Below, one piece after another: positions 1 to 64,000 of a stretch of 64,000 nt of DNA. Position 1 is the stretch's first letter; each line of letters begins with the position of its first letter. This DNA comes from Parabacteroides faecalis. GTDB lineage: Bacteria; Bacteroidota; Bacteroidia; Bacteroidales; Tannerellaceae. The stretch covers positions 124,001 through 188,000 of the forward strand of contig NZ_JAKZMM010000001.1 in NCBI RefSeq assembly GCF_022809355.1, given 5' to 3'. Both the position numbers and the translations under genes were made by a program. The notes under the pieces were generated by a model. That model searched no databases and was not told the origin of the DNA. It saw nothing but the letters and a program-made list of their open reading frames with translations.

Positions 1-2006
1 AAGGTAGCTATTCTCTACACATAGACAAGAAAAAGGTTACGATTTCATCGGGTAATTACGGAGGCTTTATTGCCGGAATCCAGACAATTCGCCAGCTTTT
101 CCCTGCCGAGATTGAATCAATGACGGAACTGCCGGGTAATACCTGGACTTTACCTGCCGTAACCATTACAGACGAGCCTCGTTTCAGTTGGAGAGGTGTG
201 ATGCTGGACGTTTCCCGTCATTTCTATTCTCCGGATGAAGTGAAGGAATTGCTCGATTTGATGGCTCTTTACAAACTAAATAAATTTCACTGGCACCTGA
301 CAGACGACCAGGGATGGCGTATTGAAATCAAGAAATATCCGCTGCTGACTGAAAAAGGAGCGTGGCGTCCGTTTAATTCGCAAGACCGGGAATGTATGCG
401 TCGGGCCCAAGCTGAAGACAACTCTGATTTTGAGATTCCCGCCGAGAAGCTGCGTATCGTTCAGGGAGACACTTTGTATGGAGGCTTTTATACACAGGAA
501 GAAATCAAGGAGATCGTCAGATATGCCGGTATTCGCGGAATTGACGTGATACCAGAAATTGATATGCCGGGGCACATGCTGGCAGCAGTCAGTAACTATG
601 GCGGTGTTTCCTGCTTTGCACAAACGGGCTGGGGAAAGACGTTTTCATCGCCGGTTTGTCCGGGAAAAGAATCGGCTTTAGAGTTCTGTAAAAACGTTTA
701 CGCCGAGGTCATTCCTCTGTTCCCTTATAAATATATTCACCTGGGAGCGGATGAAGTAGAAAAAACGAATTGGAAGAAATGTCCGGACTGCCAGAAACGG
801 ATGAAAGAAGAAGGATTAAAGACCGAAGAAGAATTGCAATCGTGGTTTGTTCATTATATGGAACACTTCTTCAACGAACACGGCAAGAATCTGATCGGTT
901 GGGATGAAATATTGGAAGGTGGACTTTCAGAAACGGCAACTATTATGTGGTGGCGCAATTGGTATCCGCAATCGTTGCCGGAAGCAACGGCCCAGGGAAA
1001 TCAGGCTATTTATTGTCCGAATGCAAATTTCTATCTGGATGTACAACAAGATCGTAAATCCGTCAGAAACCTTTATGAATATGTGCTGGCTCCTGATTCT
1101 TTAAGCGAGGCACAGCGTAGTCTGATCTTAGGCGCTCAAGGAAATATCTGGTGCGAATGGATTCCGTCTCGTGAACGAATGCACTATATGGCTTTCCCAC
1201 GGGTAATGGCACTGGCGGAGAAAACATGGAGCAATCCGGATATGTGTTACTGGGATGATTTCCAAAAACGCATGATCGGTCAATTCGAACGTTTGAATAT
1301 ACTGGATGTAAATTATCGTACTCCGGATTTGGAAGGTTTCCATGCTGTCAATGCCTTCGTTGGAGAAACCAACGTTTGTGTTACATGCGCAGATCCAAGT
1401 GTGGAAATCCATTATACCACAAATGGTACAATACCAACATTGGAATCGCCGGCTTATACAGGACCGATGAAAATAAACGAATCCACCGATTATGTCTTCC
1501 GTACTTTTAAAGCAAACGGAAAGGCAGGAGATATCTTCCGTACCCGTTACATAAAGCAGGAATATGCTCCGGCTGATGCCAATGCCCAGCCACAAAAGAC
1601 CGGACTTCAGGCTACATGGCACGAAGGACGTTTTGACTCGTGTGCTGCCATTCAAAAGATTCCGGCAAAAGAAACATTCGAAATCACAGATGTAACGATT
1701 CCATCGGAAGTGAAAGGAGATATCGGATTAGTAATCAAAGGCTACATTAATATTCCGGCTGAAGGAGTTTATACGTTCTCATTGCTTTCGGACGACGGAA
1801 GTATTCTGAAGATTGACGATGAAATCGTCGTGAACAACGACGGGCCTCATGCTCCGGCCGAAATATCCGGACAAAGAGCACTGGCGAAAGGCTTGCATCC
1901 AATAGAAGTACAATACTTTGATTATAACGGTGGATTGCTGCAACTCAACGTATATGATCCATCCGGAAAGAAGATGGATGTAAATACAGGAATATATGCT
2001 TATTGA
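1..2006 (+). CDS. Beta-N-acetylhexosaminidase, GH20 (5' end outside window)
   Basis: The frame is open from the first bases of the window (codons from position 3), so the start lies upstream; the ATG at 120 is internal. GH20 enzymes remove terminal beta-GlcNAc or GalNAc by substrate-assisted catalysis. The TIM barrel is visible through HWHLTDDQGW and the catalytic Asp-Glu pair in HLGADE (codons at 750-755). It is followed by a chitobiase C-terminal-like domain (IHYTTNGTIPT, near 1410) and a C-terminal PA14-like domain (about 1600-1990; LLSDDGSILKIDDE). PA14 domains often bind sugar. The architecture matches the second GH20 at 19667-22012. An extracytoplasmic location is expected, but the signal peptide is not in the window. 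Confidence 0.93.
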   Translation, partial: GSYSLHIDKKKVTISSGNYGGFIAGIQTIRQLFPAEIESMTELPGNTWTLPAVTITDEPRFSWRGVMLDVSRHFYSPDEVKELLDLMALYKLNKFHWHLTDDQGWRIEIKKYPLLTEKGAWRPFNSQDRECMRRAQAEDNSDFEIPAEKLRIVQGDTLYGGFYTQEEIKEIVRYAGIRGIDVIPEIDMPGHMLAAVSNYGGVSCFAQTGWGKTFSSPVCPGKESALEFCKNVYAEVIPLFPYKYIHLGADEVEKTNWKKCPDCQKRMKEEGLKTEEELQSWFVHYMEHFFNEHGKNLIGWDEILEGGLSETATIMWWRNWYPQSLPEATAQGNQAIYCPNANFYLDVQQDRKSVRNLYEYVLAPDSLSEAQRSLILGAQGNIWCEWIPSRERMHYMAFPRVMALAEKTWSNPDMCYWDDFQKRMIGQFERLNILDVNYRTPDLEGFHAVNAFVGETNVCVTCADPSVEIHYTTNGTIPTLESPAYTGPMKINESTDYVFRTFKANGKAGDIFRTRYIKQEYAPADANAQPQKTGLQATWHEGRFDSCAAIQKIPAKETFEITDVTIPSEVKGDIGLVIKGYINIPAEGVYTFSLLSDDGSILKIDDEIVVNNDGPHAPAEISGQRALAKGLHPIEVQYFDYNGGLLQLNVYDPSGKKMDVNTGIYAY

Positions 2007-2042
2007 TTGAATCGGGCATTACGTCCCAGTTAATCATGAAAA

Positions 2043-2126
2043 CAGAGAGTTGTTTAAGTATTGATTTAAGAGAAGAAGGATAAATCCTTGTCAATAGCCT
2101 AATTAATCTGCTTAAACAACTCTCTG
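2043..2126. repeat. 16-bp perfect inverted repeat, 52-nt loop
   Basis: CAGAGAGTTGTTTAAG at 2043-2058 is exactly complementary to 2111-2126, and two further inner pairs extend it (one G-U). It starts 37 bases after the GH20 stop codon. There is no U-tract right after the stem, so it is not a textbook terminator. It may still act as a transcript-end stem. Confidence 0.6.
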
Positions 2127-2190
2127 AAAACAATAAGTAAAGGCTAAAGGACTGATTTTTTATTCTTTTTGTCGATTTTTTTAGAGAGAA

Positions 2191-2223
2191 GTTGTGAGAA
2201 TATTAAATTTATTTATACCTTTG
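2191..2223 (+). promoter_or_regulatory. Promoter of the rpmB operon
   Basis: The -7 box TACCTTTG (2216-2223) matches the Bacteroidales consensus TAnnTTTG. GTTG (2191-2194) sits 21 bases upstream as a -33 element. Transcription would start near 2230, leaving about 175 nt of leader. Confidence 0.75.
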
Positions 2224-2230
2224 CACCCCG

Positions 2231-2406
2231 TAAGCGGTAAATAACCGCTATCCAAGAAAACACTTCCGCTCTGTTCGTGATGCTAGTTCAGAAAAGAAGT
2301 TTCTGAGAAAAAGAAATACGATTTGTATGTCATAGGAGGCGTGCAGGTCTTTTTCTTTATAGAGATTATTTTTCGAATCATTACATGTAATAAAAAGAAG
2401 ATAGAG
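2231..2406 (+). promoter_or_regulatory. Long 5' leader of rpmB
   Basis: About 175 nt of untranslated leader separates the promoter from the rpmB start. It contains a small hairpin (AGCGGT, loop AAATA, ACCGCT, near 2232-2248) and a 12-base palindrome ATTACATGTAAT near 2380. Ribosomal protein operons are often feedback-controlled through such leaders, but no known leader motif was recognised. An open frame running through it (from 2323) is treated as non-coding because L28 starts at 2407. Confidence 0.4.
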
Positions 2407-2646
2407 ATGTCTAAAATTTGTCAAATTACCGGAAAAAAAGCAATGGTTGGCAACAACGTTTCTCACTCTAAGAGAAGAACGAAACGTAAGTTTGATGTTA
2501 ACCTGTTTACAAAAAAGTTCTATTGGGTAGAACAGGATTGCTGGATTAGCCTGAAGATCTCTGCAGCAGGCTTGCGTACAATTAACAAATTAGGATTGGA
2601 TGCTGCTATTAAAATGGCTGCTGAAAAGGGTTATTTAAACGCTTAA
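2407..2646 (+). CDS. rpmB: 50S ribosomal protein L28
   Basis: Seventy-nine residues, starting [11 protein letters not shown], the usual start of bacterial bL28. The frame is open further upstream, but ATG 2407 gives the family length and conserved N-terminus. The core includes [12 protein letters not shown] and the C-terminal helix [16 protein letters not shown]. It is a structural protein of the large subunit. First gene of a compact operon with L33 (16-nt gap) and a 50-residue DUF4295 protein. Confidence 0.97.
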
Positions 2647-2662
2647 TAGGAGGATTTAAACA

Positions 2663-2851
2663 ATGGCAAAGAAAGCAAAAGGAAACAGAGTTCAGGTTAT
2701 TCTAGAATGTACTGAACACAAAGACAGCGGTATGCCGGGTACTTCTCGTTATATCACTACTAAAAACAGAAAGAATACAACTCAGCGATTGGAATTGATG
2801 AAATACAATCCGATTCTGAAGAAGATGACTTTACATAAAGAAATTAAGTAA
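2663..2851 (+). CDS. rpmG: 50S ribosomal protein L33
   Basis: Sixty-two residues, bL33 family, recognised from [12 protein letters not shown] and [14 protein letters not shown]. There are no CxxC pairs, so it is the zinc-free type. A clear GGAGG motif lies about 8 bases before the ATG. That is notable because Bacteroidetes rarely use Shine-Dalgarno pairing. Confidence 0.97.
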
Positions 2852-2866
2852 TAGGAGATTTAAACA

Positions 2867-3019
2867 ATGGCAAAGAAAGCAGTTGCAACATTTAAGAAAG
2901 GTGATGGACGTACTTTCTCTAAAGTAATCAAGATGGTAAAGTCTCCGAAAACCGGTGCTTACATCTTCCAGGAAGAAATGATCCCGAATGAAGCTGTTAA
3001 AGATTATTTCAGCAAATAA
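2867..3019 (+). CDS. DUF4295 small basic ribosome-associated protein
   Basis: Fifty residues, beginning MAKKAVATFKKGDGRTFSKV and ending KDYFSK, lysine-rich, 15 nt after rpmG, with a GGAG motif upstream. The family is restricted to Bacteroidetes and sits after rpmG. A Bacteroidetes-specific large-subunit protein (bL38) has been reported from a Flavobacterium ribosome structure. I suspect this gene is its counterpart but cannot verify that from sequence alone. It is last in the operon and followed by a strong terminator. Confidence 0.88.
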   Translation: MAKKAVATFKKGDGRTFSKVIKMVKSPKTGAYIFQEEMIPNEAVKDYFSK

Positions 3020-3041
3020 TTCTTGAGGATAAAGAAATAAG

Positions 3042-3085
3042 AAAAGAGGCTTTTTCCCGCCAAAAAGGGAGAAAGCCTCTTTTTT
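3042..3085 (+). terminator. Intrinsic terminator of the rpmB-rpmG-DUF4295 operon
   Basis: AAAAGAGGCTTTTTCCC pairs with GGGAGAAAGCCTCTTTT and ends in a run of T, 23 bases after the DUF4295 stop. Confidence 0.92.
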
Positions 3086-3110
3086 GTTCCCAAATTAATC
3101 CTTAACTTTG
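3083..3110 (+). promoter_or_regulatory. Promoter of dnaN, overlapping the preceding terminator tail
   Basis: The -7 box TAACTTTG is at 3103-3110. The nearest TTTG (3083-3086) lies in the T-run of the terminator and is only 16 bases upstream, shorter than usual. The leader would be about 65 nt. Confidence 0.5.
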
Positions 3111-3181
3111 TGTCTTGAGCCGTACAAAGCAACAGGCTTATACGGTACTTATAACGGATGTAAAATATAAACACATATACT

Positions 3182-4303
3182 ATGAAGTTTGATGTTTCAA
3201 GTACTGCATTGTCTTCTCGTCTGCAAGTGGCGAGCAAGGTAATTGCTGCGAAAAATTCATTGCCCATTTTGGACAACTTTCTCTTTAGTCTGGAAGGAGA
3301 TATGCTGACAATTACAGCAGCTGATTCAGAAACACGTTTGGTAACAACTGTACAGGTGATGAACGCACAAGGTTCAGGTGTTTTTGCATTGTCTGCCAAA
3401 AACATTCTTGATCCGTTGAAGGAGTTGCCGGAACAGCCCTTGACTTTTGATATTAATGACGAGAATCTGGAAATCTTTATCTATTTCCAGAATGGAAAAT
3501 ATAACTTCATCGGAGCCAGAGGTGATTTATATCCTCAGCAGAAACCGTTGAAAGAAAATGCCATTTCCATGACCATGGATAGCAAGACGCTGCTAAGTGG
3601 CATCTCCCGTTCGTTATTTGCTACGGCAGATGATGAATTACGTCCGGTGATGAATGGTGTTTATTTTGATATCCAGCCTGATAATTTGACTTTCGTTGCA
3701 TCAGATGGCCGTAAGCTGATTCGTTTGCGTAATTTCTCAGTAAAGAGTGAACAACGGGCAGCTTTTATCTTACCAAAGAAACCGGCCAATCTGCTTAAAA
3801 ATATTCTGTCGAAAGACGAAGGCGTAACAATGATCAAATTCGATGAAAACAATGCGCATTTCATCAGTGACAGCTTTGAGATGGTTTGCCGGTTGATCGA
3901 AGGACGTTATCCGAATTACAATAGCGTTATTCCACAGGAAAATCCTTATAAGGTAACGATCGACCGTGTATCTTTCCTGACTGCCCTGAAACGTGTTTCT
4001 GTCTTTTCACAGTCAAGCAGTTTGATCAAGTTACAATTAAAGACCAATGAGCTGACTATTTTTGGTCAGGATATCGATTTCTCGATCGCTGCAGAAGAAC
4101 ATATTCCATGTCAATATAATAGTCCGGAATTAAGTATTGGTTTCAACTCTACTTATCTAATTGAAATTCTAAGCAACATCAGTTCGGAATCAATTGTATT
4201 CGAGTTGGCAGATCCTTCTCGTGCAGGTGTTATCGTACCGGAAGTAAATGAGGAAAATGAGGACTTATTGACCTTGCTGATGCCAATGATGTTGAACGAT
4301 TAA
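3182..4303 (+). CDS. dnaN: DNA polymerase III beta subunit (sliding clamp)
   Basis: 373 residues, the usual beta clamp length, with three repeated clamp domains. The start MKFDVSSTALSSRLQVASKV and the C-terminal stretch LLTLLMPMMLND are typical; the C-terminus forms part of the protein-binding pocket. It encircles DNA and tethers polymerase III. A DnaQ-like exonuclease follows after 11 nt, and coaBC, DUF4835 and recN continue the same strand, a co-directional housekeeping set. Confidence 0.97.
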   Translation: MKFDVSSTALSSRLQVASKVIAAKNSLPILDNFLFSLEGDMLTITAADSETRLVTTVQVMNAQGSGVFALSAKNILDPLKELPEQPLTFDINDENLEIFIYFQNGKYNFIGARGDLYPQQKPLKENAISMTMDSKTLLSGISRSLFATADDELRPVMNGVYFDIQPDNLTFVASDGRKLIRLRNFSVKSEQRAAFILPKKPANLLKNILSKDEGVTMIKFDENNAHFISDSFEMVCRLIEGRYPNYNSVIPQENPYKVTIDRVSFLTALKRVSVFSQSSSLIKLQLKTNELTIFGQDIDFSIAAEEHIPCQYNSPELSIGFNSTYLIEILSNISSESIVFELADPSRAGVIVPEVNEENEDLLTLLMPMMLND

Positions 4304-4314
4304 AGCGTTATACT

Positions 4315-5085
4315 ATGCAATTGAATCTGAAAAATCCGTTGGTTTTCTTTGATTTGGAAACAACCGGAATTGATATTGTCAAGGATCGCATCATAGAGAT
4401 ATCGTATGTTAAGGTTTTTCCGAACGGAAAAGAAGAGAGTAAAACCATGCGTATTAATCCGGGAATGCCGATTCCACCGGCTTCTACAGCTATTCATGGC
4501 ATTACAGACGATGATGTAAAGGATTGCCCGTTGTTTAAGAACGTAGCCAAACAATTGGCTGCCCAAATCGAAGGGTGCGATCTGGCCGGATACAATTCAA
4601 ATCGCTTTGACATTCCTCTCTTGGCAGAAGAGTTCTTGCGTGCCGGCGTTGATATCGATCTGACACGAAGAAAATTTATTGACGTGCAGACTATTTTCTA
4701 CAAAATGGAACAACGTACGTTGGCTGCTGCCTACAAATTCTATTGTCAGAAATCACTTGAGAATGCACATACGGCGGCAGCTGATACGATGGCCACTTAT
4801 GAGGTTTTGAAAGCCCAGCTGGATCGTTATCCGGAATTGAAGAATGATGTGACATTTTTATCTGAATTCTCCAGCTTCACCAACAACGTTGATTTTGCCG
4901 GCCGGATGGTTTATAATGAAAAGAATCAGGAAGTATTCAATTTTGGTAAGTACAAAGGTCGCCTGGTTGAAGAAGTTCTCAAACAAGAACCGGCTTATTA
5001 CAGTTGGATGATGAACGGAGATTTCCCGTTAAACACCAAGCAGAAACTGACAGAAATCAAACTGCGCGGATTTAATGCAAAATAA
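4315..5085 (+). CDS. DnaQ-like 3'-5' exonuclease (DNA polymerase III epsilon type)
   Basis: 256 residues. The DEDDh exonuclease fold is shown by FFDLETTGID (Exo I), GYNSNRFDIPLL (Exo II) and the C-terminal HTAAADTMATYEVL (HxxxxD of Exo III). After residue about 205 there is a DUF3820-like tail (FNFGKYKGRLVEEV), common in Bacteroidetes versions. The role is proofreading or repair. Whether it is the main replicative epsilon or an accessory exonuclease cannot be settled here, but the position 11 nt after dnaN fits replication. Confidence 0.9.
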   Translation: MQLNLKNPLVFFDLETTGIDIVKDRIIEISYVKVFPNGKEESKTMRINPGMPIPPASTAIHGITDDDVKDCPLFKNVAKQLAAQIEGCDLAGYNSNRFDIPLLAEEFLRAGVDIDLTRRKFIDVQTIFYKMEQRTLAAAYKFYCQKSLENAHTAAADTMATYEVLKAQLDRYPELKNDVTFLSEFSSFTNNVDFAGRMVYNEKNQEVFNFGKYKGRLVEEVLKQEPAYYSWMMNGDFPLNTKQKLTEIKLRGFNAK

Positions 5086-5097
5086 AGTCTGATTTGT

Positions 5098-6300
5098 ATG
5101 CTGAAAGGAAAACATATCATCTTAGGAATTACCGGAAGTATTGCGGCTTATAAAGCTGCCTATATTATTCGGGCATTGGTCAAAAAAGGGGCAGAAGTAC
5201 AAGTTGTTATCACTCCGGCCGGAAAAGAATTCATCACCCCGATAACTTTATCGGCATTGAGTAGTAATCCGGTCATCAGTGAGTTCTTTTCCAATCGAGA
5301 CGGTTCTTGGCATAGTCATGTAGATCTGGGATTATGGGCTGATGCGATGTTGATTGCACCGGCTACCGCTTCTACCATTGGAAAGATGGCAAATGGTATT
5401 GCAGATAATATGTTAGTGACAACTTATTTGTCTTGTAAAGCTCCCGTATTCATTGCTCCAGCCATGGACTTGGATATGTTTGCCCATCCGACGACACAGC
5501 AGAATCTGGATCGACTCCGCTCATTCGGCAACCATATTATAGAACCAGCCGAAGGTGAACTGGCCAGTCATCTGGTTGGAAAAGGGCGCATGGAGGAACC
5601 CGACAAAATTGTAGCTACACTGGAAACCTTCTTTGATGAGTCGATGACATTAAAGGATAAAAAAATCTTAATAACTGCCGGTCCGACGTATGAAAAGATA
5701 GATCCGGTCCGTTTTATAGGAAATTATTCTTCAGGGAAAATGGGATATGCTTTGGCTGAAGCGTGTGCAGCACGTGGGGCAGAAGTATTTCTGGTGAGTG
5801 GTCCGGTTTCCTTACAGGCCAAACACCCGTCAATCCATCGGATTTCCATCGAATCGGCAGAAGAGATGTACCAATGTGCCATGGATGTCTTTCCTTCGGT
5901 CGATGCAGCCATCTTATGTGCAGCGGTTGCTGATTACAGACCCGAGATGACTTCTGCAGAAAAGATCAAACGGGAATCGACAGGAGAGATGACGTTAAAG
6001 CTGGTTCCGAATAAGGATATTGCCGCATCTTTAGGACAAATAAAGATGGCAGACCAAATATTGGTCGGTTTTGCTCTGGAGACATCGGATGAAGTGCATC
6101 ATGCAACCGATAAGCTAAAGAGAAAGAATTTGGACTTTATCGTATTGAATTCTTTGCGTGATCAGGGCGCCGGTTTCCGATGTGACACAAACAAAATATC
6201 GATTCTGGATCAAGAAGGAACACTGACTGAATATCCGTTGAAGAGTAAACAGGAGGTAGCTGTAGATATTATTAATAAGTTAGTTTCACGATTGAAATGA
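5098..6300 (+). CDS. coaBC: Bifunctional phosphopantothenoylcysteine decarboxylase / phosphopantothenate-cysteine ligase
   Basis: 400 residues, two steps of coenzyme A synthesis. The N-terminal CoaC flavoprotein half (about 1-180) has GITGSIAAYKA, the SHVDLG histidine and APAMDLDMF. The C-terminal CoaB half (about 185-400) has GPTYEKIDPVRFIGNYSSGKMG and AAVADYRP. The stop codon overlaps the next start by 4 bases (ATGA), suggesting translational coupling. Confidence 0.97.
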   Translation: MLKGKHIILGITGSIAAYKAAYIIRALVKKGAEVQVVITPAGKEFITPITLSALSSNPVISEFFSNRDGSWHSHVDLGLWADAMLIAPATASTIGKMANGIADNMLVTTYLSCKAPVFIAPAMDLDMFAHPTTQQNLDRLRSFGNHIIEPAEGELASHLVGKGRMEEPDKIVATLETFFDESMTLKDKKILITAGPTYEKIDPVRFIGNYSSGKMGYALAEACAARGAEVFLVSGPVSLQAKHPSIHRISIESAEEMYQCAMDVFPSVDAAILCAAVADYRPEMTSAEKIKRESTGEMTLKLVPNKDIAASLGQIKMADQILVGFALETSDEVHHATDKLKRKNLDFIVLNSLRDQGAGFRCDTNKISILDQEGTLTEYPLKSKQEVAVDIINKLVSRLK

Positions 6301-7211
6301 GAGGAAGAAAACTATTGGGATTGTTGGTAGCAGGAATATGTTCAGTCTCTGCGATGGCACAAATGTCGAACAACGGAGAGTTGAATGCCCGCATCACTAT
6401 TAACAGTGACAAGATACAGGGAACGGACAAATCGGTTTTTACGACTTTGCAGACGGCATTGACCGAGTTTGTCAATAACAGACGCTGGACTGACGCCACG
6501 TTTGCTGTCAACGAACGGATCGATTGTTCAATGACTATCATCCTGAGTGAGAAATCCGACAATAGTTATAAAGGAGAAATCCAGGTACAGGCTACCCGGC
6601 CGGTGTATAATTCCTCTTATCTGACTACGCTATTCAATTATCGGGACACGGAGCTTGATTTCGAATATGCCCAGTTTGAACAATTGGAATATAATGAGAA
6701 CTCGTTAAGCAGTAATCTGACTGCAACGGTGATGTTCTACATTTATGTTATCTTGGGACTCGATTTTGACAGTTTTTCTCCGCTTGGAGGCAAAGCTTAT
6801 TTCGAGAGAGCCCAGCAAATCGTCAACATGGCTCAGTCTCAGGGCACATGGAGTGGCTGGAAAGCTTTCGACAAAGATGACAACCGACATGGATTGATTA
6901 CGGCCTTGACCGACAATACATCAGAGAAGTTCCGGAATTTCTGGTACACGTATCATCGGAAAGGTTTGGATGAAATGGCTGGTAATCCGGATCGGGGAAG
7001 AACTACGATTATTGAGGCTTTGCCGGTTCTGAAAGAAGTAAAAAGTGCCCGTCCGACATCTGTGATCATGCGTGTATTCTCGGATGCGAAATTAGACGAA
7101 TTGGTCCTGATTTATTCAAAGGCGACTACGCAGGAAAAACAGGAAGGATATAAATTACTATATGAATTGTATCCGACCGAAACCAAGCGCCTGGAATCAT
7201 TGCAAAAGTAA
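6297..7211 (+). CDS. DUF4835 family exported protein
   Basis: 304 residues with a signal peptide (MRGRKLLGLLVAGICSVSAMAQ). DUF4835 is a Bacteroidetes family found between coaBC and recN; its role is unknown. Visible features are LNARITINSDKIQGTDKSV, a central ATVMFYIYVILGLDFDSF segment and a C-terminal helical stretch. The conserved setting suggests envelope or secretion work unrelated to CoA or DNA repair. It overlaps coaBC by 4 bases and lies 7 bases before recN. Confidence 0.88.
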   Translation: MRGRKLLGLLVAGICSVSAMAQMSNNGELNARITINSDKIQGTDKSVFTTLQTALTEFVNNRRWTDATFAVNERIDCSMTIILSEKSDNSYKGEIQVQATRPVYNSSYLTTLFNYRDTELDFEYAQFEQLEYNENSLSSNLTATVMFYIYVILGLDFDSFSPLGGKAYFERAQQIVNMAQSQGTWSGWKAFDKDDNRHGLITALTDNTSEKFRNFWYTYHRKGLDEMAGNPDRGRTTIIEALPVLKEVKSARPTSVIMRVFSDAKLDELVLIYSKATTQEKQEGYKLLYELYPTETKRLESLQK

Positions 7212-7218
7212 TAGAACT

Positions 7219-8883
7219 ATGCTGAATTCATTATTTATCCGGAACTTTGTCTTAATTGACAGCCTGGATATTCAATTTGATAAAGGTTTTTCAGTCATTA
7301 CAGGTGAAACCGGTGCCGGAAAATCCATTATTCTCGGAGCTTTATCGTTAGTTCTAGGACAACGGGCTGACGGGAAAAGTATCAAAAAGGGAGCAGACAA
7401 ATGTGTTATTGAAGTTTCATTCGATATTTCCAAATATCAGCTCGAGCCATTTTTCCTTGAAAACGATCTGGAGTACGACGCTTCAAGCTGTATCTTGCGG
7501 AGAGAACTCTTTTCTTCCGGAAAATCCCGTGCTTTTGTCAACGATTCACCCGTTTCTCTTTCTATCCTGAAAGAATTGGGAAACCGACTGATTGATATTC
7601 ATTCCCAGCATCAGAATTTACTGTTGGGTGACAGCCGTTTCCAATTGCGAGTCTTGGATGTCATGGCCGAAAATGATATTCTGCTGATTCTCTATAAAAA
7701 AGAATTCTTGCGTTACCAAGGCTTAAAACGGGAATTGAAAGCGTTGTTGCAGAAAGCGGAACAGAGTAAACAGGATGAAGATTACATCCGCTTCCAACTG
7801 GATCAATTGAGAGAAGCATCTCTCTCGTCCGGCGAACAGGAAGAACTGGAACAGGAACAGGAGACTTTATCCCATGCAGAAGAAATAAAAGGTTCGCTAT
7901 ATAAAATAAGTGAATTGCTGGATGGTGAAGAAATGGGTAGTGTCCAATTGATTAAAGAAGCCTTGTCGTTGGCTGACGGATTGGAGCGCTATTATCCGAA
8001 AGCCAAAGAATTTGCTGAACGGTTGCGATCTGCCTATATTGACCTGAACGACTTGGCTTCAGAAGCAGACAGTCAGAAGGAAGACATTGAATTTAATCCC
8101 GGGCGTCTGGAATGGGTTAATGACCGGTTGAATTTGATTTATACGTTGGAACAAAAACACCGGGTTTCGAGTGTGGACGAACTATTGGCACTGCAGGAAC
8201 AATATGAGAAACAATTGAGTGAAATCAGTTCATACGATCAGTTGATTGAAGACTTGAATCAGCAATTAGAGGTTTCACATGCCGAGTTATTGCAGCAGGC
8301 AGGTGTTTTAAGTGTTCAACGGAGAGTAGCGGCAAATACGATTGCAGAACAGCTGGTGAAAATGGTTTCGCCATTGGGAATGCCGAATATCCGTTTCCAG
8401 GTAGATATGACTACCCGTCCGGAACCGGAAGCTGAAGGAATGGATGATATCTGTTTCATGTTCTCAGCCAACAAGAATGGAGAGTTACAACCCGTAGCTC
8501 AAACAGCATCAGGTGGTGAAATTTCCCGATTAATGCTGTGTATCAAAGCCATGATTGCTGGTTTTACAGCTTTACCAACCATTATATTTGATGAAATAGA
8601 TACCGGAGTTTCAGGCGATATAGCCGACAAGATGGGAAATATCATGCAGGATTTAGGCTCGAAGATGCAGGTCTTTGCCATTACCCATTTACCTCAGATT
8701 GCCGCAAAAGGTTCAGCTCATTACTTTGTTTATAAGGAAGATCGGGAAGATGGCACTGCTACACAAATCAAACGCCTGTCGGATGAAGAACGAATCAACG
8801 AAGTAGCCCGGATGCTGAGCGGTGCATCGCTGACGAAAGCATCTTTAGCAAATGCCAAAGATTTATTAAGGAAAGGACGATAA
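7219..8883 (+). CDS. recN: DNA repair protein RecN
   Basis: 554 residues from ATG 7219, which gives the family start MLNSLFIRNFVLIDSLDI; an upstream in-frame ATG at 7162 lies inside the previous gene and is rejected. SMC-like ATPase: Walker A GETGAGKS near residue 30, long coiled coil about 150-370, signature TASGGEISRLML and Walker B PTIIFDEIDTGVSG in the C-terminal half. It acts in double-strand break repair. Confidence 0.96.
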   Translation: MLNSLFIRNFVLIDSLDIQFDKGFSVITGETGAGKSIILGALSLVLGQRADGKSIKKGADKCVIEVSFDISKYQLEPFFLENDLEYDASSCILRRELFSSGKSRAFVNDSPVSLSILKELGNRLIDIHSQHQNLLLGDSRFQLRVLDVMAENDILLILYKKEFLRYQGLKRELKALLQKAEQSKQDEDYIRFQLDQLREASLSSGEQEELEQEQETLSHAEEIKGSLYKISELLDGEEMGSVQLIKEALSLADGLERYYPKAKEFAERLRSAYIDLNDLASEADSQKEDIEFNPGRLEWVNDRLNLIYTLEQKHRVSSVDELLALQEQYEKQLSEISSYDQLIEDLNQQLEVSHAELLQQAGVLSVQRRVAANTIAEQLVKMVSPLGMPNIRFQVDMTTRPEPEAEGMDDICFMFSANKNGELQPVAQTASGGEISRLMLCIKAMIAGFTALPTIIFDEIDTGVSGDIADKMGNIMQDLGSKMQVFAITHLPQIAAKGSAHYFVYKEDREDGTATQIKRLSDEERINEVARMLSGASLTKASLANAKDLLRKGR

Positions 8884-8953
8884 ACTTTCGGACTATTGTC
8901 AGGTCTTATTACTAAAAGAATTTCCTATTATTCACTTTTAAAGAGAGTAAGCT

Positions 8954-9763
8954 ATGAAACGATTAATTTGGATAGGATTTTTGGTATTGCTATTTAGTTT
9001 ACCTGCTTATAGTCAATTCTGGATTCATTTTGAATGGAATGCCCCGACGTGTCGTGAATGTCGCTGGATGGAACAGACATTACATCTATCTCCTTGGGCA
9101 GCCAAAGAGTATCATAAGATCATTCATAAATATGGTCGAAAGATAGAACACGAGGCTCTGAAAGATTGCCGGTATTGGGATCATTCAGCTCAGATTATCT
9201 ATCGTCTGCGTATGGAGAGAGACCGGAAACTACAACGGATTCTTTCACCCCGTCAATTTGAACTGTATGTATATTATATTCGGGAAACTCCTCAACGGAT
9301 TCACGATTATATCGGTTGGTATGATAACCCGCATTATCCGAACTATCATCCCACACGAAACTGTTACTGGTATGAAGATTCGTATTGGAGAGGGAACTGG
9401 ACTTATGCCAAGGGAAATTGGGTTTGCCATTTCGATGCCCACGGTTGGTATCCCGGCAAATATTCCCGTCCGACACCGCCTCCGCCACCACATAAGCCGG
9501 CACCAAGGCCACCTCATCATCAACCTGTTCGGCCAGAAAAGCCCGTTGCTCCTCGGCCGCCAGTAGGAAGGCCTGTTCCTCCGGCTCATGAAGGAAGGCC
9601 GTCCGGCAGACCGGAGAAACCGTCAAAAGGTCCTTCTTATCAACAGGATAAAGATCATAAAAAGGATCATCCTTCCAAAGGTTCCGGCAGATATTCCGGA
9701 CATAAAAATAGCAGCGACAGCGACCGTAAATCCGGAATCAGAGGTGTAGGTCGTAAAGCCTGA
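8954..9763 (+). CDS. Secreted proline/histidine/tryptophan-rich protein of unknown function
   Basis: 269 residues, not recognised. A signal peptide (MKRLIWIGFLVLLFSLPAYS) is followed by an aromatic, basic region (about 22-155) with two close cysteines (CRECRWMEQTL). There is a helical stretch around RDRKLQRILSPRQFELYVYY, loosely like periplasmic LTxxQ/Spy proteins but too weak to assign. Residues about 170-220 are proline-rich (RPTPPPPPHKP), and the rest is a Lys/Ser/Gly/Asp tail. Probably periplasmic or surface. It is a single gene with its own terminator. Confidence 0.75.
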   Translation: MKRLIWIGFLVLLFSLPAYSQFWIHFEWNAPTCRECRWMEQTLHLSPWAAKEYHKIIHKYGRKIEHEALKDCRYWDHSAQIIYRLRMERDRKLQRILSPRQFELYVYYIRETPQRIHDYIGWYDNPHYPNYHPTRNCYWYEDSYWRGNWTYAKGNWVCHFDAHGWYPGKYSRPTPPPPPHKPAPRPPHHQPVRPEKPVAPRPPVGRPVPPAHEGRPSGRPEKPSKGPSYQQDKDHKKDHPSKGSGRYSGHKNSSDSDRKSGIRGVGRKA

Positions 9764-9777
9764 TTTATGATAATTAT

Positions 9778-9837
9778 AAAACTCCTGAGAATCATTTTCA
9801 AATCTCGTTACTTTTGAAATCGATTCTCAGGAGTTTT
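9778..9837. terminator. 16-bp perfect hairpin terminator
   Basis: AAAACTCCTGAGAATC (9778-9793) pairs perfectly with 9822-9837. An inner TTTCAAA/TTTGAAA stem follows, and the outer stem ends in T residues. It separates the proline-rich gene from the sulfatase promoter. Confidence 0.88.
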
Positions 9838-9861
9838 ATTTTTAAATACTAAGGAAAAGAT

Positions 9862-9892
9862 TTTGAGGTTTGCTGAGATAAGAATACTTTTG
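9862..9892 (+). promoter_or_regulatory. Promoter of the sulfatase gene
   Basis: TTTG (9862-9865), 19-base spacer, TACTTTTG (9885-9892): an exact match to the Bacteroidales promoter. Transcription should start near 9899, so an in-frame start at 9863 is excluded and ATG 9935 is supported. Confidence 0.85.
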
Positions 9893-9934
9893 TATGAAGT
9901 AGAAAAACAGGCAACCTGTAATAGTAAAATATAT

Positions 9935-11479
9935 ATGAATAAAACAAACTCAGTTGTGCTGGTTTCAGGCACAATCATTTTAGCGTTAGGAACCGGATGT
10001 CATTCCAAAACTTCGGAAAAGACAACCGTAGAGCAACAACAGAAACCAAACATCATCTTCATTCTATGCGATGATATGGGATACGGTGATTTGGCTTGTT
10101 ATGGACAGAAATACATTGAGACGCCTAATCTGGACCGTTTGGCTGCAGAAGGTATGCTTTTCACGCAGGCCTATGCCGGAAGTCCTGTCAGTGCCCCGTC
10201 GAGAGCGTCGCTGATGACCGGACAACATACCGGACATTGCAAGATCCGTGGAAACAAGGAATACTGGAGTGGCGAAATGATGTACGGACAGAATAAGGAA
10301 TACACGGTGACAGGGCAGATGCCTTACGATACCGCTCATATCATTCTTCCCGAAATCATGAAAGCTAATGGATATACAACAGGTATGTTTGGTAAATGGG
10401 CAGGCGGTTATGAAGGCTCGGAATCAACACCCGATAAACGAGGAATCGATGAATACTACGGATATATCTGCCAATTCCAGGCTCATTTATATTATCCGAA
10501 CTTCATGAACCGGTATAGTAAATCGGCAGGAGATACAGCGGTAATCCGTATTCCTTTGGAACAGAATATTGAACATGCCATGTATGGTGATGATTACCGC
10601 AACCGTACTCAATATTCGGCAGATCTGATACACCAGCAAGCGATGGAATGGATTGGTAAACAAGACGGGAAACAACCTTTCTATGGCTTCCTGACTTATA
10701 CTTTACCTCATGCCGAGTTGGTACAACCGCAAGATTCGATTGTACAGTATTACATGGAGAAATTCCAGAACGACAAATCTTATCCGGGTTCAGAAGGTTC
10801 GCGATATAATCCGATAATGCATACACATGCCCAGTTCGCTGCCATGATTACCCGTTTGGATACTTATGTAGGTGAAATCATGCAATTGCTGGATAAGAAA
10901 GGCTTGGCAGAGAATACCATTGTCATGTTCTCGAGTGATAACGGACCTCATGAAGAGGGCGGAGCTGATCCGGAATTCTTTGGTAGGGACGGCAAACTGA
11001 GAGGATTGAAGCGTCAGTGTTATGAAGGCGGTATTCGTGTACCGTTTATCGTCCGTTGGCCAGGAAAAGTTCAAGCAGGTTCAGTGAATGATCATATCTG
11101 TGCATTCTACGATATCATGCCTACGTTCTGTGATCTGATAGGAGAACAGGATTATGTAGCTAAATACATGAATCCGGAAAAAGCGGTAGATTATTTCGAT
11201 GGCATTTCGTTTGCTCCGACTTTATTAGGGCAAGCCGGACAGAAGCAGCATGATTTCCTGTACTGGGAATTTGAAGAGACCGATCAAATCGGTGTCCGCA
11301 TGGGCAACTGGAAAATGGTTGTCAAGAAAGGCCAGCCACATTTATATAACCTGGCTACCGATTTGCATGAAGATCATGACGTAGCTGCCGAACATCCGGA
11401 TATTGTTCAGCAAATGAAAGAAGTCATTGCAAAACAGCACATCGAAAGTCCGGACTTTAAAGTAACGTTGCCTGAATAG
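9935..11479 (+). CDS. Sulfatase lipoprotein, serine-type (S1 family)
   Basis: 514 residues from ATG 9935. The lipoprotein signal ends in LALGTGC. Alkaline-phosphatase-fold metal ligands appear in ILCDDMGYGDL and SSDNGPHEEGG. The modification motif is S-A-P-S-R (Ser86 to Arg90), so formylglycine would be made from serine by an anaerobic radical-SAM maturase not in this window. The class cleaves sulfate esters from glycans or aromatics. Specificity cannot be read, but GH20 neighbours make sulfated GlcNAc or GalNAc of mucin plausible. Confidence 0.92.
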   Translation: MNKTNSVVLVSGTIILALGTGCHSKTSEKTTVEQQQKPNIIFILCDDMGYGDLACYGQKYIETPNLDRLAAEGMLFTQAYAGSPVSAPSRASLMTGQHTGHCKIRGNKEYWSGEMMYGQNKEYTVTGQMPYDTAHIILPEIMKANGYTTGMFGKWAGGYEGSESTPDKRGIDEYYGYICQFQAHLYYPNFMNRYSKSAGDTAVIRIPLEQNIEHAMYGDDYRNRTQYSADLIHQQAMEWIGKQDGKQPFYGFLTYTLPHAELVQPQDSIVQYYMEKFQNDKSYPGSEGSRYNPIMHTHAQFAAMITRLDTYVGEIMQLLDKKGLAENTIVMFSSDNGPHEEGGADPEFFGRDGKLRGLKRQCYEGGIRVPFIVRWPGKVQAGSVNDHICAFYDIMPTFCDLIGEQDYVAKYMNPEKAVDYFDGISFAPTLLGQAGQKQHDFLYWEFEETDQIGVRMGNWKMVVKKGQPHLYNLATDLHEDHDVAAEHPDIVQQMKEVIAKQHIESPDFKVTLPE

Positions 11480-11488
11480 ACACACTAG

Positions 11489-11559
11489 CTCTAGTGAGAC
11501 TGACACATCAAGACAGGTGTTTATGAACTACCCGTATTAGTGGGACAGTCCCACTAGAG
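11489..11559. repeat. Nested inverted repeats upstream of an ECF sigma gene
   Basis: CTCTAGTGAGACTG (11489-11502) pairs with 11546-11559 with one mismatch. Inside the right arm, TAGTGGGAC (11538-11546) and GTCCCACTA (11548-11556) form a perfect palindrome around one central base. CACTAG and CTAGTG also face each other near 11483-11496. The sigma start follows 47 bases later. It may be the sulfatase terminator, an operator, or both. Confidence 0.6.
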
Positions 11560-11606
11560 CAGATGCTACTTCAGGAACTTTTTTCCTTTATTATACCTTT
11601 CCATAA

Positions 11607-12113
11607 ATGTTGAACCAATCGGACAAAAGAAGCCTCTTCGAACAACTGTTTAAGAAGAATTATTCTCGTTTATGCGGGCTCGCTTATCAATATCTGAACG
11701 ATGTAGAAGAGTCAAAAGACGTCGTAAATGATATCTTCGAGATAGTTTGGAACAAATTTCATACGCTTCAGATGGATACTATAGATACTTATCTGATGAA
11801 AAGCATTAGAAACAGATGTTTAAACTTGCTGGAACATCGGAAAGTACAACAACAATATGGAACTTCTTTCTCAGAATTAGATTTGTTTGAGGAAGAAATG
11901 GATTGGGAAGACAAAGAACGGACACTGGAAAAGATAGAATCCGTCTGTAAAGAGCTACCGGATAAAACCCGATATATATTGAGCCAATGTTACTTTCATC
12001 ATAAGACTTATAAAGAAGTAGCCTTGGAATTACAAATTACACCCGATGCCGTCAAGAAACATATCGTGAAAGCCTTAAAAATATTACGGGAAGCCGTACG
12101 GAAGTCTGAATAA
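11607..12113 (+). CDS. ECF-type RNA polymerase sigma factor
   Basis: 168 residues. Region 2 spans about 20-85 (LAYQYLNDVEESKDVVNDIF) and region 4 about 110-165, with the helix-turn-helix KTYKEVALELQITPDAVKKHI. It directs transcription when released from its anti-sigma factor. It is followed by a FecR-type anti-sigma gene (11-nt gap) and a TonB-dependent transducer, the classical cell-surface signalling trio. Confidence 0.95.
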   Translation: MLNQSDKRSLFEQLFKKNYSRLCGLAYQYLNDVEESKDVVNDIFEIVWNKFHTLQMDTIDTYLMKSIRNRCLNLLEHRKVQQQYGTSFSELDLFEEEMDWEDKERTLEKIESVCKELPDKTRYILSQCYFHHKTYKEVALELQITPDAVKKHIVKALKILREAVRKSE

Positions 12114-12124
12114 AATCAACAATC

Positions 12125-13171
12125 ATGGTGGTTATGGAAGAAAAAGATCAAAAAGACAAAAGGAACCAAACAGAAACCTCGGAAAAGGAATTTGAATCCT
12201 TGTCCGATACAGATGTCCAGTTGTTACGGGAGGCCGGACGTATATGTGCTGAGCAAGATATTGAAAAGATGTTCCCTGCAGATCGAGCTTGGGAAGATTT
12301 TTCCCGTAAAAGGAAACGGACAAACCGACAACGCATTCTTTATGCAATGGTAGGAGCTGCAGCTGTTATCTTCATTGCCGTAATCGGATACCGTTCTTTC
12401 ATATCAGAATCAGGAACCTCCAGCTATAACCTATTTACTGCCACTAAAGAAGAAACAGGATGTATCCTGACTAGTCCGGATGGATCAATGGAAGTTATTG
12501 TAAAGGATGAGTTGAATTTACTGGATGAAACCTATCAAGGGAAAGATCATTATACGATAGAAACACCATCGGGGAAAAACCTTCGGGTGATATTGCCGGA
12601 TAGCAGTCAAGTGCTCTTAAACGCGCATAGCCGATTGAATTATACGCAGAAGGAGAAACGACTTGCTACATTGGAGGGTGAAGCTTATTTTGAAGTCAGG
12701 AAAGACAAAGAACATCCGTTTGTCGTGCAGGCAGGAACAGCCAGAGCCTGTGTATTGGGAACAAGCTTTAATATCCGGCATTACGAGCAGGAACAAATAC
12801 ATATCACCTTGCTGACCGGAAGCCTGGCTATTGAATCGGAAGCTACAAATACCCCGGAAATCATGAAGCCGGGAGATGATGCGTCTTTGCTGGAAGACGG
12901 ACAGATTATCATTCAGGAAAAAGGAGAGACGTCTCGTCCGATGTGGACATCCGGATACTTTTCGTTTGATGACGCTCCTTTATCGGAAGTCCTTTGTGAA
13001 TTAGGGCGCTGGTATAATATCAATGTAACGGTTCTTCATCCGGAAGCGACGACACGAAATCTTCATTTCAAATGTAAACGTTCATTGGAACTGGATGATA
13101 TCCTTGAAATCCTGAATGAACTGGGTGGATTTCGGCTGGTAAAGAAAGAAAATACCATTTTTGTGCAATAA
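12125..13171 (+). CDS. FecR-family anti-sigma factor
   Basis: 348 residues. A cytoplasmic N-terminal part is followed by one membrane helix (about 71-90, ILYAMVGAAAVIFIAVIGY). The periplasmic FecR domain (about 135-235) contains VILPDSSQVLLNAHSRLNY and EGEAYFEV, and a C-terminal DUF4974 domain (about 265-347) follows. It holds the upstream sigma factor and passes on a signal from the outer-membrane transducer. ATG 12134 is an alternative start three codons in. Confidence 0.94.
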   Translation: MVVMEEKDQKDKRNQTETSEKEFESLSDTDVQLLREAGRICAEQDIEKMFPADRAWEDFSRKRKRTNRQRILYAMVGAAAVIFIAVIGYRSFISESGTSSYNLFTATKEETGCILTSPDGSMEVIVKDELNLLDETYQGKDHYTIETPSGKNLRVILPDSSQVLLNAHSRLNYTQKEKRLATLEGEAYFEVRKDKEHPFVVQAGTARACVLGTSFNIRHYEQEQIHITLLTGSLAIESEATNTPEIMKPGDDASLLEDGQIIIQEKGETSRPMWTSGYFSFDDAPLSEVLCELGRWYNINVTVLHPEATTRNLHFKCKRSLELDDILEILNELGGFRLVKKENTIFVQ

Positions 13172-13256
13172 ATACAGTACCCGATTTTCATTTTACCTGT
13201 ATTTACCATAAAGGCACGATTAGAATGCCTTTCTATGGAACTTAAAAGAAGGAATC

Positions 13257-15977
13257 ATGAAAAGAATTATCGGTTGTTCGCTGGTCTTGTGGTGGGGTAG
13301 CTGTATGTGGATACAAGCTTTGCCGGAAGTCGATTGTCTCAACAAGGAGTATTATAAGGAAGATCGCGTTTCGTTAATCGAAGCATTGAAGGCGTTGGAA
13401 ACCCATTACGGACAGACTCTTGTCTTTACATATGATGATGTCAGTAAATTTCAGGTAAAGATGACGGAGTGGAAACCGACAATCGAAGAAGCTTTGGATT
13501 CTCTCTTAACAGATTTACCGCTGACTTATATCCGCAAACAAAACTTGATTATCATCCGGAAAAAACAGAACAGACCTCGAATACAATCACTCGAGACCGG
13601 TACGGCAGGAAAGAAAGCCGAAGGAATAACAGGACGAATCATCAACAAGCAACATCAAGCCATAGAAGCTGCTTTTGTCTGTCTTATTGACTCCGCAAAA
13701 GGGCAGCCCGTCAACCAGGCCATTACGGATGCGCAAGGAAGGTTTTCTTTTCCCTGTACGCCGGGAAATATGCGTTTATCCGTTACTTGTCTGGGATACA
13801 AACCTTATCTCTCTGCGGTAATGAACGTTGGAGAAGAGCGGGATCTTCCCGTAATTGTTTTGGAAGAAGAATCGCAGATATTGGAAAAAGTCGTGGTGAT
13901 CGGAGAGAAGACACAGCCGGTACTCGAACAGAAACCCGGTAAGTTGGTATTTAATGTAGAGAATAGCATCAATGCGCAAGGCTCCAATGCTTTTGATGTA
14001 TTAAAGCAGTTGCCGGGAATTTCCGTCCAGGAAGAGAGCAAGACCATCAGTCTGAACGGAAGGAGTAGCATCTTGATCTTGTTGAATGGCAAACCAACGT
14101 ATATGCAGCAGGCAGAAATCGTGGATCTGCTTAAATCGACGTCTTCTGCGAATATCAAGCAAATCGAAGTCATGTCGAACGCGTCTGCGCAGTATGACGC
14201 GGCAGGTTCGGGTGGCATCCTGAATATTGTTCTGAAGAAAAGGAGAGAGGCTGGCTTCCAGATGATGATGAACGTCGGGGCGGCTTATTGGTTCAATCCG
14301 AAGCAGAATCTGGAGACGGCGTTCAACTATGCTACGGGGAAATGGAATATCTATGGGAATTACAGCCATAACTTCGGCCATTCGAATTTGTATTACGGCA
14401 GTGAACGGAAGCAGAACGGGAAACTCTTCGACAGCCAATCCACAGATACAGATAAGCGGAATACGGTAGCGGCAACTCTCGGTGCGGATTATCAATTGGC
14501 AGAACATCATGCGATCGGCGTACAAGGAACGGGGAACTTTGTATTCGGTCCGGGTTCAATCTATACGTACACCAATGTGTATGATGATTATGCCCGCAGC
14601 CACCTCTTGTATTCTCTGGCTTCGGAAAGCCAGTATGAACACCAGAAAGCGGCCCGATATAACTTCAACTTCAATTATACGTATGAGTTACCGGACGAAA
14701 GGACGTTTACTTTCGATGCGGATTATGGCTGGTTCGATGGAAATTCACGCATCTATCAGCCCAATACCTATTATTCGCCGGATGGCGTGTTGGATTCTGT
14801 CGGGAATTATCGGTCGTTGGGCGGACGAGACATCCATCTGTATGCCTTGTCTGCCCATTATACTGAGACTGCCGGTCCAGGAGAAATTCGGGGTGGCATG
14901 AAGTTTTCCAATGTTTCCTCACAGAATACGTATCAATATTTCCAAGTATTACCTGAGGAAGACGTGCTGGATAAGGATATTTCCAACGATTTCTCGTATC
15001 TGGAGTCAATTCTGGCTGCCTACCTTTTATATGATTTCCATTTTGGGGAGAAATGGAATGCCAACGTGGGACTTCGTGCCGAATATACCCATTCGGATGC
15101 CCATCTGATGCCGGTAGCGGGGAGCACGAACGAAGAAAGCCATGTGCGGCGGGATTATGTGGATCTTTTCCCTTCGGCAGGTGTTACATTCAAGCCGGAC
15201 GAGAAACAAAGCTGGTCGTTGAGTTACGGGAGGCGCATCGACCGTCCGGTCTATTCGGATTTGAACCCGATCGAGCAAGCGCTTGACGGTTTATCGACTT
15301 GGAAAGGGAATCCGTTCCTGAAACCTCAGAAAACGAACCGGATCAGTCTGCAATATCAATACGACCGGACTTCGGTAGAAGTTTCTTATTCCCATACGAC
15401 CGATTACCAAGTACAGGTAACCGACACCTTGGGACCGGACAAAATCGTGATGGAACCCCGTAATCTGGGAGAACAATCCTATTGGGGCTTCTCGGTTTCG
15501 CAGGGTCTGCGGTTATTGCCCGGATGGAATCTGACACTTTCGGGAAATGCCTATTATCTGGATAATCAAATGGCATTCGACGCGCAGCGGTATTATCAGC
15601 GGAAACGCTGGGCCGGAAATTTCTCTTTGCAGACCTCATTTCCCTTATTTTGGGGCATACGCTCGGAAGTGTTGGGTGTATATCTGACCAAACGGCTGGG
15701 TGGCTCGACGGAAGTTATGAATCCGACCGGCTTTGTGGATATTGGCTTTCAGAAGAAGTTCTGTCAGGGAAAAGCAGCTGTCAAATTGTCGGTATCAGAT
15801 ATTTTCTGGTCCAACCGCTGGGGCGACGGTATGAATTACTTCGGCGGCTTCGAATCCATCAATTACGGCTATGGAGAATCGCGTATGGTCCGATTAAACT
15901 TCACTTACACCTTTGGCGGTTCGGAAAAACGCCGGGAAAAGCATTCCAACATCGATTCTGAATTAAATCGTTTCTGA
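13257..15977 (+). CDS. TonB-dependent outer-membrane transducer with STN domain
   Basis: 906 residues: signal peptide (about 1-21), STN signalling domain (about 30-105), carboxypeptidase-regulatory-like domain (about 120-205), plug (about 220-325, GSNAFDVLKQLPGISV) and a beta-barrel of the OMP_b-brl_3 type ending LNFTYTFGGSEKR. The STN domain normally contacts FecR in the periplasm, so this completes the sigma/anti-sigma/receptor set. No SusD-like partner follows, arguing against a classical glycan importer; the ligand is unknown. It uses more CGG, GCG and ACG codons than the flanking genes, a possible sign of transfer. Confidence 0.9.
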   Translation: MKRIIGCSLVLWWGSCMWIQALPEVDCLNKEYYKEDRVSLIEALKALETHYGQTLVFTYDDVSKFQVKMTEWKPTIEEALDSLLTDLPLTYIRKQNLIIIRKKQNRPRIQSLETGTAGKKAEGITGRIINKQHQAIEAAFVCLIDSAKGQPVNQAITDAQGRFSFPCTPGNMRLSVTCLGYKPYLSAVMNVGEERDLPVIVLEEESQILEKVVVIGEKTQPVLEQKPGKLVFNVENSINAQGSNAFDVLKQLPGISVQEESKTISLNGRSSILILLNGKPTYMQQAEIVDLLKSTSSANIKQIEVMSNASAQYDAAGSGGILNIVLKKRREAGFQMMMNVGAAYWFNPKQNLETAFNYATGKWNIYGNYSHNFGHSNLYYGSERKQNGKLFDSQSTDTDKRNTVAATLGADYQLAEHHAIGVQGTGNFVFGPGSIYTYTNVYDDYARSHLLYSLASESQYEHQKAARYNFNFNYTYELPDERTFTFDADYGWFDGNSRIYQPNTYYSPDGVLDSVGNYRSLGGRDIHLYALSAHYTETAGPGEIRGGMKFSNVSSQNTYQYFQVLPEEDVLDKDISNDFSYLESILAAYLLYDFHFGEKWNANVGLRAEYTHSDAHLMPVAGSTNEESHVRRDYVDLFPSAGVTFKPDEKQSWSLSYGRRIDRPVYSDLNPIEQALDGLSTWKGNPFLKPQKTNRISLQYQYDRTSVEVSYSHTTDYQVQVTDTLGPDKIVMEPRNLGEQSYWGFSVSQGLRLLPGWNLTLSGNAYYLDNQMAFDAQRYYQRKRWAGNFSLQTSFPLFWGIRSEVLGVYLTKRLGGSTEVMNPTGFVDIGFQKKFCQGKAAVKLSVSDIFWSNRWGDGMNYFGGFESINYGYGESRMVRLNFTYTFGGSEKRREKHSNIDSELNRF

Positions 15978-15984
15978 TTCAGAT

Positions 15985-16163
15985 AAAAACGCCGTTGATG
16001 GTACTCCTTTTCCAAAAGAAGTATAAAAAACACCGTTGTCAGCACTCCTTTTCCAAAAGGAGCACAAAAAACACCGTTGACAGCACTCCTTTTTCAAAAG
16101 GAGCATAAAAAACGCCGTAGTTAGCACTTCTTACACTTAAGAAGTATTAACCACGGCGTTTTT
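15985..16163. repeat. Four 41-bp tandem hairpin units ending in a bidirectional terminator
   Basis: CRCCGTTG-like blocks begin at 15990, 16031, 16072 and 16113, an exact 41-base period. The second and third units carry a full hairpin (CTCCTTTT, 2 bases, AAAAGGAG) and the first an imperfect one. The fourth is divergent and folds into a long stem: AAAAACGCCGT with ACGGCGTTTTT outside, CTTCTT with AAGAAG inside. It lies between two convergent genes. The first three units can compete for the same 3' arm. Confidence 0.85.
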
Positions 16164-16197
16164 CAGATCTTATTTTCCCAAGACGAGAAGAAAATGA

Positions 16198-17046
16198 TTA
16201 TTTCAGCAGCTCTCCACTTTCAGAAACCTTGATGTGCACGTCTTTGTCACCCTTTTCAATTTCTATGTCATAATAATTGCCTGTCGGAGTCTCATAAAAG
16301 TCGGCATCATCAATCATATAGTCCGGATAGTTGGTCGTAACCGTTGTTTTAACTGCATCGGGCAATGCGTTCGGACGAATATCCCAAGAGGTATAAATCC
16401 ATTCGTTGGCAGAATTGAATACAACTTCCTTCCCGATATTCTGGTCGATAATATCCACCTCGATGTTCCCGTTATCTCGATCCGTTTCGATGATAACCGC
16501 ATTCGGATACATTTCTTTTACCTTCGATTCAATGTCGGTCGGAGTCTGTTCCGGCAGATACGGATTATCATTACCGCCCTGATCCGGCTGGTCTTTAATC
16601 AGAATTCCATTCGACGAATAATAAAGGTCATATTCAGTTTCTCCGCTTTCCACTTCAATCACATAAACCGTTTCTGTATTAAGACGTTCTACTTTGTCAA
16701 CATCCTCTATCTTCCAGTTGGCATACTGGCTGGCTTCGAACGAAGTTCTTACAGCTTCCGGCAACGACTGATAAGGGATGTCTGTTTCCGTCATTACCCA
16801 ACCATCTGTTCCAAACCAAGCTTCGGCTTCAAAACCATCCCAGCGGAAATCAACGACCGAATAACCGTTCTTCTGTTCCCATTCCTCAATCTGGGCATTC
16901 GGATACTTGGTTGAAAACTCTTCCTGGATAGCACTTGGCAGATTAGACACATTGATGTTGTCATCGTCATCACAACTTACAAAACTCATTCCGCATACTG
17001 TTGCGGCAATCATCGTAAACAACTTGATATTCATAACTCTCTTCAT
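16198..17046 (-). CDS. PepSY-like (PF11396-type) lipoprotein
   Basis: 282 residues with a lipoprotein signal ending CGMSFVSC, then DDDDN. It has two copies of a PepSY-like unit, seen in the repeated pattern LPSAIQEEFSTKYPNAQI, LPEAVRTSFEAS and LPDAVKTTVTTNYPDYMI. These domains are common in periplasmic proteins of Bacteroidetes next to two-component systems; their role is unproven. The start follows the stop of the smaller PepSY gene by one base, so the two are one operon, probably controlled by the upstream two-component pair. Confidence 0.88.
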   Translation of the reverse strand: MKRVMNIKLFTMIAATVCGMSFVSCDDDDNINVSNLPSAIQEEFSTKYPNAQIEEWEQKNGYSVVDFRWDGFEAEAWFGTDGWVMTETDIPYQSLPEAVRTSFEASQYANWKIEDVDKVERLNTETVYVIEVESGETEYDLYYSSNGILIKDQPDQGGNDNPYLPEQTPTDIESKVKEMYPNAVIIETDRDNGNIEVDIIDQNIGKEVVFNSANEWIYTSWDIRPNALPDAVKTTVTTNYPDYMIDDADFYETPTGNYYDIEIEKGDKDVHIKVSESGELLK

Positions 17047-17047
17047 T

Positions 17048-17485
17048 TTATTTATCTAAATCAATTAATTCAAAATTCTTATTAAACTTCAGTTCCCAGC
17101 CATTGGAAAGTTTGGCTTCGTAGGTGTTTCTTTCTTTCTCCAGCTCAATGATCTTGCTGTCTGGATAGTTATCCCGTACATAAACCATAATCTGATTCGG
17201 GATCAGAGAAGCTGGCACTTGACTGTATTTACATTTGATTTTTTCCCAATTACCCGAACGGTCGAATTCAACTTTGTCACCATTCACGAAGATGACATCA
17301 TAATTCTTCCCGAAGAAATCGGATTCCATTTTGGCAAGCGCCACCTTCTTGTCTGCAAAGTTCTGCTTGACGAACTGTTGAGCAGTCTGTGGCAATTCCG
17401 AGAACTGGATGGGTTTATCGTCGTCGGCATGAACGGGTATTAACAACGTACTTGCCAATATTAAAGTCATACATATTCTTTTCAT
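17048..17485 (-). CDS. Small PepSY-like periplasmic protein
   Basis: 145 residues. Signal peptide MKRICMTLILASTLLIPVHA, then one PepSY-like unit pair (FSELPQTAQQFVKQNFADKK and VPASLIPNQIMVYVRDNYPD). AAGGAGGA sits 6 bases before the ATG (17492-17499 on the minus strand), a strong Shine-Dalgarno sequence that is unusual in this phylum. First of two PepSY genes, 94 bases after the histidine kinase stop. Confidence 0.87.
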   Translation of the reverse strand: MKRICMTLILASTLLIPVHADDDKPIQFSELPQTAQQFVKQNFADKKVALAKMESDFFGKNYDVIFVNGDKVEFDRSGNWEKIKCKYSQVPASLIPNQIMVYVRDNYPDSKIIELEKERNTYEAKLSNGWELKFNKNFELIDLDK

Positions 17486-17579
17486 TTCAAATCCTCCTTA
17501 TACTTTCGTTTAATTTCTAAGACAAAGATGGAGGTCAATTCTGAAAAGAATTTGAAATTTTCGGCTTTTTATTCAGTTT

Positions 17580-18851
17580 TCAGATAGAAAAGTGGAAAAA
17601 ATGTTTTCCTTCCTGATAATAATAATGTATAGAGAAGTTATATAAGCGGCAAATCGTATCGACAATGGCCAAGCCTAATCCGGTAGATTGTTCTTTCTTC
17701 TTCCCCTGATAGAAACGGGTAAAGATTTGTTTCTCGTCTAAAGCGCCGCTCTCGGCGGTGTTGCTGATCACAAAATCATGAGCAGATATTTGGATATCAA
17801 TTTGTCCGTCTGTTGAATTATGGACAAACGCGTTCTTCAACAGATTGGCAACAAGGATAGACGCCAACGATTCATTCATGCAAACCTCACAAGAAGCGCT
17901 TTCTTCTACAGACACATGGATATGCTTATAATCGAATACTTCCTTGAAATCTTCCAGGTATTTATGCACGAGCGAATTGATTTGTATCCTCGAACTTTCC
18001 GGAAATTGTCCGTTTTCAATCTTCGAGATCAGCAACAGCGACTTATTCAGTTTCGAGATATGCTCGAGAGTTTGGTAGACTTTGCTCAATTCTTCTAGCT
18101 GACGTTCCGACATAGAGTCATCGTCCATCAGCATTTCAATCCGATTCTGGCAGATCGCCAACGGAGTTTGTATTTCATGCGAAGCATTTCCGATAAACTG
18201 TTTCTGCTGCTCATAAATAGCTTCGTTATGGGAAGTACTGCGAATCAAAGCCTCATTCAGTTTACGGAACTCGGTTACATCGGTCGGATTATCCAGCGGA
18301 CGATTGTTTTTCCCCAGCGTATAAGTATCCAACCAGTTCAGGAGTTTGTATAAAGGTTTCATATTCTGCCGATAAACCAGAATATTAATCAGCAAGATGG
18401 TCAGCAATAAAACACCATAAAGGAACATGATCCAGAACCAGATAGCCGAAATCAAGTCGGCCTTTTCAATGGAAGGTGTCGATACAATCAGTTGATAAAA
18501 ACGATCGTTACGGTCCTGAAAGATTGTCGTCAGAATCCGGGCCGGTTCTGTTTCTTTCTTTTCTGTTATATAGATCATCGAATCGGCATAGAGAATGTGA
18601 GGACGTGAAGCCGCATAAGCCGCGTCAACCTCCTGTAGGAAATACTGGTTGTTGGAACCATTATTATGAGAAGGTAATTTCTCTCCGGCCAAATGTCGGG
18701 TAATGATTACTTCCGAATAATCTTCAAGCGCATCATCTACCTCGTCATTGACTTCATCCATCAGGGCAAAGTAAAACAATCCTGCCCAAATAGCCAGGAT
18801 TACAATCAAGGCGACAGATAAACGTCCTATGACGCGATAGAAAAGTTTCAT
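17580..18851 (-). CDS. Sensor histidine kinase
   Basis: 423 residues. Two membrane helices (about 8-31 and 137-160) flank a periplasmic sensor of about 105 residues. The phosphoacceptor is His225 in NASHEIQTPLA. The ATPase domain has LVANLLKNAFVHN (N box) and GLGLAIVDTICRLY (G box). It starts 2 bases after the response regulator stop. The downstream PepSY proteins may be its ligands, modulators or targets (inference). Confidence 0.94.
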   Translation of the reverse strand: MKLFYRVIGRLSVALIVILAIWAGLFYFALMDEVNDEVDDALEDYSEVIITRHLAGEKLPSHNNGSNNQYFLQEVDAAYAASRPHILYADSMIYITEKKETEPARILTTIFQDRNDRFYQLIVSTPSIEKADLISAIWFWIMFLYGVLLLTILLINILVYRQNMKPLYKLLNWLDTYTLGKNNRPLDNPTDVTEFRKLNEALIRSTSHNEAIYEQQKQFIGNASHEIQTPLAICQNRIEMLMDDDSMSERQLEELSKVYQTLEHISKLNKSLLLISKIENGQFPESSRIQINSLVHKYLEDFKEVFDYKHIHVSVEESASCEVCMNESLASILVANLLKNAFVHNSTDGQIDIQISAHDFVISNTAESGALDEKQIFTRFYQGKKKEQSTGLGLAIVDTICRLYNFSIHYYYQEGKHFFHFSI

Positions 18852-18853
18852 AA

Positions 18854-19534
18854 TCAGTTGTTCGTATTTAATTTATACCCGATACCATATACGGCTTTGA
18901 TCTCCGGATTAGCCCCGGCTTCTTTCAGTTTCTTCCGGAGGTTCTTTATCTGTGCATAGATAAAGTCGAAGTTATCAACCTGGTCAATATGATCGCCCCA
19001 CACTGATTCGGCTAATGTCTGCTTATTAATCAATCGGTTCGGACGATTGATAAAATAGAGTAGGATATCATACTCTTTCCGGCTCAGATCAATCGGTTGT
19101 TGATTCACCTTTACTTCAAACGTAGCCGGATTAACTTCTATATTATCCAATGTAATCAGTTTTTCTCCTCCATGATTATTCCTGCGGATCACGCTCTTGA
19201 TCCGCGCATTCAGTTCGGCCAGATGAAAGGGTTTGGCCAGATAATCGTCGGCTCCCAAATCCAATCCCGCCACTTTATCTTCCAGAGAATCTTTGGCAGA
19301 GATAATGATAACATTCTCTTTCCGTTTTTCTCTCTTGAGTGATTCCAGTATTTGCAAGCCACTTCCACCGGGAAGCATGATATCCAACAGGATACAGTCG
19401 TAATCATAATCGTCCAGCTTCAATAGAGCTGCCTGATAATTATCGGCAGTTTCGACAACATACCGTTCCTTTTCCAGAGACTTCTTGATTATCTCCTGCA
19501 ACGACGGATCATCTTCTATAATTAATATCTTCAT
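18854..19534 (-). CDS. OmpR-family response regulator
   Basis: 226 residues from ATG 19534 (MKILIIEDDPSL). Receiver with phospho-acceptor Asp51 in ILLDIMLPG and Lys in YLAKPFHLAEL; C-terminal winged helix (about 130-225) with SRKEYDILLYFINRPN. A GTG four codons upstream is possible, but the -7 box at 19558-19565 places transcription start near 19551, favouring the ATG. Partner of the adjacent kinase. Confidence 0.94.
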   Translation of the reverse strand: MKILIIEDDPSLQEIIKKSLEKERYVVETADNYQAALLKLDDYDYDCILLDIMLPGGSGLQILESLKREKRKENVIIISAKDSLEDKVAGLDLGADDYLAKPFHLAELNARIKSVIRRNNHGGEKLITLDNIEVNPATFEVKVNQQPIDLSRKEYDILLYFINRPNRLINKQTLAESVWGDHIDQVDNFDFIYAQIKNLRKKLKEAGANPEIKAVYGIGYKLNTNN

Positions 19535-19557
19535 GTTATCAGCCACTTGAATAGGAG

Positions 19558-19565
19558 CAAATGTA
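19558..19565 (-). promoter_or_regulatory. -7 box for the two-component operon
   Basis: TACATTTG on the minus strand matches TAnnTTTG. No clear -33 TTTG is seen. The implied leader to ATG 19534 is about 17 nt. Confidence 0.5.
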
Positions 19566-19611
19566 ATAAAAAACTTTGGGTAAAGTTTATTTTACGCAGA
19601 ATTTGGACATA

Positions 19612-19639
19612 AAAAAAGCCAGCCCCGAAAGGCTGGCTT
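19612..19639 (-). terminator. Terminator of the glyA-GH20 transcript
   Basis: On the minus strand AAGCCAGCC and GGCTGGCTT pair around a TTCG-type loop, closed by seven T residues, shortly after the GH20 stop. Confidence 0.92.
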
Positions 19640-19666
19640 CCTATTATCTGAATTTCAGACACACAA

Positions 19667-22012
19667 TCAATGACATAACATTTCTGGTGTAATCGCTGTA
19701 AATTCTTTAGCATCCGACTTACGAAGCTTGATGCTTCCGTCGTTCCAGTTAGAAGGCCAACCGCCAATGATATGACCTAAAAATACAGCTTTGATTTCAT
19801 GTAATCCCTTTGCCAAAGCAACTGAACTGTCATGACGAGAAAAACGTTTTACTTCACCACCGTTGTTTACCAATAATTTACCATCGATCCAAACTTCTTC
19901 CAGATCAGAAGAAATGAAATAAACACCGTCTTCCGGAATGTTTACATAACCTGTTGCAACGGCTGCATATTGGTTAACACCACGCATAGACTCGGATGTC
20001 TTAACAACCGAACGAATTTCTTTCAGGTCTTTGATAACCGATTTCTTCGTTTCTTTTTGGGCTGCTTCCAGTTCCTTAACGTTCAGATACATGCCGTCAG
20101 TTACTTCCATATTCAATCCCGGAGTTGTCTTCGCAACTTCCTTGGCAGGAGCCAGCGACTGCTTTTCTACCTGGATTGTACGGATCGGACTCATCTTACC
20201 CGAAGGTAATACAGAAGCGATCTTCAAGGTTGTAGTTTCGGTAATTTCAATCGGAGCCGTGTAGGCTGTTGATGCCGGAGTCGGTTCACTGCCATCCAAG
20301 GTATAAACCATCTTGATCGGACGGGTTGTCTTGAATTCCAGCGAAGCCTTGTCGGTGAATGCTACGAAATTGCATGAACCATTAGGCTGTTCAGGCTGCG
20401 GAATATGGTAATTGATAGCATGACCATCCAAACGAACGTAGGCATTCTCAATGCGGCGTTCGAAGTCTTTATAGTCTTTGCGGTCCAGATTCGTCCAACC
20501 AATTTCAGCAACGGCCAGGATACGCGGGAAAACCATATAATCACGTTTGGCTTCGTCGTACATGTATTCTGACCAGGTATTACCCTGAACACCTAAAATA
20601 TAATTGCTCTTGCCCATAGCTACCAATGTATCTGGTATCGGATCGTAACTGTAAGTCTTCTCCAACAACGTATAACCACCGATAGTTACCGGTTCGATCT
20701 TAGAATCTCCTTGGTAAGCATCCAGATACATTCCGTTACCGCCCGGAGTCATAATAACGGTATGATCCATCAAAGCAGCGGCAATACCGCCATCTTCACC
20801 ACGCCATGACATCACTGTAGCCGAAGGAGCCAGACCTCCTTCCAGGATTTCATCCCAACCGATAATCTTTTTGCCTTTTGTTGCCAGGTATTTCTCCATC
20901 CGTTGGATGACATAGCTCTGCAATCTTTCTTCAGCTGAGTGCTTGCTGTCTGCTTTCAAGCCTTCTTCTTTAATACGTTTCTGGCAAAGCGGACAGTTCT
21001 TCCAACTGATCTTCGGGCACTCATCACCACCGATGTGGAAGTATTCGCTTGGGAAAAGAGGTACCATTTCGTCGATAACATCCTGCAAGAAGGTAAACAT
21101 ATCTTCTTTACCCGGACACATCACAATGTCTTCTACACCCCAAATAACACGCGGAGTTCCCTGTTCTCCTTTACAAGACAGGTTCGGATAGGCAGCAATG
21201 GCAGCCATTTCATGTCCCGGTAATTCCAGTTCAGGAACAACCGTGATGAAACGGTCGGCAGCATATTTTACAATCTCCTTGATTTCCTCTTGCGTATAAT
21301 AACCACTGTGTTCTGTACCTTCGCCATCAATACGTTTCGAAGCAATTTCAGTCAGCTTCGGATACTTCTTGATTTCAATACGCCAGCCCTGATCGTCTGT
21401 CAAGTGCCAGTGCATCCGGTTCATCTTGAATAAAGACAATACATCCAGGTATTTCTTTACATTCTCAACCGGCATGAAATGACGACAAGGATCCAACATT
21501 ATACCACGATAGCCAAAACGAGGAGCATCTTTGATGCTTACAGCCGGAGCTTGCCAGGCAATTCCGTTTACTTTCGACGGACTTTCGATTTCGGCCGGCA
21601 GCAATTGTAAGAACGATTGCATACCATAGAACAAACCTTGAGCCGTCTTAGCAACAACAACGGCACCGTCTTTCGTTACATCCAGCGTATAACCTTCGTC
21701 GTTAGCGACATCCAATGACGGATCTACGGATAACTGAATATTTCCCTTTTCTGCTACCTGGATGTTCAAGCCAGTAGCTGTTCTCATCTTTGCCGCAAAG
21801 AATTCGGCAACAGTTTTAGCTTCAGGACTTGCCGCTGCGATGGCCGTATTGCTACCCAGACGGAAAAATCCATCATGCTGAACCAGGCTTTGTGGAGTAG
21901 GAATGATGTTGATTCCCTGATTATACGACTTCACTTCACCTTGCGGTTCGGCACACGAAGCTAAAAAACATAAGGCCATACCGGCACAAAATGTTGCAAG
22001 AAGCTTCTTCAT
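19667..22012 (-). CDS. Beta-N-acetylhexosaminidase lipoprotein, GH20
   Basis: 781 residues from ATG 22012, which gives a lipoprotein signal (MKKLLATFCAGMALCFLASC); an upstream GTG in frame overlaps glyA. The GH20 N-terminal domain (about 35-165) is followed by the catalytic barrel with HWHLTDDQGW and the Asp-Glu pair of HIGGDECPKISW. Then come a chitobiase-type C-terminal domain (MVYTLDGSEPTP) and a PA14-like C-terminal domain (GYVNIPEDGVYFISSDLEEVWIDGK, split here as GYVNIPEDGVYF and ISSDLEEVWIDGK). Start 41 bases after glyA, same strand, so probably cotranscribed. Confidence 0.95.
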   Translation of the reverse strand: MKKLLATFCAGMALCFLASCAEPQGEVKSYNQGINIIPTPQSLVQHDGFFRLGSNTAIAAASPEAKTVAEFFAAKMRTATGLNIQVAEKGNIQLSVDPSLDVANDEGYTLDVTKDGAVVVAKTAQGLFYGMQSFLQLLPAEIESPSKVNGIAWQAPAVSIKDAPRFGYRGIMLDPCRHFMPVENVKKYLDVLSLFKMNRMHWHLTDDQGWRIEIKKYPKLTEIASKRIDGEGTEHSGYYTQEEIKEIVKYAADRFITVVPELELPGHEMAAIAAYPNLSCKGEQGTPRVIWGVEDIVMCPGKEDMFTFLQDVIDEMVPLFPSEYFHIGGDECPKISWKNCPLCQKRIKEEGLKADSKHSAEERLQSYVIQRMEKYLATKGKKIIGWDEILEGGLAPSATVMSWRGEDGGIAAALMDHTVIMTPGGNGMYLDAYQGDSKIEPVTIGGYTLLEKTYSYDPIPDTLVAMGKSNYILGVQGNTWSEYMYDEAKRDYMVFPRILAVAEIGWTNLDRKDYKDFERRIENAYVRLDGHAINYHIPQPEQPNGSCNFVAFTDKASLEFKTTRPIKMVYTLDGSEPTPASTAYTAPIEITETTTLKIASVLPSGKMSPIRTIQVEKQSLAPAKEVAKTTPGLNMEVTDGMYLNVKELEAAQKETKKSVIKDLKEIRSVVKTSESMRGVNQYAAVATGYVNIPEDGVYFISSDLEEVWIDGKLLVNNGGEVKRFSRHDSSVALAKGLHEIKAVFLGHIIGGWPSNWNDGSIKLRKSDAKEFTAITPEMLCH

Positions 22013-22053
22013 GTTTCTGTGTTTTTTGAAATAATAAAAAGTTGTGTTAGATA

Positions 22054-23334
22054 TTACCAAGCAAAAATAGGATATTCTTTCATGATGCTGTTTACCTTCT
22101 CGCGAACGGCTGTTATCGTCTTATCGCATTCAGGAGCTGCTAAAACGGTATCAATCATTTCAACGATTTCACCCATCAGTTCTTCTTTGGCACCACGAGT
22201 TGTAATAGCCGGCGTACCGATACGGATACCAGAAGTCTGGAATGCTGAACGGCTGTCAAACGGAACCATGTTCTTATTGACTGTAATGTCGGCAGCAACC
22301 AAGGCTCTTTCTGCTACTTTACCAGTCAGATCAGGGAACTTCGTGCGCAGGTCGATCAACATACTGTGGTTGTCGGTACCGCCCGAGATGATCTTGTATC
22401 CTTTATCCATGAATGCTTGTGCCATAGTAGCTGCATTCTTCTTCACTTGCATCTGATATTCTTTGTATTCCGGTTCCAAAGCTTCGCCGAAAGCTACGGC
22501 TTTAGCTGCAATAACATGTTCCAGTGGTCCTCCCTGGATACCCGGGAATACAGCAGAATCCAATAATTGAGACATCTTCTTGATTTCGCCCTTCGGAGTC
22601 TTCTTTCCCCAAGGATTTTCGAAGTCTTTACCCAACAAGATGATACCACCACGCGGACCACGCAACGTCTTGTGAGTTGTAGAAGTTACGATATGAGCAT
22701 ATTCCAACGGATTATTCAACAAACCTGCTGCAATCAAACCTGCCGGATGCGCCATATCAATCATCAACAAAGCACCAACTTTGTCGGCAATCTCGCGCAT
22801 GCGTTTATAATCCCAGTCACGTGAATAAGCAGAACCGCCACCGATAATCAATTTCGGTTTTTCGCGCAAAGCAACTTCTTCCATCTGGTCATAATCCACA
22901 CGACCCGTTTCTTCTTTTACATTATATTCTGTAGCGTGATACAAGATACCAGAACTGTTTACGGCTGATCCGTGAGAAAGGTGACCGCCATGAGCCAGAT
23001 TCAAGCCCAGGAAAGTATCACCCGGATTCAGAACGGCCAATAAAACAGCAGCATTAGCCTGAGCTCCTGAGTGAGGCTGTACGTTGGCCCATTCAGCATG
23101 GAATATCTTCTTCAGGCGTTCGATAGCAATCGTTTCACTTTGGTCAACGACTTCGCAACCGCCATAATAACGTTTTCCGGGATAACCTTCGGCATACTTA
23201 TTTGTTAAGCAGCTACCCATTGCCTGCATAACTTGATCACTTACAAAGTTCTCTGAAGCAATCAGTTCAATACCCTTCAGCTGGCGCTGATGTTCTTTCT
23301 CAATGATGTCAAAAATGATGTTGTCTCTTTTCAT
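22054..23334 (-). CDS. glyA: Serine hydroxymethyltransferase
   Basis: 426 residues. A PLP enzyme that interconverts serine and glycine and supplies one-carbon units. The PLP lysine lies in [26 protein letters not shown] and [13 protein letters not shown] are family hallmarks. It carries its own -7 box and is followed on the same strand by the GH20 lipoprotein. Confidence 0.97.
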
Positions 23335-23384
23335 TACCTTAAAAGATTAGTAAATGAATGGTATAGTTTATAAAAGATTACTTG

Positions 23385-23392
23385 CAAATGTA
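23385..23392 (-). promoter_or_regulatory. -7 box of glyA
   Basis: TACATTTG on the minus strand, about 50 bases before the glyA start. No TTTG at the expected -33 distance. Confidence 0.5.
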
Positions 23393-23509
23393 GTTATTTT
23401 TTTCGGTTCGTTGTCATTTCGTGTCAGATAATTGAGCATGAGCCAACAAGAATAGGTGGAAAAGCAACCTTGATAGTAAGATCGGCATCTAAAATCTATG
23501 AGAAATTAA

Positions 23510-23597
23510 TTTTTTGACAGATGTGGTAAAGCTTTATCACATTTGTCAAAAAGCTTTTCGATATATGTAGTAAAGCTTTTCGACAGTTGTCAAAAAA
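23510..23597. repeat. Array of four 22-bp quasi-palindromic units
   Basis: Units at 23510-23531, 23532-23553, 23554-23575 and 23576-23597. AAGCTT cores at the junctions (23529, 23551, 23573) are exactly 22 apart. Unit centres read ACAGATGTG, ACATTTGT, ATATATGT and ACAGTTGT. The first two units are near-perfect inverted copies (19 of 22) and together form a 36-base palindrome with two mismatched pairs. The array is capped by TTTTTT and AAAAAA. Confidence 0.85.
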
Positions 23598-23613
23598 TTA
23601 AAAAGTAATGGGA

Positions 23614-24902
23614 TCAGGGCTGACGCATTACAATCATTTTTTATTGGAATCAATTTTATTACAAGGAGGATTCCAGTCTGCATCAAGTAGTTCTACGAGG
23701 AAATCAGAATTCCATCCTGCCATTTTTCTTTTCATAGTCATGCTCCCTTTACGTGGATTATTCTTCAATTGGGTCATGGCTATCTTGGCTATCAAAGAGA
23801 AATTCTGTGCGGCATTACCTTTCTTTCGCTGATCATCTTCATTAAAAGTGATGTCCAGTTGCCAGTGTAACTTATTTTCTATGCCCCAATGACTTCTGAT
23901 GGCCTGCAGGATACCTTCTGAATCCAGGGGTAAAGAGGTAATAAAATAACGCTTCTCTATTGTCGTCTTTCCTGTTTTTATACGAGTACTTTCTTTTGTC
24001 AGACAAACGACGGAATTTGCATTTTCCCAACCTAATACTGCTGCTGTACAACCATTATTATATACTTGGCAGAAGCGTTTCTCTTCCCGTCCGTGAGCTC
24101 GCTTTTCTTCTTTGTAAGCCATCTGATAACGAGTGGAAGGAATGTGTCCGTGGCCTTCCACCTTGTTTCCTTCCATGTCTATTTCGTTAAACCACGACGT
24201 GATTGTCTTGTGCAAAGTCTTTTGATTGGATTTCACACAGATAAGATAATCGGCATGGGCTTTGGTCACTTCTTTGACTATCTCATGTTGGCAACCAATT
24301 GCATCTATAGTCACGATACACCCTTGCAGGTCTAAAGATTCGATTAGTTTAGGGATTGCCTTTATTTCATTACTTTTCTTATCAACCCGCTCTTGTCCAA
24401 GACTTACTCCGTTCTCTGAAGACCATGCACTTACCATTCGAAGAGAATCAAAACTTCCGTTCCTTTTTTCTTCTTTGGCTCCACATATTTCCTTTCCATC
24501 TATATTAACTATCCCTTTATATTTACCGCATATATCCTGTATCCAGGAGCGAAAGCCTAATTCTAATTCTTTGGGATCCAGCAATGAAAACAATCGGTTA
24601 AATGTATCATGAGATGGAATTCCTTGGAAGTCTTTTATCCGTTCTCTGAAAAAATCTTCCCGTACACGACCAAATTCCGCTACCTCATTCCAGCTTTCGG
24701 CTCCACATAAAACAGCGGATATTGTAATATAAAAGATACTTTCCAAACTATATTTTTTCAAATGATCTCTACGAGGATCTGATACTTTTTCTAATATAGA
24801 AAATATTTCCATTACTTCTTTGATTTTTATTATTATCCCTTTGACTCTCTAAAGATAAATACTTTTTAAAAGGTCTGGAAGTTTGTAATGCGTCAGCCCT
24901 GA
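23614..24902. mobile_element. ISAs1-family insertion sequence
   Basis: 1289 bp bounded by 20-bp perfect terminal inverted repeats beginning TCAGGGCTGACGCATTACAA (23614-23633) and mirrored at 24883-24902. One transposase gene fills the interior. The expected 8-10 bp direct target duplication is not seen (GTAATGGG left, CCACATTA right). The element sits in a repeat-rich spacer; the right-hand repeat array starts abruptly at its end. Confidence 0.93.
23634..24812 (-). CDS. ISAs1-family DDE transposase
   Basis: 392 residues, apparently intact. DDE residues are suggested by VNIDGKEICGAK (first Asp), IVTIDAIGCQ (second Asp) and HWGIENKLHWQLDITFNED (Glu). The N-terminal KVSDPRRDHLKKYSLE resembles the DDE_Tnp_1-associated N-terminal domain. 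The ORF is full length for the family and both IS ends are intact, so the element may still move. Confidence 0.94.
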   Translation of the reverse strand: MEIFSILEKVSDPRRDHLKKYSLESIFYITISAVLCGAESWNEVAEFGRVREDFFRERIKDFQGIPSHDTFNRLFSLLDPKELELGFRSWIQDICGKYKGIVNIDGKEICGAKEEKRNGSFDSLRMVSAWSSENGVSLGQERVDKKSNEIKAIPKLIESLDLQGCIVTIDAIGCQHEIVKEVTKAHADYLICVKSNQKTLHKTITSWFNEIDMEGNKVEGHGHIPSTRYQMAYKEEKRAHGREEKRFCQVYNNGCTAAVLGWENANSVVCLTKESTRIKTGKTTIEKRYFITSLPLDSEGILQAIRSHWGIENKLHWQLDITFNEDDQRKKGNAAQNFSLIAKIAMTQLKNNPRKGSMTMKRKMAGWNSDFLVELLDADWNPPCNKIDSNKK

Positions 24903-24963
24903 CCACATTAGTCAAAAAGCTTTAGCACATATATGATAAAGCTTTAGCACATCTGTCAAAAAA
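24903..24963. repeat. Truncated 22-bp unit array next to the IS
   Basis: Two full units (24920-24941, 24942-24963) and the last 17 bases of a third (24903-24919). AAGCTT cores at 24917 and 24939 are 22 apart. The sequence is the same family as the array at 23510, and it ends in the same AAAAAA cap and ATTAATT flank. The left part is missing where the IS begins. The rest of the spacer to 25168 shows nothing recognisable. Confidence 0.8.
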
Positions 24964-25168
24964 TTAATTGTTAACGACATCGATACTCCAAAGTGCTTGG
25001 TTTCGTATTCAGACAGACGGTTACGAACTTTTATTTCTCTTCTCAAATTCGATGAATACCGGATAATTTGGGAGGGATATACCCAAACTTTTATGCAGGG
25101 GACAAAGAATTTTACATAGGAATGTCGAAGTATTTATTCATATTAGCAGGTTGGTAATTGAATTTTTT

Positions 25169-25176
25169 TACCTTTG
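25169..25176 (+). promoter_or_regulatory. -7 box of the DUF2461-sppA operon
   Basis: TACCTTTG, followed by the gene start 24 bases later. TTG at 25151 is closer (15 bases) than the usual -33 spacing. Confidence 0.55.
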
Positions 25177-25199
25177 CGGGAATTAAATATGTGGGAATT

Positions 25200-25871
25200 A
25201 TGAATGAAGAAATCATTCGATTTTTAACGGAATTAAGAGAAAATAATAATCGTATCTGGTTTCAGGAAAATAAGGCTCGGTATGACCGGCTGCATGACGC
25301 TTTTATTGATGATGTACAAAAGCTGATCAACCGGATAGCGTTGTTTGATCCGGAGGTAAAGAATGTGGAGGCAAAGAGCTGTTTGTTCCGTATTTATCGG
25401 GATATCCGCTTTTCACCGGATAAGACACCTTATAAGAGTCATTTTGCGGCTTATATCGCCCTGGGCGGAAGGGCCAGTGAACGTGGAGGTTATTATATTC
25501 ATCTGGAACCCGGACATTGTATGTTGTCGGGCGGTGTATGGTGCCCGCCTCCCCAATTGTTGAAGATGCTGCGCCGGGATATTTATGATCATATAGATGA
25601 ATTTGTAGCCATCCTGGAAGATCCTGTCTTTCGGGCAACTTATCCGATATTGGAAGGTGAAACGTTAAAGCGGATGCCTGTCGGTTATCCGGCTGATTTT
25701 GCTTACGGAGAAATACTACGGCACAAAGATTTCTGTGTTTGTTCGGAAAAACCGGATAGCTTCTTTACGCAACCGGACTGGATGGAGAAGACCGTAGCCG
25801 ATTTCCAATTGTTGTTACCATTCAATCGTTTTCTGAATTATACAGTGGATGAATTTTTAGGAAGAATCTGA
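25200..25871 (+). CDS. DUF2461 family protein
   Basis: 223 residues from ATG 25200 (MNEEIIRFLTELRENN); a longer in-frame start at 25158 precedes the -7 box and is rejected. DUF2461 (TIGR02453) hallmarks are NRIWFQENKARYD, CLFRIYRDIRFSPDKTPYK and a GGYYIHLEPG stretch. The function is unknown. It is followed by sppA after 21 bases, likely in one operon. Confidence 0.93.
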   Translation: MNEEIIRFLTELRENNNRIWFQENKARYDRLHDAFIDDVQKLINRIALFDPEVKNVEAKSCLFRIYRDIRFSPDKTPYKSHFAAYIALGGRASERGGYYIHLEPGHCMLSGGVWCPPPQLLKMLRRDIYDHIDEFVAILEDPVFRATYPILEGETLKRMPVGYPADFAYGEILRHKDFCVCSEKPDSFFTQPDWMEKTVADFQLLLPFNRFLNYTVDEFLGRI

Positions 25872-25892
25872 TAAACATTAATAGATAGTTTT

Positions 25893-27665
25893 ATGAAACA
25901 CTTTTTTCAAACCATGTTTGCCTCCGTATTTGGAGTGCTGATAGCAATGGGCTTGCTGATCTTGGTTGGCATTTCCTTTTTGATTGGCGTCGCTGCATCC
26001 AGCAGTTCTTCGACGGAATATAAACCCAAGGATAATACGGTGTTTAAATTGAAATTGGAAGGTACAATTTCTGATCAGGTAACCGAGAATCCTTTTAGCG
26101 GTTTATTTAGTGAAGAAGTTGAACCAATGTCATTAACTGATATTACAAAGGCTATCCGTAAAGCAAAGACAAACGATAAGATCAAGGGAATCTATTTGGA
26201 TGCCAGTGGTATGTCGGGTGGTTTTGCTAGCTTTGAAGCGATCCGTCGGGAATTGGAAGACTTTAAGGAAAGCGGAAAGTTTATTGTTTCGTATGCTGAT
26301 GCTTATACACAAGGAACTTATTATCTGGCCAGTGTGGCTGATTCTGTCTTTGTGAATCCGCAGGGAACAGTTGCTTTGGTTGGATTAGCTTCTCAGGGAA
26401 TCTTCTTTAAGAATCTGGCTGCTAAAGTGGGAATGGAATTTTATATCTTCAAAGTAGGTACTTATAAAAGTGCGGTTGAGCCGTATATGACGGATAAGTT
26501 TAGTGATGCAAACCGGGAACAGCTGACTTCTTTCTTAGGTAGTATTTGGGGAAATATGACATCTGCTATTTGTGCGTCTCGTAATATCGCTCCTGCCGAT
26601 CTGGATACTTTCCTGAATCAGGGGCTGGCCTTTGATGATGCGCAAGTAATGGTCGATTATAAGCTAGTGGATGCTTTGGCTTATCGGAAAGAAGCTGAAG
26701 ATTGCGTAAAACGGATGGCTGGACAGTCTTTGGACGATAAGATGGTATCGGCCGATGTGAAAAAGATGCTTGCCATTCCGGAAAAGACTCAGGAAAGCAG
26801 CAATAAGATAGCTGTCTTGTATGCCGAAGGCGAGATCCGTGAAAAGAGTAATTCAGCCATGGGCATGGATGAAGCCGTTATCTCGGAAGATATGGCAGAT
26901 GAATTGCGCAAACTGGCTAAGGACGATGATGTAAAAGCCGTTGTATTCCGTGTAAACTCACCGGGTGGTAGTGCGTATATCTCTGAACAGATCTGGAAAG
27001 CTGTAATAGATCTGAAGGCCAAGAAACCGATTGTCGTGTCTATGGGTGATTATGCTGCTTCGGGAGGTTATTATATTTCGTGTGCCGCTAATAAGATTAT
27101 TGCAGAACGTTCTACACTGACAGGTTCTATCGGTGTCTTTGGTGTTGTCCGGAATATGGCAGGAACCTTTAAGTTGTTGGATGTAACGACGGATATAGTC
27201 AAGACGAATACGTATGCAGACTTGGGTGATATGAGCCGTCCGATGCGGGAAGATGAAAAAGCGTTGATACAGAAAGGAATTGAGCATACGTATGATTTGT
27301 TCCTGACTCGTTGCTCTGACGGACGCGGTTTACCGAAGGATTCAATTGATCATATTGGACAAGGTCGTGTGTGGACAGGTGAACAGGCTTTGGATCGTGG
27401 TTTGGTTGATAAACTGGGTGGCATGGATGTTGCGATCGAAGAGGCAGCTTCGTTGGCAGGCGTTACTGCTTATACCGTAACAACAGCCAATACCAAGAAA
27501 GACTTCTTTACGGAATATATGGAAAAGATGATGGGAGAAGCGAAGGTTTCATTCATTCGTACAGCTTTAGGTGAGGAAGATTTTGCTGTTTATTCCAATA
27601 TTCAGCGCATGAAGTCGCAGACCGGTGTTCAGGCTCGTATGCCTTATCTGATTCAAGGATTATAA
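25893..27665 (+). CDS. sppA: Signal peptide peptidase SppA, 67K type
   Basis: 590 residues, the double-domain form. An N-terminal membrane anchor (about 10-35) is followed by two ClpP-like domains. The catalytic lysine is expected in VGTYKSAVEPYM, and the serine in GDYAASGGYYISC of the second domain. It degrades cleaved signal peptides in the membrane. Confidence 0.95.
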   Translation: MKHFFQTMFASVFGVLIAMGLLILVGISFLIGVAASSSSSTEYKPKDNTVFKLKLEGTISDQVTENPFSGLFSEEVEPMSLTDITKAIRKAKTNDKIKGIYLDASGMSGGFASFEAIRRELEDFKESGKFIVSYADAYTQGTYYLASVADSVFVNPQGTVALVGLASQGIFFKNLAAKVGMEFYIFKVGTYKSAVEPYMTDKFSDANREQLTSFLGSIWGNMTSAICASRNIAPADLDTFLNQGLAFDDAQVMVDYKLVDALAYRKEAEDCVKRMAGQSLDDKMVSADVKKMLAIPEKTQESSNKIAVLYAEGEIREKSNSAMGMDEAVISEDMADELRKLAKDDDVKAVVFRVNSPGGSAYISEQIWKAVIDLKAKKPIVVSMGDYAASGGYYISCAANKIIAERSTLTGSIGVFGVVRNMAGTFKLLDVTTDIVKTNTYADLGDMSRPMREDEKALIQKGIEHTYDLFLTRCSDGRGLPKDSIDHIGQGRVWTGEQALDRGLVDKLGGMDVAIEEAASLAGVTAYTVTTANTKKDFFTEYMEKMMGEAKVSFIRTALGEEDFAVYSNIQRMKSQTGVQARMPYLIQGL

Positions 27666-27689
27666 TTGAAGCGATAAGTTGATAAGTTG

Positions 27690-27754
27690 ACGAGTTGACA
27701 GGGTGTGAGGTTCTTTTCTGTTATAGAGATTTCCTGAAAACCTTGTCAACTCGT
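27690..27754. terminator. Inverted repeat after sppA
   Basis: ACGAGTTGACAGGG (27690-27703) pairs with CCTTGTCAACTCGT (27741-27754) with one G-U. The left arm sits in short AGTTGA tandem copies (from about 27678). There is only a weak T-run after it. Confidence 0.5.
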
Positions 27755-27788
27755 TTGCTTGTATCTTATCTATATTGAAAACGTATAA

Positions 27789-29348
27789 ATGAAGGAACTT
27801 ACTAACTCTAGATTATTTATGTTGAAGTATTGGAAATGGATGTTCGTCTTGTTTGTAGCGATTTTGTCATCGTGTAAAACAACACAACAGCCTGTTAAAC
27901 AATCATTTGTATTGGGAGAAAATCCGAAGCGGGAGTTTCGGGGTGCCTGGATTCAGACGGCTTTCCAGGGAGAATACAAGGAAATGTCGGTAAAGGAAAT
28001 GCGGCGGAGCTTTATCCGTAAACTCGATTTTCTGGAGAAATGCGGTATAAATGCCATTATTTTCCAAGTTCGTCCGGAAGCTGATGCTTTTTATCGTTCG
28101 AAGTTAGAACCTTGGAGTCGTTTCTATACAGGTGAACAAGGTCGTGCTCCGGAAGGTAATTTCGATGTGATGGCTTTCTTGATTGAGGAATGTCACAAAC
28201 GGAATATGGAGTTTCATGCCTGGTTGAATCCGTATCGGATCAGTACAGCCGGAAATACCAAGTTTGCTGATTCGCACATTTATCACCAGCATCCGGAATG
28301 GTTTGTTACTTACAACAAACAGATTCTCTTTGATCCGGGTTTACCACAGTCACGTCAGTTTATATGCAAGGTGGTAAAAGATATTGTTTCTCGTTATGAT
28401 GTGGATGCCATTCACATGGATGATTATTTCTATCCGTATCCGGCAGCCGGACAATTCTTTCCGGACGATAAGAGTTTCCGTAAGTATGGTTTAGCCAAAG
28501 GATATAAACCTGAACAGAAAGCCGACTGGCGGCGTGAGAATGTCAATAAGCTGATCCGTGAAATCAAGCGGACGATCTTGTTAAATAAACCGTGGGTTCG
28601 CTTTGGAATCAGTCCGTTTGGTATCTATCGGAATAAGAAGAGTACGCCAGACGGTTCCGGCAGTAATACGAATGGTCTGCAGAATTACGACGACTTGTAT
28701 GCCGATATTACCTATTGGGTAAAACAAGGCTGGATTGATTATAATATTCCTCAGATTTATTGGGAGATGGGACATCCGCTGGCTGATTACACAACCCTGA
28801 TTAAATGGTGGAGCAAACATGCGTATGGCGGTCATTTATATATCGGACAAGATGTTGCACGTACGATGAAAGCAGATCAATTGACTAAGAAAATGCGTTA
28901 TGAACGTCGTTTGCCGCATATTGCAGGTAACTGTTTCTGGCCGGCCAATGAAATTCTTTGGAATAATAAAGGGGTAGCAGATAGTCTGCAACGTCATTAT
29001 CATCGGTATCCGGCATTGATTCCGGCTTATACAAACATGCATAACCGGGCTCCTGAAGAAGTCAAGAAACTAAAGACAGAATGGACGGCCGATGGTTTCA
29101 TGTTGCATTGGAAAGCCGAACAAAGTAAGACGAATCCGGAATTAGCCTGGTATTTTGTGGTCTATCGTTTCGATCCTAAGGAAGAAATTGATTTGAATAA
29201 TCCGGCTAAGATCGTAGGGATTACTCGAAATACGTTCTATAAACTGCCTTATGATGAGGGTAAAATCAAATATCGTTATGTTGTGACGGCAGTTGATCGT
29301 TTCCATAATGAAAGTCCGAAGGGTAAGAGCAAGAAGGTAAAATTATAA
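27789..29348 (+). CDS. GHL10-type glycosyl-hydrolase-like lipoprotein (YngK/DUF187 family)
   Basis: 519 residues; ATG 27819 gives an ideal lipoprotein signal (MLKYWKWMFVLFVAILSSC), and 27789 adds ten residues. A TIM-barrel family distantly related to glycosidases: EFRGAWIQTAFQG, NAIIFQVRPEADAFY, EFHAWLNPYRIS, AIHMDDYFYPYP, GISPFGIYRN. A C-terminal fibronectin-III-like region begins about residue 430. Some relatives act on peptidoglycan or glycosaminoglycan-like glycans, but this member's substrate is unknown. Confidence 0.9.
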   Translation: MKELTNSRLFMLKYWKWMFVLFVAILSSCKTTQQPVKQSFVLGENPKREFRGAWIQTAFQGEYKEMSVKEMRRSFIRKLDFLEKCGINAIIFQVRPEADAFYRSKLEPWSRFYTGEQGRAPEGNFDVMAFLIEECHKRNMEFHAWLNPYRISTAGNTKFADSHIYHQHPEWFVTYNKQILFDPGLPQSRQFICKVVKDIVSRYDVDAIHMDDYFYPYPAAGQFFPDDKSFRKYGLAKGYKPEQKADWRRENVNKLIREIKRTILLNKPWVRFGISPFGIYRNKKSTPDGSGSNTNGLQNYDDLYADITYWVKQGWIDYNIPQIYWEMGHPLADYTTLIKWWSKHAYGGHLYIGQDVARTMKADQLTKKMRYERRLPHIAGNCFWPANEILWNNKGVADSLQRHYHRYPALIPAYTNMHNRAPEEVKKLKTEWTADGFMLHWKAEQSKTNPELAWYFVVYRFDPKEEIDLNNPAKIVGITRNTFYKLPYDEGKIKYRYVVTAVDRFHNESPKGKSKKVKL

Positions 29349-29424
29349 ATCCTTATAGTTGCTCAGAGAGTTTTCGGAAGAGAAAGTATTTTGAAGTCAT
29401 TTCAAAGATTTGCGGGGAAAAAAT

Positions 29425-29455
29425 GAAGGCACAACATATCGCATGCTGTGCCTTC
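29425..29455. terminator. Hairpin between convergent genes
   Basis: GAAGGCACA (29425-29433) pairs with TGTGCCTTC (29447-29455), with an inner CAT/ATG. It lies between the GHL10 and lamin-tail gene 3' ends. T-runs are weak on both sides. Confidence 0.55.
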
Positions 29456-29507
29456 CATGTTCTAAATACAACTCCTATGTTGAAAAGAACTTAGAAAACA
29501 ACGAAAT

Positions 29508-32417
29508 CTATGGAATTAATAATACTTGTTTCTTACGAATGACGTTTCCGCCGGGATGCCATAGTTCGAGATATATGATATAAATACCTGTATTGACTGG
29601 CGAACCATCGCGCCCTTTTCCGTTCCATTCTAAATATCCTTGCGTTCCGAGCGAGGTGTTGTCGGCTATTAAAGCTACTTTCCTGCCGGATAAATCGAAA
29701 ATCCATCCTCGTGCCATATAGCCTGACTGATTGAGCCGATACGGAATCTGAAAAGTTCCGGTTGGCTGATAAATCGGATCATCAATTTCTTCTGAATCAG
29801 ATTCTGTCTCTCCATTCAGATATTGTGAGTTTTCCAAACCCGGTGTACCGAAACCAGCCGACGAAGCAGCCGAAGTCCAGTTGTCGGCATTCTGTGAATC
29901 TTTATCCGGATCTTTCCGTTCCAGAGCAACACCCTTTTTGTTTTTGACGGTAGGTGCGTGCCATTTGGGAGAATAACTTACTTCGTCGATAATTATTTCT
30001 CCTTCTTCCCGATATAAAACAACGGTTGAACCAGTATTGGAAAGTACAGGTAATTTACATTCCAACCAATTCAGAGAAGCCGGTAGTGAATAGAAATTCT
30101 CTACACCTTCGATTGATTTGGTCAGCAACAGATAATCACCTGCCTGCAGTGTTTGCGGATAAGCTTCCAAAGGATAACGGGTGTTTAAAGAACCATCGCT
30201 TTTCCGGGTAGAAATGCATACGTCTTTCAGACTTAATTCCTGTTCGGAGCGATTATACAGTTCAATGTATTCACTGCCATCGACAAAAGGTTCCGGCAAT
30301 AGTTCATTGATGATAATATCACCGGGTTGAGGTTGTTGTGCTTCCGGTATTTCCGGTTCAGGATTGGTTTCTTCTTCTGGTTCATCGGGCGTTTCATCAG
30401 GTTCTTCTTCATTCTCCTCCGCTTCCGAATTGGCTTCTCCCGGTGTTCCTCCACGCGGATCGCTTGAAAGATGCCAGCCTTCCTCATCAAATTCCCATGA
30501 ACAAGCGGGTTTTGCTTTCGGATAGGTATATTGATCCATCAGTTGACCGTTGGCATCGTATAAAGAAAGTTCTTTTCCGGTATTGGCCAAAGCAGAAGGA
30601 AATTTATCCAAAGGGCAGGCTTGTCCGTTTCCCACCTCTATTCCCCGTCCGGAACGATATAGAACGGCCCATCCATGTGCCGGGATGACAACGTCGGTTA
30701 AAGCAATCGGAGTAGTTCCGTAGTTGAGTATCCAGTTGGAAAGATCGATTGATTGATCTACCTTATTATATAATTCAATGTACTCTGTTTCGGGCAAGGC
30801 TGTCAATCCTTTCGGATCTGCCATTACTTCATGGATGATGACACTTCCTTTCGGATAAGATTCTTCCGGCTGTTCCGGTTCTTCCGGAACGACTGGTGTC
30901 TCCGGTTCCTCTGGTTCTTCTTCCGGTTCCTCTTCCGTTGTAGTAGGTTCCGAATTGCTTTCTCCTGGTGTTCCACCACGTGGATCGGTTGAAAGATGCC
31001 AGCCATCCTCATCATACTCCCACGAACAGGCGGGTTTAGCCTGTAGATAGGAATAAGAATCTATACATTCCTCACCAGCATATAAAGCCAATGTTTTTCC
31101 GTTATTAAATAATTGAGGAAAGGTTTCGATCGGAATCGCTATGTTTTCGGGGAATATATCGGTATGTTTGGCATGAAATAGAATAACATAACCGTTGGCA
31201 GGAATAGAAAATCCATCTAGTCCCTTTCTTCTGTATCCGTTTCCATAATCGAATATCCAACCATCCAAAGAAATGGTTTTGTCTTGGGTATTATATAATT
31301 CCACGTATTCAGGCCATCCACATGTATCCGGATCAGCCATTACTTCATTGATCCGGATTGCCTTTTCTGGATACGTTTCTATGGGATCTTCGGGTTGGTC
31401 TTCCGGAGTTTCGGGTGTTTCTTCCTCTTCTTCTTCGGATTCATCGTTCACCAATTTAACACTGACATTTCCGTCTTTGATTGGCAAACCTAATTCATCT
31501 ACAATACCTTCCCAATAGAAAGTATAAGGCGTATTAAAAGATAATTCTTGGGGGAAATCAATGATAACACTATTCTCATTATATAATTTCTTTCGATCTA
31601 TCATTTCTTTTCCCTCGAAACCTTCACCTTCTGCATAAAATGTTGCGTTTTCGATATTAATGGGTGCTGAAAAATAAAGTTTGGCACTGGCATAAGTAAG
31701 AGCTTCAATATCGATAAATTGAACTTCGCTTTCTATAGGAGTTTCAGGTTCTGCCGTAGGAATGATTTGTGAAGAAATCTCTATATTATCAATGTAATGC
31801 CCTCTTTTCTTTGAAGAATAATGAAAATCAAAACCAGACTTAATATATTTCAATTGTCTGGACTGAAGTTCTTGTTCAAAAGTTCCAATGGTAGAAAAAA
31901 AGGATTTTCCTTCCTCTTGAACATACAGTGTCCATTTTTTACTGTTTTCGAGAGTTACTTTGATTCTTAATTTGACATTTTCTGTTTTTAAAATATCTAA
32001 TTCTTGTTCAATATATCGTTTAGAGCTACTTTCCGTCTCTCTTAAACGGCGTAAACTGATTGTTTTATCATTACTTCCTATTTGTACGTAGTATGTTTCA
32101 TCAATACCAACTATTGATAATCTGTCTGTTAGTAAATTAAAGCGAATATGGTTATAGTTGCTTGGAATGAAATCCATTTTTACGTCGAATTGCCATACCA
32201 TAGTATCAGAAAAAGCTAATGATACTTGTAATTGAGAAGAACTTTTCTCGGAATCTCCTACTAATTCTAACCAACCGTTTTCGTTAATGATAAAATCGGA
32301 CAAATCTCCTTGCCAAGTATTTCTTGATGTAATGTCTGGTCCATCAAACGTCTCCAGAAACTGCGAAAATACCAAAAGAGGAAGATTAACGAGGAAGAAA
32401 AGTAAAATTTGTTTCAT
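29508..32417 (-). CDS. Large exported protein with three lamin-tail domains
   Basis: 969 residues. Signal peptide [18 protein letters not shown]; an N-terminal concanavalin-like region (about 20-220); an Ig-like linker; then three lamin-tail (LTD) domains starting [20 protein letters not shown] and [11 protein letters not shown]. Linkers are very rich in Glu and Pro. The first two LTD domains share a C-terminal block ([14 protein letters not shown]). The C-terminus (about 885-969) is a FlgD-Ig-like domain ([16 protein letters not shown]), similar to surface-sorting regions in Bacteroidetes. Likely surface or vesicle protein; LTD proteins in bacteria are often linked to nucleases, but no nuclease domain is seen. 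Confidence 0.87.
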
Positions 32418-32445
32418 AGTCAGCCAGTTTTGTTTTAGAATTGTT

Positions 32446-32472
32446 TATCTTTGCACGCTGTTTGATAACAGC
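32446..32472 (+). promoter_or_regulatory. -7 box and start-site hairpin of asd
   Basis: TATCTTTG (32446-32453) matches the consensus. GCTGTT, loop TGAT, AACAGC (32457-32472) forms a hairpin at the very 5' end of the predicted transcript, which could stabilise it. The leader to the ATG is about 88 nt. Confidence 0.55.
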
Positions 32473-32547
32473 TTGTTATTAATTAATCGCAAAGATAAAA
32501 ATTGTAAACGAATATACAAACTTTTTAAACTAAAAATTTTTGCTGAA

Positions 32548-33558
32548 ATGAATGTAGCAATTGTTGGTGCAAGTGGTGCCGTAGGACAAGAATTCTTGCG
32601 TGTGCTTGAACAGAGAAATTTTCCGATGGACAACCTGGTTTTATTTGGTTCGTCTCGTAGTGCAGGACGTGAATATACGTTCCGTGGTAAACAATATACT
32701 GTCAAGGAACTGAAGCACAACGACGATTTTAAGGACATCGATGTTGCTTTCGTTTCAGCTGGTGGCAGTACTTCAATCGAATTTGCTGAAACTATCACCA
32801 AACATGGTGCTGTAATGATCGACAACTCCAGCGCTTTCCGTATGGAAAACGATGTTCCTCTGGTGGTTCCTGAAGTGAATCCGGAAGATGCCTTGAACCG
32901 TCCGCGTGGAATCATTGCTAATCCGAACTGTACAACCATTCAGATGGTGGTTGCTTTGAAGGCTATCGAAAATTTATCACATATCAAACGTGTTCATGTT
33001 GCTACTTATCAGGCTGCCAGTGGTGCAGGTGCAACAGCTATGGCTGAATTGAAGAAGCAATACGAACAGTTATTGAAGGGTGAAGAACCAACGGTTGAAA
33101 AATTCGCATATCAGTTGGCCTACAACTTGATTCCGCATGTAGATGTTTTCACTGATAATGGTTATACTAAGGAAGAAATGAAGATGTATAACGAAACACG
33201 TAAGATTATGCATTCGGATATCGAAGTAAGTGCTACTTGTGTACGTGTTCCGGTTATGCGTGCCCATAGTGAAGCTACTTGGGTAGAAACAGAACGTCCG
33301 CTTTCATTAGAAGAGGTTCGTCAGGCATTCGCTACGATGGAAGGTGTTGTTCTGCAGGATGAACCGGCTAATAAAGTATATCCGATGCCGTTGTTTATTG
33401 CCGATCACGATGAAGTGTATGTAGGTCGTATCCGCAAAGACTTAACAAATCCGAATGGTTTGTCGTTCTGGACAGTAAGCGATCAGATTCGTAAAGGTGC
33501 CGCTTTAAACGCTGTTCAGATTGCTGAATATTTGCTGAAAGTAGGAAATATCCGATAA
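32548..33558 (+). CDS. asd: Aspartate-semialdehyde dehydrogenase
   Basis: 336 residues from ATG 32548 ([20 protein letters not shown]); a longer in-frame ORF upstream runs antisense through the neighbouring gene and is rejected. NADP site GASGAVG; catalytic Cys128 in [12 protein letters not shown]; His in [13 protein letters not shown]. It makes aspartate semialdehyde for lysine/diaminopimelate, threonine and methionine synthesis. Confidence 0.97.
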
Positions 33559-33610
33559 AAAGACCCTAGGCTTGCGGCTTTTATCAGGAAGGTTGTAAGC
33601 AGGCGTTTGT

Positions 33611-33670
33611 AAAACCAACGAGAATCGAAAACGAAATCAACGAAGATTGTTTTGGGTTCTCGTTGGTTTT
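33611..33670. terminator. Terminator of asd (14-bp perfect stem)
   Basis: AAAACCAACGAGAA (33611-33624) pairs perfectly with 33657-33670, followed by GTTTTT. A shorter version of the same stem recurs after ribF at 45222. Confidence 0.9.
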
Positions 33671-33696
33671 GTTTTTATCTACCTTATCTTTTCATC

Positions 33697-33755
33697 AAAA
33701 GCCGGCGTATTTTGCTGAAAAGCCGGCGTAAATTGACAAAAATACGCCGGCTTTT
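33697..33755. repeat. Two alternative left arms and one right arm around GCCGGC cores
   Basis: AAAAGCCGGCGTA occurs at 33697-33709 and 33718-33730 (21-base step). Its exact complement TACGCCGGCTTTT is at 33743-33755, followed by T residues. Either left arm can pair with the right arm. On the minus strand it also lies at the end of the DUF554 transcript. Confidence 0.8.
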
Positions 33756-33797
33756 TTATTTACATATATTAAGAATTTACTTATTGGGTCTAAACTT

Positions 33798-34481
33798 CTA
33801 AAAACCAATCATATATTTAGCAATAAAGAAAAATACCGGAACAACCAATGACGGAAGCATATTCAGTGTTTTGCAGTCTTTGATTTCGAGGATAGCCAGA
33901 CCAGAACTGGCAATCAATACTCCACCCACGATGGAAATCTCATTCATCAGTTCATCCGAGATCACATCTCCTGCCAAAGACGTAATCAGATAAATCGATC
34001 CTTGGGACAGGAACAAGACTGGTGCTGCCAGAATCATTCCGAATCCGTAGGTACTGGCCAGGACGGTAGAAGTTACCAAATCAAGGGTCGCATTGGTAAA
34101 CAAATATGTATTATCGCCGTAGAGAGCACTCATGATAGGTCCGACCATCGACAAGGTTCCAATACAATATAATAAAATACCTGTTGAGAGTCCTTCTGCC
34201 AGTTTGGATTTAGAGAAATGCTGTACGATACGATTGAACTTGCCGGCTATATCTAATAATGTGCCGACTAACGTACCCAGCGCCAGACTGACGATAAACA
34301 GGACCGGATAATTACTTTCCGGCAAATGTGAAGTAACGGCATTGATTCCCAAAACTAAGGCTGCCAATCCCATGGCATGATACAATGCACTTTGATATTG
34401 AGGCTTGATGGCACGCTTGGCTACACTGCCTACCGTGCTGCCTATCATGATACAAACGGTGTTGACTATAGTTCCTAACAT
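33798..34481 (-). CDS. DUF554 integral membrane protein
   Basis: 227 residues with about six or seven hydrophobic helices, starting MLGTIVNTVCIMIGSTVG. DUF554 hallmarks are GLSTGILLYCIGTLSMVGPIMSALYG (written in two parts: GLSTGILLYCIGT and LSMVGPIMSALYG) and the internal GGVLIASSGLAILEIK. A putative transporter of unknown substrate. It is transcribed alone from its own -7 box. Confidence 0.92.
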   Translation of the reverse strand: MLGTIVNTVCIMIGSTVGSVAKRAIKPQYQSALYHAMGLAALVLGINAVTSHLPESNYPVLFIVSLALGTLVGTLLDIAGKFNRIVQHFSKSKLAEGLSTGILLYCIGTLSMVGPIMSALYGDNTYLFTNATLDLVTSTVLASTYGFGMILAAPVLFLSQGSIYLITSLAGDVISDELMNEISIVGGVLIASSGLAILEIKDCKTLNMLPSLVVPVFFFIAKYMIGF

Positions 34482-34488
34482 AATACGG

Positions 34489-34496
34489 CAAAGTTA
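34489..34496 (-). promoter_or_regulatory. -7 box of the DUF554 gene
   Basis: TAACTTTG on the minus strand, 8 bases upstream of the start codon, implying an almost leaderless message. Confidence 0.5.
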
Positions 34497-34677
34497 TAAA
34501 GAAAAGGAAAACAGCGGTTCTTTCTGTAAACATAAACATCATTTTTTCTGTTTCTTAATAGGTAAGAAAAAAATCTGAGGGATGAATAGGGGTTTTTCGA
34601 AATAAGGTGTCTTATGGGTAAAACAACGAAGAAAGCATTCAAGAAGGATACAAATAAATTAAAAGGAGAATTTGATT

Positions 34678-34839
34678 ATGGAACAGAAAGAAAATAAAAA
34701 GAAACGTGTAAATATGTGGCATTGGAATCAACCGGAACAAGGTATGAGCATCGAGGATTGCGAACAGCTGGTGGATGAATTCCGCTTGTCGATCCAGAAA
34801 GCTTCGCTTAACCCGACGTTGGCAATCTTATTGCGTTGA
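34678..34839 (+). CDS. Small protein of 53 residues, unknown
   Basis: Begins MEQKENKKKRVNMWHWNQPE, then GMSIEDCEQLVDEFRLSIQK, and ends NPTLAILLR. AAAAGGAG lies 8 bases before the ATG. A 27-codon reading frame starting at 34615 overlaps it in another frame and could be a leader peptide or chance. It lies 40 bases before the dusB -7 box. Not recognised; the coding look (WHWNQP, acidic helix) supports a real gene. Confidence 0.55.
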   Translation: MEQKENKKKRVNMWHWNQPEQGMSIEDCEQLVDEFRLSIQKASLNPTLAILLR

Positions 34840-34878
34840 AGCGAGGGGCGATCTTTTTTAGGCCACAAATAAATTCCG

Positions 34879-34886
34879 TACCTTTG
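34879..34886 (+). promoter_or_regulatory. -7 box of dusB
   Basis: TACCTTTG, 30 bases before the dusB ATG. No TTTG at the -33 distance. Confidence 0.6.
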
Positions 34887-34915
34887 CACAGAATAACGAT
34901 GTGTAAGGTAAATAT

Positions 34916-35899
34916 ATGAAGATCGGAAATATAGATTTGGGAGAACGGCCGGTGTTTTTGGCGCCGATGGAAGATGTAACGGATATTGCGTTTCGCTTGA
35001 TGTGTAAGCGTTTTGGGGCAGATATGGTTTATACGGAGTTTGTTTCGAGTGACGCTTTGATCCGTAGTGTCAGCAAAACGCAGCAAAAACTGATTGTATC
35101 AGACGAGGAACGTCCGGTTGCTATCCAGATTTATGGTCGAGATGTTGCGTCGATGGTAGAAGCGGCTCGTATTTGCGAAGCTGCGCATCCTGATATATTG
35201 GATATCAATTTCGGTTGCCCAGTCAAACGTGTCGCCGGAAAAGGTGCCGGAGCTGGTATGTTACAGAATATTCCCTTGATGTTGGAAATCACACGGGAAG
35301 TAGTAAAAGCTGTAAATATACCGGTTACGGTGAAGACTCGTTTGGGTTGGGATGCCGATCATAAGATTATTGTGGAATTGGCCGAGCAGTTACAGGATTG
35401 TGGTATTGCAGCCTTGTCCATACATGGCCGTACACGTGCCCAAATGTACACCGGAGAAGCCGATTGGACATTAATTGGAGCGGTTAAACAAAATCCGAGA
35501 ATCTCTATCCCGATTATAGGAAATGGCGATGTAACCAGTGCTGAAATCTGTAAGGAACGTTTTGATTCGTATGGAGTAGATGGAGTCATGATCGGCAGAG
35601 GCAGTATTGGTCGTCCATGGATCTTCCGTGAAGTCAAACATTATCTCACGACTGGTGAATTATTGCCTAAAGAGTCTTTTCACTGGTATTTAGATATCCT
35701 GAAAGAACAAGTTACGGACAGTGTGAACCGATTGGACGAACGTCGGGGAATTTTACATATTCGCCGGCATCTGGCAGCGACTACTTTATTTAAGGGAATA
35801 CCCGATTTTAAGCAGACGCGTGTAGCTATGCTGAGAGCTGAAACGGTTAAAGAATTGTTCGAAATTATGGATTCAATTCCCGAAAAATTCGAAATCTGA
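34916..35899 (+). CDS. dusB: tRNA-dihydrouridine synthase
   Basis: 327 residues. A flavin enzyme that reduces uridines in tRNA. FMN barrel start LAPMEDVTDIAFRLM; catalytic Cys in NFGCPVKRVAGKGAGAGML; RTRLGW-type TVKTRLGWDADH; phosphate-binding GIGRGS-like MIGRGSIGRPW. The assignment to the DusB subclass rests on general similarity; DusA/C cannot be fully excluded. Confidence 0.93.
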   Translation: MKIGNIDLGERPVFLAPMEDVTDIAFRLMCKRFGADMVYTEFVSSDALIRSVSKTQQKLIVSDEERPVAIQIYGRDVASMVEAARICEAAHPDILDINFGCPVKRVAGKGAGAGMLQNIPLMLEITREVVKAVNIPVTVKTRLGWDADHKIIVELAEQLQDCGIAALSIHGRTRAQMYTGEADWTLIGAVKQNPRISIPIIGNGDVTSAEICKERFDSYGVDGVMIGRGSIGRPWIFREVKHYLTTGELLPKESFHWYLDILKEQVTDSVNRLDERRGILHIRRHLAATTLFKGIPDFKQTRVAMLRAETVKELFEIMDSIPEKFEI

Positions 35900-35996
35900 G
35901 ACGATTTTAGCCTTTTTTAAAAGAAAGTATAAATTTTGCCTCTGGTTTTTATAATAATTTGATACATTCGAACGAGGTATGATGTAGTAAATACAT

Positions 35997-36004
35997 TATC
36001 TTTG
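35997..36004 (+). promoter_or_regulatory. -7 box of a probable small RNA gene
   Basis: TATCTTTG, 98 bases after dusB. No protein-coding gene lies downstream on this strand before the terminator. Confidence 0.55.
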
Positions 36005-36010
36005 TATCGA

Positions 36011-36135
36011 GTTTTTTTCATAGTATTTTAGATCTAAGGTTAACAAGTCTTTGTTAGGAAGGAGTCGTGAGATTGTTTCATTGCAGAGCTAAAAGAGGTG
36101 TCATTCCTTTAGGCGTCGGAATGCACCTTTTTTTA
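36011..36135 (+). ncRNA. Candidate small RNA of about 125 nt with intrinsic terminator
   Basis: A consensus -7 box is followed by about 85 bases without a reading frame and then a strong terminator: AGGTG-CATTCC (36096-36107, one bulged T) pairs with GGAATG-CACCT (36118-36128) and ends in seven or more T. An internal hairpin (TAACAA, GTCT, TTGTTA) lies near 36040-36055. Promoter and terminator both sit between the convergent dusB and nitrilase genes. It does not show SRP-RNA or 6S hallmarks. The terminator may also serve the nitrilase gene from the other side. Confidence 0.55.
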
Positions 36136-36147
36136 TTTTATATACGT

Positions 36148-36948
36148 TCATTTTTCTACAATTTGACCGGTTTGAATCTCTTCTTTGTAATCTTGACACC
36201 GAACGATCACATCTCCGTTTGGATTCAATAAACAACTACCGCCCCGATAGGTAATACCTGCCGGATCTGTTCCGACACAATTCACGGCAATGATATGCAC
36301 TTGATTCTCGGTTGCACGCTCTTCTAATAGTTTTATCCAGTCGTTGTGACGAGATTCGGGCCAGTTGGCAATATAGATGGCGATGTCGTATTCGTTCTGG
36401 TTTTTACTCCACTCGGGAAATCTCAGATCATAACAGATATAAGGAGAGAAACGGAATCCTTTCCATGAAAATATAAGCCGTTCCTTTCCTGGTGAAAAAC
36501 TTCCTTTCTTAAAGCAGTTGTGCTTGTCGTAGATTTGGTATGTACCGTCCGGATAAACAGCCAGCAAGCGGTTGAAATAAAGATTGTCTTCTTTATAGAT
36601 AGTCGAACCGACGATCAAAGCATTTGTCTGTCTGGCCCATTGTTGCATTTTCTCGATGATATTCAGGTATTGTTGTGAAACGATGTCTTTGGTATCAGCC
36701 TTTTCTTGCGCATCTCTCTTTTTCATTTCGCAACCGGAGGTGAAAAGTTCAGGAAAGACAATCAGGTCGCAGTCCGGACATTGTTCGATACGTTTGCCGA
36801 AGGCATCCAAATTAGCGTCAACATATCCCCAGGCAAGTTGGGCTTGTATAAGTGCTACTTTCAAAGGTTCCTGCTTTGTTTGGGCCAGAATGCTCTCAGG
36901 AAGGCTCAGCCATCCTAAAAGGAAGATTAAGAATAAGTAATGATACAT
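36148..36948 (-). CDS. Exported carbon-nitrogen hydrolase (nitrilase superfamily)
   Basis: 266 residues. Nitrilase-fold triad Glu67 (FPELFTSG), Lys142 (YDKHNCF), Cys172 (YICYDLRFPEW). The sequence most resembles omega-amidase/YafV-type enzymes, which act on alpha-ketoglutaramate-like amides. Unusually, an apparent signal peptide (MYHYLFLIFLLGWLSLPESILA) precedes the usual start (LKVALIQAQLAW), suggesting a periplasmic enzyme. An internal start giving a cytosolic form is possible, but no ATG lies at that point. Confidence 0.87.
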   Translation of the reverse strand: MYHYLFLIFLLGWLSLPESILAQTKQEPLKVALIQAQLAWGYVDANLDAFGKRIEQCPDCDLIVFPELFTSGCEMKKRDAQEKADTKDIVSQQYLNIIEKMQQWARQTNALIVGSTIYKEDNLYFNRLLAVYPDGTYQIYDKHNCFKKGSFSPGKERLIFSWKGFRFSPYICYDLRFPEWSKNQNEYDIAIYIANWPESRHNDWIKLLEERATENQVHIIAVNCVGTDPAGITYRGGSCLLNPNGDVIVRCQDYKEEIQTGQIVEK

Positions 36949-36974
36949 GTTGAATAATACTGAATGTTTGGATA

Positions 36975-36982
36975 CAAAGGTA
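36975..36982 (-). promoter_or_regulatory. -7 box of the nitrilase gene
   Basis: TACCTTTG on the minus strand, 26 bases before the start codon. Confidence 0.6.
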
Positions 36983-37136
36983 TAAAACCCAAGTCAATGA
37001 AACGGCCTTTAATGGTTTTATTGAAGTCTTATTGGGGGTATTTACAGACACATCACTTGTTTGATAAAGATATAATGGTTACTTTTACTTGGTAAACAAA
37101 CGGAGACTTACTAACTCTAAAACGTAAGATTATATC

Positions 37137-38084
37137 ATGGAAAAATCAAGAAGAGACTTCTTTAAGAAAGGATTGATGGGTTCATTGGTCTTGGGCACAG
37201 CTTCTTTATCTCATTCTGCAAAGGCTGTGACATCAATGGTAGAAGCCAAAAGAGCGAAACGGGTTTTGATGATTTCACGGGATGGAATTTGTGTGGAAGG
37301 TTTTTTAAAAGCCCATACACCTCGCCTCGATGCCTTGTTGGCAGAAGGCGTATTGTCATTACAGACACGTGTGGTGATGCCATCAGTCACTTTGCCTAAT
37401 TGGACGAGTCATTTAACAGGAAGCGGACCTGAACAGCATGGAGTTGTTGATAATAGTTGGGAAATCACGAAATTCAAATTGCCCGCAGTCGAAAAAGACA
37501 GGTCTGGATATTATCCTTCTCTATTTAAAGTCCTGAAAGATAACCTGCCGGATGTCAAAACAGCTTTCTATTATAATTGGATTAATTTGTTTTATCCCTA
37601 TAATAAGAAATACTTGGATGAAGTAAGTTACTTGGAAAACGATGCGTATGTGCCGAATTATGAAAAGGCACTGGCATTCATGAAGGCTAATCGGAAATCT
37701 CCGACGGTAGTATTCTTATACTCGGTTCATACAGATCATGCCGGGCATAAACATAAATGGATGTCGCCTGAGTATATTCAGTCGATTGAAGAAGCCGATG
37801 TAGAAATCGGAAAACTCTTGGATCAGATGAAAGAAGAAGGACTGTATGAAGATACACACTTTATGTTCCTGACAGATCATGGAGGCATTGAATACGGACA
37901 TGGCGGCGTTAGTACGGATGAAATGATTGTTCCATGGGGAATTGTCGGTCCGGATATTCCTCGGGGAAAGAAGATGGAGGAACCGAATAATACAGTTAAT
38001 ACAGCTGCTGTCATATTACATTTGTTCAAGATTAAGCAACCGGCTTGTTGGACTGGCGAAGTTCCAGCATCAATTGGACGTTAA
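37137..38084 (+). CDS. Tat-type exported phosphodiesterase / nucleotide pyrophosphatase family protein
   Basis: 315 residues. The N-terminus SRRDFFKKG followed by a hydrophobic stretch looks like a twin-arginine signal. Alkaline-phosphatase-superfamily features: MISRDGI (metal Asp), nucleophile Thr in MPSVTLPNWTSHLTG, HTDHAGHKHK and LTDHGGIEYGHGG metal ligands. Type I phosphodiesterases cleave nucleotide or phospholipid-type phosphodiesters; the substrate is unknown. The N-terminal half is close to NPP family members. Confidence 0.9.
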   Translation: MEKSRRDFFKKGLMGSLVLGTASLSHSAKAVTSMVEAKRAKRVLMISRDGICVEGFLKAHTPRLDALLAEGVLSLQTRVVMPSVTLPNWTSHLTGSGPEQHGVVDNSWEITKFKLPAVEKDRSGYYPSLFKVLKDNLPDVKTAFYYNWINLFYPYNKKYLDEVSYLENDAYVPNYEKALAFMKANRKSPTVVFLYSVHTDHAGHKHKWMSPEYIQSIEEADVEIGKLLDQMKEEGLYEDTHFMFLTDHGGIEYGHGGVSTDEMIVPWGIVGPDIPRGKKMEEPNNTVNTAAVILHLFKIKQPACWTGEVPASIGR

Positions 38085-38151
38085 GTTTGTACTTATGCTG
38101 TTGTTTGTGAAAACAGATTGCCTTCCGTTTTTTTATGCGTGTGGAAATCCT

Positions 38152-38159
38152 TATTTTTG
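38152..38159 (+). promoter_or_regulatory. -7 box of aroA
   Basis: TATTTTTG, 20 bases before the aroA start. Poor -33. Confidence 0.45.
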
Positions 38160-38179
38160 TAGCCAAATAACAGGTAAGT

Positions 38180-39415
38180 ATGAACTATAGAATAAAATCT
38201 CCGGAAACAGAAATGAAGGCAGTTGTTCAACTGCCTTCTTCCAAAAGTATCTGTAACCGGGCGTTGATATTGAATGCACTTAGTTATAGCTCCTATCCTA
38301 TTCAAAATCTTTCAGACTGTGATGATACGGCAGTGCTGGTAAAGGCTTTAAATTCGAATGACCGGGATTTTGACATACAGGCTGCCGGCACAGCGATGCG
38401 TTTTCTGACGGCCTTTTTGGCAAAGGTTGTAGGTGAATGGACTATCACCGGGACAGAACGAATGAAAAACCGGCCGATTAAAATATTGGTAGATGCCCTT
38501 AATGCGGTTGGGGCTCGTATTGAATACATGGAGAAAGAGGGTTTTCCTCCGTTACGTATTTGGGGTAGTGCGCTGCAAGGTGGGGAAATCTCTTTGTCTG
38601 GTGGTGTAAGTTCTCAGTATATCTCTGCATTATTGATGGTAGCTCCTTTGATGGAGAAAGGGTTAGTCCTTCATTTGGAAGGGAATATTATTTCAAAGCC
38701 TTACATTCAATTAACCCTTCAATTGATGAAGCAGTTTGGTGTCCAGTCGGAATGGAAAGGATCGACCATCCGGGTAGCACCTCAAGAATATCAGCCTATA
38801 CCTTTTACGGTAGAATCAGACTGGAGTGCCGCCTCTTATTGGTATGAAATGATGGCTTTGTCGCGTCAGGCCGAGATTCAACTCAAAGGTTTGTTCAAAC
38901 AAAGTTTACAGGGTGATGCTGCAGGAGCTAAATTGTTTGCCCAATTGGGTGTGGGTACCTCATTTACTTCCGACGGAGTTGTATTGAAAAAGACCGGGAA
39001 TGTAACACGGAAGTTAGTATATGATTTCGTGAATGAGCCGGATCTGGCACAGACCTTTGTTGTAACCTGTGTTGGAATGAATATTCCTTTCCGCTTTTCC
39101 GGATTACAAAGTTTGAAGATTAAGGAAACCGACCGGATCGAAGCCTTAAAACAGGAATTACATAAGTTAGGCTATGTGTTGAAAGATAGTTGTAACAGTA
39201 TTCTGGAATGGGATGGAGAGCGATGCGAAGCCGAAGAGAATCCACAGATAGCAACGTATGAAGACCATCGGATGGCTATGGCCTTTGCTCCGTTGGCTTT
39301 GGTTCGTCCGGCAGGAATCGAGATTATGCATCCTGAAGTCGTTAGCAAGAGTTATCCGCATTATTGGGAACATTTAACAGAAGCGGGTTTCCTGATAGAA
39401 GAAAAGACAGAATAA
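38180..39415 (+). CDS. aroA: 3-phosphoshikimate 1-carboxyvinyltransferase (EPSP synthase)
   Basis: 411 residues, the shikimate-pathway step to EPSP. Family motifs: LPSSKSICNRALILNAL, AAGTAMRFLTAFLA, DWSAASYWYEM, IKETDRIEALKQEL, ATYEDHRMAMAFA. Length is slightly below the common 425-440, typical of Bacteroidetes. It begins a plus-strand run (unknown small protein, ABC permease, TPR lipoprotein, ribF) with short gaps. Confidence 0.96.
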   Translation: MNYRIKSPETEMKAVVQLPSSKSICNRALILNALSYSSYPIQNLSDCDDTAVLVKALNSNDRDFDIQAAGTAMRFLTAFLAKVVGEWTITGTERMKNRPIKILVDALNAVGARIEYMEKEGFPPLRIWGSALQGGEISLSGGVSSQYISALLMVAPLMEKGLVLHLEGNIISKPYIQLTLQLMKQFGVQSEWKGSTIRVAPQEYQPIPFTVESDWSAASYWYEMMALSRQAEIQLKGLFKQSLQGDAAGAKLFAQLGVGTSFTSDGVVLKKTGNVTRKLVYDFVNEPDLAQTFVVTCVGMNIPFRFSGLQSLKIKETDRIEALKQELHKLGYVLKDSCNSILEWDGERCEAEENPQIATYEDHRMAMAFAPLALVRPAGIEIMHPEVVSKSYPHYWEHLTEAGFLIEEKTE

Positions 39416-39429
39416 AACATACATAAGTC

Positions 39430-39849
39430 ATGTGGTATATCCTATTAAGTCTGGTTGTTTTAGGTATTGTTGCTGCCATTTTGGGTTATTTCCGCAATAA
39501 GAAATTACAGAAAATGCTGGAACGTGGCGAAATTACTGAAATACCGGAACCTCAAGAGATTCCGGAAGAATGTTGCGGTCAGCATGAAGTTTGTGAGCGG
39601 GATAGTTTATTGGCGGCAGTCAGTAAGTCTATTGAGTACTATAATGATGAGGAACTCGACCGTTTCAAAGGTGTAGAATCGGACGCATATGATGAGTCGG
39701 CAGTAGATGAGTTTCGGGAAGTCCTTTTTACCTTGCGGGAAGTTGAAGTTGCCGGATGGCTACGCAGTTTGCAATTGCGTGGTATTTGTTTGCCGGATGA
39801 GCTGAAAGACGAGGCTTTTCTGATTGTCGGTGAGCGACGAATTCATTAA
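39430..39849 (+). CDS. Small membrane-anchored protein, unknown
   Basis: 139 residues: one N-terminal helix (about 2-22, WYILLSLVVLGIVAAILGYF) and a soluble acidic part with PEECCGQHEVCERDSL (three or four close cysteines) and FKGVESDAYDESAVDEFREV. No enzymatic motif is evident. It lies 14 bases after aroA and 15 before an ABC permease, so its context hints at metal handling (inference). Confidence 0.8.
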   Translation: MWYILLSLVVLGIVAAILGYFRNKKLQKMLERGEITEIPEPQEIPEECCGQHEVCERDSLLAAVSKSIEYYNDEELDRFKGVESDAYDESAVDEFREVLFTLREVEVAGWLRSLQLRGICLPDELKDEAFLIVGERRIH

Positions 39850-39864
39850 GGAGAGGAAAGAAAG

Positions 39865-40668
39865 ATGGAATTGTTTCAATATGCTTTTTTCCAATATGCT
39901 CTGTTAGGTAGTTTATTTACAGCCATAGCTTGTGGAATTGTGGGAACATATATTGTTTCCCGGCGTTTGGTATTCATTAGCGGAGGAATCACCCACGCTT
40001 CATTTGGAGGTTTGGGATTGGGATTTTATACCGGAATGAATCCGATTGTTTCGGCTATGCTGTTTGCTATTCTGGCTGCTTTTGGGGTAGAATGGGCCAG
40101 CAGGACTCAGCAAATACGGGAAGATTCTGCCATAGCGGGCGTTTGGTCGTTAGGTATGGCCTTGGGTGTGATCTTTATCTTTCTGACACCAGGTTATGCT
40201 CCTAATCTCTCGGCGTATCTCTTTGGAAATATCCTGACGATAGCTCCGGCAGATATCATGGCGAGTGCTGTTTTGTCGGTTGTCGTCTTGCTGTTGTTTG
40301 GTATTTTTACCCGGGAGATCATTTATGTGGCTTTTGATCCGGCTTTTGCCAAGACACAACAATTGCCTGTACGTTTGATAGAATATCTGATGATGTGCCT
40401 GATTGCCATAACCATTGTGTTGGCGATCCGTATGGTAGGGATTATGTTGTTGATGAGTTTACTGACATTGCCTCAAATCACGGTCAACCTGTTGACTTCC
40501 GATTTCCGAAAGATTATGTGGGGCAGTGTTCTGATTGGTTTTGTCGGGTCTGTCGTCGGTCTGTTCTTATCCTATTACTTGAATATTCCTTCAGGAGCTT
40601 TTATTATCCTGGTATTGGTACTGCTCTTTTTGGCAGTAAAGGCAATAAAAGCGCTTCTGATACGTTAA
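39865..40668 (+). CDS. Metal (zinc/manganese-type) ABC transporter permease
   Basis: 267 residues with about seven or eight membrane helices, ABC-3 family: FISGGITHASFGGLGLGFY, VGTYIVSRRLVF, RMVGIMLLMSLLTLPQIT. Members form the membrane channel of ZnuABC/MntABC importers. No ATPase or binding-protein gene is adjacent, so partners must be encoded elsewhere. In the same run as the cysteine-bearing small protein. Confidence 0.92.
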   Translation: MELFQYAFFQYALLGSLFTAIACGIVGTYIVSRRLVFISGGITHASFGGLGLGFYTGMNPIVSAMLFAILAAFGVEWASRTQQIREDSAIAGVWSLGMALGVIFIFLTPGYAPNLSAYLFGNILTIAPADIMASAVLSVVVLLLFGIFTREIIYVAFDPAFAKTQQLPVRLIEYLMMCLIAITIVLAIRMVGIMLLMSLLTLPQITVNLLTSDFRKIMWGSVLIGFVGSVVGLFLSYYLNIPSGAFIILVLVLLFLAVKAIKALLIR

Positions 40669-40713
40669 TATATACGCATTTACTTCATGAGAAGTCGTTA
40701 GTCGTTTGTTATT

Positions 40714-43700
40714 TTGAAGAAAGGTTTTTATTACATAGTCGCTTTATTTGCGGTATCGTTTCTTTGGTCGTGCAGTACGAAGAAAAATACCCGGTTCAAT
40801 CGTTTTTATCATGCGTTGAATTCTCGCTTTAATATCTACTATAACGGGAAAACTTCGTTTGATGAAGCCTTGTTGTCGATGCAGAAAGGATATAAGGAGA
40901 ATTATTCAGATATGATTCTGATGTATCCGATCAGTGCACAACCAAAGGAAAAAGCAGAAACCGGTGGTCCCTTCGACCGGGCTATCGAGAAAAGTAATAA
41001 GGCTATCAAATTACATTCGATAAAGACAAAACCTAAGAAGAAAGCGGGCTGGAGGAATGACCCGAAACAAGTCAAGTGGCAGAATCAAGAAGAATATAAT
41101 CCGTTTCTGAAGAAATGCTGGATGCTGATGGGGGAAGCTCAGTTTTACAATGCCGACTTTCTTCAAGCCTCTGCAACTTTCTCTTATATTACCCGTCATT
41201 ACAAGGAAGATGAAGAACTGGTCGCTTCTGCCAAACTCTGGCAAGCTCGTTGTTATGCAGAGATGGGCTGGAATTATGAAGCGGAAGATATTTTGGGTAA
41301 ACTGAATACAAACGGTATTCCGAAGAAATGCCTGAATCAATATGCGGCTGTTTATGCGGATTATTTGATCAAGAATCAGCAGTTCGAAGATGCAATTCCT
41401 TATATGAAGACGGCGATCAAGGCGGAAAAGAACCGGTTACAAAAGAGTCGGATGCGGTATCTGCTTGGACAAATGTATGCTTCCCTCGAGATGGATGGTA
41501 TGGCATACAAGACCTTTGCCGAAGTGATACGTTCGAATCCTCCGTATGAATTGGAATTTGCCGCTCGTATCCGTCAGACGGAAGTCTTTTCGGGCAGTGA
41601 TTACCAGAAGGTGGTAAAACGTTTGGAACGGATGGCCAAGAACCAGAAGAATAAAGATATGCTGGATCAGGTGTATTATGCCCTGGGAAATGTATATATG
41701 AGCCGGGAAGATACGGTAAATGCCATTAAGAATTATGAGTTGGGGGTTGAGAAAAGCACACAGAATGGACTGGATAAGGCTCTTTGCCAGATTCGATTGG
41801 GCGATTTGTATTTCGAGAAGCGTGATTATGTAAAGGCACAACCTAACTTCAGTGGTGCTTTAGCCGGTATTCAGAAGGAATACAAAGATTATGAACGGAT
41901 CTCCAAGTTGTCGGCTGTATTGGATGAGTTGGTTGTTCATGTAGAAGCAGTCCATTTACAAGATAGTTTACAGACGTTGGCCAAGATGCCGGAAAAAGAA
42001 CGCTTGGCTGTTATCGATAAGATCATCGAACAAGTTATTGAAGAGGAAAAGAAAGCTCAGGAAGAGGCCGAAAAGGAGGCTTTTCTGGCAGAACAGAGTG
42101 CTAAAGGAACAGGTATCAATCGCCCTGGAACGGAAGCTAATACAATTACACTCCCTACGGCGTCGGGTAGTACTTCGTTCTATTTCTATAATCCGCAGGC
42201 CGTAGCGCAAGGTAAAACTCAGTTCCAAAGAAAATGGGGACGTCGTCCGCTGGAAGATGATTGGCGAAGACGGAAGAAAACACTCACGACATTTAATGAT
42301 CCGAATGACATGGACGAGGAAACCGCCCAAGAAGGAATGGAGGGAGAGCAATCACAGGATTTGGCTGCCGGCGGTGAAGGCGATACTTCTTCTGTCGTAG
42401 GTTCAGACGATCCGAAGTCACGGGAATATTATTTACAACAGCTTCCGATGACGCCCGAAGATGTAGATGCTTCGAACGTAATCATTGAAGATGGTTTGTA
42501 TAACATGGCTATGATCTATAAGGATAAACTGGAAGATCTGTCGCTTTCAATAGAAGCTTTTCAGAATTTGGAGAAACGCTTCCCGGATAATTCACATCTG
42601 ATGGAAAGTTATTATCAGATTTATTTAATGGCTTTGCGTCTGAAGGATGTCGGACTGGCGGAAGAGTATAAACAGAAGATGATGGCCAAGTTCCCTGAAA
42701 GTGATTATGCCGTGGCTATTTCCGATCCGAATTATGAATATAATATCCGGATGATGGATGTGGTGCAGGATTCTATTTATGAACAGACATACGAACGTTA
42801 TCTGGCAGAAGATACTTCTACTGTACGACGGAATTTCCGGATGGTCAGCGAGAAGTATCCATTGGCAAAACTGTTGCCGAAATTTATGTTCCTGGATGCA
42901 TTGACTTATGTACAGGCTGGCGATGCCGAAGGCTTTAAGCAGGCATTGAAAGCTTTATTGGATAAATATCCTTCAGAGGATGTTTCGGAACTTGCCGGTG
43001 AGATGTTGAAAGGTGTTTTACGTGGCCGTCAGATGGTTCAGGGCGGTGTTACGGGTATGACATGGAATCTGCGTTTTGGTACAGGAGAAGATGGCTCATT
43101 GTCGGCAGCTGATTCTGCCCGGACGTTTAAGGCTGAGCCAAATGTTCCTTATCGGATGATTATGATTTACCCGACGGGGTTGGTAGATCGTAACCAATTG
43201 CTCTTTACGGTGGCAGCTTACAACTTTGCCAACTTTATGGTCAAGCAGCTGGATATGTCGTTTGAGGAATCTGGTATTGCTAGTATTTTCGTGTTGAGTG
43301 GTTTCTATAATTTCGATGAGGCTTGGCATTATTATAAGATGATATATGACAAGGGTGGTTATGCTTCTAGCTTGGATAAAGCCATTGATATTTTGCCTAT
43401 TTCGGAAGATAATTATGAAACGTTGATGCATGGTAAAACGCTGGATGAATATATTGCTTTCTTTGATGAACATTTCCACGATCAGGCTCCTGAGTTAGCT
43501 GCCCGTTGGGCTGCTCGTAAGGAAGCTCAGGCTAAGGAAGCCCAGAAAGCGGAAGAAACGGAGACTGAAAAGGTTCCGACGGATACAGTTCCGGCGGTTA
43601 AAGAAGCTGAGGTTGTACCGGAAACACAGGTAGCTCCAACAGATACGTTGGCTACAGATACGGTCATACCTGTTATCTCTCCGGATACGTTGACTGCACA

Positions 43701-44256
43701 ACCGGCTGATACCCTGCAACCTGTTCTGGAAGAACAACCGTTGCCAGAGAGAGAAGAACCTGTATTTACAGCTCCTAAACCTGAAAAAGACAAGGGTTTG
43801 ACATTGGAGGATATCGAAGAAATTCGCCGTTTGCAGGCAGAAGCTGAGGAAATGCAGAAGGAAGAGGCACGACGGGTATTCGAAGCTGAGCAGGAAGCCG
43901 AACAGGTAGAATTGGAACTGAATGCGAAGATCCGGGCAGAAATAGAGGCTCAGCAACAAGCCGAAGAGGCAAAACTGTTGAAGGCTAAGGAAGAACGCGA
44001 GCGGCAATTGGAGGCTGATCGTAAGGCGAAGTTGAAACAGGCTGAAGCTGATCGGAAAGCGAAGTTGAAAGCTCGTGAAGAATTGCGTAAAGAAAAAGAA
44101 CGTGCTTATAAAGAACGACTGAAACAGAAGGAAAAAGAACGGAAAGAGAAAGAACGTGCTTATAAGCAAAAGCTGAAAGAACGGGAAAAAGCTCGCAAGG
44201 CAGAACTGAAAGCCCGTGAAGAGGCGCGTAAAAATAGGGAGAAAACAGCGGAATGA
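40714..44256 (+). CDS. Giant TPR lipoprotein, SprE/PorW-like
   Basis: 1180 residues starting at TTG 40714, since no in-frame ATG precedes the lipoprotein signal (KKGFYYIVALFAVSFLWSC). The N-terminus (NRFYHALNSRFNIYYNGK) resembles SprE/PorW, TPR lipoproteins tied to type IX secretion in Bacteroidetes. TPR-like helices fill about 60-430 and 580-900. Residues about 980-1040 are rich in Pro/Thr/Asp, and about 1040-1180 is a highly charged coiled coil (Lys/Glu/Arg/Ala). Outer-membrane or periplasmic scaffold is likely. The stop overlaps ribF by 4 bases. Confidence 0.85.
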   Translation: MKKGFYYIVALFAVSFLWSCSTKKNTRFNRFYHALNSRFNIYYNGKTSFDEALLSMQKGYKENYSDMILMYPISAQPKEKAETGGPFDRAIEKSNKAIKLHSIKTKPKKKAGWRNDPKQVKWQNQEEYNPFLKKCWMLMGEAQFYNADFLQASATFSYITRHYKEDEELVASAKLWQARCYAEMGWNYEAEDILGKLNTNGIPKKCLNQYAAVYADYLIKNQQFEDAIPYMKTAIKAEKNRLQKSRMRYLLGQMYASLEMDGMAYKTFAEVIRSNPPYELEFAARIRQTEVFSGSDYQKVVKRLERMAKNQKNKDMLDQVYYALGNVYMSREDTVNAIKNYELGVEKSTQNGLDKALCQIRLGDLYFEKRDYVKAQPNFSGALAGIQKEYKDYERISKLSAVLDELVVHVEAVHLQDSLQTLAKMPEKERLAVIDKIIEQVIEEEKKAQEEAEKEAFLAEQSAKGTGINRPGTEANTITLPTASGSTSFYFYNPQAVAQGKTQFQRKWGRRPLEDDWRRRKKTLTTFNDPNDMDEETAQEGMEGEQSQDLAAGGEGDTSSVVGSDDPKSREYYLQQLPMTPEDVDASNVIIEDGLYNMAMIYKDKLEDLSLSIEAFQNLEKRFPDNSHLMESYYQIYLMALRLKDVGLAEEYKQKMMAKFPESDYAVAISDPNYEYNIRMMDVVQDSIYEQTYERYLAEDTSTVRRNFRMVSEKYPLAKLLPKFMFLDALTYVQAGDAEGFKQALKALLDKYPSEDVSELAGEMLKGVLRGRQMVQGGVTGMTWNLRFGTGEDGSLSAADSARTFKAEPNVPYRMIMIYPTGLVDRNQLLFTVAAYNFANFMVKQLDMSFEESGIASIFVLSGFYNFDEAWHYYKMIYDKGGYASSLDKAIDILPISEDNYETLMHGKTLDEYIAFFDEHFHDQAPELAARWAARKEAQAKEAQKAEETETEKVPTDTVPAVKEAEVVPETQVAPTDTLATDTVIPVISPDTLTAQPADTLQPVLEEQPLPEREEPVFTAPKPEKDKGLTLEDIEEIRRLQAEAEEMQKEEARRVFEAEQEAEQVELELNAKIRAEIEAQQQAEEAKLLKAKEERERQLEADRKAKLKQAEADRKAKLKAREELRKEKERAYKERLKQKEKERKEKERAYKQKLKEREKARKAELKAREEARKNREKTAE

Positions 44257-45179
44257 TAGTAATAGATAGAAACGGACAAAAGGAATGTCCGGAGGCTTTG
44301 GCGGCAACGATTGGTTTTTTCGATGGTGTACATTTGGGACATCGTTTCCTGATAGACCAGTTGAAGAAAGTGGCAGCGGAGAGAGGCTTGCCTTCGGCCG
44401 TGATTACGTTTCGGATACATCCTCGGGCTGTCTTGCATGCCGATTATCAACCGAAGCTGTTGAATACTTGGGAGGAAAAGTTGGCTCAATTGGCTACGAC
44501 CGGGGTGGATTATTGTCTGGTTCTCGATTTTACGTTGGAGTTATCCCGTTTTTCGGCAGCTGAATTTATTACTAAAATATTGGCCGAAGCTTTTCGGGTA
44601 AAGGCTTTACTGATAGGTTATGATCATCGTTTCGGGCATGATCGGGCCGAAGGATTTGATCAGTATGTTGTATATGGGAAGGCTTTGGGAATGGATGTGA
44701 TCCAGGCTCTACCTTATGATAATGGGCAGACGAAAGTAAGTTCTTCTGAAGTTCGTCGGCTTTTGGCTGAGGGCGAAGTGAAGCAGGCGTCAGTTTTGTT
44801 ATCATATCCTTATTCTTTGAAGGGAAAGATCGTTAAGGGGCATCAGGTAGGACGTACAATCGGTTTCCCGACAGCCAATCTTTCGGTAGAAGATTCTCGT
44901 AAGATCCTACCCGGAAATGGTGTTTATGCAGTCTGGGCTGTTCTTTCCGGTAAACGTTATAAAGGTATGCTTTCTATAGGAAACAGACCGACATTGGATG
45001 ATGGGAATAGTCAGTCCATAGAAGTGTATTTATTGGATTTCTCCGGTGATTTGTATGGTAAAGAGATCGAAGTCTCATTTGTGTCTAAGATTCGTGATAA
45101 CCGGAAATTCCCTTCCTTATTGGCCTTGAAATCTCAGTTGGAACAGGATCGTCAGACCGTGTCTGAGTGTCTGATTTGA
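44253..45179 (+). CDS. ribF: Bifunctional riboflavin kinase / FAD synthetase
   Basis: 308 residues. The N-terminal FAD synthetase has ATIGFFDGVHLGHRFLI and LIGYDHRFGHDR; the C-terminal flavokinase (about 185-305) has GHQVGRTIGFPTANL and GMLSIGNRPT. It converts riboflavin to FMN and FAD. It overlaps the TPR gene (ATGA), suggesting translational coupling. Followed by a terminator shared in sequence with the one after asd. Confidence 0.96.
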   Translation: MIVIDRNGQKECPEALAATIGFFDGVHLGHRFLIDQLKKVAAERGLPSAVITFRIHPRAVLHADYQPKLLNTWEEKLAQLATTGVDYCLVLDFTLELSRFSAAEFITKILAEAFRVKALLIGYDHRFGHDRAEGFDQYVVYGKALGMDVIQALPYDNGQTKVSSSEVRRLLAEGEVKQASVLLSYPYSLKGKIVKGHQVGRTIGFPTANLSVEDSRKILPGNGVYAVWAVLSGKRYKGMLSIGNRPTLDDGNSQSIEVYLLDFSGDLYGKEIEVSFVSKIRDNRKFPSLLALKSQLEQDRQTVSECLI

Positions 45180-45221
45180 ATGTTGGCAGGTTCTTTACTG
45201 AATCTAACGGGAATTAAAAAT

Positions 45222-45259
45222 AAAACCAACGAGAATCAGAATCAATCCTCGTTGGTTTT
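45222..45259. terminator. Terminator after ribF
   Basis: AAAACCAACGAG (45222-45233) pairs with CTCGTTGGTTTT (45248-45259). Same stem as at 33611-33670, between convergent genes. Confidence 0.85.
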
Positions 45260-45291
45260 GAATCATGCTTTCGGAAATATTCCCGATATTC

Positions 45292-46080
45292 TTATTTGAC
45301 TTCTTCTATAGTTCCTTTTCCGATGACACGTTGTTGTACAGCGGTCGGACCTTTGTAACGGATGTTTCCTTTACCGACCAAGGTGGCATTCAGATTACCT
45401 GTCGGATGAATTTCAGCCAAGCCACTGCCTGCCATTTTGCATTTTACATCCGGAATAGCTACGCCATAAGCATGAATGTCACCACTACTTAATACTGTAT
45501 AATTCCCTTGATTGGCTGATCCGGCTTTCAGACGGATAGAACCAGAACCTCCCATATTACAGTTCAGTTTGTCGACCTTCATGTTTTCAACGACCATATT
45601 GGCACTACCTGAAACGTCTAAATCCAAGACTCCTACTTCAATTGGCTGTTTAAACTGTACTAAACAATTCTCATTGGCTTTTACTTCCAGTTCATCACCA
45701 GACAGTTTGCTGTTTACCATGAAATTGGCGTTGCCTGCAGCTTTGACCTTTTTCAGCCATTTCGAGTTGGTTTTTACCACAAACTTGGTCAGTTTGCCAA
45801 CCTTTACTTTCTTATCAAAGCTTAAGGTTAATATACGGTCATGAATATCTACATTCAGATATTGATGAAGATTTTCATCTAATGTTACTTCCAAACTACC
45901 GGGATCATCCGACTGAACATAACTAAAGTCCATGATACCGTCAATCCGCACTTCGTTGAAATCATCAATCTTAATGGTCTTGGTACTCAATGTACCGTTG
46001 CCGTTTACATTGTCGGCTGCTTTAGCATTCAAAAACAGACCGAATAAGAATGCCAGCAATAAGAATCCTTTTGTTTTCAT
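45292..46080 (-). CDS. GIN-domain (DUF2807) exported protein
   Basis: 262 residues. Signal peptide MKTKGFLLLAFLFGLFLNAKA; then one auto-transporter-adhesin-head GIN domain (about 30-250), a right-handed beta-helix-type fold with repeats such as LDVSGSANMVVENM and NMGGSGSIRLKAGS. Possibly a surface adhesin head or matrix protein. Paralogue of the next gene upstream; GGAGG lies 5 bases before the start. It has its own -7 box. Confidence 0.9.
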   Translation of the reverse strand: MKTKGFLLLAFLFGLFLNAKAADNVNGNGTLSTKTIKIDDFNEVRIDGIMDFSYVQSDDPGSLEVTLDENLHQYLNVDIHDRILTLSFDKKVKVGKLTKFVVKTNSKWLKKVKAAGNANFMVNSKLSGDELEVKANENCLVQFKQPIEVGVLDLDVSGSANMVVENMKVDKLNCNMGGSGSIRLKAGSANQGNYTVLSSGDIHAYGVAIPDVKCKMAGSGLAEIHPTGNLNATLVGKGNIRYKGPTAVQQRVIGKGTIEEVK

Positions 46081-46129
46081 TTTTCCTCCATTTACAGTTG
46101 TACATCAACTCTATTTACACAAACATGTA

Positions 46130-46137
46130 CAAATGTA
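46130..46137 (-). promoter_or_regulatory. -7 box of the 45292-46080 GIN gene
   Basis: TACATTTG on the minus strand, 49 bases before the start. It shows the paralogue pair need not be one transcript. Confidence 0.5.
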
Positions 46138-46145
46138 GGAAAAAT

Positions 46146-47006
46146 TTAGTTGATATGATGAATATCTCCGCCACCAGAACATGAAGTATCTGTTTTTGGA
46201 TTTCCTTTATAACGGATATCTCCGCCTCCAGATGCATGAGCATCCAATTGACTGATGGCATAAACAGTCGCATCTCCCCCACCGGAAACGTTACAAATAA
46301 CATGATTCGCTTGTAAATCCTGAGCATTTAAGTCTCCACCACCCGATACTTTCATTTCTGCTTTTTGGGTTTTTCCGGCAACATTCGCATCTCCGCCTCC
46401 TGAAACTTTAACATAAACCTCTTCGCTGGTTAATTGGGTAACGTCTAGATCTCCACCACCGCTGATTGAGAAACTGGCAGATTTTATGTGAGCTGGTTCT
46501 TTAATTTCCATGTTCCCTCCGCCGGAAACGTAAGCATCTAAAGAGGCAATATCCAAAGCTGATTGCAGATAGAAATCGGTACCTCCGCCGATTGATAATT
46601 TATTCAAGTCTTTGGAAGAGGTTTCAATGACGAGTTTACTCGGAGAAATCTGTACACCTTCTTTTGTCTGTATTTGTAATTCATTCCCTTTTACATGAAA
46701 AGTCAATACAGGAAAAATATTTTCATCGGTAGTTACAGTCAGTGTTGTCTCCTTTCCTTGCTTGTAATATACCTTAGGTGAGTTAGAAGAATTTCCGCCC
46801 GACATGATAAATGCGAACAGCGACTTGAAAGAACCTCCCGACTGATGGATATGCCCTATCTGAATTGCCGTATAATCGTCAATTTGGATATCCTTTGTTA
46901 TCAGATTTTCATTTCCTTCGATGTTTTCTGCGTGTAGCGGAGTTACGAAACCTCCCATTGTCATTGCTATCAGAGCAATCCATGCAACCATACCTTTTGT
47001 TTTCAT
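46146..47006 (-). CDS. GIN-domain (DUF2807) exported protein with SGGGD repeats
   Basis: 286 residues. Signal peptide MKTKGMVAWIALIAMTMGGF; GIN domain with at least seven SGGG[DN] turns at steps of about 15-22 residues (SGGGNMEI, SGGGDLDV, SGGGDANV, SGGGDLNA, SGGGDATV, SGGGDIRY, SGGGDIHH). These regular turns suggest a beta-helix, and the aspartates could bind calcium (inference). Paralogue of the neighbouring gene by tandem duplication. Confidence 0.88.
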   Translation of the reverse strand: MKTKGMVAWIALIAMTMGGFVTPLHAENIEGNENLITKDIQIDDYTAIQIGHIHQSGGSFKSLFAFIMSGGNSSNSPKVYYKQGKETTLTVTTDENIFPVLTFHVKGNELQIQTKEGVQISPSKLVIETSSKDLNKLSIGGGTDFYLQSALDIASLDAYVSGGGNMEIKEPAHIKSASFSISGGGDLDVTQLTSEEVYVKVSGGGDANVAGKTQKAEMKVSGGGDLNAQDLQANHVICNVSGGGDATVYAISQLDAHASGGGDIRYKGNPKTDTSCSGGGDIHHIN

Positions 47007-47140
47007 ATCTGTTTATTTTATTTGTTTATCTATAAGACGCACCTCAAAATAGTTTGGTTGCAGAAAAAGCTCATTAATTTCAATATATTTTGTGGAATGG
47101 ATTATATTTATCTGGATCTTAATTATTTATCGGATATTCT

Positions 47141-47564
47141 TTATTTCAGTAGTTTCCTGTTTCCACCGTCTTCAAGTATTTGCATTTGTTGAATAGCTAT
47201 TTGATTGAGTTTAAATATTCGTTCGTGTTGAGACATTCCTTGGTCAATAAAGACGGCATTTAGGTTTTCCATATTGGATAGACAAATAAGTTCGTTAATA
47301 GAAGCATAATCACGGATGTTTCCTTTAAGTTCTGGATGCTGTTCACGCCATATTTTTAATTGTACCGAATTCGGTACAATTAAAATGGGGATTATACAAG
47401 ATTTCCCATTCTCCGATATATTCTAGTGTACTTTTTAAACTGAGCCATCGAAAGATAATATGGTCTTGCATTTGGCTACGGGTCATGTCTGTTAGCGATA
47501 TATAGTCATTGTCATTGTATGATACGACAGATATTTCTGCATTTTGAACTTTAATTTTTGCCAT
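47141..47564 (-). pseudogene. KilA-N domain protein, central deletion and frameshift
   Basis: The N-terminal part (47564 to about 47360) reads MAKIKVQNAEISVVSYNDND, YISLTDMTRS, then WEILYNPHFNCTEFGTIKN, typical of KilA-N proteins of phages and Bacteroidetes mobile DNA. It stops after KNMA. In another frame the C-terminal part follows at once: WREQHPELKGNIRDYASINE, LICLSNMENLNAV to a stop at 47141, again typical of the family tail. The middle (on the order of 100 residues) is missing and the halves are out of frame, so it is a remnant. Confidence 0.82.
47354..47385. repeat. 32-bp perfect palindrome inside the KilA-N remnant
   Basis: TTTTAATTGTACCGAA (47354-47369) is followed directly by its exact reverse complement, with an EcoRI-like GAATTC at the centre. 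It encodes the FNCTEFGTIK motif and lies within about 10 bases of the deletion junction. Confidence 0.85.
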
Positions 47565-47640
47565 AATTGTAGTTTTGTTTTTTAGAGATGTAAAAATGGA
47601 GTATATAAATATGAATAGGAATATTTAGTTAAGGTAAGAA

Positions 47641-47700
47641 CAAAGGTAAAGTATTGAACATGATCTTATTCAAGATCTTTGTTTCCATGCTTTACCTTTG
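47641..47700. repeat. Nested inverted repeat between GH20 and the KilA-N remnant
   Basis: CAAAGGTAAAG (47641-47651) pairs with CTTTACCTTTG (47690-47700); inside is GATCTT, ATTC, AAGATC (47662-47677). The outer arms each contain a TACCTTTG -7 box facing opposite ways; the left one could drive the KilA-N remnant on the minus strand. Confidence 0.65.
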
Positions 47701-47741
47701 TAATTTGATTAATCGTCTTATTTATGAATTTCTGAAGTTAT

Positions 47742-49715
47742 TCAGTCATTCACCCAATAATTATACACCTTCAATTGGCGGATCTGGCTGTTGAATTGTC
47801 CGGCTTTCTGCAGAGGGAAAACTAAGGTACGGACGTAATTCATCTTGTCTTTACCTTCATTGAACCAACGTTTCTGGATCGTCAGATCGTCTTTCAGTTG
47901 GTCGTTGACATATAATGCTGTATGTTTATTGTCTCCCGAAATAGTTAGCTTTACTTTTTGTCCTACCGGAAGATAATAATTAAAGGTATTCAGATAACCA
48001 TCGCGTGCAAATCCTAAACGTCCGGTAATCGGATCAGCCAGATAAACTACGGCATCGGCTGAACGGAACAAGACGGTTCCCGGTTCTTCTTTCGCTCCTT
48101 CAATTTCGAAAGAGACAGAATAAGGATAACCGATTTCTTTTAATTCGGTCGTTTGTCCGGATTCAATTTGAGGTAATTCCATTACACAAGCAGGTTCCTT
48201 TCCTACCCGACCGGCCACGTTGACGCCTGGAGCTTCACTGAGAAGTAAGCGATCTGCGTTAAACTCTTGGTAAGGCAGAGCTGTACTTTTACCTGTCCAC
48301 ATCTTGACAGCCAATGTTTGCATTGCCGGATAAGCACGGTCATGAATATCTTTGGTAGATATTCCGTTTCCGTAGTGGTCGTTCCATACGGCGAACATAC
48401 CGCCGGATATTTGTGGATGATGCTCTTCAAAGACCGCCTTTCCTATTTGAACCGGAGTCCATTCCTGATATAGTTTTTCTGTATTCAGATAATCATAATA
48501 ATAACCGGCTGCCGGAACAATGTATAATAAACCGTCAGGAATACTGATCAATTGATAACCTTGTTTCATCATCTCAGCTGGATCAGCATATCCGTTATAC
48601 CAGGCAGACATCAGTACATTTTCTGATTTGACAGGCGTATCGCCTTTAGCATGTGTCAAAGCGCCCCAAACGCAGGCTTGTTTTCCGAAACTTTCTACAT
48701 AACGGATATAATGATCGGTAAAGGCACGGAACTTCTCTACGACGTCTTTCTTCTTATTGGAATATTCATCTGTACCGATATGTACACGTGGTCCTCGGAA
48801 CACCGGATTTTCTCCTTCCAGATATTCTTTGAACAGGGCATCCACAAATTCGTATGTCTTTGGGTTGAATAAATCCAAATGGTCCATACCATATTCCTGA
48901 CTTCCTATTTCCGGACAATATTGGGTAAGTGCCAATGAGTGAGCCGGTACATCTATTTCCGGAATAATTTCTACACCTAGACTGTCGGCCAGTAACTGCA
49001 GTTCGATAAATTCTTTCTTGGTATAGTGTCCGTCGGGAGCAGCTAATCCCGGAAAAGTCTCTGATTCCAGGCGGAAAGCTGCATAGGTTTTCATCCAGTC
49101 GTGTTCGAAGTACTGTTTGAAGGCATTATCATTCAAATGGATCTGGAAGGTATTCATTTTATAATACGACATGATTTTGACATAATCCCGCAGGAAAGAC
49201 ATTGGGATAAACTTTCGTCCGCAGTCCAACATAAAACCTCGGATGGCATAATCCGGGAAATCTCGGATCTCTCCTTTAGGCAATACCTGCTGTTCGTCTT
49301 GTTCTGCCAGCTGAAGCAAGGTACGAGTTGCCCAGAAAAGCCCTTTGGTAGTAGGGGCTGTCAATATCACCCGGTCTTTAATCTGAATGGCATATCCTTC
49401 ATCTCCCAGTTTCTTGTCGGCTTTAAGCTGTAAGACAAAGTCTCCGGCTTTTCCTTTACCGGCAACAACCGGAATCTGTTTCCCAAATAAAGTCTGATAA
49501 TCGGCAGCCAGTTGTTCAGCTACCTGACGGCTTCCATTCTCTTTTTCCGAATAAGTGATACGAGTCGTATTCCCAGGGATGAAATCACCGTTTGCCCCTT
49601 TCCATTCTTTCAATTCAGGAATCACAAACGGCTTTTTATTGGCTTCTGCCCGAGTAACAGAAAAAGGCATTAAACAAATTAACACCCATAGGAAAAGATA
49701 CATTTGTTTTGTCAT
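47742..49715 (-). CDS. GH20 family beta-hexosaminidase
   Basis: 657 residues. Signal peptide MTKQMYLFLWVLICLMPFSV; GH20 N-terminal domain (about 30-150); catalytic barrel from YAIRGFMLDCGRKFIP with IHLNDNAF in place of the usual HWHLTDD and the Asp-Glu pair in VHIGTDEYSNK. A C-terminal beta-sandwich of about 165 residues resembles a concanavalin-type sugar-binding module. Substrate not predictable. The changed residues around strand 3 suggest a different specificity from the HWHLTDD-type paralogues. Confidence 0.92.
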   Translation of the reverse strand: MTKQMYLFLWVLICLMPFSVTRAEANKKPFVIPELKEWKGANGDFIPGNTTRITYSEKENGSRQVAEQLAADYQTLFGKQIPVVAGKGKAGDFVLQLKADKKLGDEGYAIQIKDRVILTAPTTKGLFWATRTLLQLAEQDEQQVLPKGEIRDFPDYAIRGFMLDCGRKFIPMSFLRDYVKIMSYYKMNTFQIHLNDNAFKQYFEHDWMKTYAAFRLESETFPGLAAPDGHYTKKEFIELQLLADSLGVEIIPEIDVPAHSLALTQYCPEIGSQEYGMDHLDLFNPKTYEFVDALFKEYLEGENPVFRGPRVHIGTDEYSNKKKDVVEKFRAFTDHYIRYVESFGKQACVWGALTHAKGDTPVKSENVLMSAWYNGYADPAEMMKQGYQLISIPDGLLYIVPAAGYYYDYLNTEKLYQEWTPVQIGKAVFEEHHPQISGGMFAVWNDHYGNGISTKDIHDRAYPAMQTLAVKMWTGKSTALPYQEFNADRLLLSEAPGVNVAGRVGKEPACVMELPQIESGQTTELKEIGYPYSVSFEIEGAKEEPGTVLFRSADAVVYLADPITGRLGFARDGYLNTFNYYLPVGQKVKLTISGDNKHTALYVNDQLKDDLTIQKRWFNEGKDKMNYVRTLVFPLQKAGQFNSQIRQLKVYNYWVND

Positions 49716-49806
49716 GATAAAATATGAATTTAATAGTTACGTGAATCATTATAAAGCGAAAGTAGGAATTTTTTGATAGCGTTCCAATAAGTTTCAGGTA
49801 AATTCG

Positions 49807-49814
49807 TATTTTTG
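49807..49814 (+). promoter_or_regulatory. -7 box of the metallophosphoesterase-GH20 operon
   Basis: TATTTTTG, 46 bases before the start. Confidence 0.45.
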
Positions 49815-49859
49815 CTAGACTTAAATCTTAGTTATTGTTGAATATAAAATGAAAAACAA

Positions 49860-50852
49860 ATGAAATTAGCAGGAAGATATTTATTATGGTGTGTCGTTTG
49901 TCTATGTATGTTGTCTTGTTCTACGCAGAAAGAAGAGGAAGAGATCCGTTTTGCTATTGTTTCGGATTTGCATGCTCCTGATTTGCCTGATGGAAAGGAA
50001 CGTATGCAAGCGGTCGTAGAGGCAGCCAATAAGGAAGATGTAGACTTTTTGATTCAGTTAGGCGACTTTATTCGTTTGGATAGTGTCAGTATGCCTTTAA
50101 GAGAAGTTTGGAATGGATTTAAAGGAGAGACGTTTCATGTGTTAGGAAATCATGATTTGGATAAATATTCGAAGGAAGAATTTGTTGCTGGATTTAATAT
50201 GCCGGGACGATATTATTCCTTTGATAAAGGAGATTTCCATTTCATTGTACTGGATGGGAATAACTTGTTTGACGGAGAAAAATATATCCCTTATAATAAA
50301 GCGAATTATTATGTGGATATGAAAATGAGGGAATTTATGGATCCGGAACAAATGGAATGGTTGAAGAAGGATTTGGCTGCGACCAACAAACGGTGTATTC
50401 TTTTTTCTCATCAGAGCATTGACCGGGCGATGGGGAATGGATATGATGTAAGAGATGTCTTGGAAGCTGAAAATAAAAGAGCTGGTTTTAAGAAAGTTGT
50501 TGCCGCATTTAGCGGGCATAATCATAGTAATTATGTAGATGAGATCAACGGAATTACTTATGTTCAGATCAATAGTGCCTCTTATGTTTGGGTGGGAGAT
50601 GAAACTCAAACCGAGAAACGTTATCCGGAAGAGATTAATCAGAAATATTCGTTGCTGAAGTATTCGGTTACTTTTGATAAGCCTTTATACGGAATTGTTT
50701 CCTTGAGTCAGAAGGGAATGTCTATGAAGGGAACGAAAGGAAACTTCTTGCCTCCTACTCCCGCGGAAATAGGTTTGCCGAAGAAGTTGGGCAGTTTCCC
50801 ATTGGTTTCATCTATTCAAGATTTCAGCATTCAATTTGATCCAGAGAAATGA
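49860..50852 (+). CDS. Metallophosphoesterase lipoprotein
   Basis: 330 residues. Lipoprotein signal ending CVVCLCMLSC; calcineurin-type motifs IVSDLHAPD, LGDFIRLD, LGNHDLDKYS, SHQS and GHNHSNY, so a two-metal phosphatase or phosphodiesterase. Start 145 bases from the divergent GH20 gene. It overlaps the following GH20-like gene by 4 bases, so they are translated together and probably work on the same substrate, for instance a phosphorylated glycan (inference). Confidence 0.92.
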   Translation: MKLAGRYLLWCVVCLCMLSCSTQKEEEEIRFAIVSDLHAPDLPDGKERMQAVVEAANKEDVDFLIQLGDFIRLDSVSMPLREVWNGFKGETFHVLGNHDLDKYSKEEFVAGFNMPGRYYSFDKGDFHFIVLDGNNLFDGEKYIPYNKANYYVDMKMREFMDPEQMEWLKKDLAATNKRCILFSHQSIDRAMGNGYDVRDVLEAENKRAGFKKVVAAFSGHNHSNYVDEINGITYVQINSASYVWVGDETQTEKRYPEEINQKYSLLKYSVTFDKPLYGIVSLSQKGMSMKGTKGNFLPPTPAEIGLPKKLGSFPLVSSIQDFSIQFDPEK

Positions 50853-52921
50853 GACATAAAGAGTTTTTTCTAAGTATTCTGATGCTCGTCAGTGTTGGAA
50901 TAACACAGATTCAGGCCATCAGTTCTGTTTTTCAGATTCTTCCTAAACCTCAGCATATAGAGGAATTGAAAGGAAAAGGAATTTCCGGTACAGATTTACA
51001 GTTTATTGTTAATCAGTCGTCCGGGGAAATGCCGGTTTTGGGTCCTATCTTGAACACTTTGCCCCAGGCAGAGATGCAGGGAAAAGGAGTTTATCTGACG
51101 ATTACGGATAAGGATGTCCCGGAATCGGAAGAAGGTTATGTCTTGTCGGTAAATGAAAAAGGAGTTGTTATTGCTGCTCGGAGTGAGGCTGGATTGTTTT
51201 ATGGCTGTCAGACGCTGGAGCAAGTCTTGGAAGACAGCCGTGATTATAACTGTCCTATTCCGGCGATGAAGATAACAGACTTCCCTTCGATTGCTTATCG
51301 GGCCGTTCATTTGGATACTAAACATCATCTGGACCGTATGGAATATTATTATGCCATGATGGACAAGCTGGCCCGATATAAGATCAATGCGGTTATTTGG
51401 GAACTGGAAGATAAGCTGCGATATACGAGACGTCCGGAAATAGCTTCTCCCAATGCAATCAGTAAACAGGAGATGCAGGCTTTATGTCGTTATGCCAAAG
51501 AAAGAAATATCGATGTATCTCCGTTGGTACAAGGATTGGGACATGCCAGTTTTATCCTGAAACATCATTGGGAATTGAGAGAAAATCCGAAAAGCGATTG
51601 GGAACTGTGTCCTTCCAATCCGGAAACCTACGATTTGCTGTATGATTTGTATGCAGATGCTTTGGAAGCGATGCCTTATGGTAAGTATTTGCATATCGGC
51701 GGGGATGAGATTACTGCAATCGGGATAGACAAACGTTGTAAGGATACCGGGAAAACGGCTTTTGAGTTGCAAATGTATTGGTTGCAGAATGTATGTAATT
51801 ATGCGAAGGAGAAAGGGCGTGTTCCAATATTCTGGGATGATATGCCATTGAAATATGCAGGCCTTTGGACTACGATTTTAAGTGATATGTCGGGTGAAGA
51901 ACTGGATAAGGCCTGGAATACCAAAAAGTTGGATCAAGCGATCGAACTGTTCCCGAAAGATTGTATCTATATGCGTTGGAACTATGGAGACGCGACGAAG
52001 CCGGCACATATGAAGTTGCTGAACTGGTATAAGGAAAAAGGCTTGCAAGTAATGGCTGCTACTGCGGCTTCTTCGGGAGATTCTCCGTTTTTACCTCGTA
52101 ATAATACGAAAGCCGGATTTATTCAAGGATTTAGTCGGTTGGTAGTTGAGAATCATTTGGCTGGAATCCTGGCAACAGCTTGGGACGATGGCTCTCCGCA
52201 TTTGGAAACAGTCTGGCGAGGATACATCGCACAAGGAGAATTTGGCTGGAATCCTACAGGAAGGACTATTGATGAATTTATGGAAGCGCACGGCCAACGG
52301 GAGTTTGGTTTTAAGGCTGGTGAAAACAGGATGGACTTCTTGAAGGAACTGGAAGAGGCTTTCTTCTTTTTTGATGGAGCGTTGGTAGAAAGCGGACGCA
52401 GAAATCCGGCTTGGGGAACAACAACTTTTACTCTCATCGATTTGCCGGACCAAGAGAAACCGGGTGAGTGGGCGGAAAAGTATAAAGAAAAGATTATCCA
52501 GGCAGAAAAGGAATCTCTTCGTTTTGAGAAGATCCGGAAACAATTGACGGATGCCCGAAAGATGGCTCGCAGGAACCGCTATACATTAGAAGTTTATGAA
52601 CAGAATAATTATTTACAGAATTATCCGGTTCGCCTGATCTTGGCTTTGCGGGATTATGATTTGGCAACTCATGAACAGCAGCGCGAAGAGGCCCAGATGA
52701 AACTGGCGGAAGTTTGTTCCTCTTTTTCGTCTATGCGAACTCGTCTGGAAGAGGTTTATTCCAAGACACGATTTATGGAGCAGCCTGCCGGTTATATAGA
52801 AGACATGAACCATCATAATCATTTATCGGCTAAGTCTCAGAATAGCGATTGGCTCTTTTTGTATGAATTACCTATGGTGGAAAAAGTACAAAAATGGCTT
52901 AATTCAAAGACAATAAAATGA
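50849..52921 (+). CDS. GH20-like beta-hexosaminidase with helical C-terminus
   Basis: 690 residues. Signal peptide MRHKEFFLSILMLVSVGITQ; N-terminal GH20b-like domain (about 28-140); barrel with VIWELEDKLRYTRRP and the Asp-Glu pair in LHIGGDEITAIG. About 150 C-terminal residues are helical and charged (about 530-690). It diverges from the HWHLTDD-type members, so substrate may differ. Its last 23 bases overlap the 3' end of an opposite-strand sigma gene. Confidence 0.9.
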   Translation: MRHKEFFLSILMLVSVGITQIQAISSVFQILPKPQHIEELKGKGISGTDLQFIVNQSSGEMPVLGPILNTLPQAEMQGKGVYLTITDKDVPESEEGYVLSVNEKGVVIAARSEAGLFYGCQTLEQVLEDSRDYNCPIPAMKITDFPSIAYRAVHLDTKHHLDRMEYYYAMMDKLARYKINAVIWELEDKLRYTRRPEIASPNAISKQEMQALCRYAKERNIDVSPLVQGLGHASFILKHHWELRENPKSDWELCPSNPETYDLLYDLYADALEAMPYGKYLHIGGDEITAIGIDKRCKDTGKTAFELQMYWLQNVCNYAKEKGRVPIFWDDMPLKYAGLWTTILSDMSGEELDKAWNTKKLDQAIELFPKDCIYMRWNYGDATKPAHMKLLNWYKEKGLQVMAATAASSGDSPFLPRNNTKAGFIQGFSRLVVENHLAGILATAWDDGSPHLETVWRGYIAQGEFGWNPTGRTIDEFMEAHGQREFGFKAGENRMDFLKELEEAFFFFDGALVESGRRNPAWGTTTFTLIDLPDQEKPGEWAEKYKEKIIQAEKESLRFEKIRKQLTDARKMARRNRYTLEVYEQNNYLQNYPVRLILALRDYDLATHEQQREEAQMKLAEVCSSFSSMRTRLEEVYSKTRFMEQPAGYIEDMNHHNHLSAKSQNSDWLFLYELPMVEKVQKWLNSKTIK

Positions 52922-53465
52922 GCAATGGAAGATAATCCTTCAGGTCTGTCCGTAATTGTTTTAGGGCTTGCTGGATACGATAGTCTACTGTTTTGCTGGA
53001 AACATGCAGCTGATCGGCAATTTCCTTATAGCTCATCTGTTGGAAGCGGTGCATGACGAATGCCTCCCGGTAACTGGGAGGCAACGCTTCTATGGCCTGT
53101 TTCATCACTTTCTGCAGTTCTTCCAGCTGATAATAATCGGTATCATGCAGCAGGTATTGCATTTGTTCGTAGAAAATAGTTTCAGCATTTGTCTGAACCT
53201 TTTGGTGTTCAATCTGATTCAGTGCTTTATGATAAACTGTTCGTAACAGGTATTGCCCCAGTGACTTGTTGATACAAATCTCTTCCCGGCTCTTCCATAA
53301 CCAAAACAGGGTATCTTGCACAATTTCTTCGGCATCTTCCAGTGAGACAAAACGTGAACAATAGGCACATAGCATGGGGTAATATTTCTTGAACAGAAAA
53401 GAATAAGCCTTTCTGTCTCCGTGTTGCAGATCACGGATGATGTCTTCTTCGCAACTCCATTCCAT
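52899..53465 (-). CDS. ECF-type sigma factor without adjacent anti-sigma gene
   Basis: 188 residues from ATG 53465 (MEWSCEEDIIRDLQHGDRKA); a TTG start at 53498 coincides with the predicted transcription start and is rejected. Region 2 LFKKYYPMLCAYCSRFVSLE and region 4 helix-turn-helix MSYKEIADQLHVSSKTVDYRI (shown as MSYKEIADQL and HVSSKTVDYRI). No FecR gene or TonB receptor follows. Its 3' end overlaps the convergent GH20 gene by 23 bases. Confidence 0.93.
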   Translation of the reverse strand: MEWSCEEDIIRDLQHGDRKAYSFLFKKYYPMLCAYCSRFVSLEDAEEIVQDTLFWLWKSREEICINKSLGQYLLRTVYHKALNQIEHQKVQTNAETIFYEQMQYLLHDTDYYQLEELQKVMKQAIEALPPSYREAFVMHRFQQMSYKEIADQLHVSSKTVDYRIQQALKQLRTDLKDYLPLLILLSLN

Positions 53466-53504
53466 ATTTCCCCAAGTCTTATGCCCGCTTAAGAACAATT
53501 TTCA

Positions 53505-53535
53505 CAAAGATACGTATCCGAAAGGAAAAATCAAA
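53505..53535 (-). promoter_or_regulatory. Promoter of the orphan ECF sigma gene
   Basis: On the minus strand TTTG (53532-53535), 19-base spacer, TATCTTTG (53505-53512): an exact consensus. Transcription would start near 53498. Confidence 0.85.
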
Positions 53536-53691
53536 TTCCCGATTTATTTTTTGATTTTCTGATTTTTATGAATGGTTTGCCTGAAGAAGGATTGAATAAC
53601 AGAGAAAAGTTACTGCCCAGCTTTTCCCTAATACATTGAGAAACTCTTGTTTAGTCGGTGGATTTTCGTGTTTTTTCTATTACAATTTAGT

Positions 53692-53779
53692 TAATTTACC
53701 AATATGAATCAATTAATTCACTATTGTGATGTAATTAAATCATATTGGTGAATTGATTGCATCGCGATAGTGAATTAAA
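53692..53779. repeat. Array of four 22-bp quasi-palindromic units
   Basis: Units at 53692, 53714, 53736 and 53758 (each 22 bases), starting TTAATT, TTAATT, TTAAAT and TTGCAT and ending ATCAA, TGTAA, ATTGA and ATTAA. Cores read ACCAATATG, ACTATTGTG, ATATTGGTG, GCGATAGTG. Unit 4 is the reverse complement of unit 2 at 19 of 22 positions, and unit 3 of unit 1 at 18 of 22. It is followed by ATAATAT. No gene in it; flanking spacer 53536-53691 and 53780-53830 shows nothing else. Confidence 0.88.
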
Positions 53780-53830
53780 TAATATGACGTATATTTTACG
53801 AGAATGATAAAGCTGGTCTATACGAATATA

Positions 53831-55402
53831 TTATCCGTTTTGCAGAACATCTTCCTTTTCAGGAGCAGATGGTTCCGGAGTTGTATCCGGGGCAAACGGA
53901 TTGAAATAATAAATTCCGTATGTATCCAGTAATTCCAGGAAATAAGGGAGTTTTTGCATGAACAAACTATAATCTTTCTTCTTCTCGATGGTCCAACCGG
54001 CTTCGGCCGTTGCAATCAAACGGGGGAAGGTCATGAAATCAAGTCGTTTGTTATCCGCTACGCGTTCTGTCCACAACGAGAATTGCAAACCTAGAATCTG
54101 ATCTTCATAACCCAGCGTCAGGTTGGATACTTGCGACGGAAACCGGTAAACGTCTTCTATCGGGTTATAGCCGTTCCAGAAACGTCCGACTTTATGGCTT
54201 CCGTATTGGATGAAATCCCCATAGAAAGGCCGACGTGGCGTCATGATTACCCGATAACCGTTTTCCAAAGCCTTTACCAATTGATGCTTACGGTCGTGAC
54301 GCCACCACATGACAATTAATTTATCGGGAGAAACATCCGCGTCGATGGCTTCGTCCCAGGCAATGATCGTTTTCCCTTTTGAAGCAACGATATCGGCAAT
54401 ACGGCGGATAAAGTAATGTTCCAAACCGGTTTCGTTGCCTAACTGTTTATCTTGGATGAATTGCTGTATTTCCGGATCCGTGAACCAACTTTGGTTACCG
54501 TAATGAACTTCATCTCCTCCTATATGGATGTAAGGAGAAGGAAACAAGGCAAAGAGTTCATCGAAGATCTGACTGATAAAGGTGTACGTCTCTTCTTTAC
54601 AAGGATGGAACGTAAAGTGTGCCCAACGACCTTCTCCTCCACCCGATACTTCGGGATAAGCCCGGCAAACAGCAGTCGCATGACCCGGCATATCAAATTC
54701 CGGTACAACCATGATCTGACGTTCTGCTGCATAAGCTACAATCTCTTTGATATCTTCCTGTGTATAAAAAGCCGCCGGAGCCTTGGGATCATGCCAGTTT
54801 CCGATAGCCCCTTCTTGTGTCAGTTTTGGGAAACGTTTGATTTCAATGCGCCAACCGGGTTCGTCCGTCAGGTGCCAGTGAAATACGTTCAGGTGCAGCG
54901 ATGCCATCAGATCCAGATATTGCTTCACCTTCTCCTTTCCAAAGAAATGCCGGCTTTCATCTAGCATAAATCCACGCCAGGCATAACGCGGGTGATTCTG
55001 AATCCGGCAACATTGCAGGCTTCCTTTTCCGAAACGGAGCATCTGTAAAAGGGCTTCTTTGGCATGAAACAAACCGGAAACCGTTGAGGCTTCAAGTAAT
55101 ACCTTTTCTGCTGTTACCGTCAGCTGGTAGGCTTCTTCGGATAATCCATTCTTTTCATCCAAAACGAATTGGATAGTTCCTCCTTCCGTTGCTGATAATG
55201 GAAGATGTTGTAATTCGGCTTTCAGACTTTCGACTAACTGAATGGCTTCATTTCCTGTTCCTGAAACATTTGCCAACCGGCCAATATTACAATTCCCTTT
55301 ATCTTGTGAATAAGACGAAGGAGTTGGAAACAATACTCGTTGCCCATAAAAAGGAACAAGCGTAAAGAAACATAATAAGCAAGACAATAAATACTTCTTC
55401 AT
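53831..55402 (-). CDS. Beta-N-acetylhexosaminidase, GH20
   Basis: 523 residues. Signal peptide MKKYLLSCLLCFFTLVPFYG; GH20b domain (about 22-135); barrel with HWHLTDEPGWRIEIKRFPKL and the Asp-Glu pair in IHIGGDEVHYG. It lacks the C-terminal chitobiase and PA14 modules of the larger paralogues and ends in an acidic, proline-rich tail. Follows the 892-residue glycosidase-like gene by 49 bases on the same strand, so the two are probably one operon. Confidence 0.95.
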   Translation of the reverse strand: MKKYLLSCLLCFFTLVPFYGQRVLFPTPSSYSQDKGNCNIGRLANVSGTGNEAIQLVESLKAELQHLPLSATEGGTIQFVLDEKNGLSEEAYQLTVTAEKVLLEASTVSGLFHAKEALLQMLRFGKGSLQCCRIQNHPRYAWRGFMLDESRHFFGKEKVKQYLDLMASLHLNVFHWHLTDEPGWRIEIKRFPKLTQEGAIGNWHDPKAPAAFYTQEDIKEIVAYAAERQIMVVPEFDMPGHATAVCRAYPEVSGGGEGRWAHFTFHPCKEETYTFISQIFDELFALFPSPYIHIGGDEVHYGNQSWFTDPEIQQFIQDKQLGNETGLEHYFIRRIADIVASKGKTIIAWDEAIDADVSPDKLIVMWWRHDRKHQLVKALENGYRVIMTPRRPFYGDFIQYGSHKVGRFWNGYNPIEDVYRFPSQVSNLTLGYEDQILGLQFSLWTERVADNKRLDFMTFPRLIATAEAGWTIEKKKDYSLFMQKLPYFLELLDTYGIYYFNPFAPDTTPEPSAPEKEDVLQNG

Positions 55403-55451
55403 TTTAACTATGTTTTTAGGTATGTGACTGTATTAACAATTGTGGTTAAAC

Positions 55452-58130
55452 TTACTTCTCTAACCAAACGATCATACCACTTCTACCCAAAATTTCACAA
55501 TTGTTCAGGTTGGATAGCTTTCCTCCCCATTGAAGATTTCTGACTTCCGGTAAAGTGAACTTGGTTGGTTTGAATCCAAGAGCCTTTTCGTCAATCTGAA
55601 TTTTGGCTGTTTGAGGCAGATCTGTCCAATTAGCGATAACGACCAGCGCTTTATCTCCATTGACAAATACTGTGGCTGGTAAATCTTTATTGTCTGTTTT
55701 AACAGGGCATTGTTCATCCCAGTATCCGTGGATGGAAGCATTCTTCATGTCAAACTGATCAAATAGATTCCAAAGTGGAACCGGATTTCCACTCCATGGT
55801 AAACGAGGTAACATACCATAGACTAATCCTCTGAACTGATTCCGGGCATCTAATGTCTCACTAAGCAAGCCAAAAGGAATACCCGACATTTCTACCAGCC
55901 AGAAATCTGCCGTATTGTTTGCCGGGAAACCTTCACCAATCCAAGTCCGATCTACGTAAGGAAGTAATTCTGTGTAAAGATGGAGAGAGTTGGCAAAGCC
56001 AGCCCATTTATTCATGTGATTCCAAGAGTGAATATCAATCAGTCGCTCTTTTCCGTCTGAATCAAGAATTCTGCGGGCACGTTGAATTGTTTTCCGATCC
56101 AAAGCACTATCGTCAATATAAACACCGTCGATACCTAAGTTCTTAACCATCCAGTCTAATCCGGCTAAATAGTAATTGTTCCAACGAGAATCAGGAGTCG
56201 TAATGACAGAAATGTCCATATCGCCAGCATATTTCCCTTCATTAAACGCATTATACCAGGCAGGAATAAAATGAGTGGTCAGGTTCTTATTTAACCATTC
56301 ATTCGGTCCGTTCGGATGGATAAGCGTACGTGTATCTTTTCCCGGTCCGTCATGTATTACTTCACTTCCCAAGCTTCGTAAAGCCCATAACTCCGGAATC
56401 TTAACAGTCAGTTCTCGAGTTGTATAATATAAACGAACTCCCAGATTTTTCTGATGTGCTTTCTGAATAAAAGCTTTCAGATCAGATACTGCATCATCAT
56501 GATACGGATAATTGATAAATGGATAAATATCCTTTTTATGATGGACATTAATCAAATTGGCTCCGTTTTTGAGCGCTTCATCGATATAATTGGCACTTAA
56601 ATCGGAATTGGAATGGTAAAACCGGTTAGTCACCTGTTTTTTCCAATTAATGGGTTTGACAGGAGTTATCTGCATATCAAAGTTATAAGATAACTTCTCT
56701 CCTTTTTCCATCGAGCGTTCGCCACTATAAGCTACTAATTTGGTTGTTCCATGGGTGGTAGGATAGATATTAATTCCTCCCTTATTCTGATTACCCCATG
56801 ATTCCGGAAGATTAAGTTTTCCAAGCGCATAGTAAATGTTGACAAGCGGACGAACAAAGTGATCATCCATGAATCGTAAATTCATTCCGGCATTGACATT
56901 TCCCATCCATATTTTATCCTGGTGCTTTTCTATGTCCCAATTCCAGGAAATTAAAGAATCCGGACGAAAACCTCCTTTATGTCCTAATCCCATCATATAT
57001 TTAGAAGCATAGCTGGAATAAGGAACTTCCAGTCGGATATCCTTCACTGAAACATGTTGTTTAGCTTTTACTTGAATCGAAATATTGCTGATTCCATCAA
57101 ATCCGAAATCGCCGTTACAACTAACTTGAAAACGGGAGTTGGACTGTTCGGAACTCCAAGTAATATTCGTTTGGTTTTGTTTCAGAATGCGAACTTTCCC
57201 TCCTTTAAGAATCTCCTCTCCTTGATCTGTCTCAATGATGAATTTCATCTCTTCTGCCAATATTTCATTCGTAGCGTCCGACAAATTATTATTGGCATCA
57301 TAGCAAGTAGTGATAGAAGATGGCAAACCAGTAGCGGTTAGATGGATCTTTCCACCAAGCCAGGTTAAGACTTTATCTTTTACCGTTACGGGCGTATAAG
57401 GAGCTGTTGGCTTATCGTCATTTCCGATCGTTGCATTCAGCCAGCGAAGTCGGGTTTTTCTCCACCCTTCATCATCTCCATGATTGGCAATGGCTTCTCC
57501 ACTGACACGTAATTCGACGGAAACACAAGCCTTCTTCTCATCGTTTACATGAATCCATACATTCCCTTTGTAAACACCACTAGCATGAGTTGGAATATCC
57601 ATACCGATCCAAAGAGGTTGCACATCACCTTTTTCTACTTGGACTGGAAATTGAATCGGTTTACCATATTTATCAATTCCATTCGTATTGAAACAAGTCA
57701 AGGCGGAAGCTTTAATTTTATCTCCACGTTCGTTCTTCAAATCAGAAAAAGAAACCGATATATGCTCCAGTTTATTATACGGGGCATACACTCCGATTTG
57801 CCAGGTATAAAATTCACCAGGCAAAGCCTTCCCTTTAAACAAGGAACGTTCTTGTTCTGTCCGTTCGATCCAGTGAAGAGGAATTTGATCTTTCAGCCGG
57901 ATATCATGTTCTCGATCTTCCGTAAAGCAAAAGAAACCGGCATCAGGTCGTTTCTGGATCAAAGCCTCTACCTGCTGCTCAGATGCCACCTTTCTCATGA
58001 TGGACTGATCTTCCTGAACAATTCCCGTACGTTGCAAATCATGGAATGCATTCGTAACTTCTTCTTGTCCACCAACGTTCATACTCAATAATGCGGACAA
58101 AATCAAAAAGGTAAATTTCTTAGTATACAT
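55452..58130 (-). CDS. Large exported glycosidase-like protein (DUF6067/GH123-like)
   Basis: 892 residues. Signal peptide MYTKKFTFLILSALLSMNVG; an N-terminal beta-sandwich half (about 90-510) and a C-terminal TIM barrel (about 510-800) with NGANLINVHHKKDIYPFINY, LGIDGVYIDDSALDRKTIQR and a terminal beta domain. The layout recalls DUF6067 and GH123-like proteins, families that act on N-acetylgalactosaminides, but I cannot place it with certainty. Asp in YIDDSAL is a candidate catalytic residue. A 16-base palindrome (ATAAAAG, TG, CTTTTAT, 58129-58144) overlaps the start codon. Confidence 0.78.
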   Translation of the reverse strand: MYTKKFTFLILSALLSMNVGGQEEVTNAFHDLQRTGIVQEDQSIMRKVASEQQVEALIQKRPDAGFFCFTEDREHDIRLKDQIPLHWIERTEQERSLFKGKALPGEFYTWQIGVYAPYNKLEHISVSFSDLKNERGDKIKASALTCFNTNGIDKYGKPIQFPVQVEKGDVQPLWIGMDIPTHASGVYKGNVWIHVNDEKKACVSVELRVSGEAIANHGDDEGWRKTRLRWLNATIGNDDKPTAPYTPVTVKDKVLTWLGGKIHLTATGLPSSITTCYDANNNLSDATNEILAEEMKFIIETDQGEEILKGGKVRILKQNQTNITWSSEQSNSRFQVSCNGDFGFDGISNISIQVKAKQHVSVKDIRLEVPYSSYASKYMMGLGHKGGFRPDSLISWNWDIEKHQDKIWMGNVNAGMNLRFMDDHFVRPLVNIYYALGKLNLPESWGNQNKGGINIYPTTHGTTKLVAYSGERSMEKGEKLSYNFDMQITPVKPINWKKQVTNRFYHSNSDLSANYIDEALKNGANLINVHHKKDIYPFINYPYHDDAVSDLKAFIQKAHQKNLGVRLYYTTRELTVKIPELWALRSLGSEVIHDGPGKDTRTLIHPNGPNEWLNKNLTTHFIPAWYNAFNEGKYAGDMDISVITTPDSRWNNYYLAGLDWMVKNLGIDGVYIDDSALDRKTIQRARRILDSDGKERLIDIHSWNHMNKWAGFANSLHLYTELLPYVDRTWIGEGFPANNTADFWLVEMSGIPFGLLSETLDARNQFRGLVYGMLPRLPWSGNPVPLWNLFDQFDMKNASIHGYWDEQCPVKTDNKDLPATVFVNGDKALVVIANWTDLPQTAKIQIDEKALGFKPTKFTLPEVRNLQWGGKLSNLNNCEILGRSGMIVWLEK

Positions 58131-58375
58131 AAAAGTGCTTTTATAATTTATCGTGTTCTTCGCTCGAATTAACTGCTGTAAAAATAGGTGATAAAATTAG
58201 CTATTTTATTAGTAATTCTGAGTGTTTTTGTATGATCTTATTTCTCAAATCGGCAATGTCAAGTTGGATTACTTATAATTCAAAGTATTGTTGGAAATTC
58301 ATTTACTTATAGTAAATTCAAAGAAAACTCATATTTTTCTAACGAATGTTTCTTATTTATATCTTATTTATTAAT
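58131..58375. other. AT-rich spacer upstream of the glycosidase operon
   Basis: About 245 bases between the glycosidase start and the 58376 array. Apart from the palindrome at the start codon no promoter consensus or reading frame is seen. Confidence 0.5.
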
Positions 58376-58463
58376 TGATTCACTAATGTGAATTAATTAA
58401 TTCACAAATATGATTTGATTAATTTACCAATATGAATTGATTGCATCACATTGGTGAATCAAA
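58376..58463. repeat. Array of four 22-bp quasi-palindromic units (sibling of 53692 array)
   Basis: Units at 58376, 58398, 58420 and 58442, starting TTGATT, TTAATT, TTAATT and TTGCAT. Cores read ACTAATGTG, ACAAATATG, ACCAATATG, ACATTGGTG. Unit 3 nearly equals unit 1 of the 53692 array; unit 4 matches its unit 4 and is followed by the same ATAATAT. Unit 1 is the reverse complement of unit 4 at 18 of 22 positions. Confidence 0.88.
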
Positions 58464-58551
58464 TAATATACAACTGTTTTTTCATGAGTTTTACACGAGA
58501 TTTACATTAATTTACATCTGTTTTTCAATAGATTAGATTCTTGTATATTTA

Positions 58552-58584
58552 TTTGCAAATCATAAGTGTATAGGCTTATTTTTG
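58552..58584 (+). promoter_or_regulatory. Promoter in front of the VapE-like remnant
   Basis: TTTG (58552-58555), 21-base spacer, TATTTTTG (58577-58584), full consensus. An imperfect hairpin (CTTATTTTTGT with ACAAAAAATAAG, 58575-58604) spans the start site. Confidence 0.8.
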
Positions 58585-58608
58585 TCTCAAAACAAAAAAT
58601 AAGCGAAT

Positions 58609-59327
58609 ATGAAAACACAGAAAATGAATGTAAGAAACTATTGGAATCAGTGGTCTGCATGGATCAGAAAAATATGTTTTGGTGAGATGGATAAAGCGGT
58701 AAAACAGAAGCCCCCTCTGTTGTCTGGTCGAAATGAAAATCCGGATGAAGTATTATTCTCATTGGAAACTTTTCTGACTGAAAATTATGAGTTCCGTTAT
58801 AATCAGTTGAAAGACTGTACTGAATTTCGCAAACGGAATACGCACGATGATTTTATCCGTATCGACCAACGGGGAATGAATACATTGTGCCTGGAAGCCA
58901 AGAAACAAGGGATCAACTGTTGGGACCGGGATGTCAGCCGTTTTGTCTATTCCTTTCAAATTCCCTCCTATCTCTCATTGATTACGCCCAGCTATATGCC
59001 CAACTGAAAACGCTGCTGGACCAAGGTGAACGATATTGGATGAACAAGGAAGAAGAAGCTGCCTGGAAAAAAGTCAACCAATCCTTTTATCGGATCTCTG
59101 CCGAAGAAGATGTCTTCAACCGCTACTATCACAAACCTCTTCCCGGGGAATCCGTCGAGACGTATTCCGCAGCAGAAATCTACCGCCGACTGAAACAGAA
59201 AAGTCCGGAGTCAATGCGCAACATATCCGTCCAACGTTTGGCACAAACCCTATCGGCCATCGGTATAGAACGCATCCATACCCGTTATGGCAATTTATAT
59301 AGGGTAGTTTCACACCCTTCACAATAA
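58609..59327 (+). pseudogene. VapE-like (DUF3874 C-terminal) protein, central deletion and frameshift
   Basis: The first frame (58609 to about 58970) gives YEFRYNQLKDCTEFRKRN, RGMNTLCLEAKKQGINCWDR and DVSRFVYSFQIP, the N-terminal region of Bacteroidetes virulence-associated-E-like proteins. It then changes frame directly into IDYAQLYAQLKTLLDQGERY, then FYRISAEEDVFNRYYHKP and ERIHTRYGNLYRVV, the usual C-terminal domain. The P-loop primase/helicase core between them is absent. The gene keeps an exact consensus promoter. Such genes are common on mobile DNA. Confidence 0.85.
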
Positions 59328-59507
59328 TTCATTGAATATTATCCATATAGAGGGATGTGTGAACCCCTGTTTGAAATTTAGGATATGGGGAAAAGGGAGG
59401 TTTTAGGAGATAATATATATCATTTCTGTTATATTGGGAGATTATATATACATTTTCGTTCACTTTATAATTATTCTTATAAGGACGATTGTTTGTAAAC
59501 AAATAAA

Positions 59508-59544
59508 CCTCTGTTCTTATACAAAACTATAAAAGAAACAGAGG
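59508..59544 (-). terminator. Terminator of the GH31 gene
   Basis: CCTCTGTT (59508-59515) pairs with AACAGAGG (59537-59544); on the minus strand it is followed by T-rich sequence, just after the GH31 stop. The rest of 59328-59507 holds an imperfect direct repeat (GGAGATAATATATAT and GGAGATTATATATAC, about 33 bases apart). Confidence 0.7.
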
Positions 59545-59553
59545 CTTCTTATT

Positions 59554-61137
59554 TTAATCACACAATCTTTCATAATAAGGCAAACGATTCAGCGGAACAT
59601 CGATTGTGATCGACTTTCCCCCTTTGTGAATCTTTCCCAAGTCATCCTTCCATCGTCCTTTCGGCAATCTGACAACCCGGCTGTTTCCTTTTTCTACCAT
59701 CGGCGCCACCAGGTATTTGTCTCCCAGCATAAATTGATCCTTGCAGGTTTCAAAGCCCTGATCTGGGAATTCGTAGGCAAGATGCCGGACAATTGGTTCG
59801 CCGGTGGCAGCTGCATGACGGGCCTGCCGGATAATATAGGAAGCCATACGAACATGAAGGCGAGCCGCTTCGCGAACAATCGAAAGATTTTCCGGGTTCA
59901 ATATCCGCCATGGAGCGACCGAGAATTGCATCATCGGCATCATGGCATGAATCTGCGCCGAGCGGATAATCAGTTCCTGATCGAAGCGGTTAGGATCAAT
60001 GCCCAAGAACGAAGCAAACTGTCCGCCTCCGATCAGATCCGGACAGGCATACGCATACCCGTTCAAACCGGCAGCTATCATTTCCGGAATTAACAGACGA
60101 ACCGCATCCCAGGAATAATCTTTATCGCCCAAACGCTGTACCAGCGGCTGACCGCCCATCTGCCAACAGGCACGATACTCGTTAAAAGGAAAATGCAACC
60201 CGATTTCCGCCCAAGCCCGGGTATGATCGACAGAAATGGCATCCGACTTCCAGGCTTTCAGTTCCGCATGGCTGTAGAAGCCATTGTCACCCGCATCAAA
60301 TTTGAAGCCATCAATCTGATAAACGTCCTGCATCTTCTTCAACTGAGAGATAAAATAATCCCTTGCCTCCGGATTCGTCAGATCATAACAGGCACTATAA
60401 CCGTTCCACCAATGGATCATCGCTGTTTCTCCATTCTGCCATCTCAAAAGGTATTTCTTCTTCTCCAGTTCGCGGAACTCCGGACTATCAGCAGAAACAA
60501 ACGGACAAACCCACAGCATTACCTTAAAACCCATTGCATGCAACTCTTCCACCATGCTTTTAGGCGACGGGAAACGATCCGGCTTAAACTCGAAGTTTCC
60601 GTAATACTTCTGCCAGTTATCATCAATCATCACTACTCCACCCGGAAAATCCTGTTTGCTGATCTGCCGTGCATAATCCAACACATCCGCCTGGTTCTGA
60701 TTATACATCAGTTCGATCCATGTATTGTATTGGGGCTTCGTAAAAAACAAAGTATCCGGTAACTGACCACTGGGGGCAAAGTGCTGACGACAAGCATCCA
60801 AATAAGCATCCCGCAAAGATCGGCCCGCCTCTTGTACCTTTACCTGTTCGTATTTGGAATCAATCCGGATACCCTGTTCCGTAACTGAAAACGTAAATGG
60901 ATAATCGCTCCAGACATACCGTCCCTTACTAGAGACCAATAGCGGAACAACCTGGTTATTATTATTCTGAGAAGAAAGATCAAAAGATTCCATCGGCTGT
61001 ATGTAAGGCATCTTTGAGCCTAAGGCCGTTACGCCACCCCACCAATACTCACCATCCAACGATTTGATCTCCGTCACTTGCTGAGCTCCTATGAAATGAC
61101 TTATCAGCAACAAAAATATAACCACTTTACTTCTCAT
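59554..61137 (-). CDS. Glycoside hydrolase family 31 protein
   Basis: 527 residues from ATG 61137 (MRSKVVIFLLLISHFIGA, signal peptide); a TTG seven codons upstream is less likely. GH31 features: VVMIDDNWQKYYG, FKVMLWVCPFVS, the nucleophile Asp in GFKFDAGDNGF, GYAYACPDLIGGG and QFMLGDKYLVAPMVEKGNSR. The family includes alpha-glucosidases and alpha-galactosidase-like enzymes; specificity unknown. Shorter than typical GH31 (the N-terminal sandwich is reduced). Confidence 0.9.
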   Translation of the reverse strand: MRSKVVIFLLLISHFIGAQQVTEIKSLDGEYWWGGVTALGSKMPYIQPMESFDLSSQNNNNQVVPLLVSSKGRYVWSDYPFTFSVTEQGIRIDSKYEQVKVQEAGRSLRDAYLDACRQHFAPSGQLPDTLFFTKPQYNTWIELMYNQNQADVLDYARQISKQDFPGGVVMIDDNWQKYYGNFEFKPDRFPSPKSMVEELHAMGFKVMLWVCPFVSADSPEFRELEKKKYLLRWQNGETAMIHWWNGYSACYDLTNPEARDYFISQLKKMQDVYQIDGFKFDAGDNGFYSHAELKAWKSDAISVDHTRAWAEIGLHFPFNEYRACWQMGGQPLVQRLGDKDYSWDAVRLLIPEMIAAGLNGYAYACPDLIGGGQFASFLGIDPNRFDQELIIRSAQIHAMMPMMQFSVAPWRILNPENLSIVREAARLHVRMASYIIRQARHAAATGEPIVRHLAYEFPDQGFETCKDQFMLGDKYLVAPMVEKGNSRVVRLPKGRWKDDLGKIHKGGKSITIDVPLNRLPYYERLCD

Positions 61138-61172
61138 ACGCAATTCATCTAAAATCAATACTATTTTGCGTA

Positions 61173-61180
61173 CAAAGATA
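61173..61180 (-). promoter_or_regulatory. -7 box of the GH31 gene
   Basis: TATCTTTG on the minus strand, 35 bases upstream of ATG 61137, supporting that start. Confidence 0.55.
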
Positions 61181-61361
61181 CATTTTCTTCCTTAATCTAT
61201 TTCCTCATCAGCCTCATAACCGCCCATTTCGCGCAATGCATTTTTCAGCATCACATATTATAGTATAAAAGATTCTCTTCAAAACAGAACTCTTTTCGTT
61301 ACGATTCAACTATTTTTCCCCGGAGGGGGACGAATTATTACAGAAATATTTATTTAATCTT

Positions 61362-61393
61362 GTTGGTTGATCCATGGAATTAAACTACCTTTG
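61362..61393 (+). promoter_or_regulatory. Promoter of the sdh/frd operon
   Basis: GTTG (61362-61365), 20-base spacer, TACCTTTG (61386-61393). Same GTTG-type -33 as the rpmB promoter. Transcription near 61400, leader about 57 nt. Confidence 0.75.
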
Positions 61394-61456
61394 CATAATT
61401 AAATGCTATATAAGTGTGATTTTTATACACAATTAAATAACTTAAATTATTATCTT

Positions 61457-62131
61457 ATGTGGTTACTTAATTCTTCTATCGGGAGGAAACTGATAATGAG
61501 TATATCAGGTCTCTTCCTAATTCTGTTTTTATTGTTCCACCTGTCGATGAACGTAGCGGCAGTATTCTCAGGCGAAGCGTATAACACGATTTGCGGTTTG
61601 CTGGGAAGTAACTGGTATGCCATCGTAGGAACACTCGTTCTGGCTGCAGGTGTAGTAGTTCACTTCGTGTATGCAGTGATTTTGACATTGCAGAACCGAA
61701 AAGCTCGTGGTAACGACCGTTATGCACTGAATTCTCGTCCGAAAGGCGTTGAATGGGCATCACAGAACATGTTCGTACTGGGCTTGATCGTAATTCTGTT
61801 TATGATCCTTCACTTCACACAGTTTTGGTACAACATGATGTTTGCAGAATTAGCTGGTATTCATGGAGACATCCATCCTCAGGACGGTGCTGCATTCATC
61901 AACTTCTACTTCCAGGGTAATATTGTAAACACAGTATTATATCTGGTATGGTTTGCTGCATTATGGTTCCACCTGACTCACGGTTTCTGGTCAGCAATCC
62001 ACACATTAGGCTGGAACAACACTGTATGGTTGAGCCGTTGGGAATGCATTTCTAAATGGGTAGCAACAATCATCTGCGGTTTGTTCGCGATTATTACTAT
62101 TGTATTCTACCTGAATGGTGTAGGAGCGTAA
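61457..62131 (+). CDS. sdhC: Succinate dehydrogenase/fumarate reductase cytochrome b subunit
   Basis: 224 residues from ATG 61457 (MWLLNSSIGRKLIMSISG); the longer in-frame start at 61403 would lie at the transcription start. Five membrane helices with histidines in LLFHLSMNVA, VVVHFVYAV, ILHFTQFWY and WFHLTHGFWSAIH, the di-heme B-type fold of Wolinella/Bacteroides enzymes. It carries electrons between quinone pool and the flavoprotein; in Bacteroides this complex is mainly a fumarate reductase of anaerobic respiration. Confidence 0.94.
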   Translation: MWLLNSSIGRKLIMSISGLFLILFLLFHLSMNVAAVFSGEAYNTICGLLGSNWYAIVGTLVLAAGVVVHFVYAVILTLQNRKARGNDRYALNSRPKGVEWASQNMFVLGLIVILFMILHFTQFWYNMMFAELAGIHGDIHPQDGAAFINFYFQGNIVNTVLYLVWFAALWFHLTHGFWSAIHTLGWNNTVWLSRWECISKWVATIICGLFAIITIVFYLNGVGA

Positions 62132-62137
62132 ATTTTG

Positions 62138-62169
62138 AGTTTATAGGTTTATAAGTTTATAAGTTTATG
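62138..62169. repeat. Four 8-bp tandem units in the sdhC-sdhA gap
   Basis: AGTTTATA, GGTTTATA, AGTTTATA and AGTTTATG follow each other. A partly complementary AAACTTAAAAAACTAA lies near 62228, so the 129-base intercistronic region could fold. Confidence 0.6.
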
Positions 62170-62260
62170 AGTTTGGAATCAAACATTCAAAACGAACAGG
62201 CTCAAAAACAAAATGACTTAAAAACTAAGAAACTAACAAACTTAAAAAACTAAAAACAAT

Positions 62261-64000
62261 ATGGCTGAAATAAATTCTAAAATCCCTCAAGGCCCGTTGG
62301 CTGACAAGTGGAAAAATTATAAAGATCACCAGAAATTGGTGAACCCCGCTAACAAGCGTCGTCTGGACATTATCGTAGTAGGTACAGGTTTGGCCGGTGC
62401 TTCTGCAGCAGCTTCTTTAGCAGAAATGGGATTCAATGTATTGAACTTCTGTATTCAGGACTCACCTCGTCGTGCTCACTCAATCGCAGCACAGGGTGGT
62501 ATCAATGCTGCTAAGAACTATCAGAATGATGGTGACTCTGTTTACCGTTTGTTCTACGATACAATCAAAGGTGGTGACTATCGTGCTCGTGAAGCTAACG
62601 TATATCGTTTGGCTGAAGTATCAAATAACATCATCGACCAGTGTGTAGCTCAAGGTGTACCTTTCGCTCGTGAATACGGAGGTTTGTTGGATAACCGTTC
62701 ATTCGGTGGTGCTCAGGTATCCCGTACGTTCTATGCCCGCGGTCAGACCGGTCAGCAGTTATTGTTAGGCGCTTATTCTGCATTGAGCCGTCAGATTGGT
62801 AAAGGTAAAGTAAAAATGTACACTCGCCACGAAATGTTGGACGTTGTTTTGGTTGACGGTCGCGCTCGTGGTATCATTACCCGTAACCTGATCACCGGTA
62901 AAATTGAACGTTATGCTGCTCACGCTGTTGTTGTTGCAACTGGAGGTTATGTAAATACATTCTTCTTGTCAACTAACGCGATGGCATCAAATGGTTCAGC
63001 TGCATGGCAGTGCTATAAGAAAGGTGCTTATTTTGCTAATCCTTGTATGGTTCAGATTCACCCGACTTGTATTCCTGTAAAAGGTGACTATCAGTCAAAA
63101 TTGACATTGATGTCTGAATCATTACGTAATGATGGTCGTATCTGGGTTCCGAAGAAACTGGAAGACGCCAAAGCATTACAGGCAGGTACCAAGAAAGGTA
63201 AAGATATTCCGGAAGAAGACCGTGACTACTATTTGGAACGTCGTTATCCGGCATTCGGTAACTTGGTTCCGCGTGACGTTGCTTCACGTGCCGCTAAAGA
63301 ACGTTGCGACGCAGGATATGGTGTAAACAACACTGGTTTAGCTGTATTCCTGGACTTCTCTGATGCTATCAACCGCTTAGGTAAGGAAGTTGTTAAGCAG
63401 AAATATGGTAACTTGTTCGATATGTACGAAGAAATTACCAACGATAATCCATATGAAACTCCGATGATGATTTACCCGGCATTGCACTATTCAATGGGTG
63501 GTCTGTGGGTTGACTATGAATTGCAGACTTCAATTCCGGGCTTATTCGCTATTGGTGAAGCTAACTTCTCTGACCACGGAGCAAACCGTTTGGGTGCTTC
63601 TGCGTTGATGCAAGGTTTGGCTGATGGTTATTTCGTATTGCCATACACCATCCAAAACTACTTGTCTGACCAGATTCAGGTTCCGCGTTTCAGCACAGAT
63701 CTGCCGGAATTTGTTGAAGCAGAAAACGCAATCAAAGCTCGTATCCAAAAATTGATGAACATCAAGGGTAAAGAAACAGTTGATACTATCCACCGTAAGT
63801 TAGGTCACATCATGTGGGAACACATCGGTATGGCTCGTGACGAAAAAGGTTTGTTGGAAGCAATCAACATGTTGAAAGACCTGAAGAAAGAATTCTGGAG
63901 CAATGTATATATCCCGGGTTCAGGTGATGATCAGAATGTTGAATTGGAAAAAGCTTTACGTTTGGCTGACTTCATTGAAATCGGTACATTGATGGCTCAC
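62261..64000 (+). CDS. sdhA: Succinate dehydrogenase/fumarate reductase flavoprotein subunit (3' end outside window)
   Basis: 580 codons are present without a stop; the gene runs off the window. ATG 62261 ([20 protein letters not shown]). FAD-binding [20 protein letters not shown]; His73 in [11 protein letters not shown] is the expected covalent FAD residue; active-site stretch HYSMGGLW and [17 protein letters not shown]. It interconverts succinate and fumarate with sdhC and an iron-sulfur subunit expected downstream. Confidence 0.97.

Follow-up and report, generated by a model that had tools for sequence, protein, structure and literature searches.

Four-unit arrays of 22-bp palindromes dispersed in intergenic DNA of Parabacteroides faecalis and related Tannerellaceae

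Introduction

Tandem arrays of operators are familiar from four-operator repressor regions, from ARG boxes (about 21 bp from centre to centre), and from replication iterons, and such arrays are confined to a single locus or a handful of loci, next to the gene or origin to which they belong. Several other intergenic repeats are spread over whole genomes. BrickBuilt, a MITE of Porphyromonas gingivalis, is described as an intergenic element present in 19 copies in ATCC 33277 and built of 23-nt tandem units; the same description gives it 1 to 22.8 direct repeats, internal indels, a leader and tail of up to ~300 nt, and IS5-like ends GAGACC (Klein 2015, PMC4596501). REPs and BIMEs associated with RAYT are described as dispersed extragenic palindromes of species-specific sequence (PMC3733652; Tobes and Pareja, PMC1525189), and REPs as landing sites of particular insertion sequences (PMC1525189). 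PINSR, an intergenic repeat of 188 bp with 177-184 copies in Prevotella intermedia/nigrescens, is presented as lineage-specific and of no known function (PMC4755523).

Here, we analyse a window of 64,000 nucleotides (bases 124001-188000 of contig C1) from the 4.3-Mb draft genome of Parabacteroides faecalis (G000; 104 contigs). A preliminary description of this window, made from its letters, had pointed out three intergenic arrays of exactly four quasi-palindromic units of 22 bp. In the open-licence literature, which was the scope of our survey, we found no description of a four-unit 22-bp array form.

Results

Arrays of the window

We scanned the window with a score that leaves the sequence free and combines dyad pairs (even-centred dyads only) with 22-bp self-identity across four units. 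The three arrays of the preliminary description are real by this measure: they take the three highest scores (71 at 58364, 67 at 23510, and 62 at 53680), and they lie above all shuffles, since the maximum is 49 over 20 dinucleotide shuffles of the window and 56 over 20 shuffled sets of AT-rich spacers of about equal length. The latter is the AT-matched comparison that the description had itself proposed, and the arrays, at 62-71, stand clear of it. Other periods between 16 and 30 gave at best 58 (periods 27 and 30, for which the score ceiling is higher), which is below the three arrays and just below a fourth at 24887 (59); the next score is 51. This fourth array, cut by an insertion sequence (IS), had been missed, so that three was not the full list. 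The best unit frames of the other three (Table 1) are within 1 bp of the positions first given.

A single class with sequence varying between loci had been envisaged. Two families are present: family A, four times TTTnnnACnnnnGTnnnAAA joined by AAAGCTTT (AAGCTT-joined), includes the array at 23510, and the two other originally noted arrays both belong to the TTAATT-joined family B, which has the same 22-bp step and the same core in another setting. The units are dyads, as had been claimed, but their core is better written ACnnnnGT than ACnnnTG. The arrays also have a direction: in family A, unit 2 starts TTTTCCATA in 26 of the 41 oriented copies, and copies lie in both directions. The direction of the 23510 array itself is ambiguous (87 versus 86 matches to the family A consensus); this array is upstream of the SHMT gene, whose start is 175 bp away, and the right side of its element is stopped by the IS. 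Elsewhere in the window, a tandem repeat at 15985-16132 (period 41 bp, 3.6 copies) lies between convergent ORFs, and its unit includes an inverted stretch, CTCCTTTTCCAAAAGGAG.

Table 1. Positions of the arrays and of the neighbouring insertion sequence in the window.
Feature	Position	Strand	Basis or content
Family A array, four 22-bp units TTTnnnACnnnnGTnnnAAA, joints AAAGCTTT	23510..23597	.	Scan, unit frames
Family A element, approximate extent	23488..23614	.	Array plus ~20-25 bp imperfect inverted ends, outward TTAAAAnGTAACGAnnTTT
ISAs1-family IS, ends CAGGGCTGACGCATTAC / GTAATGCGTCAGCCCTG	23615..24901	-	Transposase gene 23634-24812
Second family A array, IS-cut	24902..24963	.	Remnant of two complete units plus the greater part of a third
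Family B array, four 22-bp units, core ACnnnnGT in AATTCAC/GTGAATT setting, TTAATT-type joints	53691..53778	+	Scan, unit frames
Family B array, four 22-bp units	58375..58462	+	Scan, unit frames

Copies and unit number in the genome

A sequence-only profile (R1, E up to 0.01) gave 92 matches on both strands among the best 150 of 2570 candidates, and we count about 45 family A places in the genome; a hand count of match rows gives 17 family B places, the weakest of which (C25) was left out of inspection. One IS-split array counts as two places in each family (C50 and the window array at 24902 in A; C2:153325 and C9:124 in B). Three of the 45 family A places are IS-cut fragments (C65, C50, and C1:148900), and we inspected every one of the remaining 42. 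Of these, 41 contain four units, including L280, whose unit 4 has had its final bases trimmed by an IS, and L384 contains five. The counting procedure seeks the best four-unit window and cannot return fewer than four; yet outside genome G072 a single unit among 407 scores below 7/10, and the best four-unit sum over 180 shuffled pieces is 25/40, so the fours of family A are real. The claim of exactly four units therefore stands for this family with one exception, and less well for family B, in which a lenient rule gives four units at 13 of 19 loci (16 in P. faecalis and 3 in other genomes), one of the 13 (L027) being itself an IS-cut piece. The other six B loci have four units with a marginal fifth (7-8 of 12), save one that is IS-cut and one (G044) that has three.

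Unit anatomy and conservation

The 41 four-unit family A arrays have a median pairwise identity of 0.83; compared with their majority sequence, they carry 420 substitutions and 0 indels. The TTT/AC/GT/AAA letters of the units have a mean conservation of 97.1%, compared with 88.1% for the joints, 80.5% for the centre, and 79.1% for the triplets. Units with identical halves are rare (17 of 396, whereas pooled frequencies, taken without regard to position, would predict ~53). Since the information content of 40 family A copies reaches the background ~25 bp outside the array, the whole element would measure ~130 bp, with imperfect inverted ends. These candidate terminal inverted repeats extend over ~20 bp; the inverted ends seen in genome G060 are clearer. 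Outward, the family A ends read TTAAAAnGTAACGA in the 40 copies, sometimes GTAG, which is not constant; in REPs, the tag at the stem foot is GTAG or CGTC.

Arrays in other genomes

The arrays extend beyond the window and the genome. Within the taxonomic family, the R1 profile has matches (E up to 1e-3) in 37 of 118 genomes, P. faecalis included, and in 11 of 16 genera; E-values are rough here, and numbers per genome are lower bounds from the best 34 candidates at most. At the level of the order, at least 2 of 295 genomes match at 1e-6 (P. faecalis and G061, from the same family), a weak lower bound from the best 13 candidates per genome, and plain BLAST with the 23510 array finds 4 of 41 genomes, P. 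faecalis included. We assembled 104 distinct arrays from family A of P. faecalis and from ten other genomes, after dropping one duplicate (L391). Four units are found in 99 of the 104, with a bias toward fours because loci outside P. faecalis were picked by a four-unit profile; the exceptions are one array of five (L384), one of six (L323), and three in G072. The latter reach 6, 6, and 8 units under a lenient rule, and their outer arms hold weaker in-phase dyads.

The frame TTTnnnACnnnnGTnnnAAA is constant across genomes and the core letters are largely species-specific. The half-site core is ACC in 48/48 cases in G018 and in 80% in G061; ACA in 95% of 56 in G103; ACA or ATA in 93% of 328 in P. 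faecalis; ACT or ACA in G060; and a mixture of ACA and ATA in G075 and G069, or of ACC (36%), ACT (23%), and CCC (20%) in G012. B-like four-unit arrays are present in G008 (L126, L129). Genome G061 has two kinds of array (L344 versus L341-L343 and L395), with cores ACAGCTGT and ACCCCGGT, which can be compared with the presence of A and B in P. faecalis.

Positions are seldom common between genomes: one array has both neighbours orthologous, and other pairs have one gene in common, as do L036 (G000) and L324 (G012), whose alignment is limited to that gene. The array with two orthologous neighbours (96 and 86% identity) has four units in both G018 and G021. At this single orthologous pair, 3/40 contact letters have changed as against 14/48 other array letters (p 0.014) and 16/100 flanking letters, the latter difference from the contact letters not being significant (p 0.28). 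Upstream of SHMT, a clear array, of different sequence, is found in 3 of 19 congeners (at 253 bp in G004, at 254 bp in G011, and at 171 bp in G002, where the step is 21 bp). There is no array in that spacer in 15 of the 19, and G008 is borderline.

We also compared 14 DUF2461 loci (167 kb; all but one bear the name Parabacteroides, Tannerella or Tannerellaceae) that were chosen regardless of arrays. They contain 13 windows of period 21-23 above the shuffle maximum, versus 6 in 66 other loci (761 kb, mostly Bacteroidota), although several of the 13 are weak and some belong together as parts of a single longer array. The letters of the clear arrays are unrelated to A and B, except for an ACCTAGGT in L174, and the arrays of L182 and L186 have more than four units. 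Palindromic arrays with steps of 21-23 bp and mostly unrelated letters are seen at L174, L181, L182, L184, and L186, in other Parabacteroides/Tannerellaceae loci.

Folding, covariation, and REP transposases

The symmetry of the units could serve a single strand: a terminator, an RNA-processing stem, a REP moved by RAYT, or an attC-like hairpin. Single strands of six arrays do fold much more stably than shuffled sequence (z -4.7 to -8.9), so that an RNA or a cruciform called for a test. Three pairing schemes show no covariation in 30 oriented family A copies. Pairs are kept in 75.6% of cases for the unit dyads, 66.0% for the joint dyads, and 78.2% for one nested hairpin, against 76.7%, 67.6%, and 80.0% after shuffling, and 500, 498, and 500 of 500 shuffles, respectively, are at least as high. 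The covariation scores of the unit, joint, and nested schemes are equalled or exceeded by 492, 480, and 500 of 500 shuffles, and the RNAalifold covariation term for family A is -0.09. When any partner is allowed, real family A arrays fold worse than chimeras with swapped units (z +2.2), and there is no clear difference in B (z -1.1), G069 (-1.4), G061 (-1.7), or G103 (0.0); arrays were oriented for A and B only, and positive values in G060, G018, G075, and G012, which may reflect mixed orientation, were set aside. We infer that folding comes along with the repeated contact letters and that the symmetry is of the kind read by a dimeric protein on duplex DNA.

Terminators fare no better. Matches to a terminator-like pattern are at the level of shuffles (one found, at the 23510 array, with 1.0 expected), as they are in a second count (6 versus 4.3 expected, 0/6 inside an array). 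The order of T before and A after each dyad is the reverse of that of a terminator, and the window has no Rfam match at gathering scores. We therefore reject the intrinsic terminator, with a G+C-rich stem and T run above chance, and the hairpin or RNA element more generally, given the lack of covariation in three schemes and of a folding advantage in A over unit-swapped chimeras; the proposal of terminator or RNA-processing stems also sits badly with arrays being found in divergent spacers as often as control spacers are.

Another member of this group, a REP family mobilised by its transposase, was tested with Y1_Tnp (PF01797; RAYT). This gene is found in 5 of 13 array-bearing genomes, with one or two each (G018, G021, G055, G061, G069), and in 3 of 12 genomes without R1 matches, which have one or more. 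It has no match in P. faecalis and is absent from seven other array-bearing genomes (G012, G057, G060, G068, G072, G075, G103), and this absence from 8 of 13 indicates that the arrays do not need RAYT. A REP with RAYT is rejected on this ground, together with the lack of compensatory stem changes and the fact that divergent spacers are not avoided. Overall, an element that acts as RNA or as a single strand is very improbable.

Genomic context

Rows of phased dyads could also be operators of a global transcription factor, each array tuning its neighbouring genes. Both neighbours could be identified for 74 arrays (40 from other genomes and 34 of the 42 in P. faecalis, where 8 A loci lack a neighbour on one side). 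Of these, 29 lie between divergent genes and 9 between convergent ones, the other 36 being tandem, with orientations taken from a simple ORF caller. The predominance of divergent over convergent spacers would suit a regulon, but control spacers taken from these loci, each 150 bp or longer, show the same mix (18 tandem, 14 divergent, 4 convergent). Array-to-gene distances vary widely, and neighbours are mixed, with no recurrent gene: in P. faecalis, 70 of the 76 neighbouring proteins match 113 Pfam families between them, and elsewhere 112 of 121 match 200; the commonest family occurs 4 times. In addition, 16 of the 19 congeners (one of them borderline) have no clear array upstream of SHMT. A regulon of this kind therefore seems to us decidedly improbable.

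Separately, four near-identical arrays (L039, L074, L049, L050) lie by genes of six-bladed propeller proteins (DUF5128/DUF4934, TolB-like), and two of the four have a paralogous downstream gene in common.

Traits of mobility

Four near-identical A copies have 122-145 bp in common and mostly unrelated flanks; in the pair C54/C8, the common stretch is 239 bp and includes a paralogous downstream gene. The arrays thus resemble MITEs in being non-coding and dispersed in unrelated flanks, one pair with a paralogous flank excepted, and an ordinary MITE moved in trans, in which the array would be filler or a transposase-binding region with no role for the host, is the alternative that has to be weighed. 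The short imperfect inverted ends of family A, and the presence or absence of arrays at the SHMT spacer among congeners, agree with it. In G060, the array lies inside a ~240-bp element whose ends are inverted copies of AACGTGnnnTTCGCTAT, and possible AT-rich duplications can be read by eye at the edges of 5 copies; yet these repeats vary from 4 to 5 bp within AT-rich DNA. Among 32 family A copies no target duplication stands out (at best 2/32, at 4 bp), and no autonomous partner with the ends of the G060 element was seen in that genome, which is 54% complete and has copies at contig ends. Zero indels in diverged copies would not be expected of filler. Taken together, these points make an ordinary MITE unlikely.

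Transport on other replicons is rejected: one family A array has no blastn match in plasmid and phage collections, a 21-base family A stretch has none in viral contigs, and a 15-base stretch is found in 59 viral contigs, which by our own estimate is about the chance level for such a collection. The compared parts of those contigs have a unit-mask sum of at most 26/40, near the shuffle maximum of 25.

An ISAs1-family insertion sequence targets the arrays

The gene at 23634-24812 encodes an ISAs1-family transposase (NF033564, E 1.4e-100; Pfam DDE_Tnp_1_assoc and DDE_Tnp_1). A census of this IS gave 18 match rows, from which two relatives (36 and 57% identity) were removed, leaving 16 rows that represent 17 IS ends. 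At 11 of the 17, an array starts within ~30 bp or is cut (at C22, no more than half a unit survives). Among the six others, C40, C89, and C4 are far sides of such insertions, as indicated by common 9-10 bp duplications, and the last three are C65 right, C56, and C31. Only ~0.25% of the genome is that near an array, which makes a chance association unlikely (p 2e-25, under independence).

This proximity raises the possibility that the arrays are by-products of the IS, or of slippage as in minisatellites. Slippage would result in variable unit numbers. The IS ends and the arrays have no sequence in common by eye, most A arrays have no adjacent IS, and the 9-10 bp target duplications within or beside arrays imply that the IS arrived second. 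The array at 24902-24963 pairs with contig C50, which carries the same 10-bp duplication ACCACATTAG, and rejoining them gives exactly four units; the cut B array made of L027 and L017 (9-bp duplication) likewise rejoins to four units as read. An origin of the arrays as IS by-products is thus rejected, and the whole by-product explanation, slippage included, is extremely improbable. The insertions are tolerated, so the IS-cut copies are not essential as intact arrays.

In the window, the IS lies between two different arrays, with no matching target duplication between its two sides. Because the 24902 array pairs with C50 and not with the left side in the window, this configuration points to recombination between IS copies or to an assembly join. 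The observation that SHMT and DUF2461 are not side by side in the congeners listed with both agrees with either, and a number of contigs in the assembly end at such IS copies. Elsewhere, the family A arrays L077 (C63) and L089 (C71), which adjoin IS copies, agree with each other from the IS as far as part of unit 3 and diverge beyond it, as if they had exchanged parts by recombination.

Discussion

The preliminary description had offered three readings of these arrays, namely regulator operators occupied on one helical face, terminator or RNA-processing stems, and a REP-like mobile family. The first fits best in its geometry: symmetry is confined to near-invariant, contact-like letters, the step has no indels, and the variable letters are uncompensated. 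The third holds for dispersal, variation among congeners, mostly unrelated flanks, and IS landing, and fails for the transposase, there being no RAYT gene in P. faecalis. We consider it somewhat probable that each array is a protein-docking row on duplex DNA, in which four dimers of one putative sequence-specific protein would sit on one face. Such a row would account for 1) the fixed step and number; 2) the dyad contacts; 3) the lack of indels and of compensation; and 4) the differences in core between whole genomes. Our direct observations are the number and spacing of the units, the dyad contacts, the absence of indels, the largely species-specific cores, the dispersal, and the use of the arrays as IS landing sites.

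The four palindromic sites lie two helical turns apart, so that dimers could bind side by side. The binder would be a trans-acting dimeric protein that co-evolves with the arrays, and A and B would need two specificities. Within a short intergenic element (~130 bp), the row would then be the part that carries the function, and a protein-DNA assembly would most likely keep the copies intact and multiply or use them. Candidate binders may be, for instance, recombinase-like or chromosome-organising proteins.

More tentatively, and with a probability that we place well below even, geometry alone may be inherited in what would be a family-wide class of intergenic nucleoprotein arrays: four dimer sites, a 22-bp step, and the TTTnnnAC half-site, with the letters drifting together in each genome under a putative fast-evolving binder. 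The arrays might then serve as a novel kind of chromosome-wide anchor or of transpososome seat, and a single genome could hold more than one specificity, each independent of the other.

It is uncommon for an intergenic repeat in bacteria to hold the number and spacing of its units constant and leave their sequence free. This suggests an assembly of proteins in a set stoichiometry, for whose protein the array itself could serve as bait.

How does this class relate to the systems described before? Tandem operators have adjacent protein sites about two helical turns apart, as the arrays would, but the arrays occupy about 60 scattered places in the P. faecalis genome. PINSR is likewise intergenic and lineage-specific; compared by description only, it differs in being described as lacking terminal inverted repeats, in a passage that mentions no 22-bp units (PMC4755523). 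The arrays are like BrickBuilt, as it is described, in being intergenic, in having tandem units of a similar length (23 nt in BrickBuilt) and copies that differ in sequence, and in their occurrence in Bacteroidetes (PMC4596501). They differ from it by their 22-bp step and their four units in 99 of 104 cases, the BrickBuilt number being variable in that account with no fixed four, and the ends GAGACC are not in the end consensus of 40 family A copies. Like REPs, as these are described, the arrays are dispersed, extragenic, and palindromic, have species-specific letters, and act as IS landing sites. Unlike REPs, they occur in a genome without Y1_Tnp, show no pairing covariation, and consist of four duplex sites in a fixed step; REPs are also mostly found in unidirectional or convergent spacers, unlike the arrays. 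The class thus lacks defining traits of RAYT-associated REPs and of BrickBuilt and has part of those of MITEs: in its habit, by copy number and as an IS target, it is REP/MITE-like, and by the tests made it is a member of neither.
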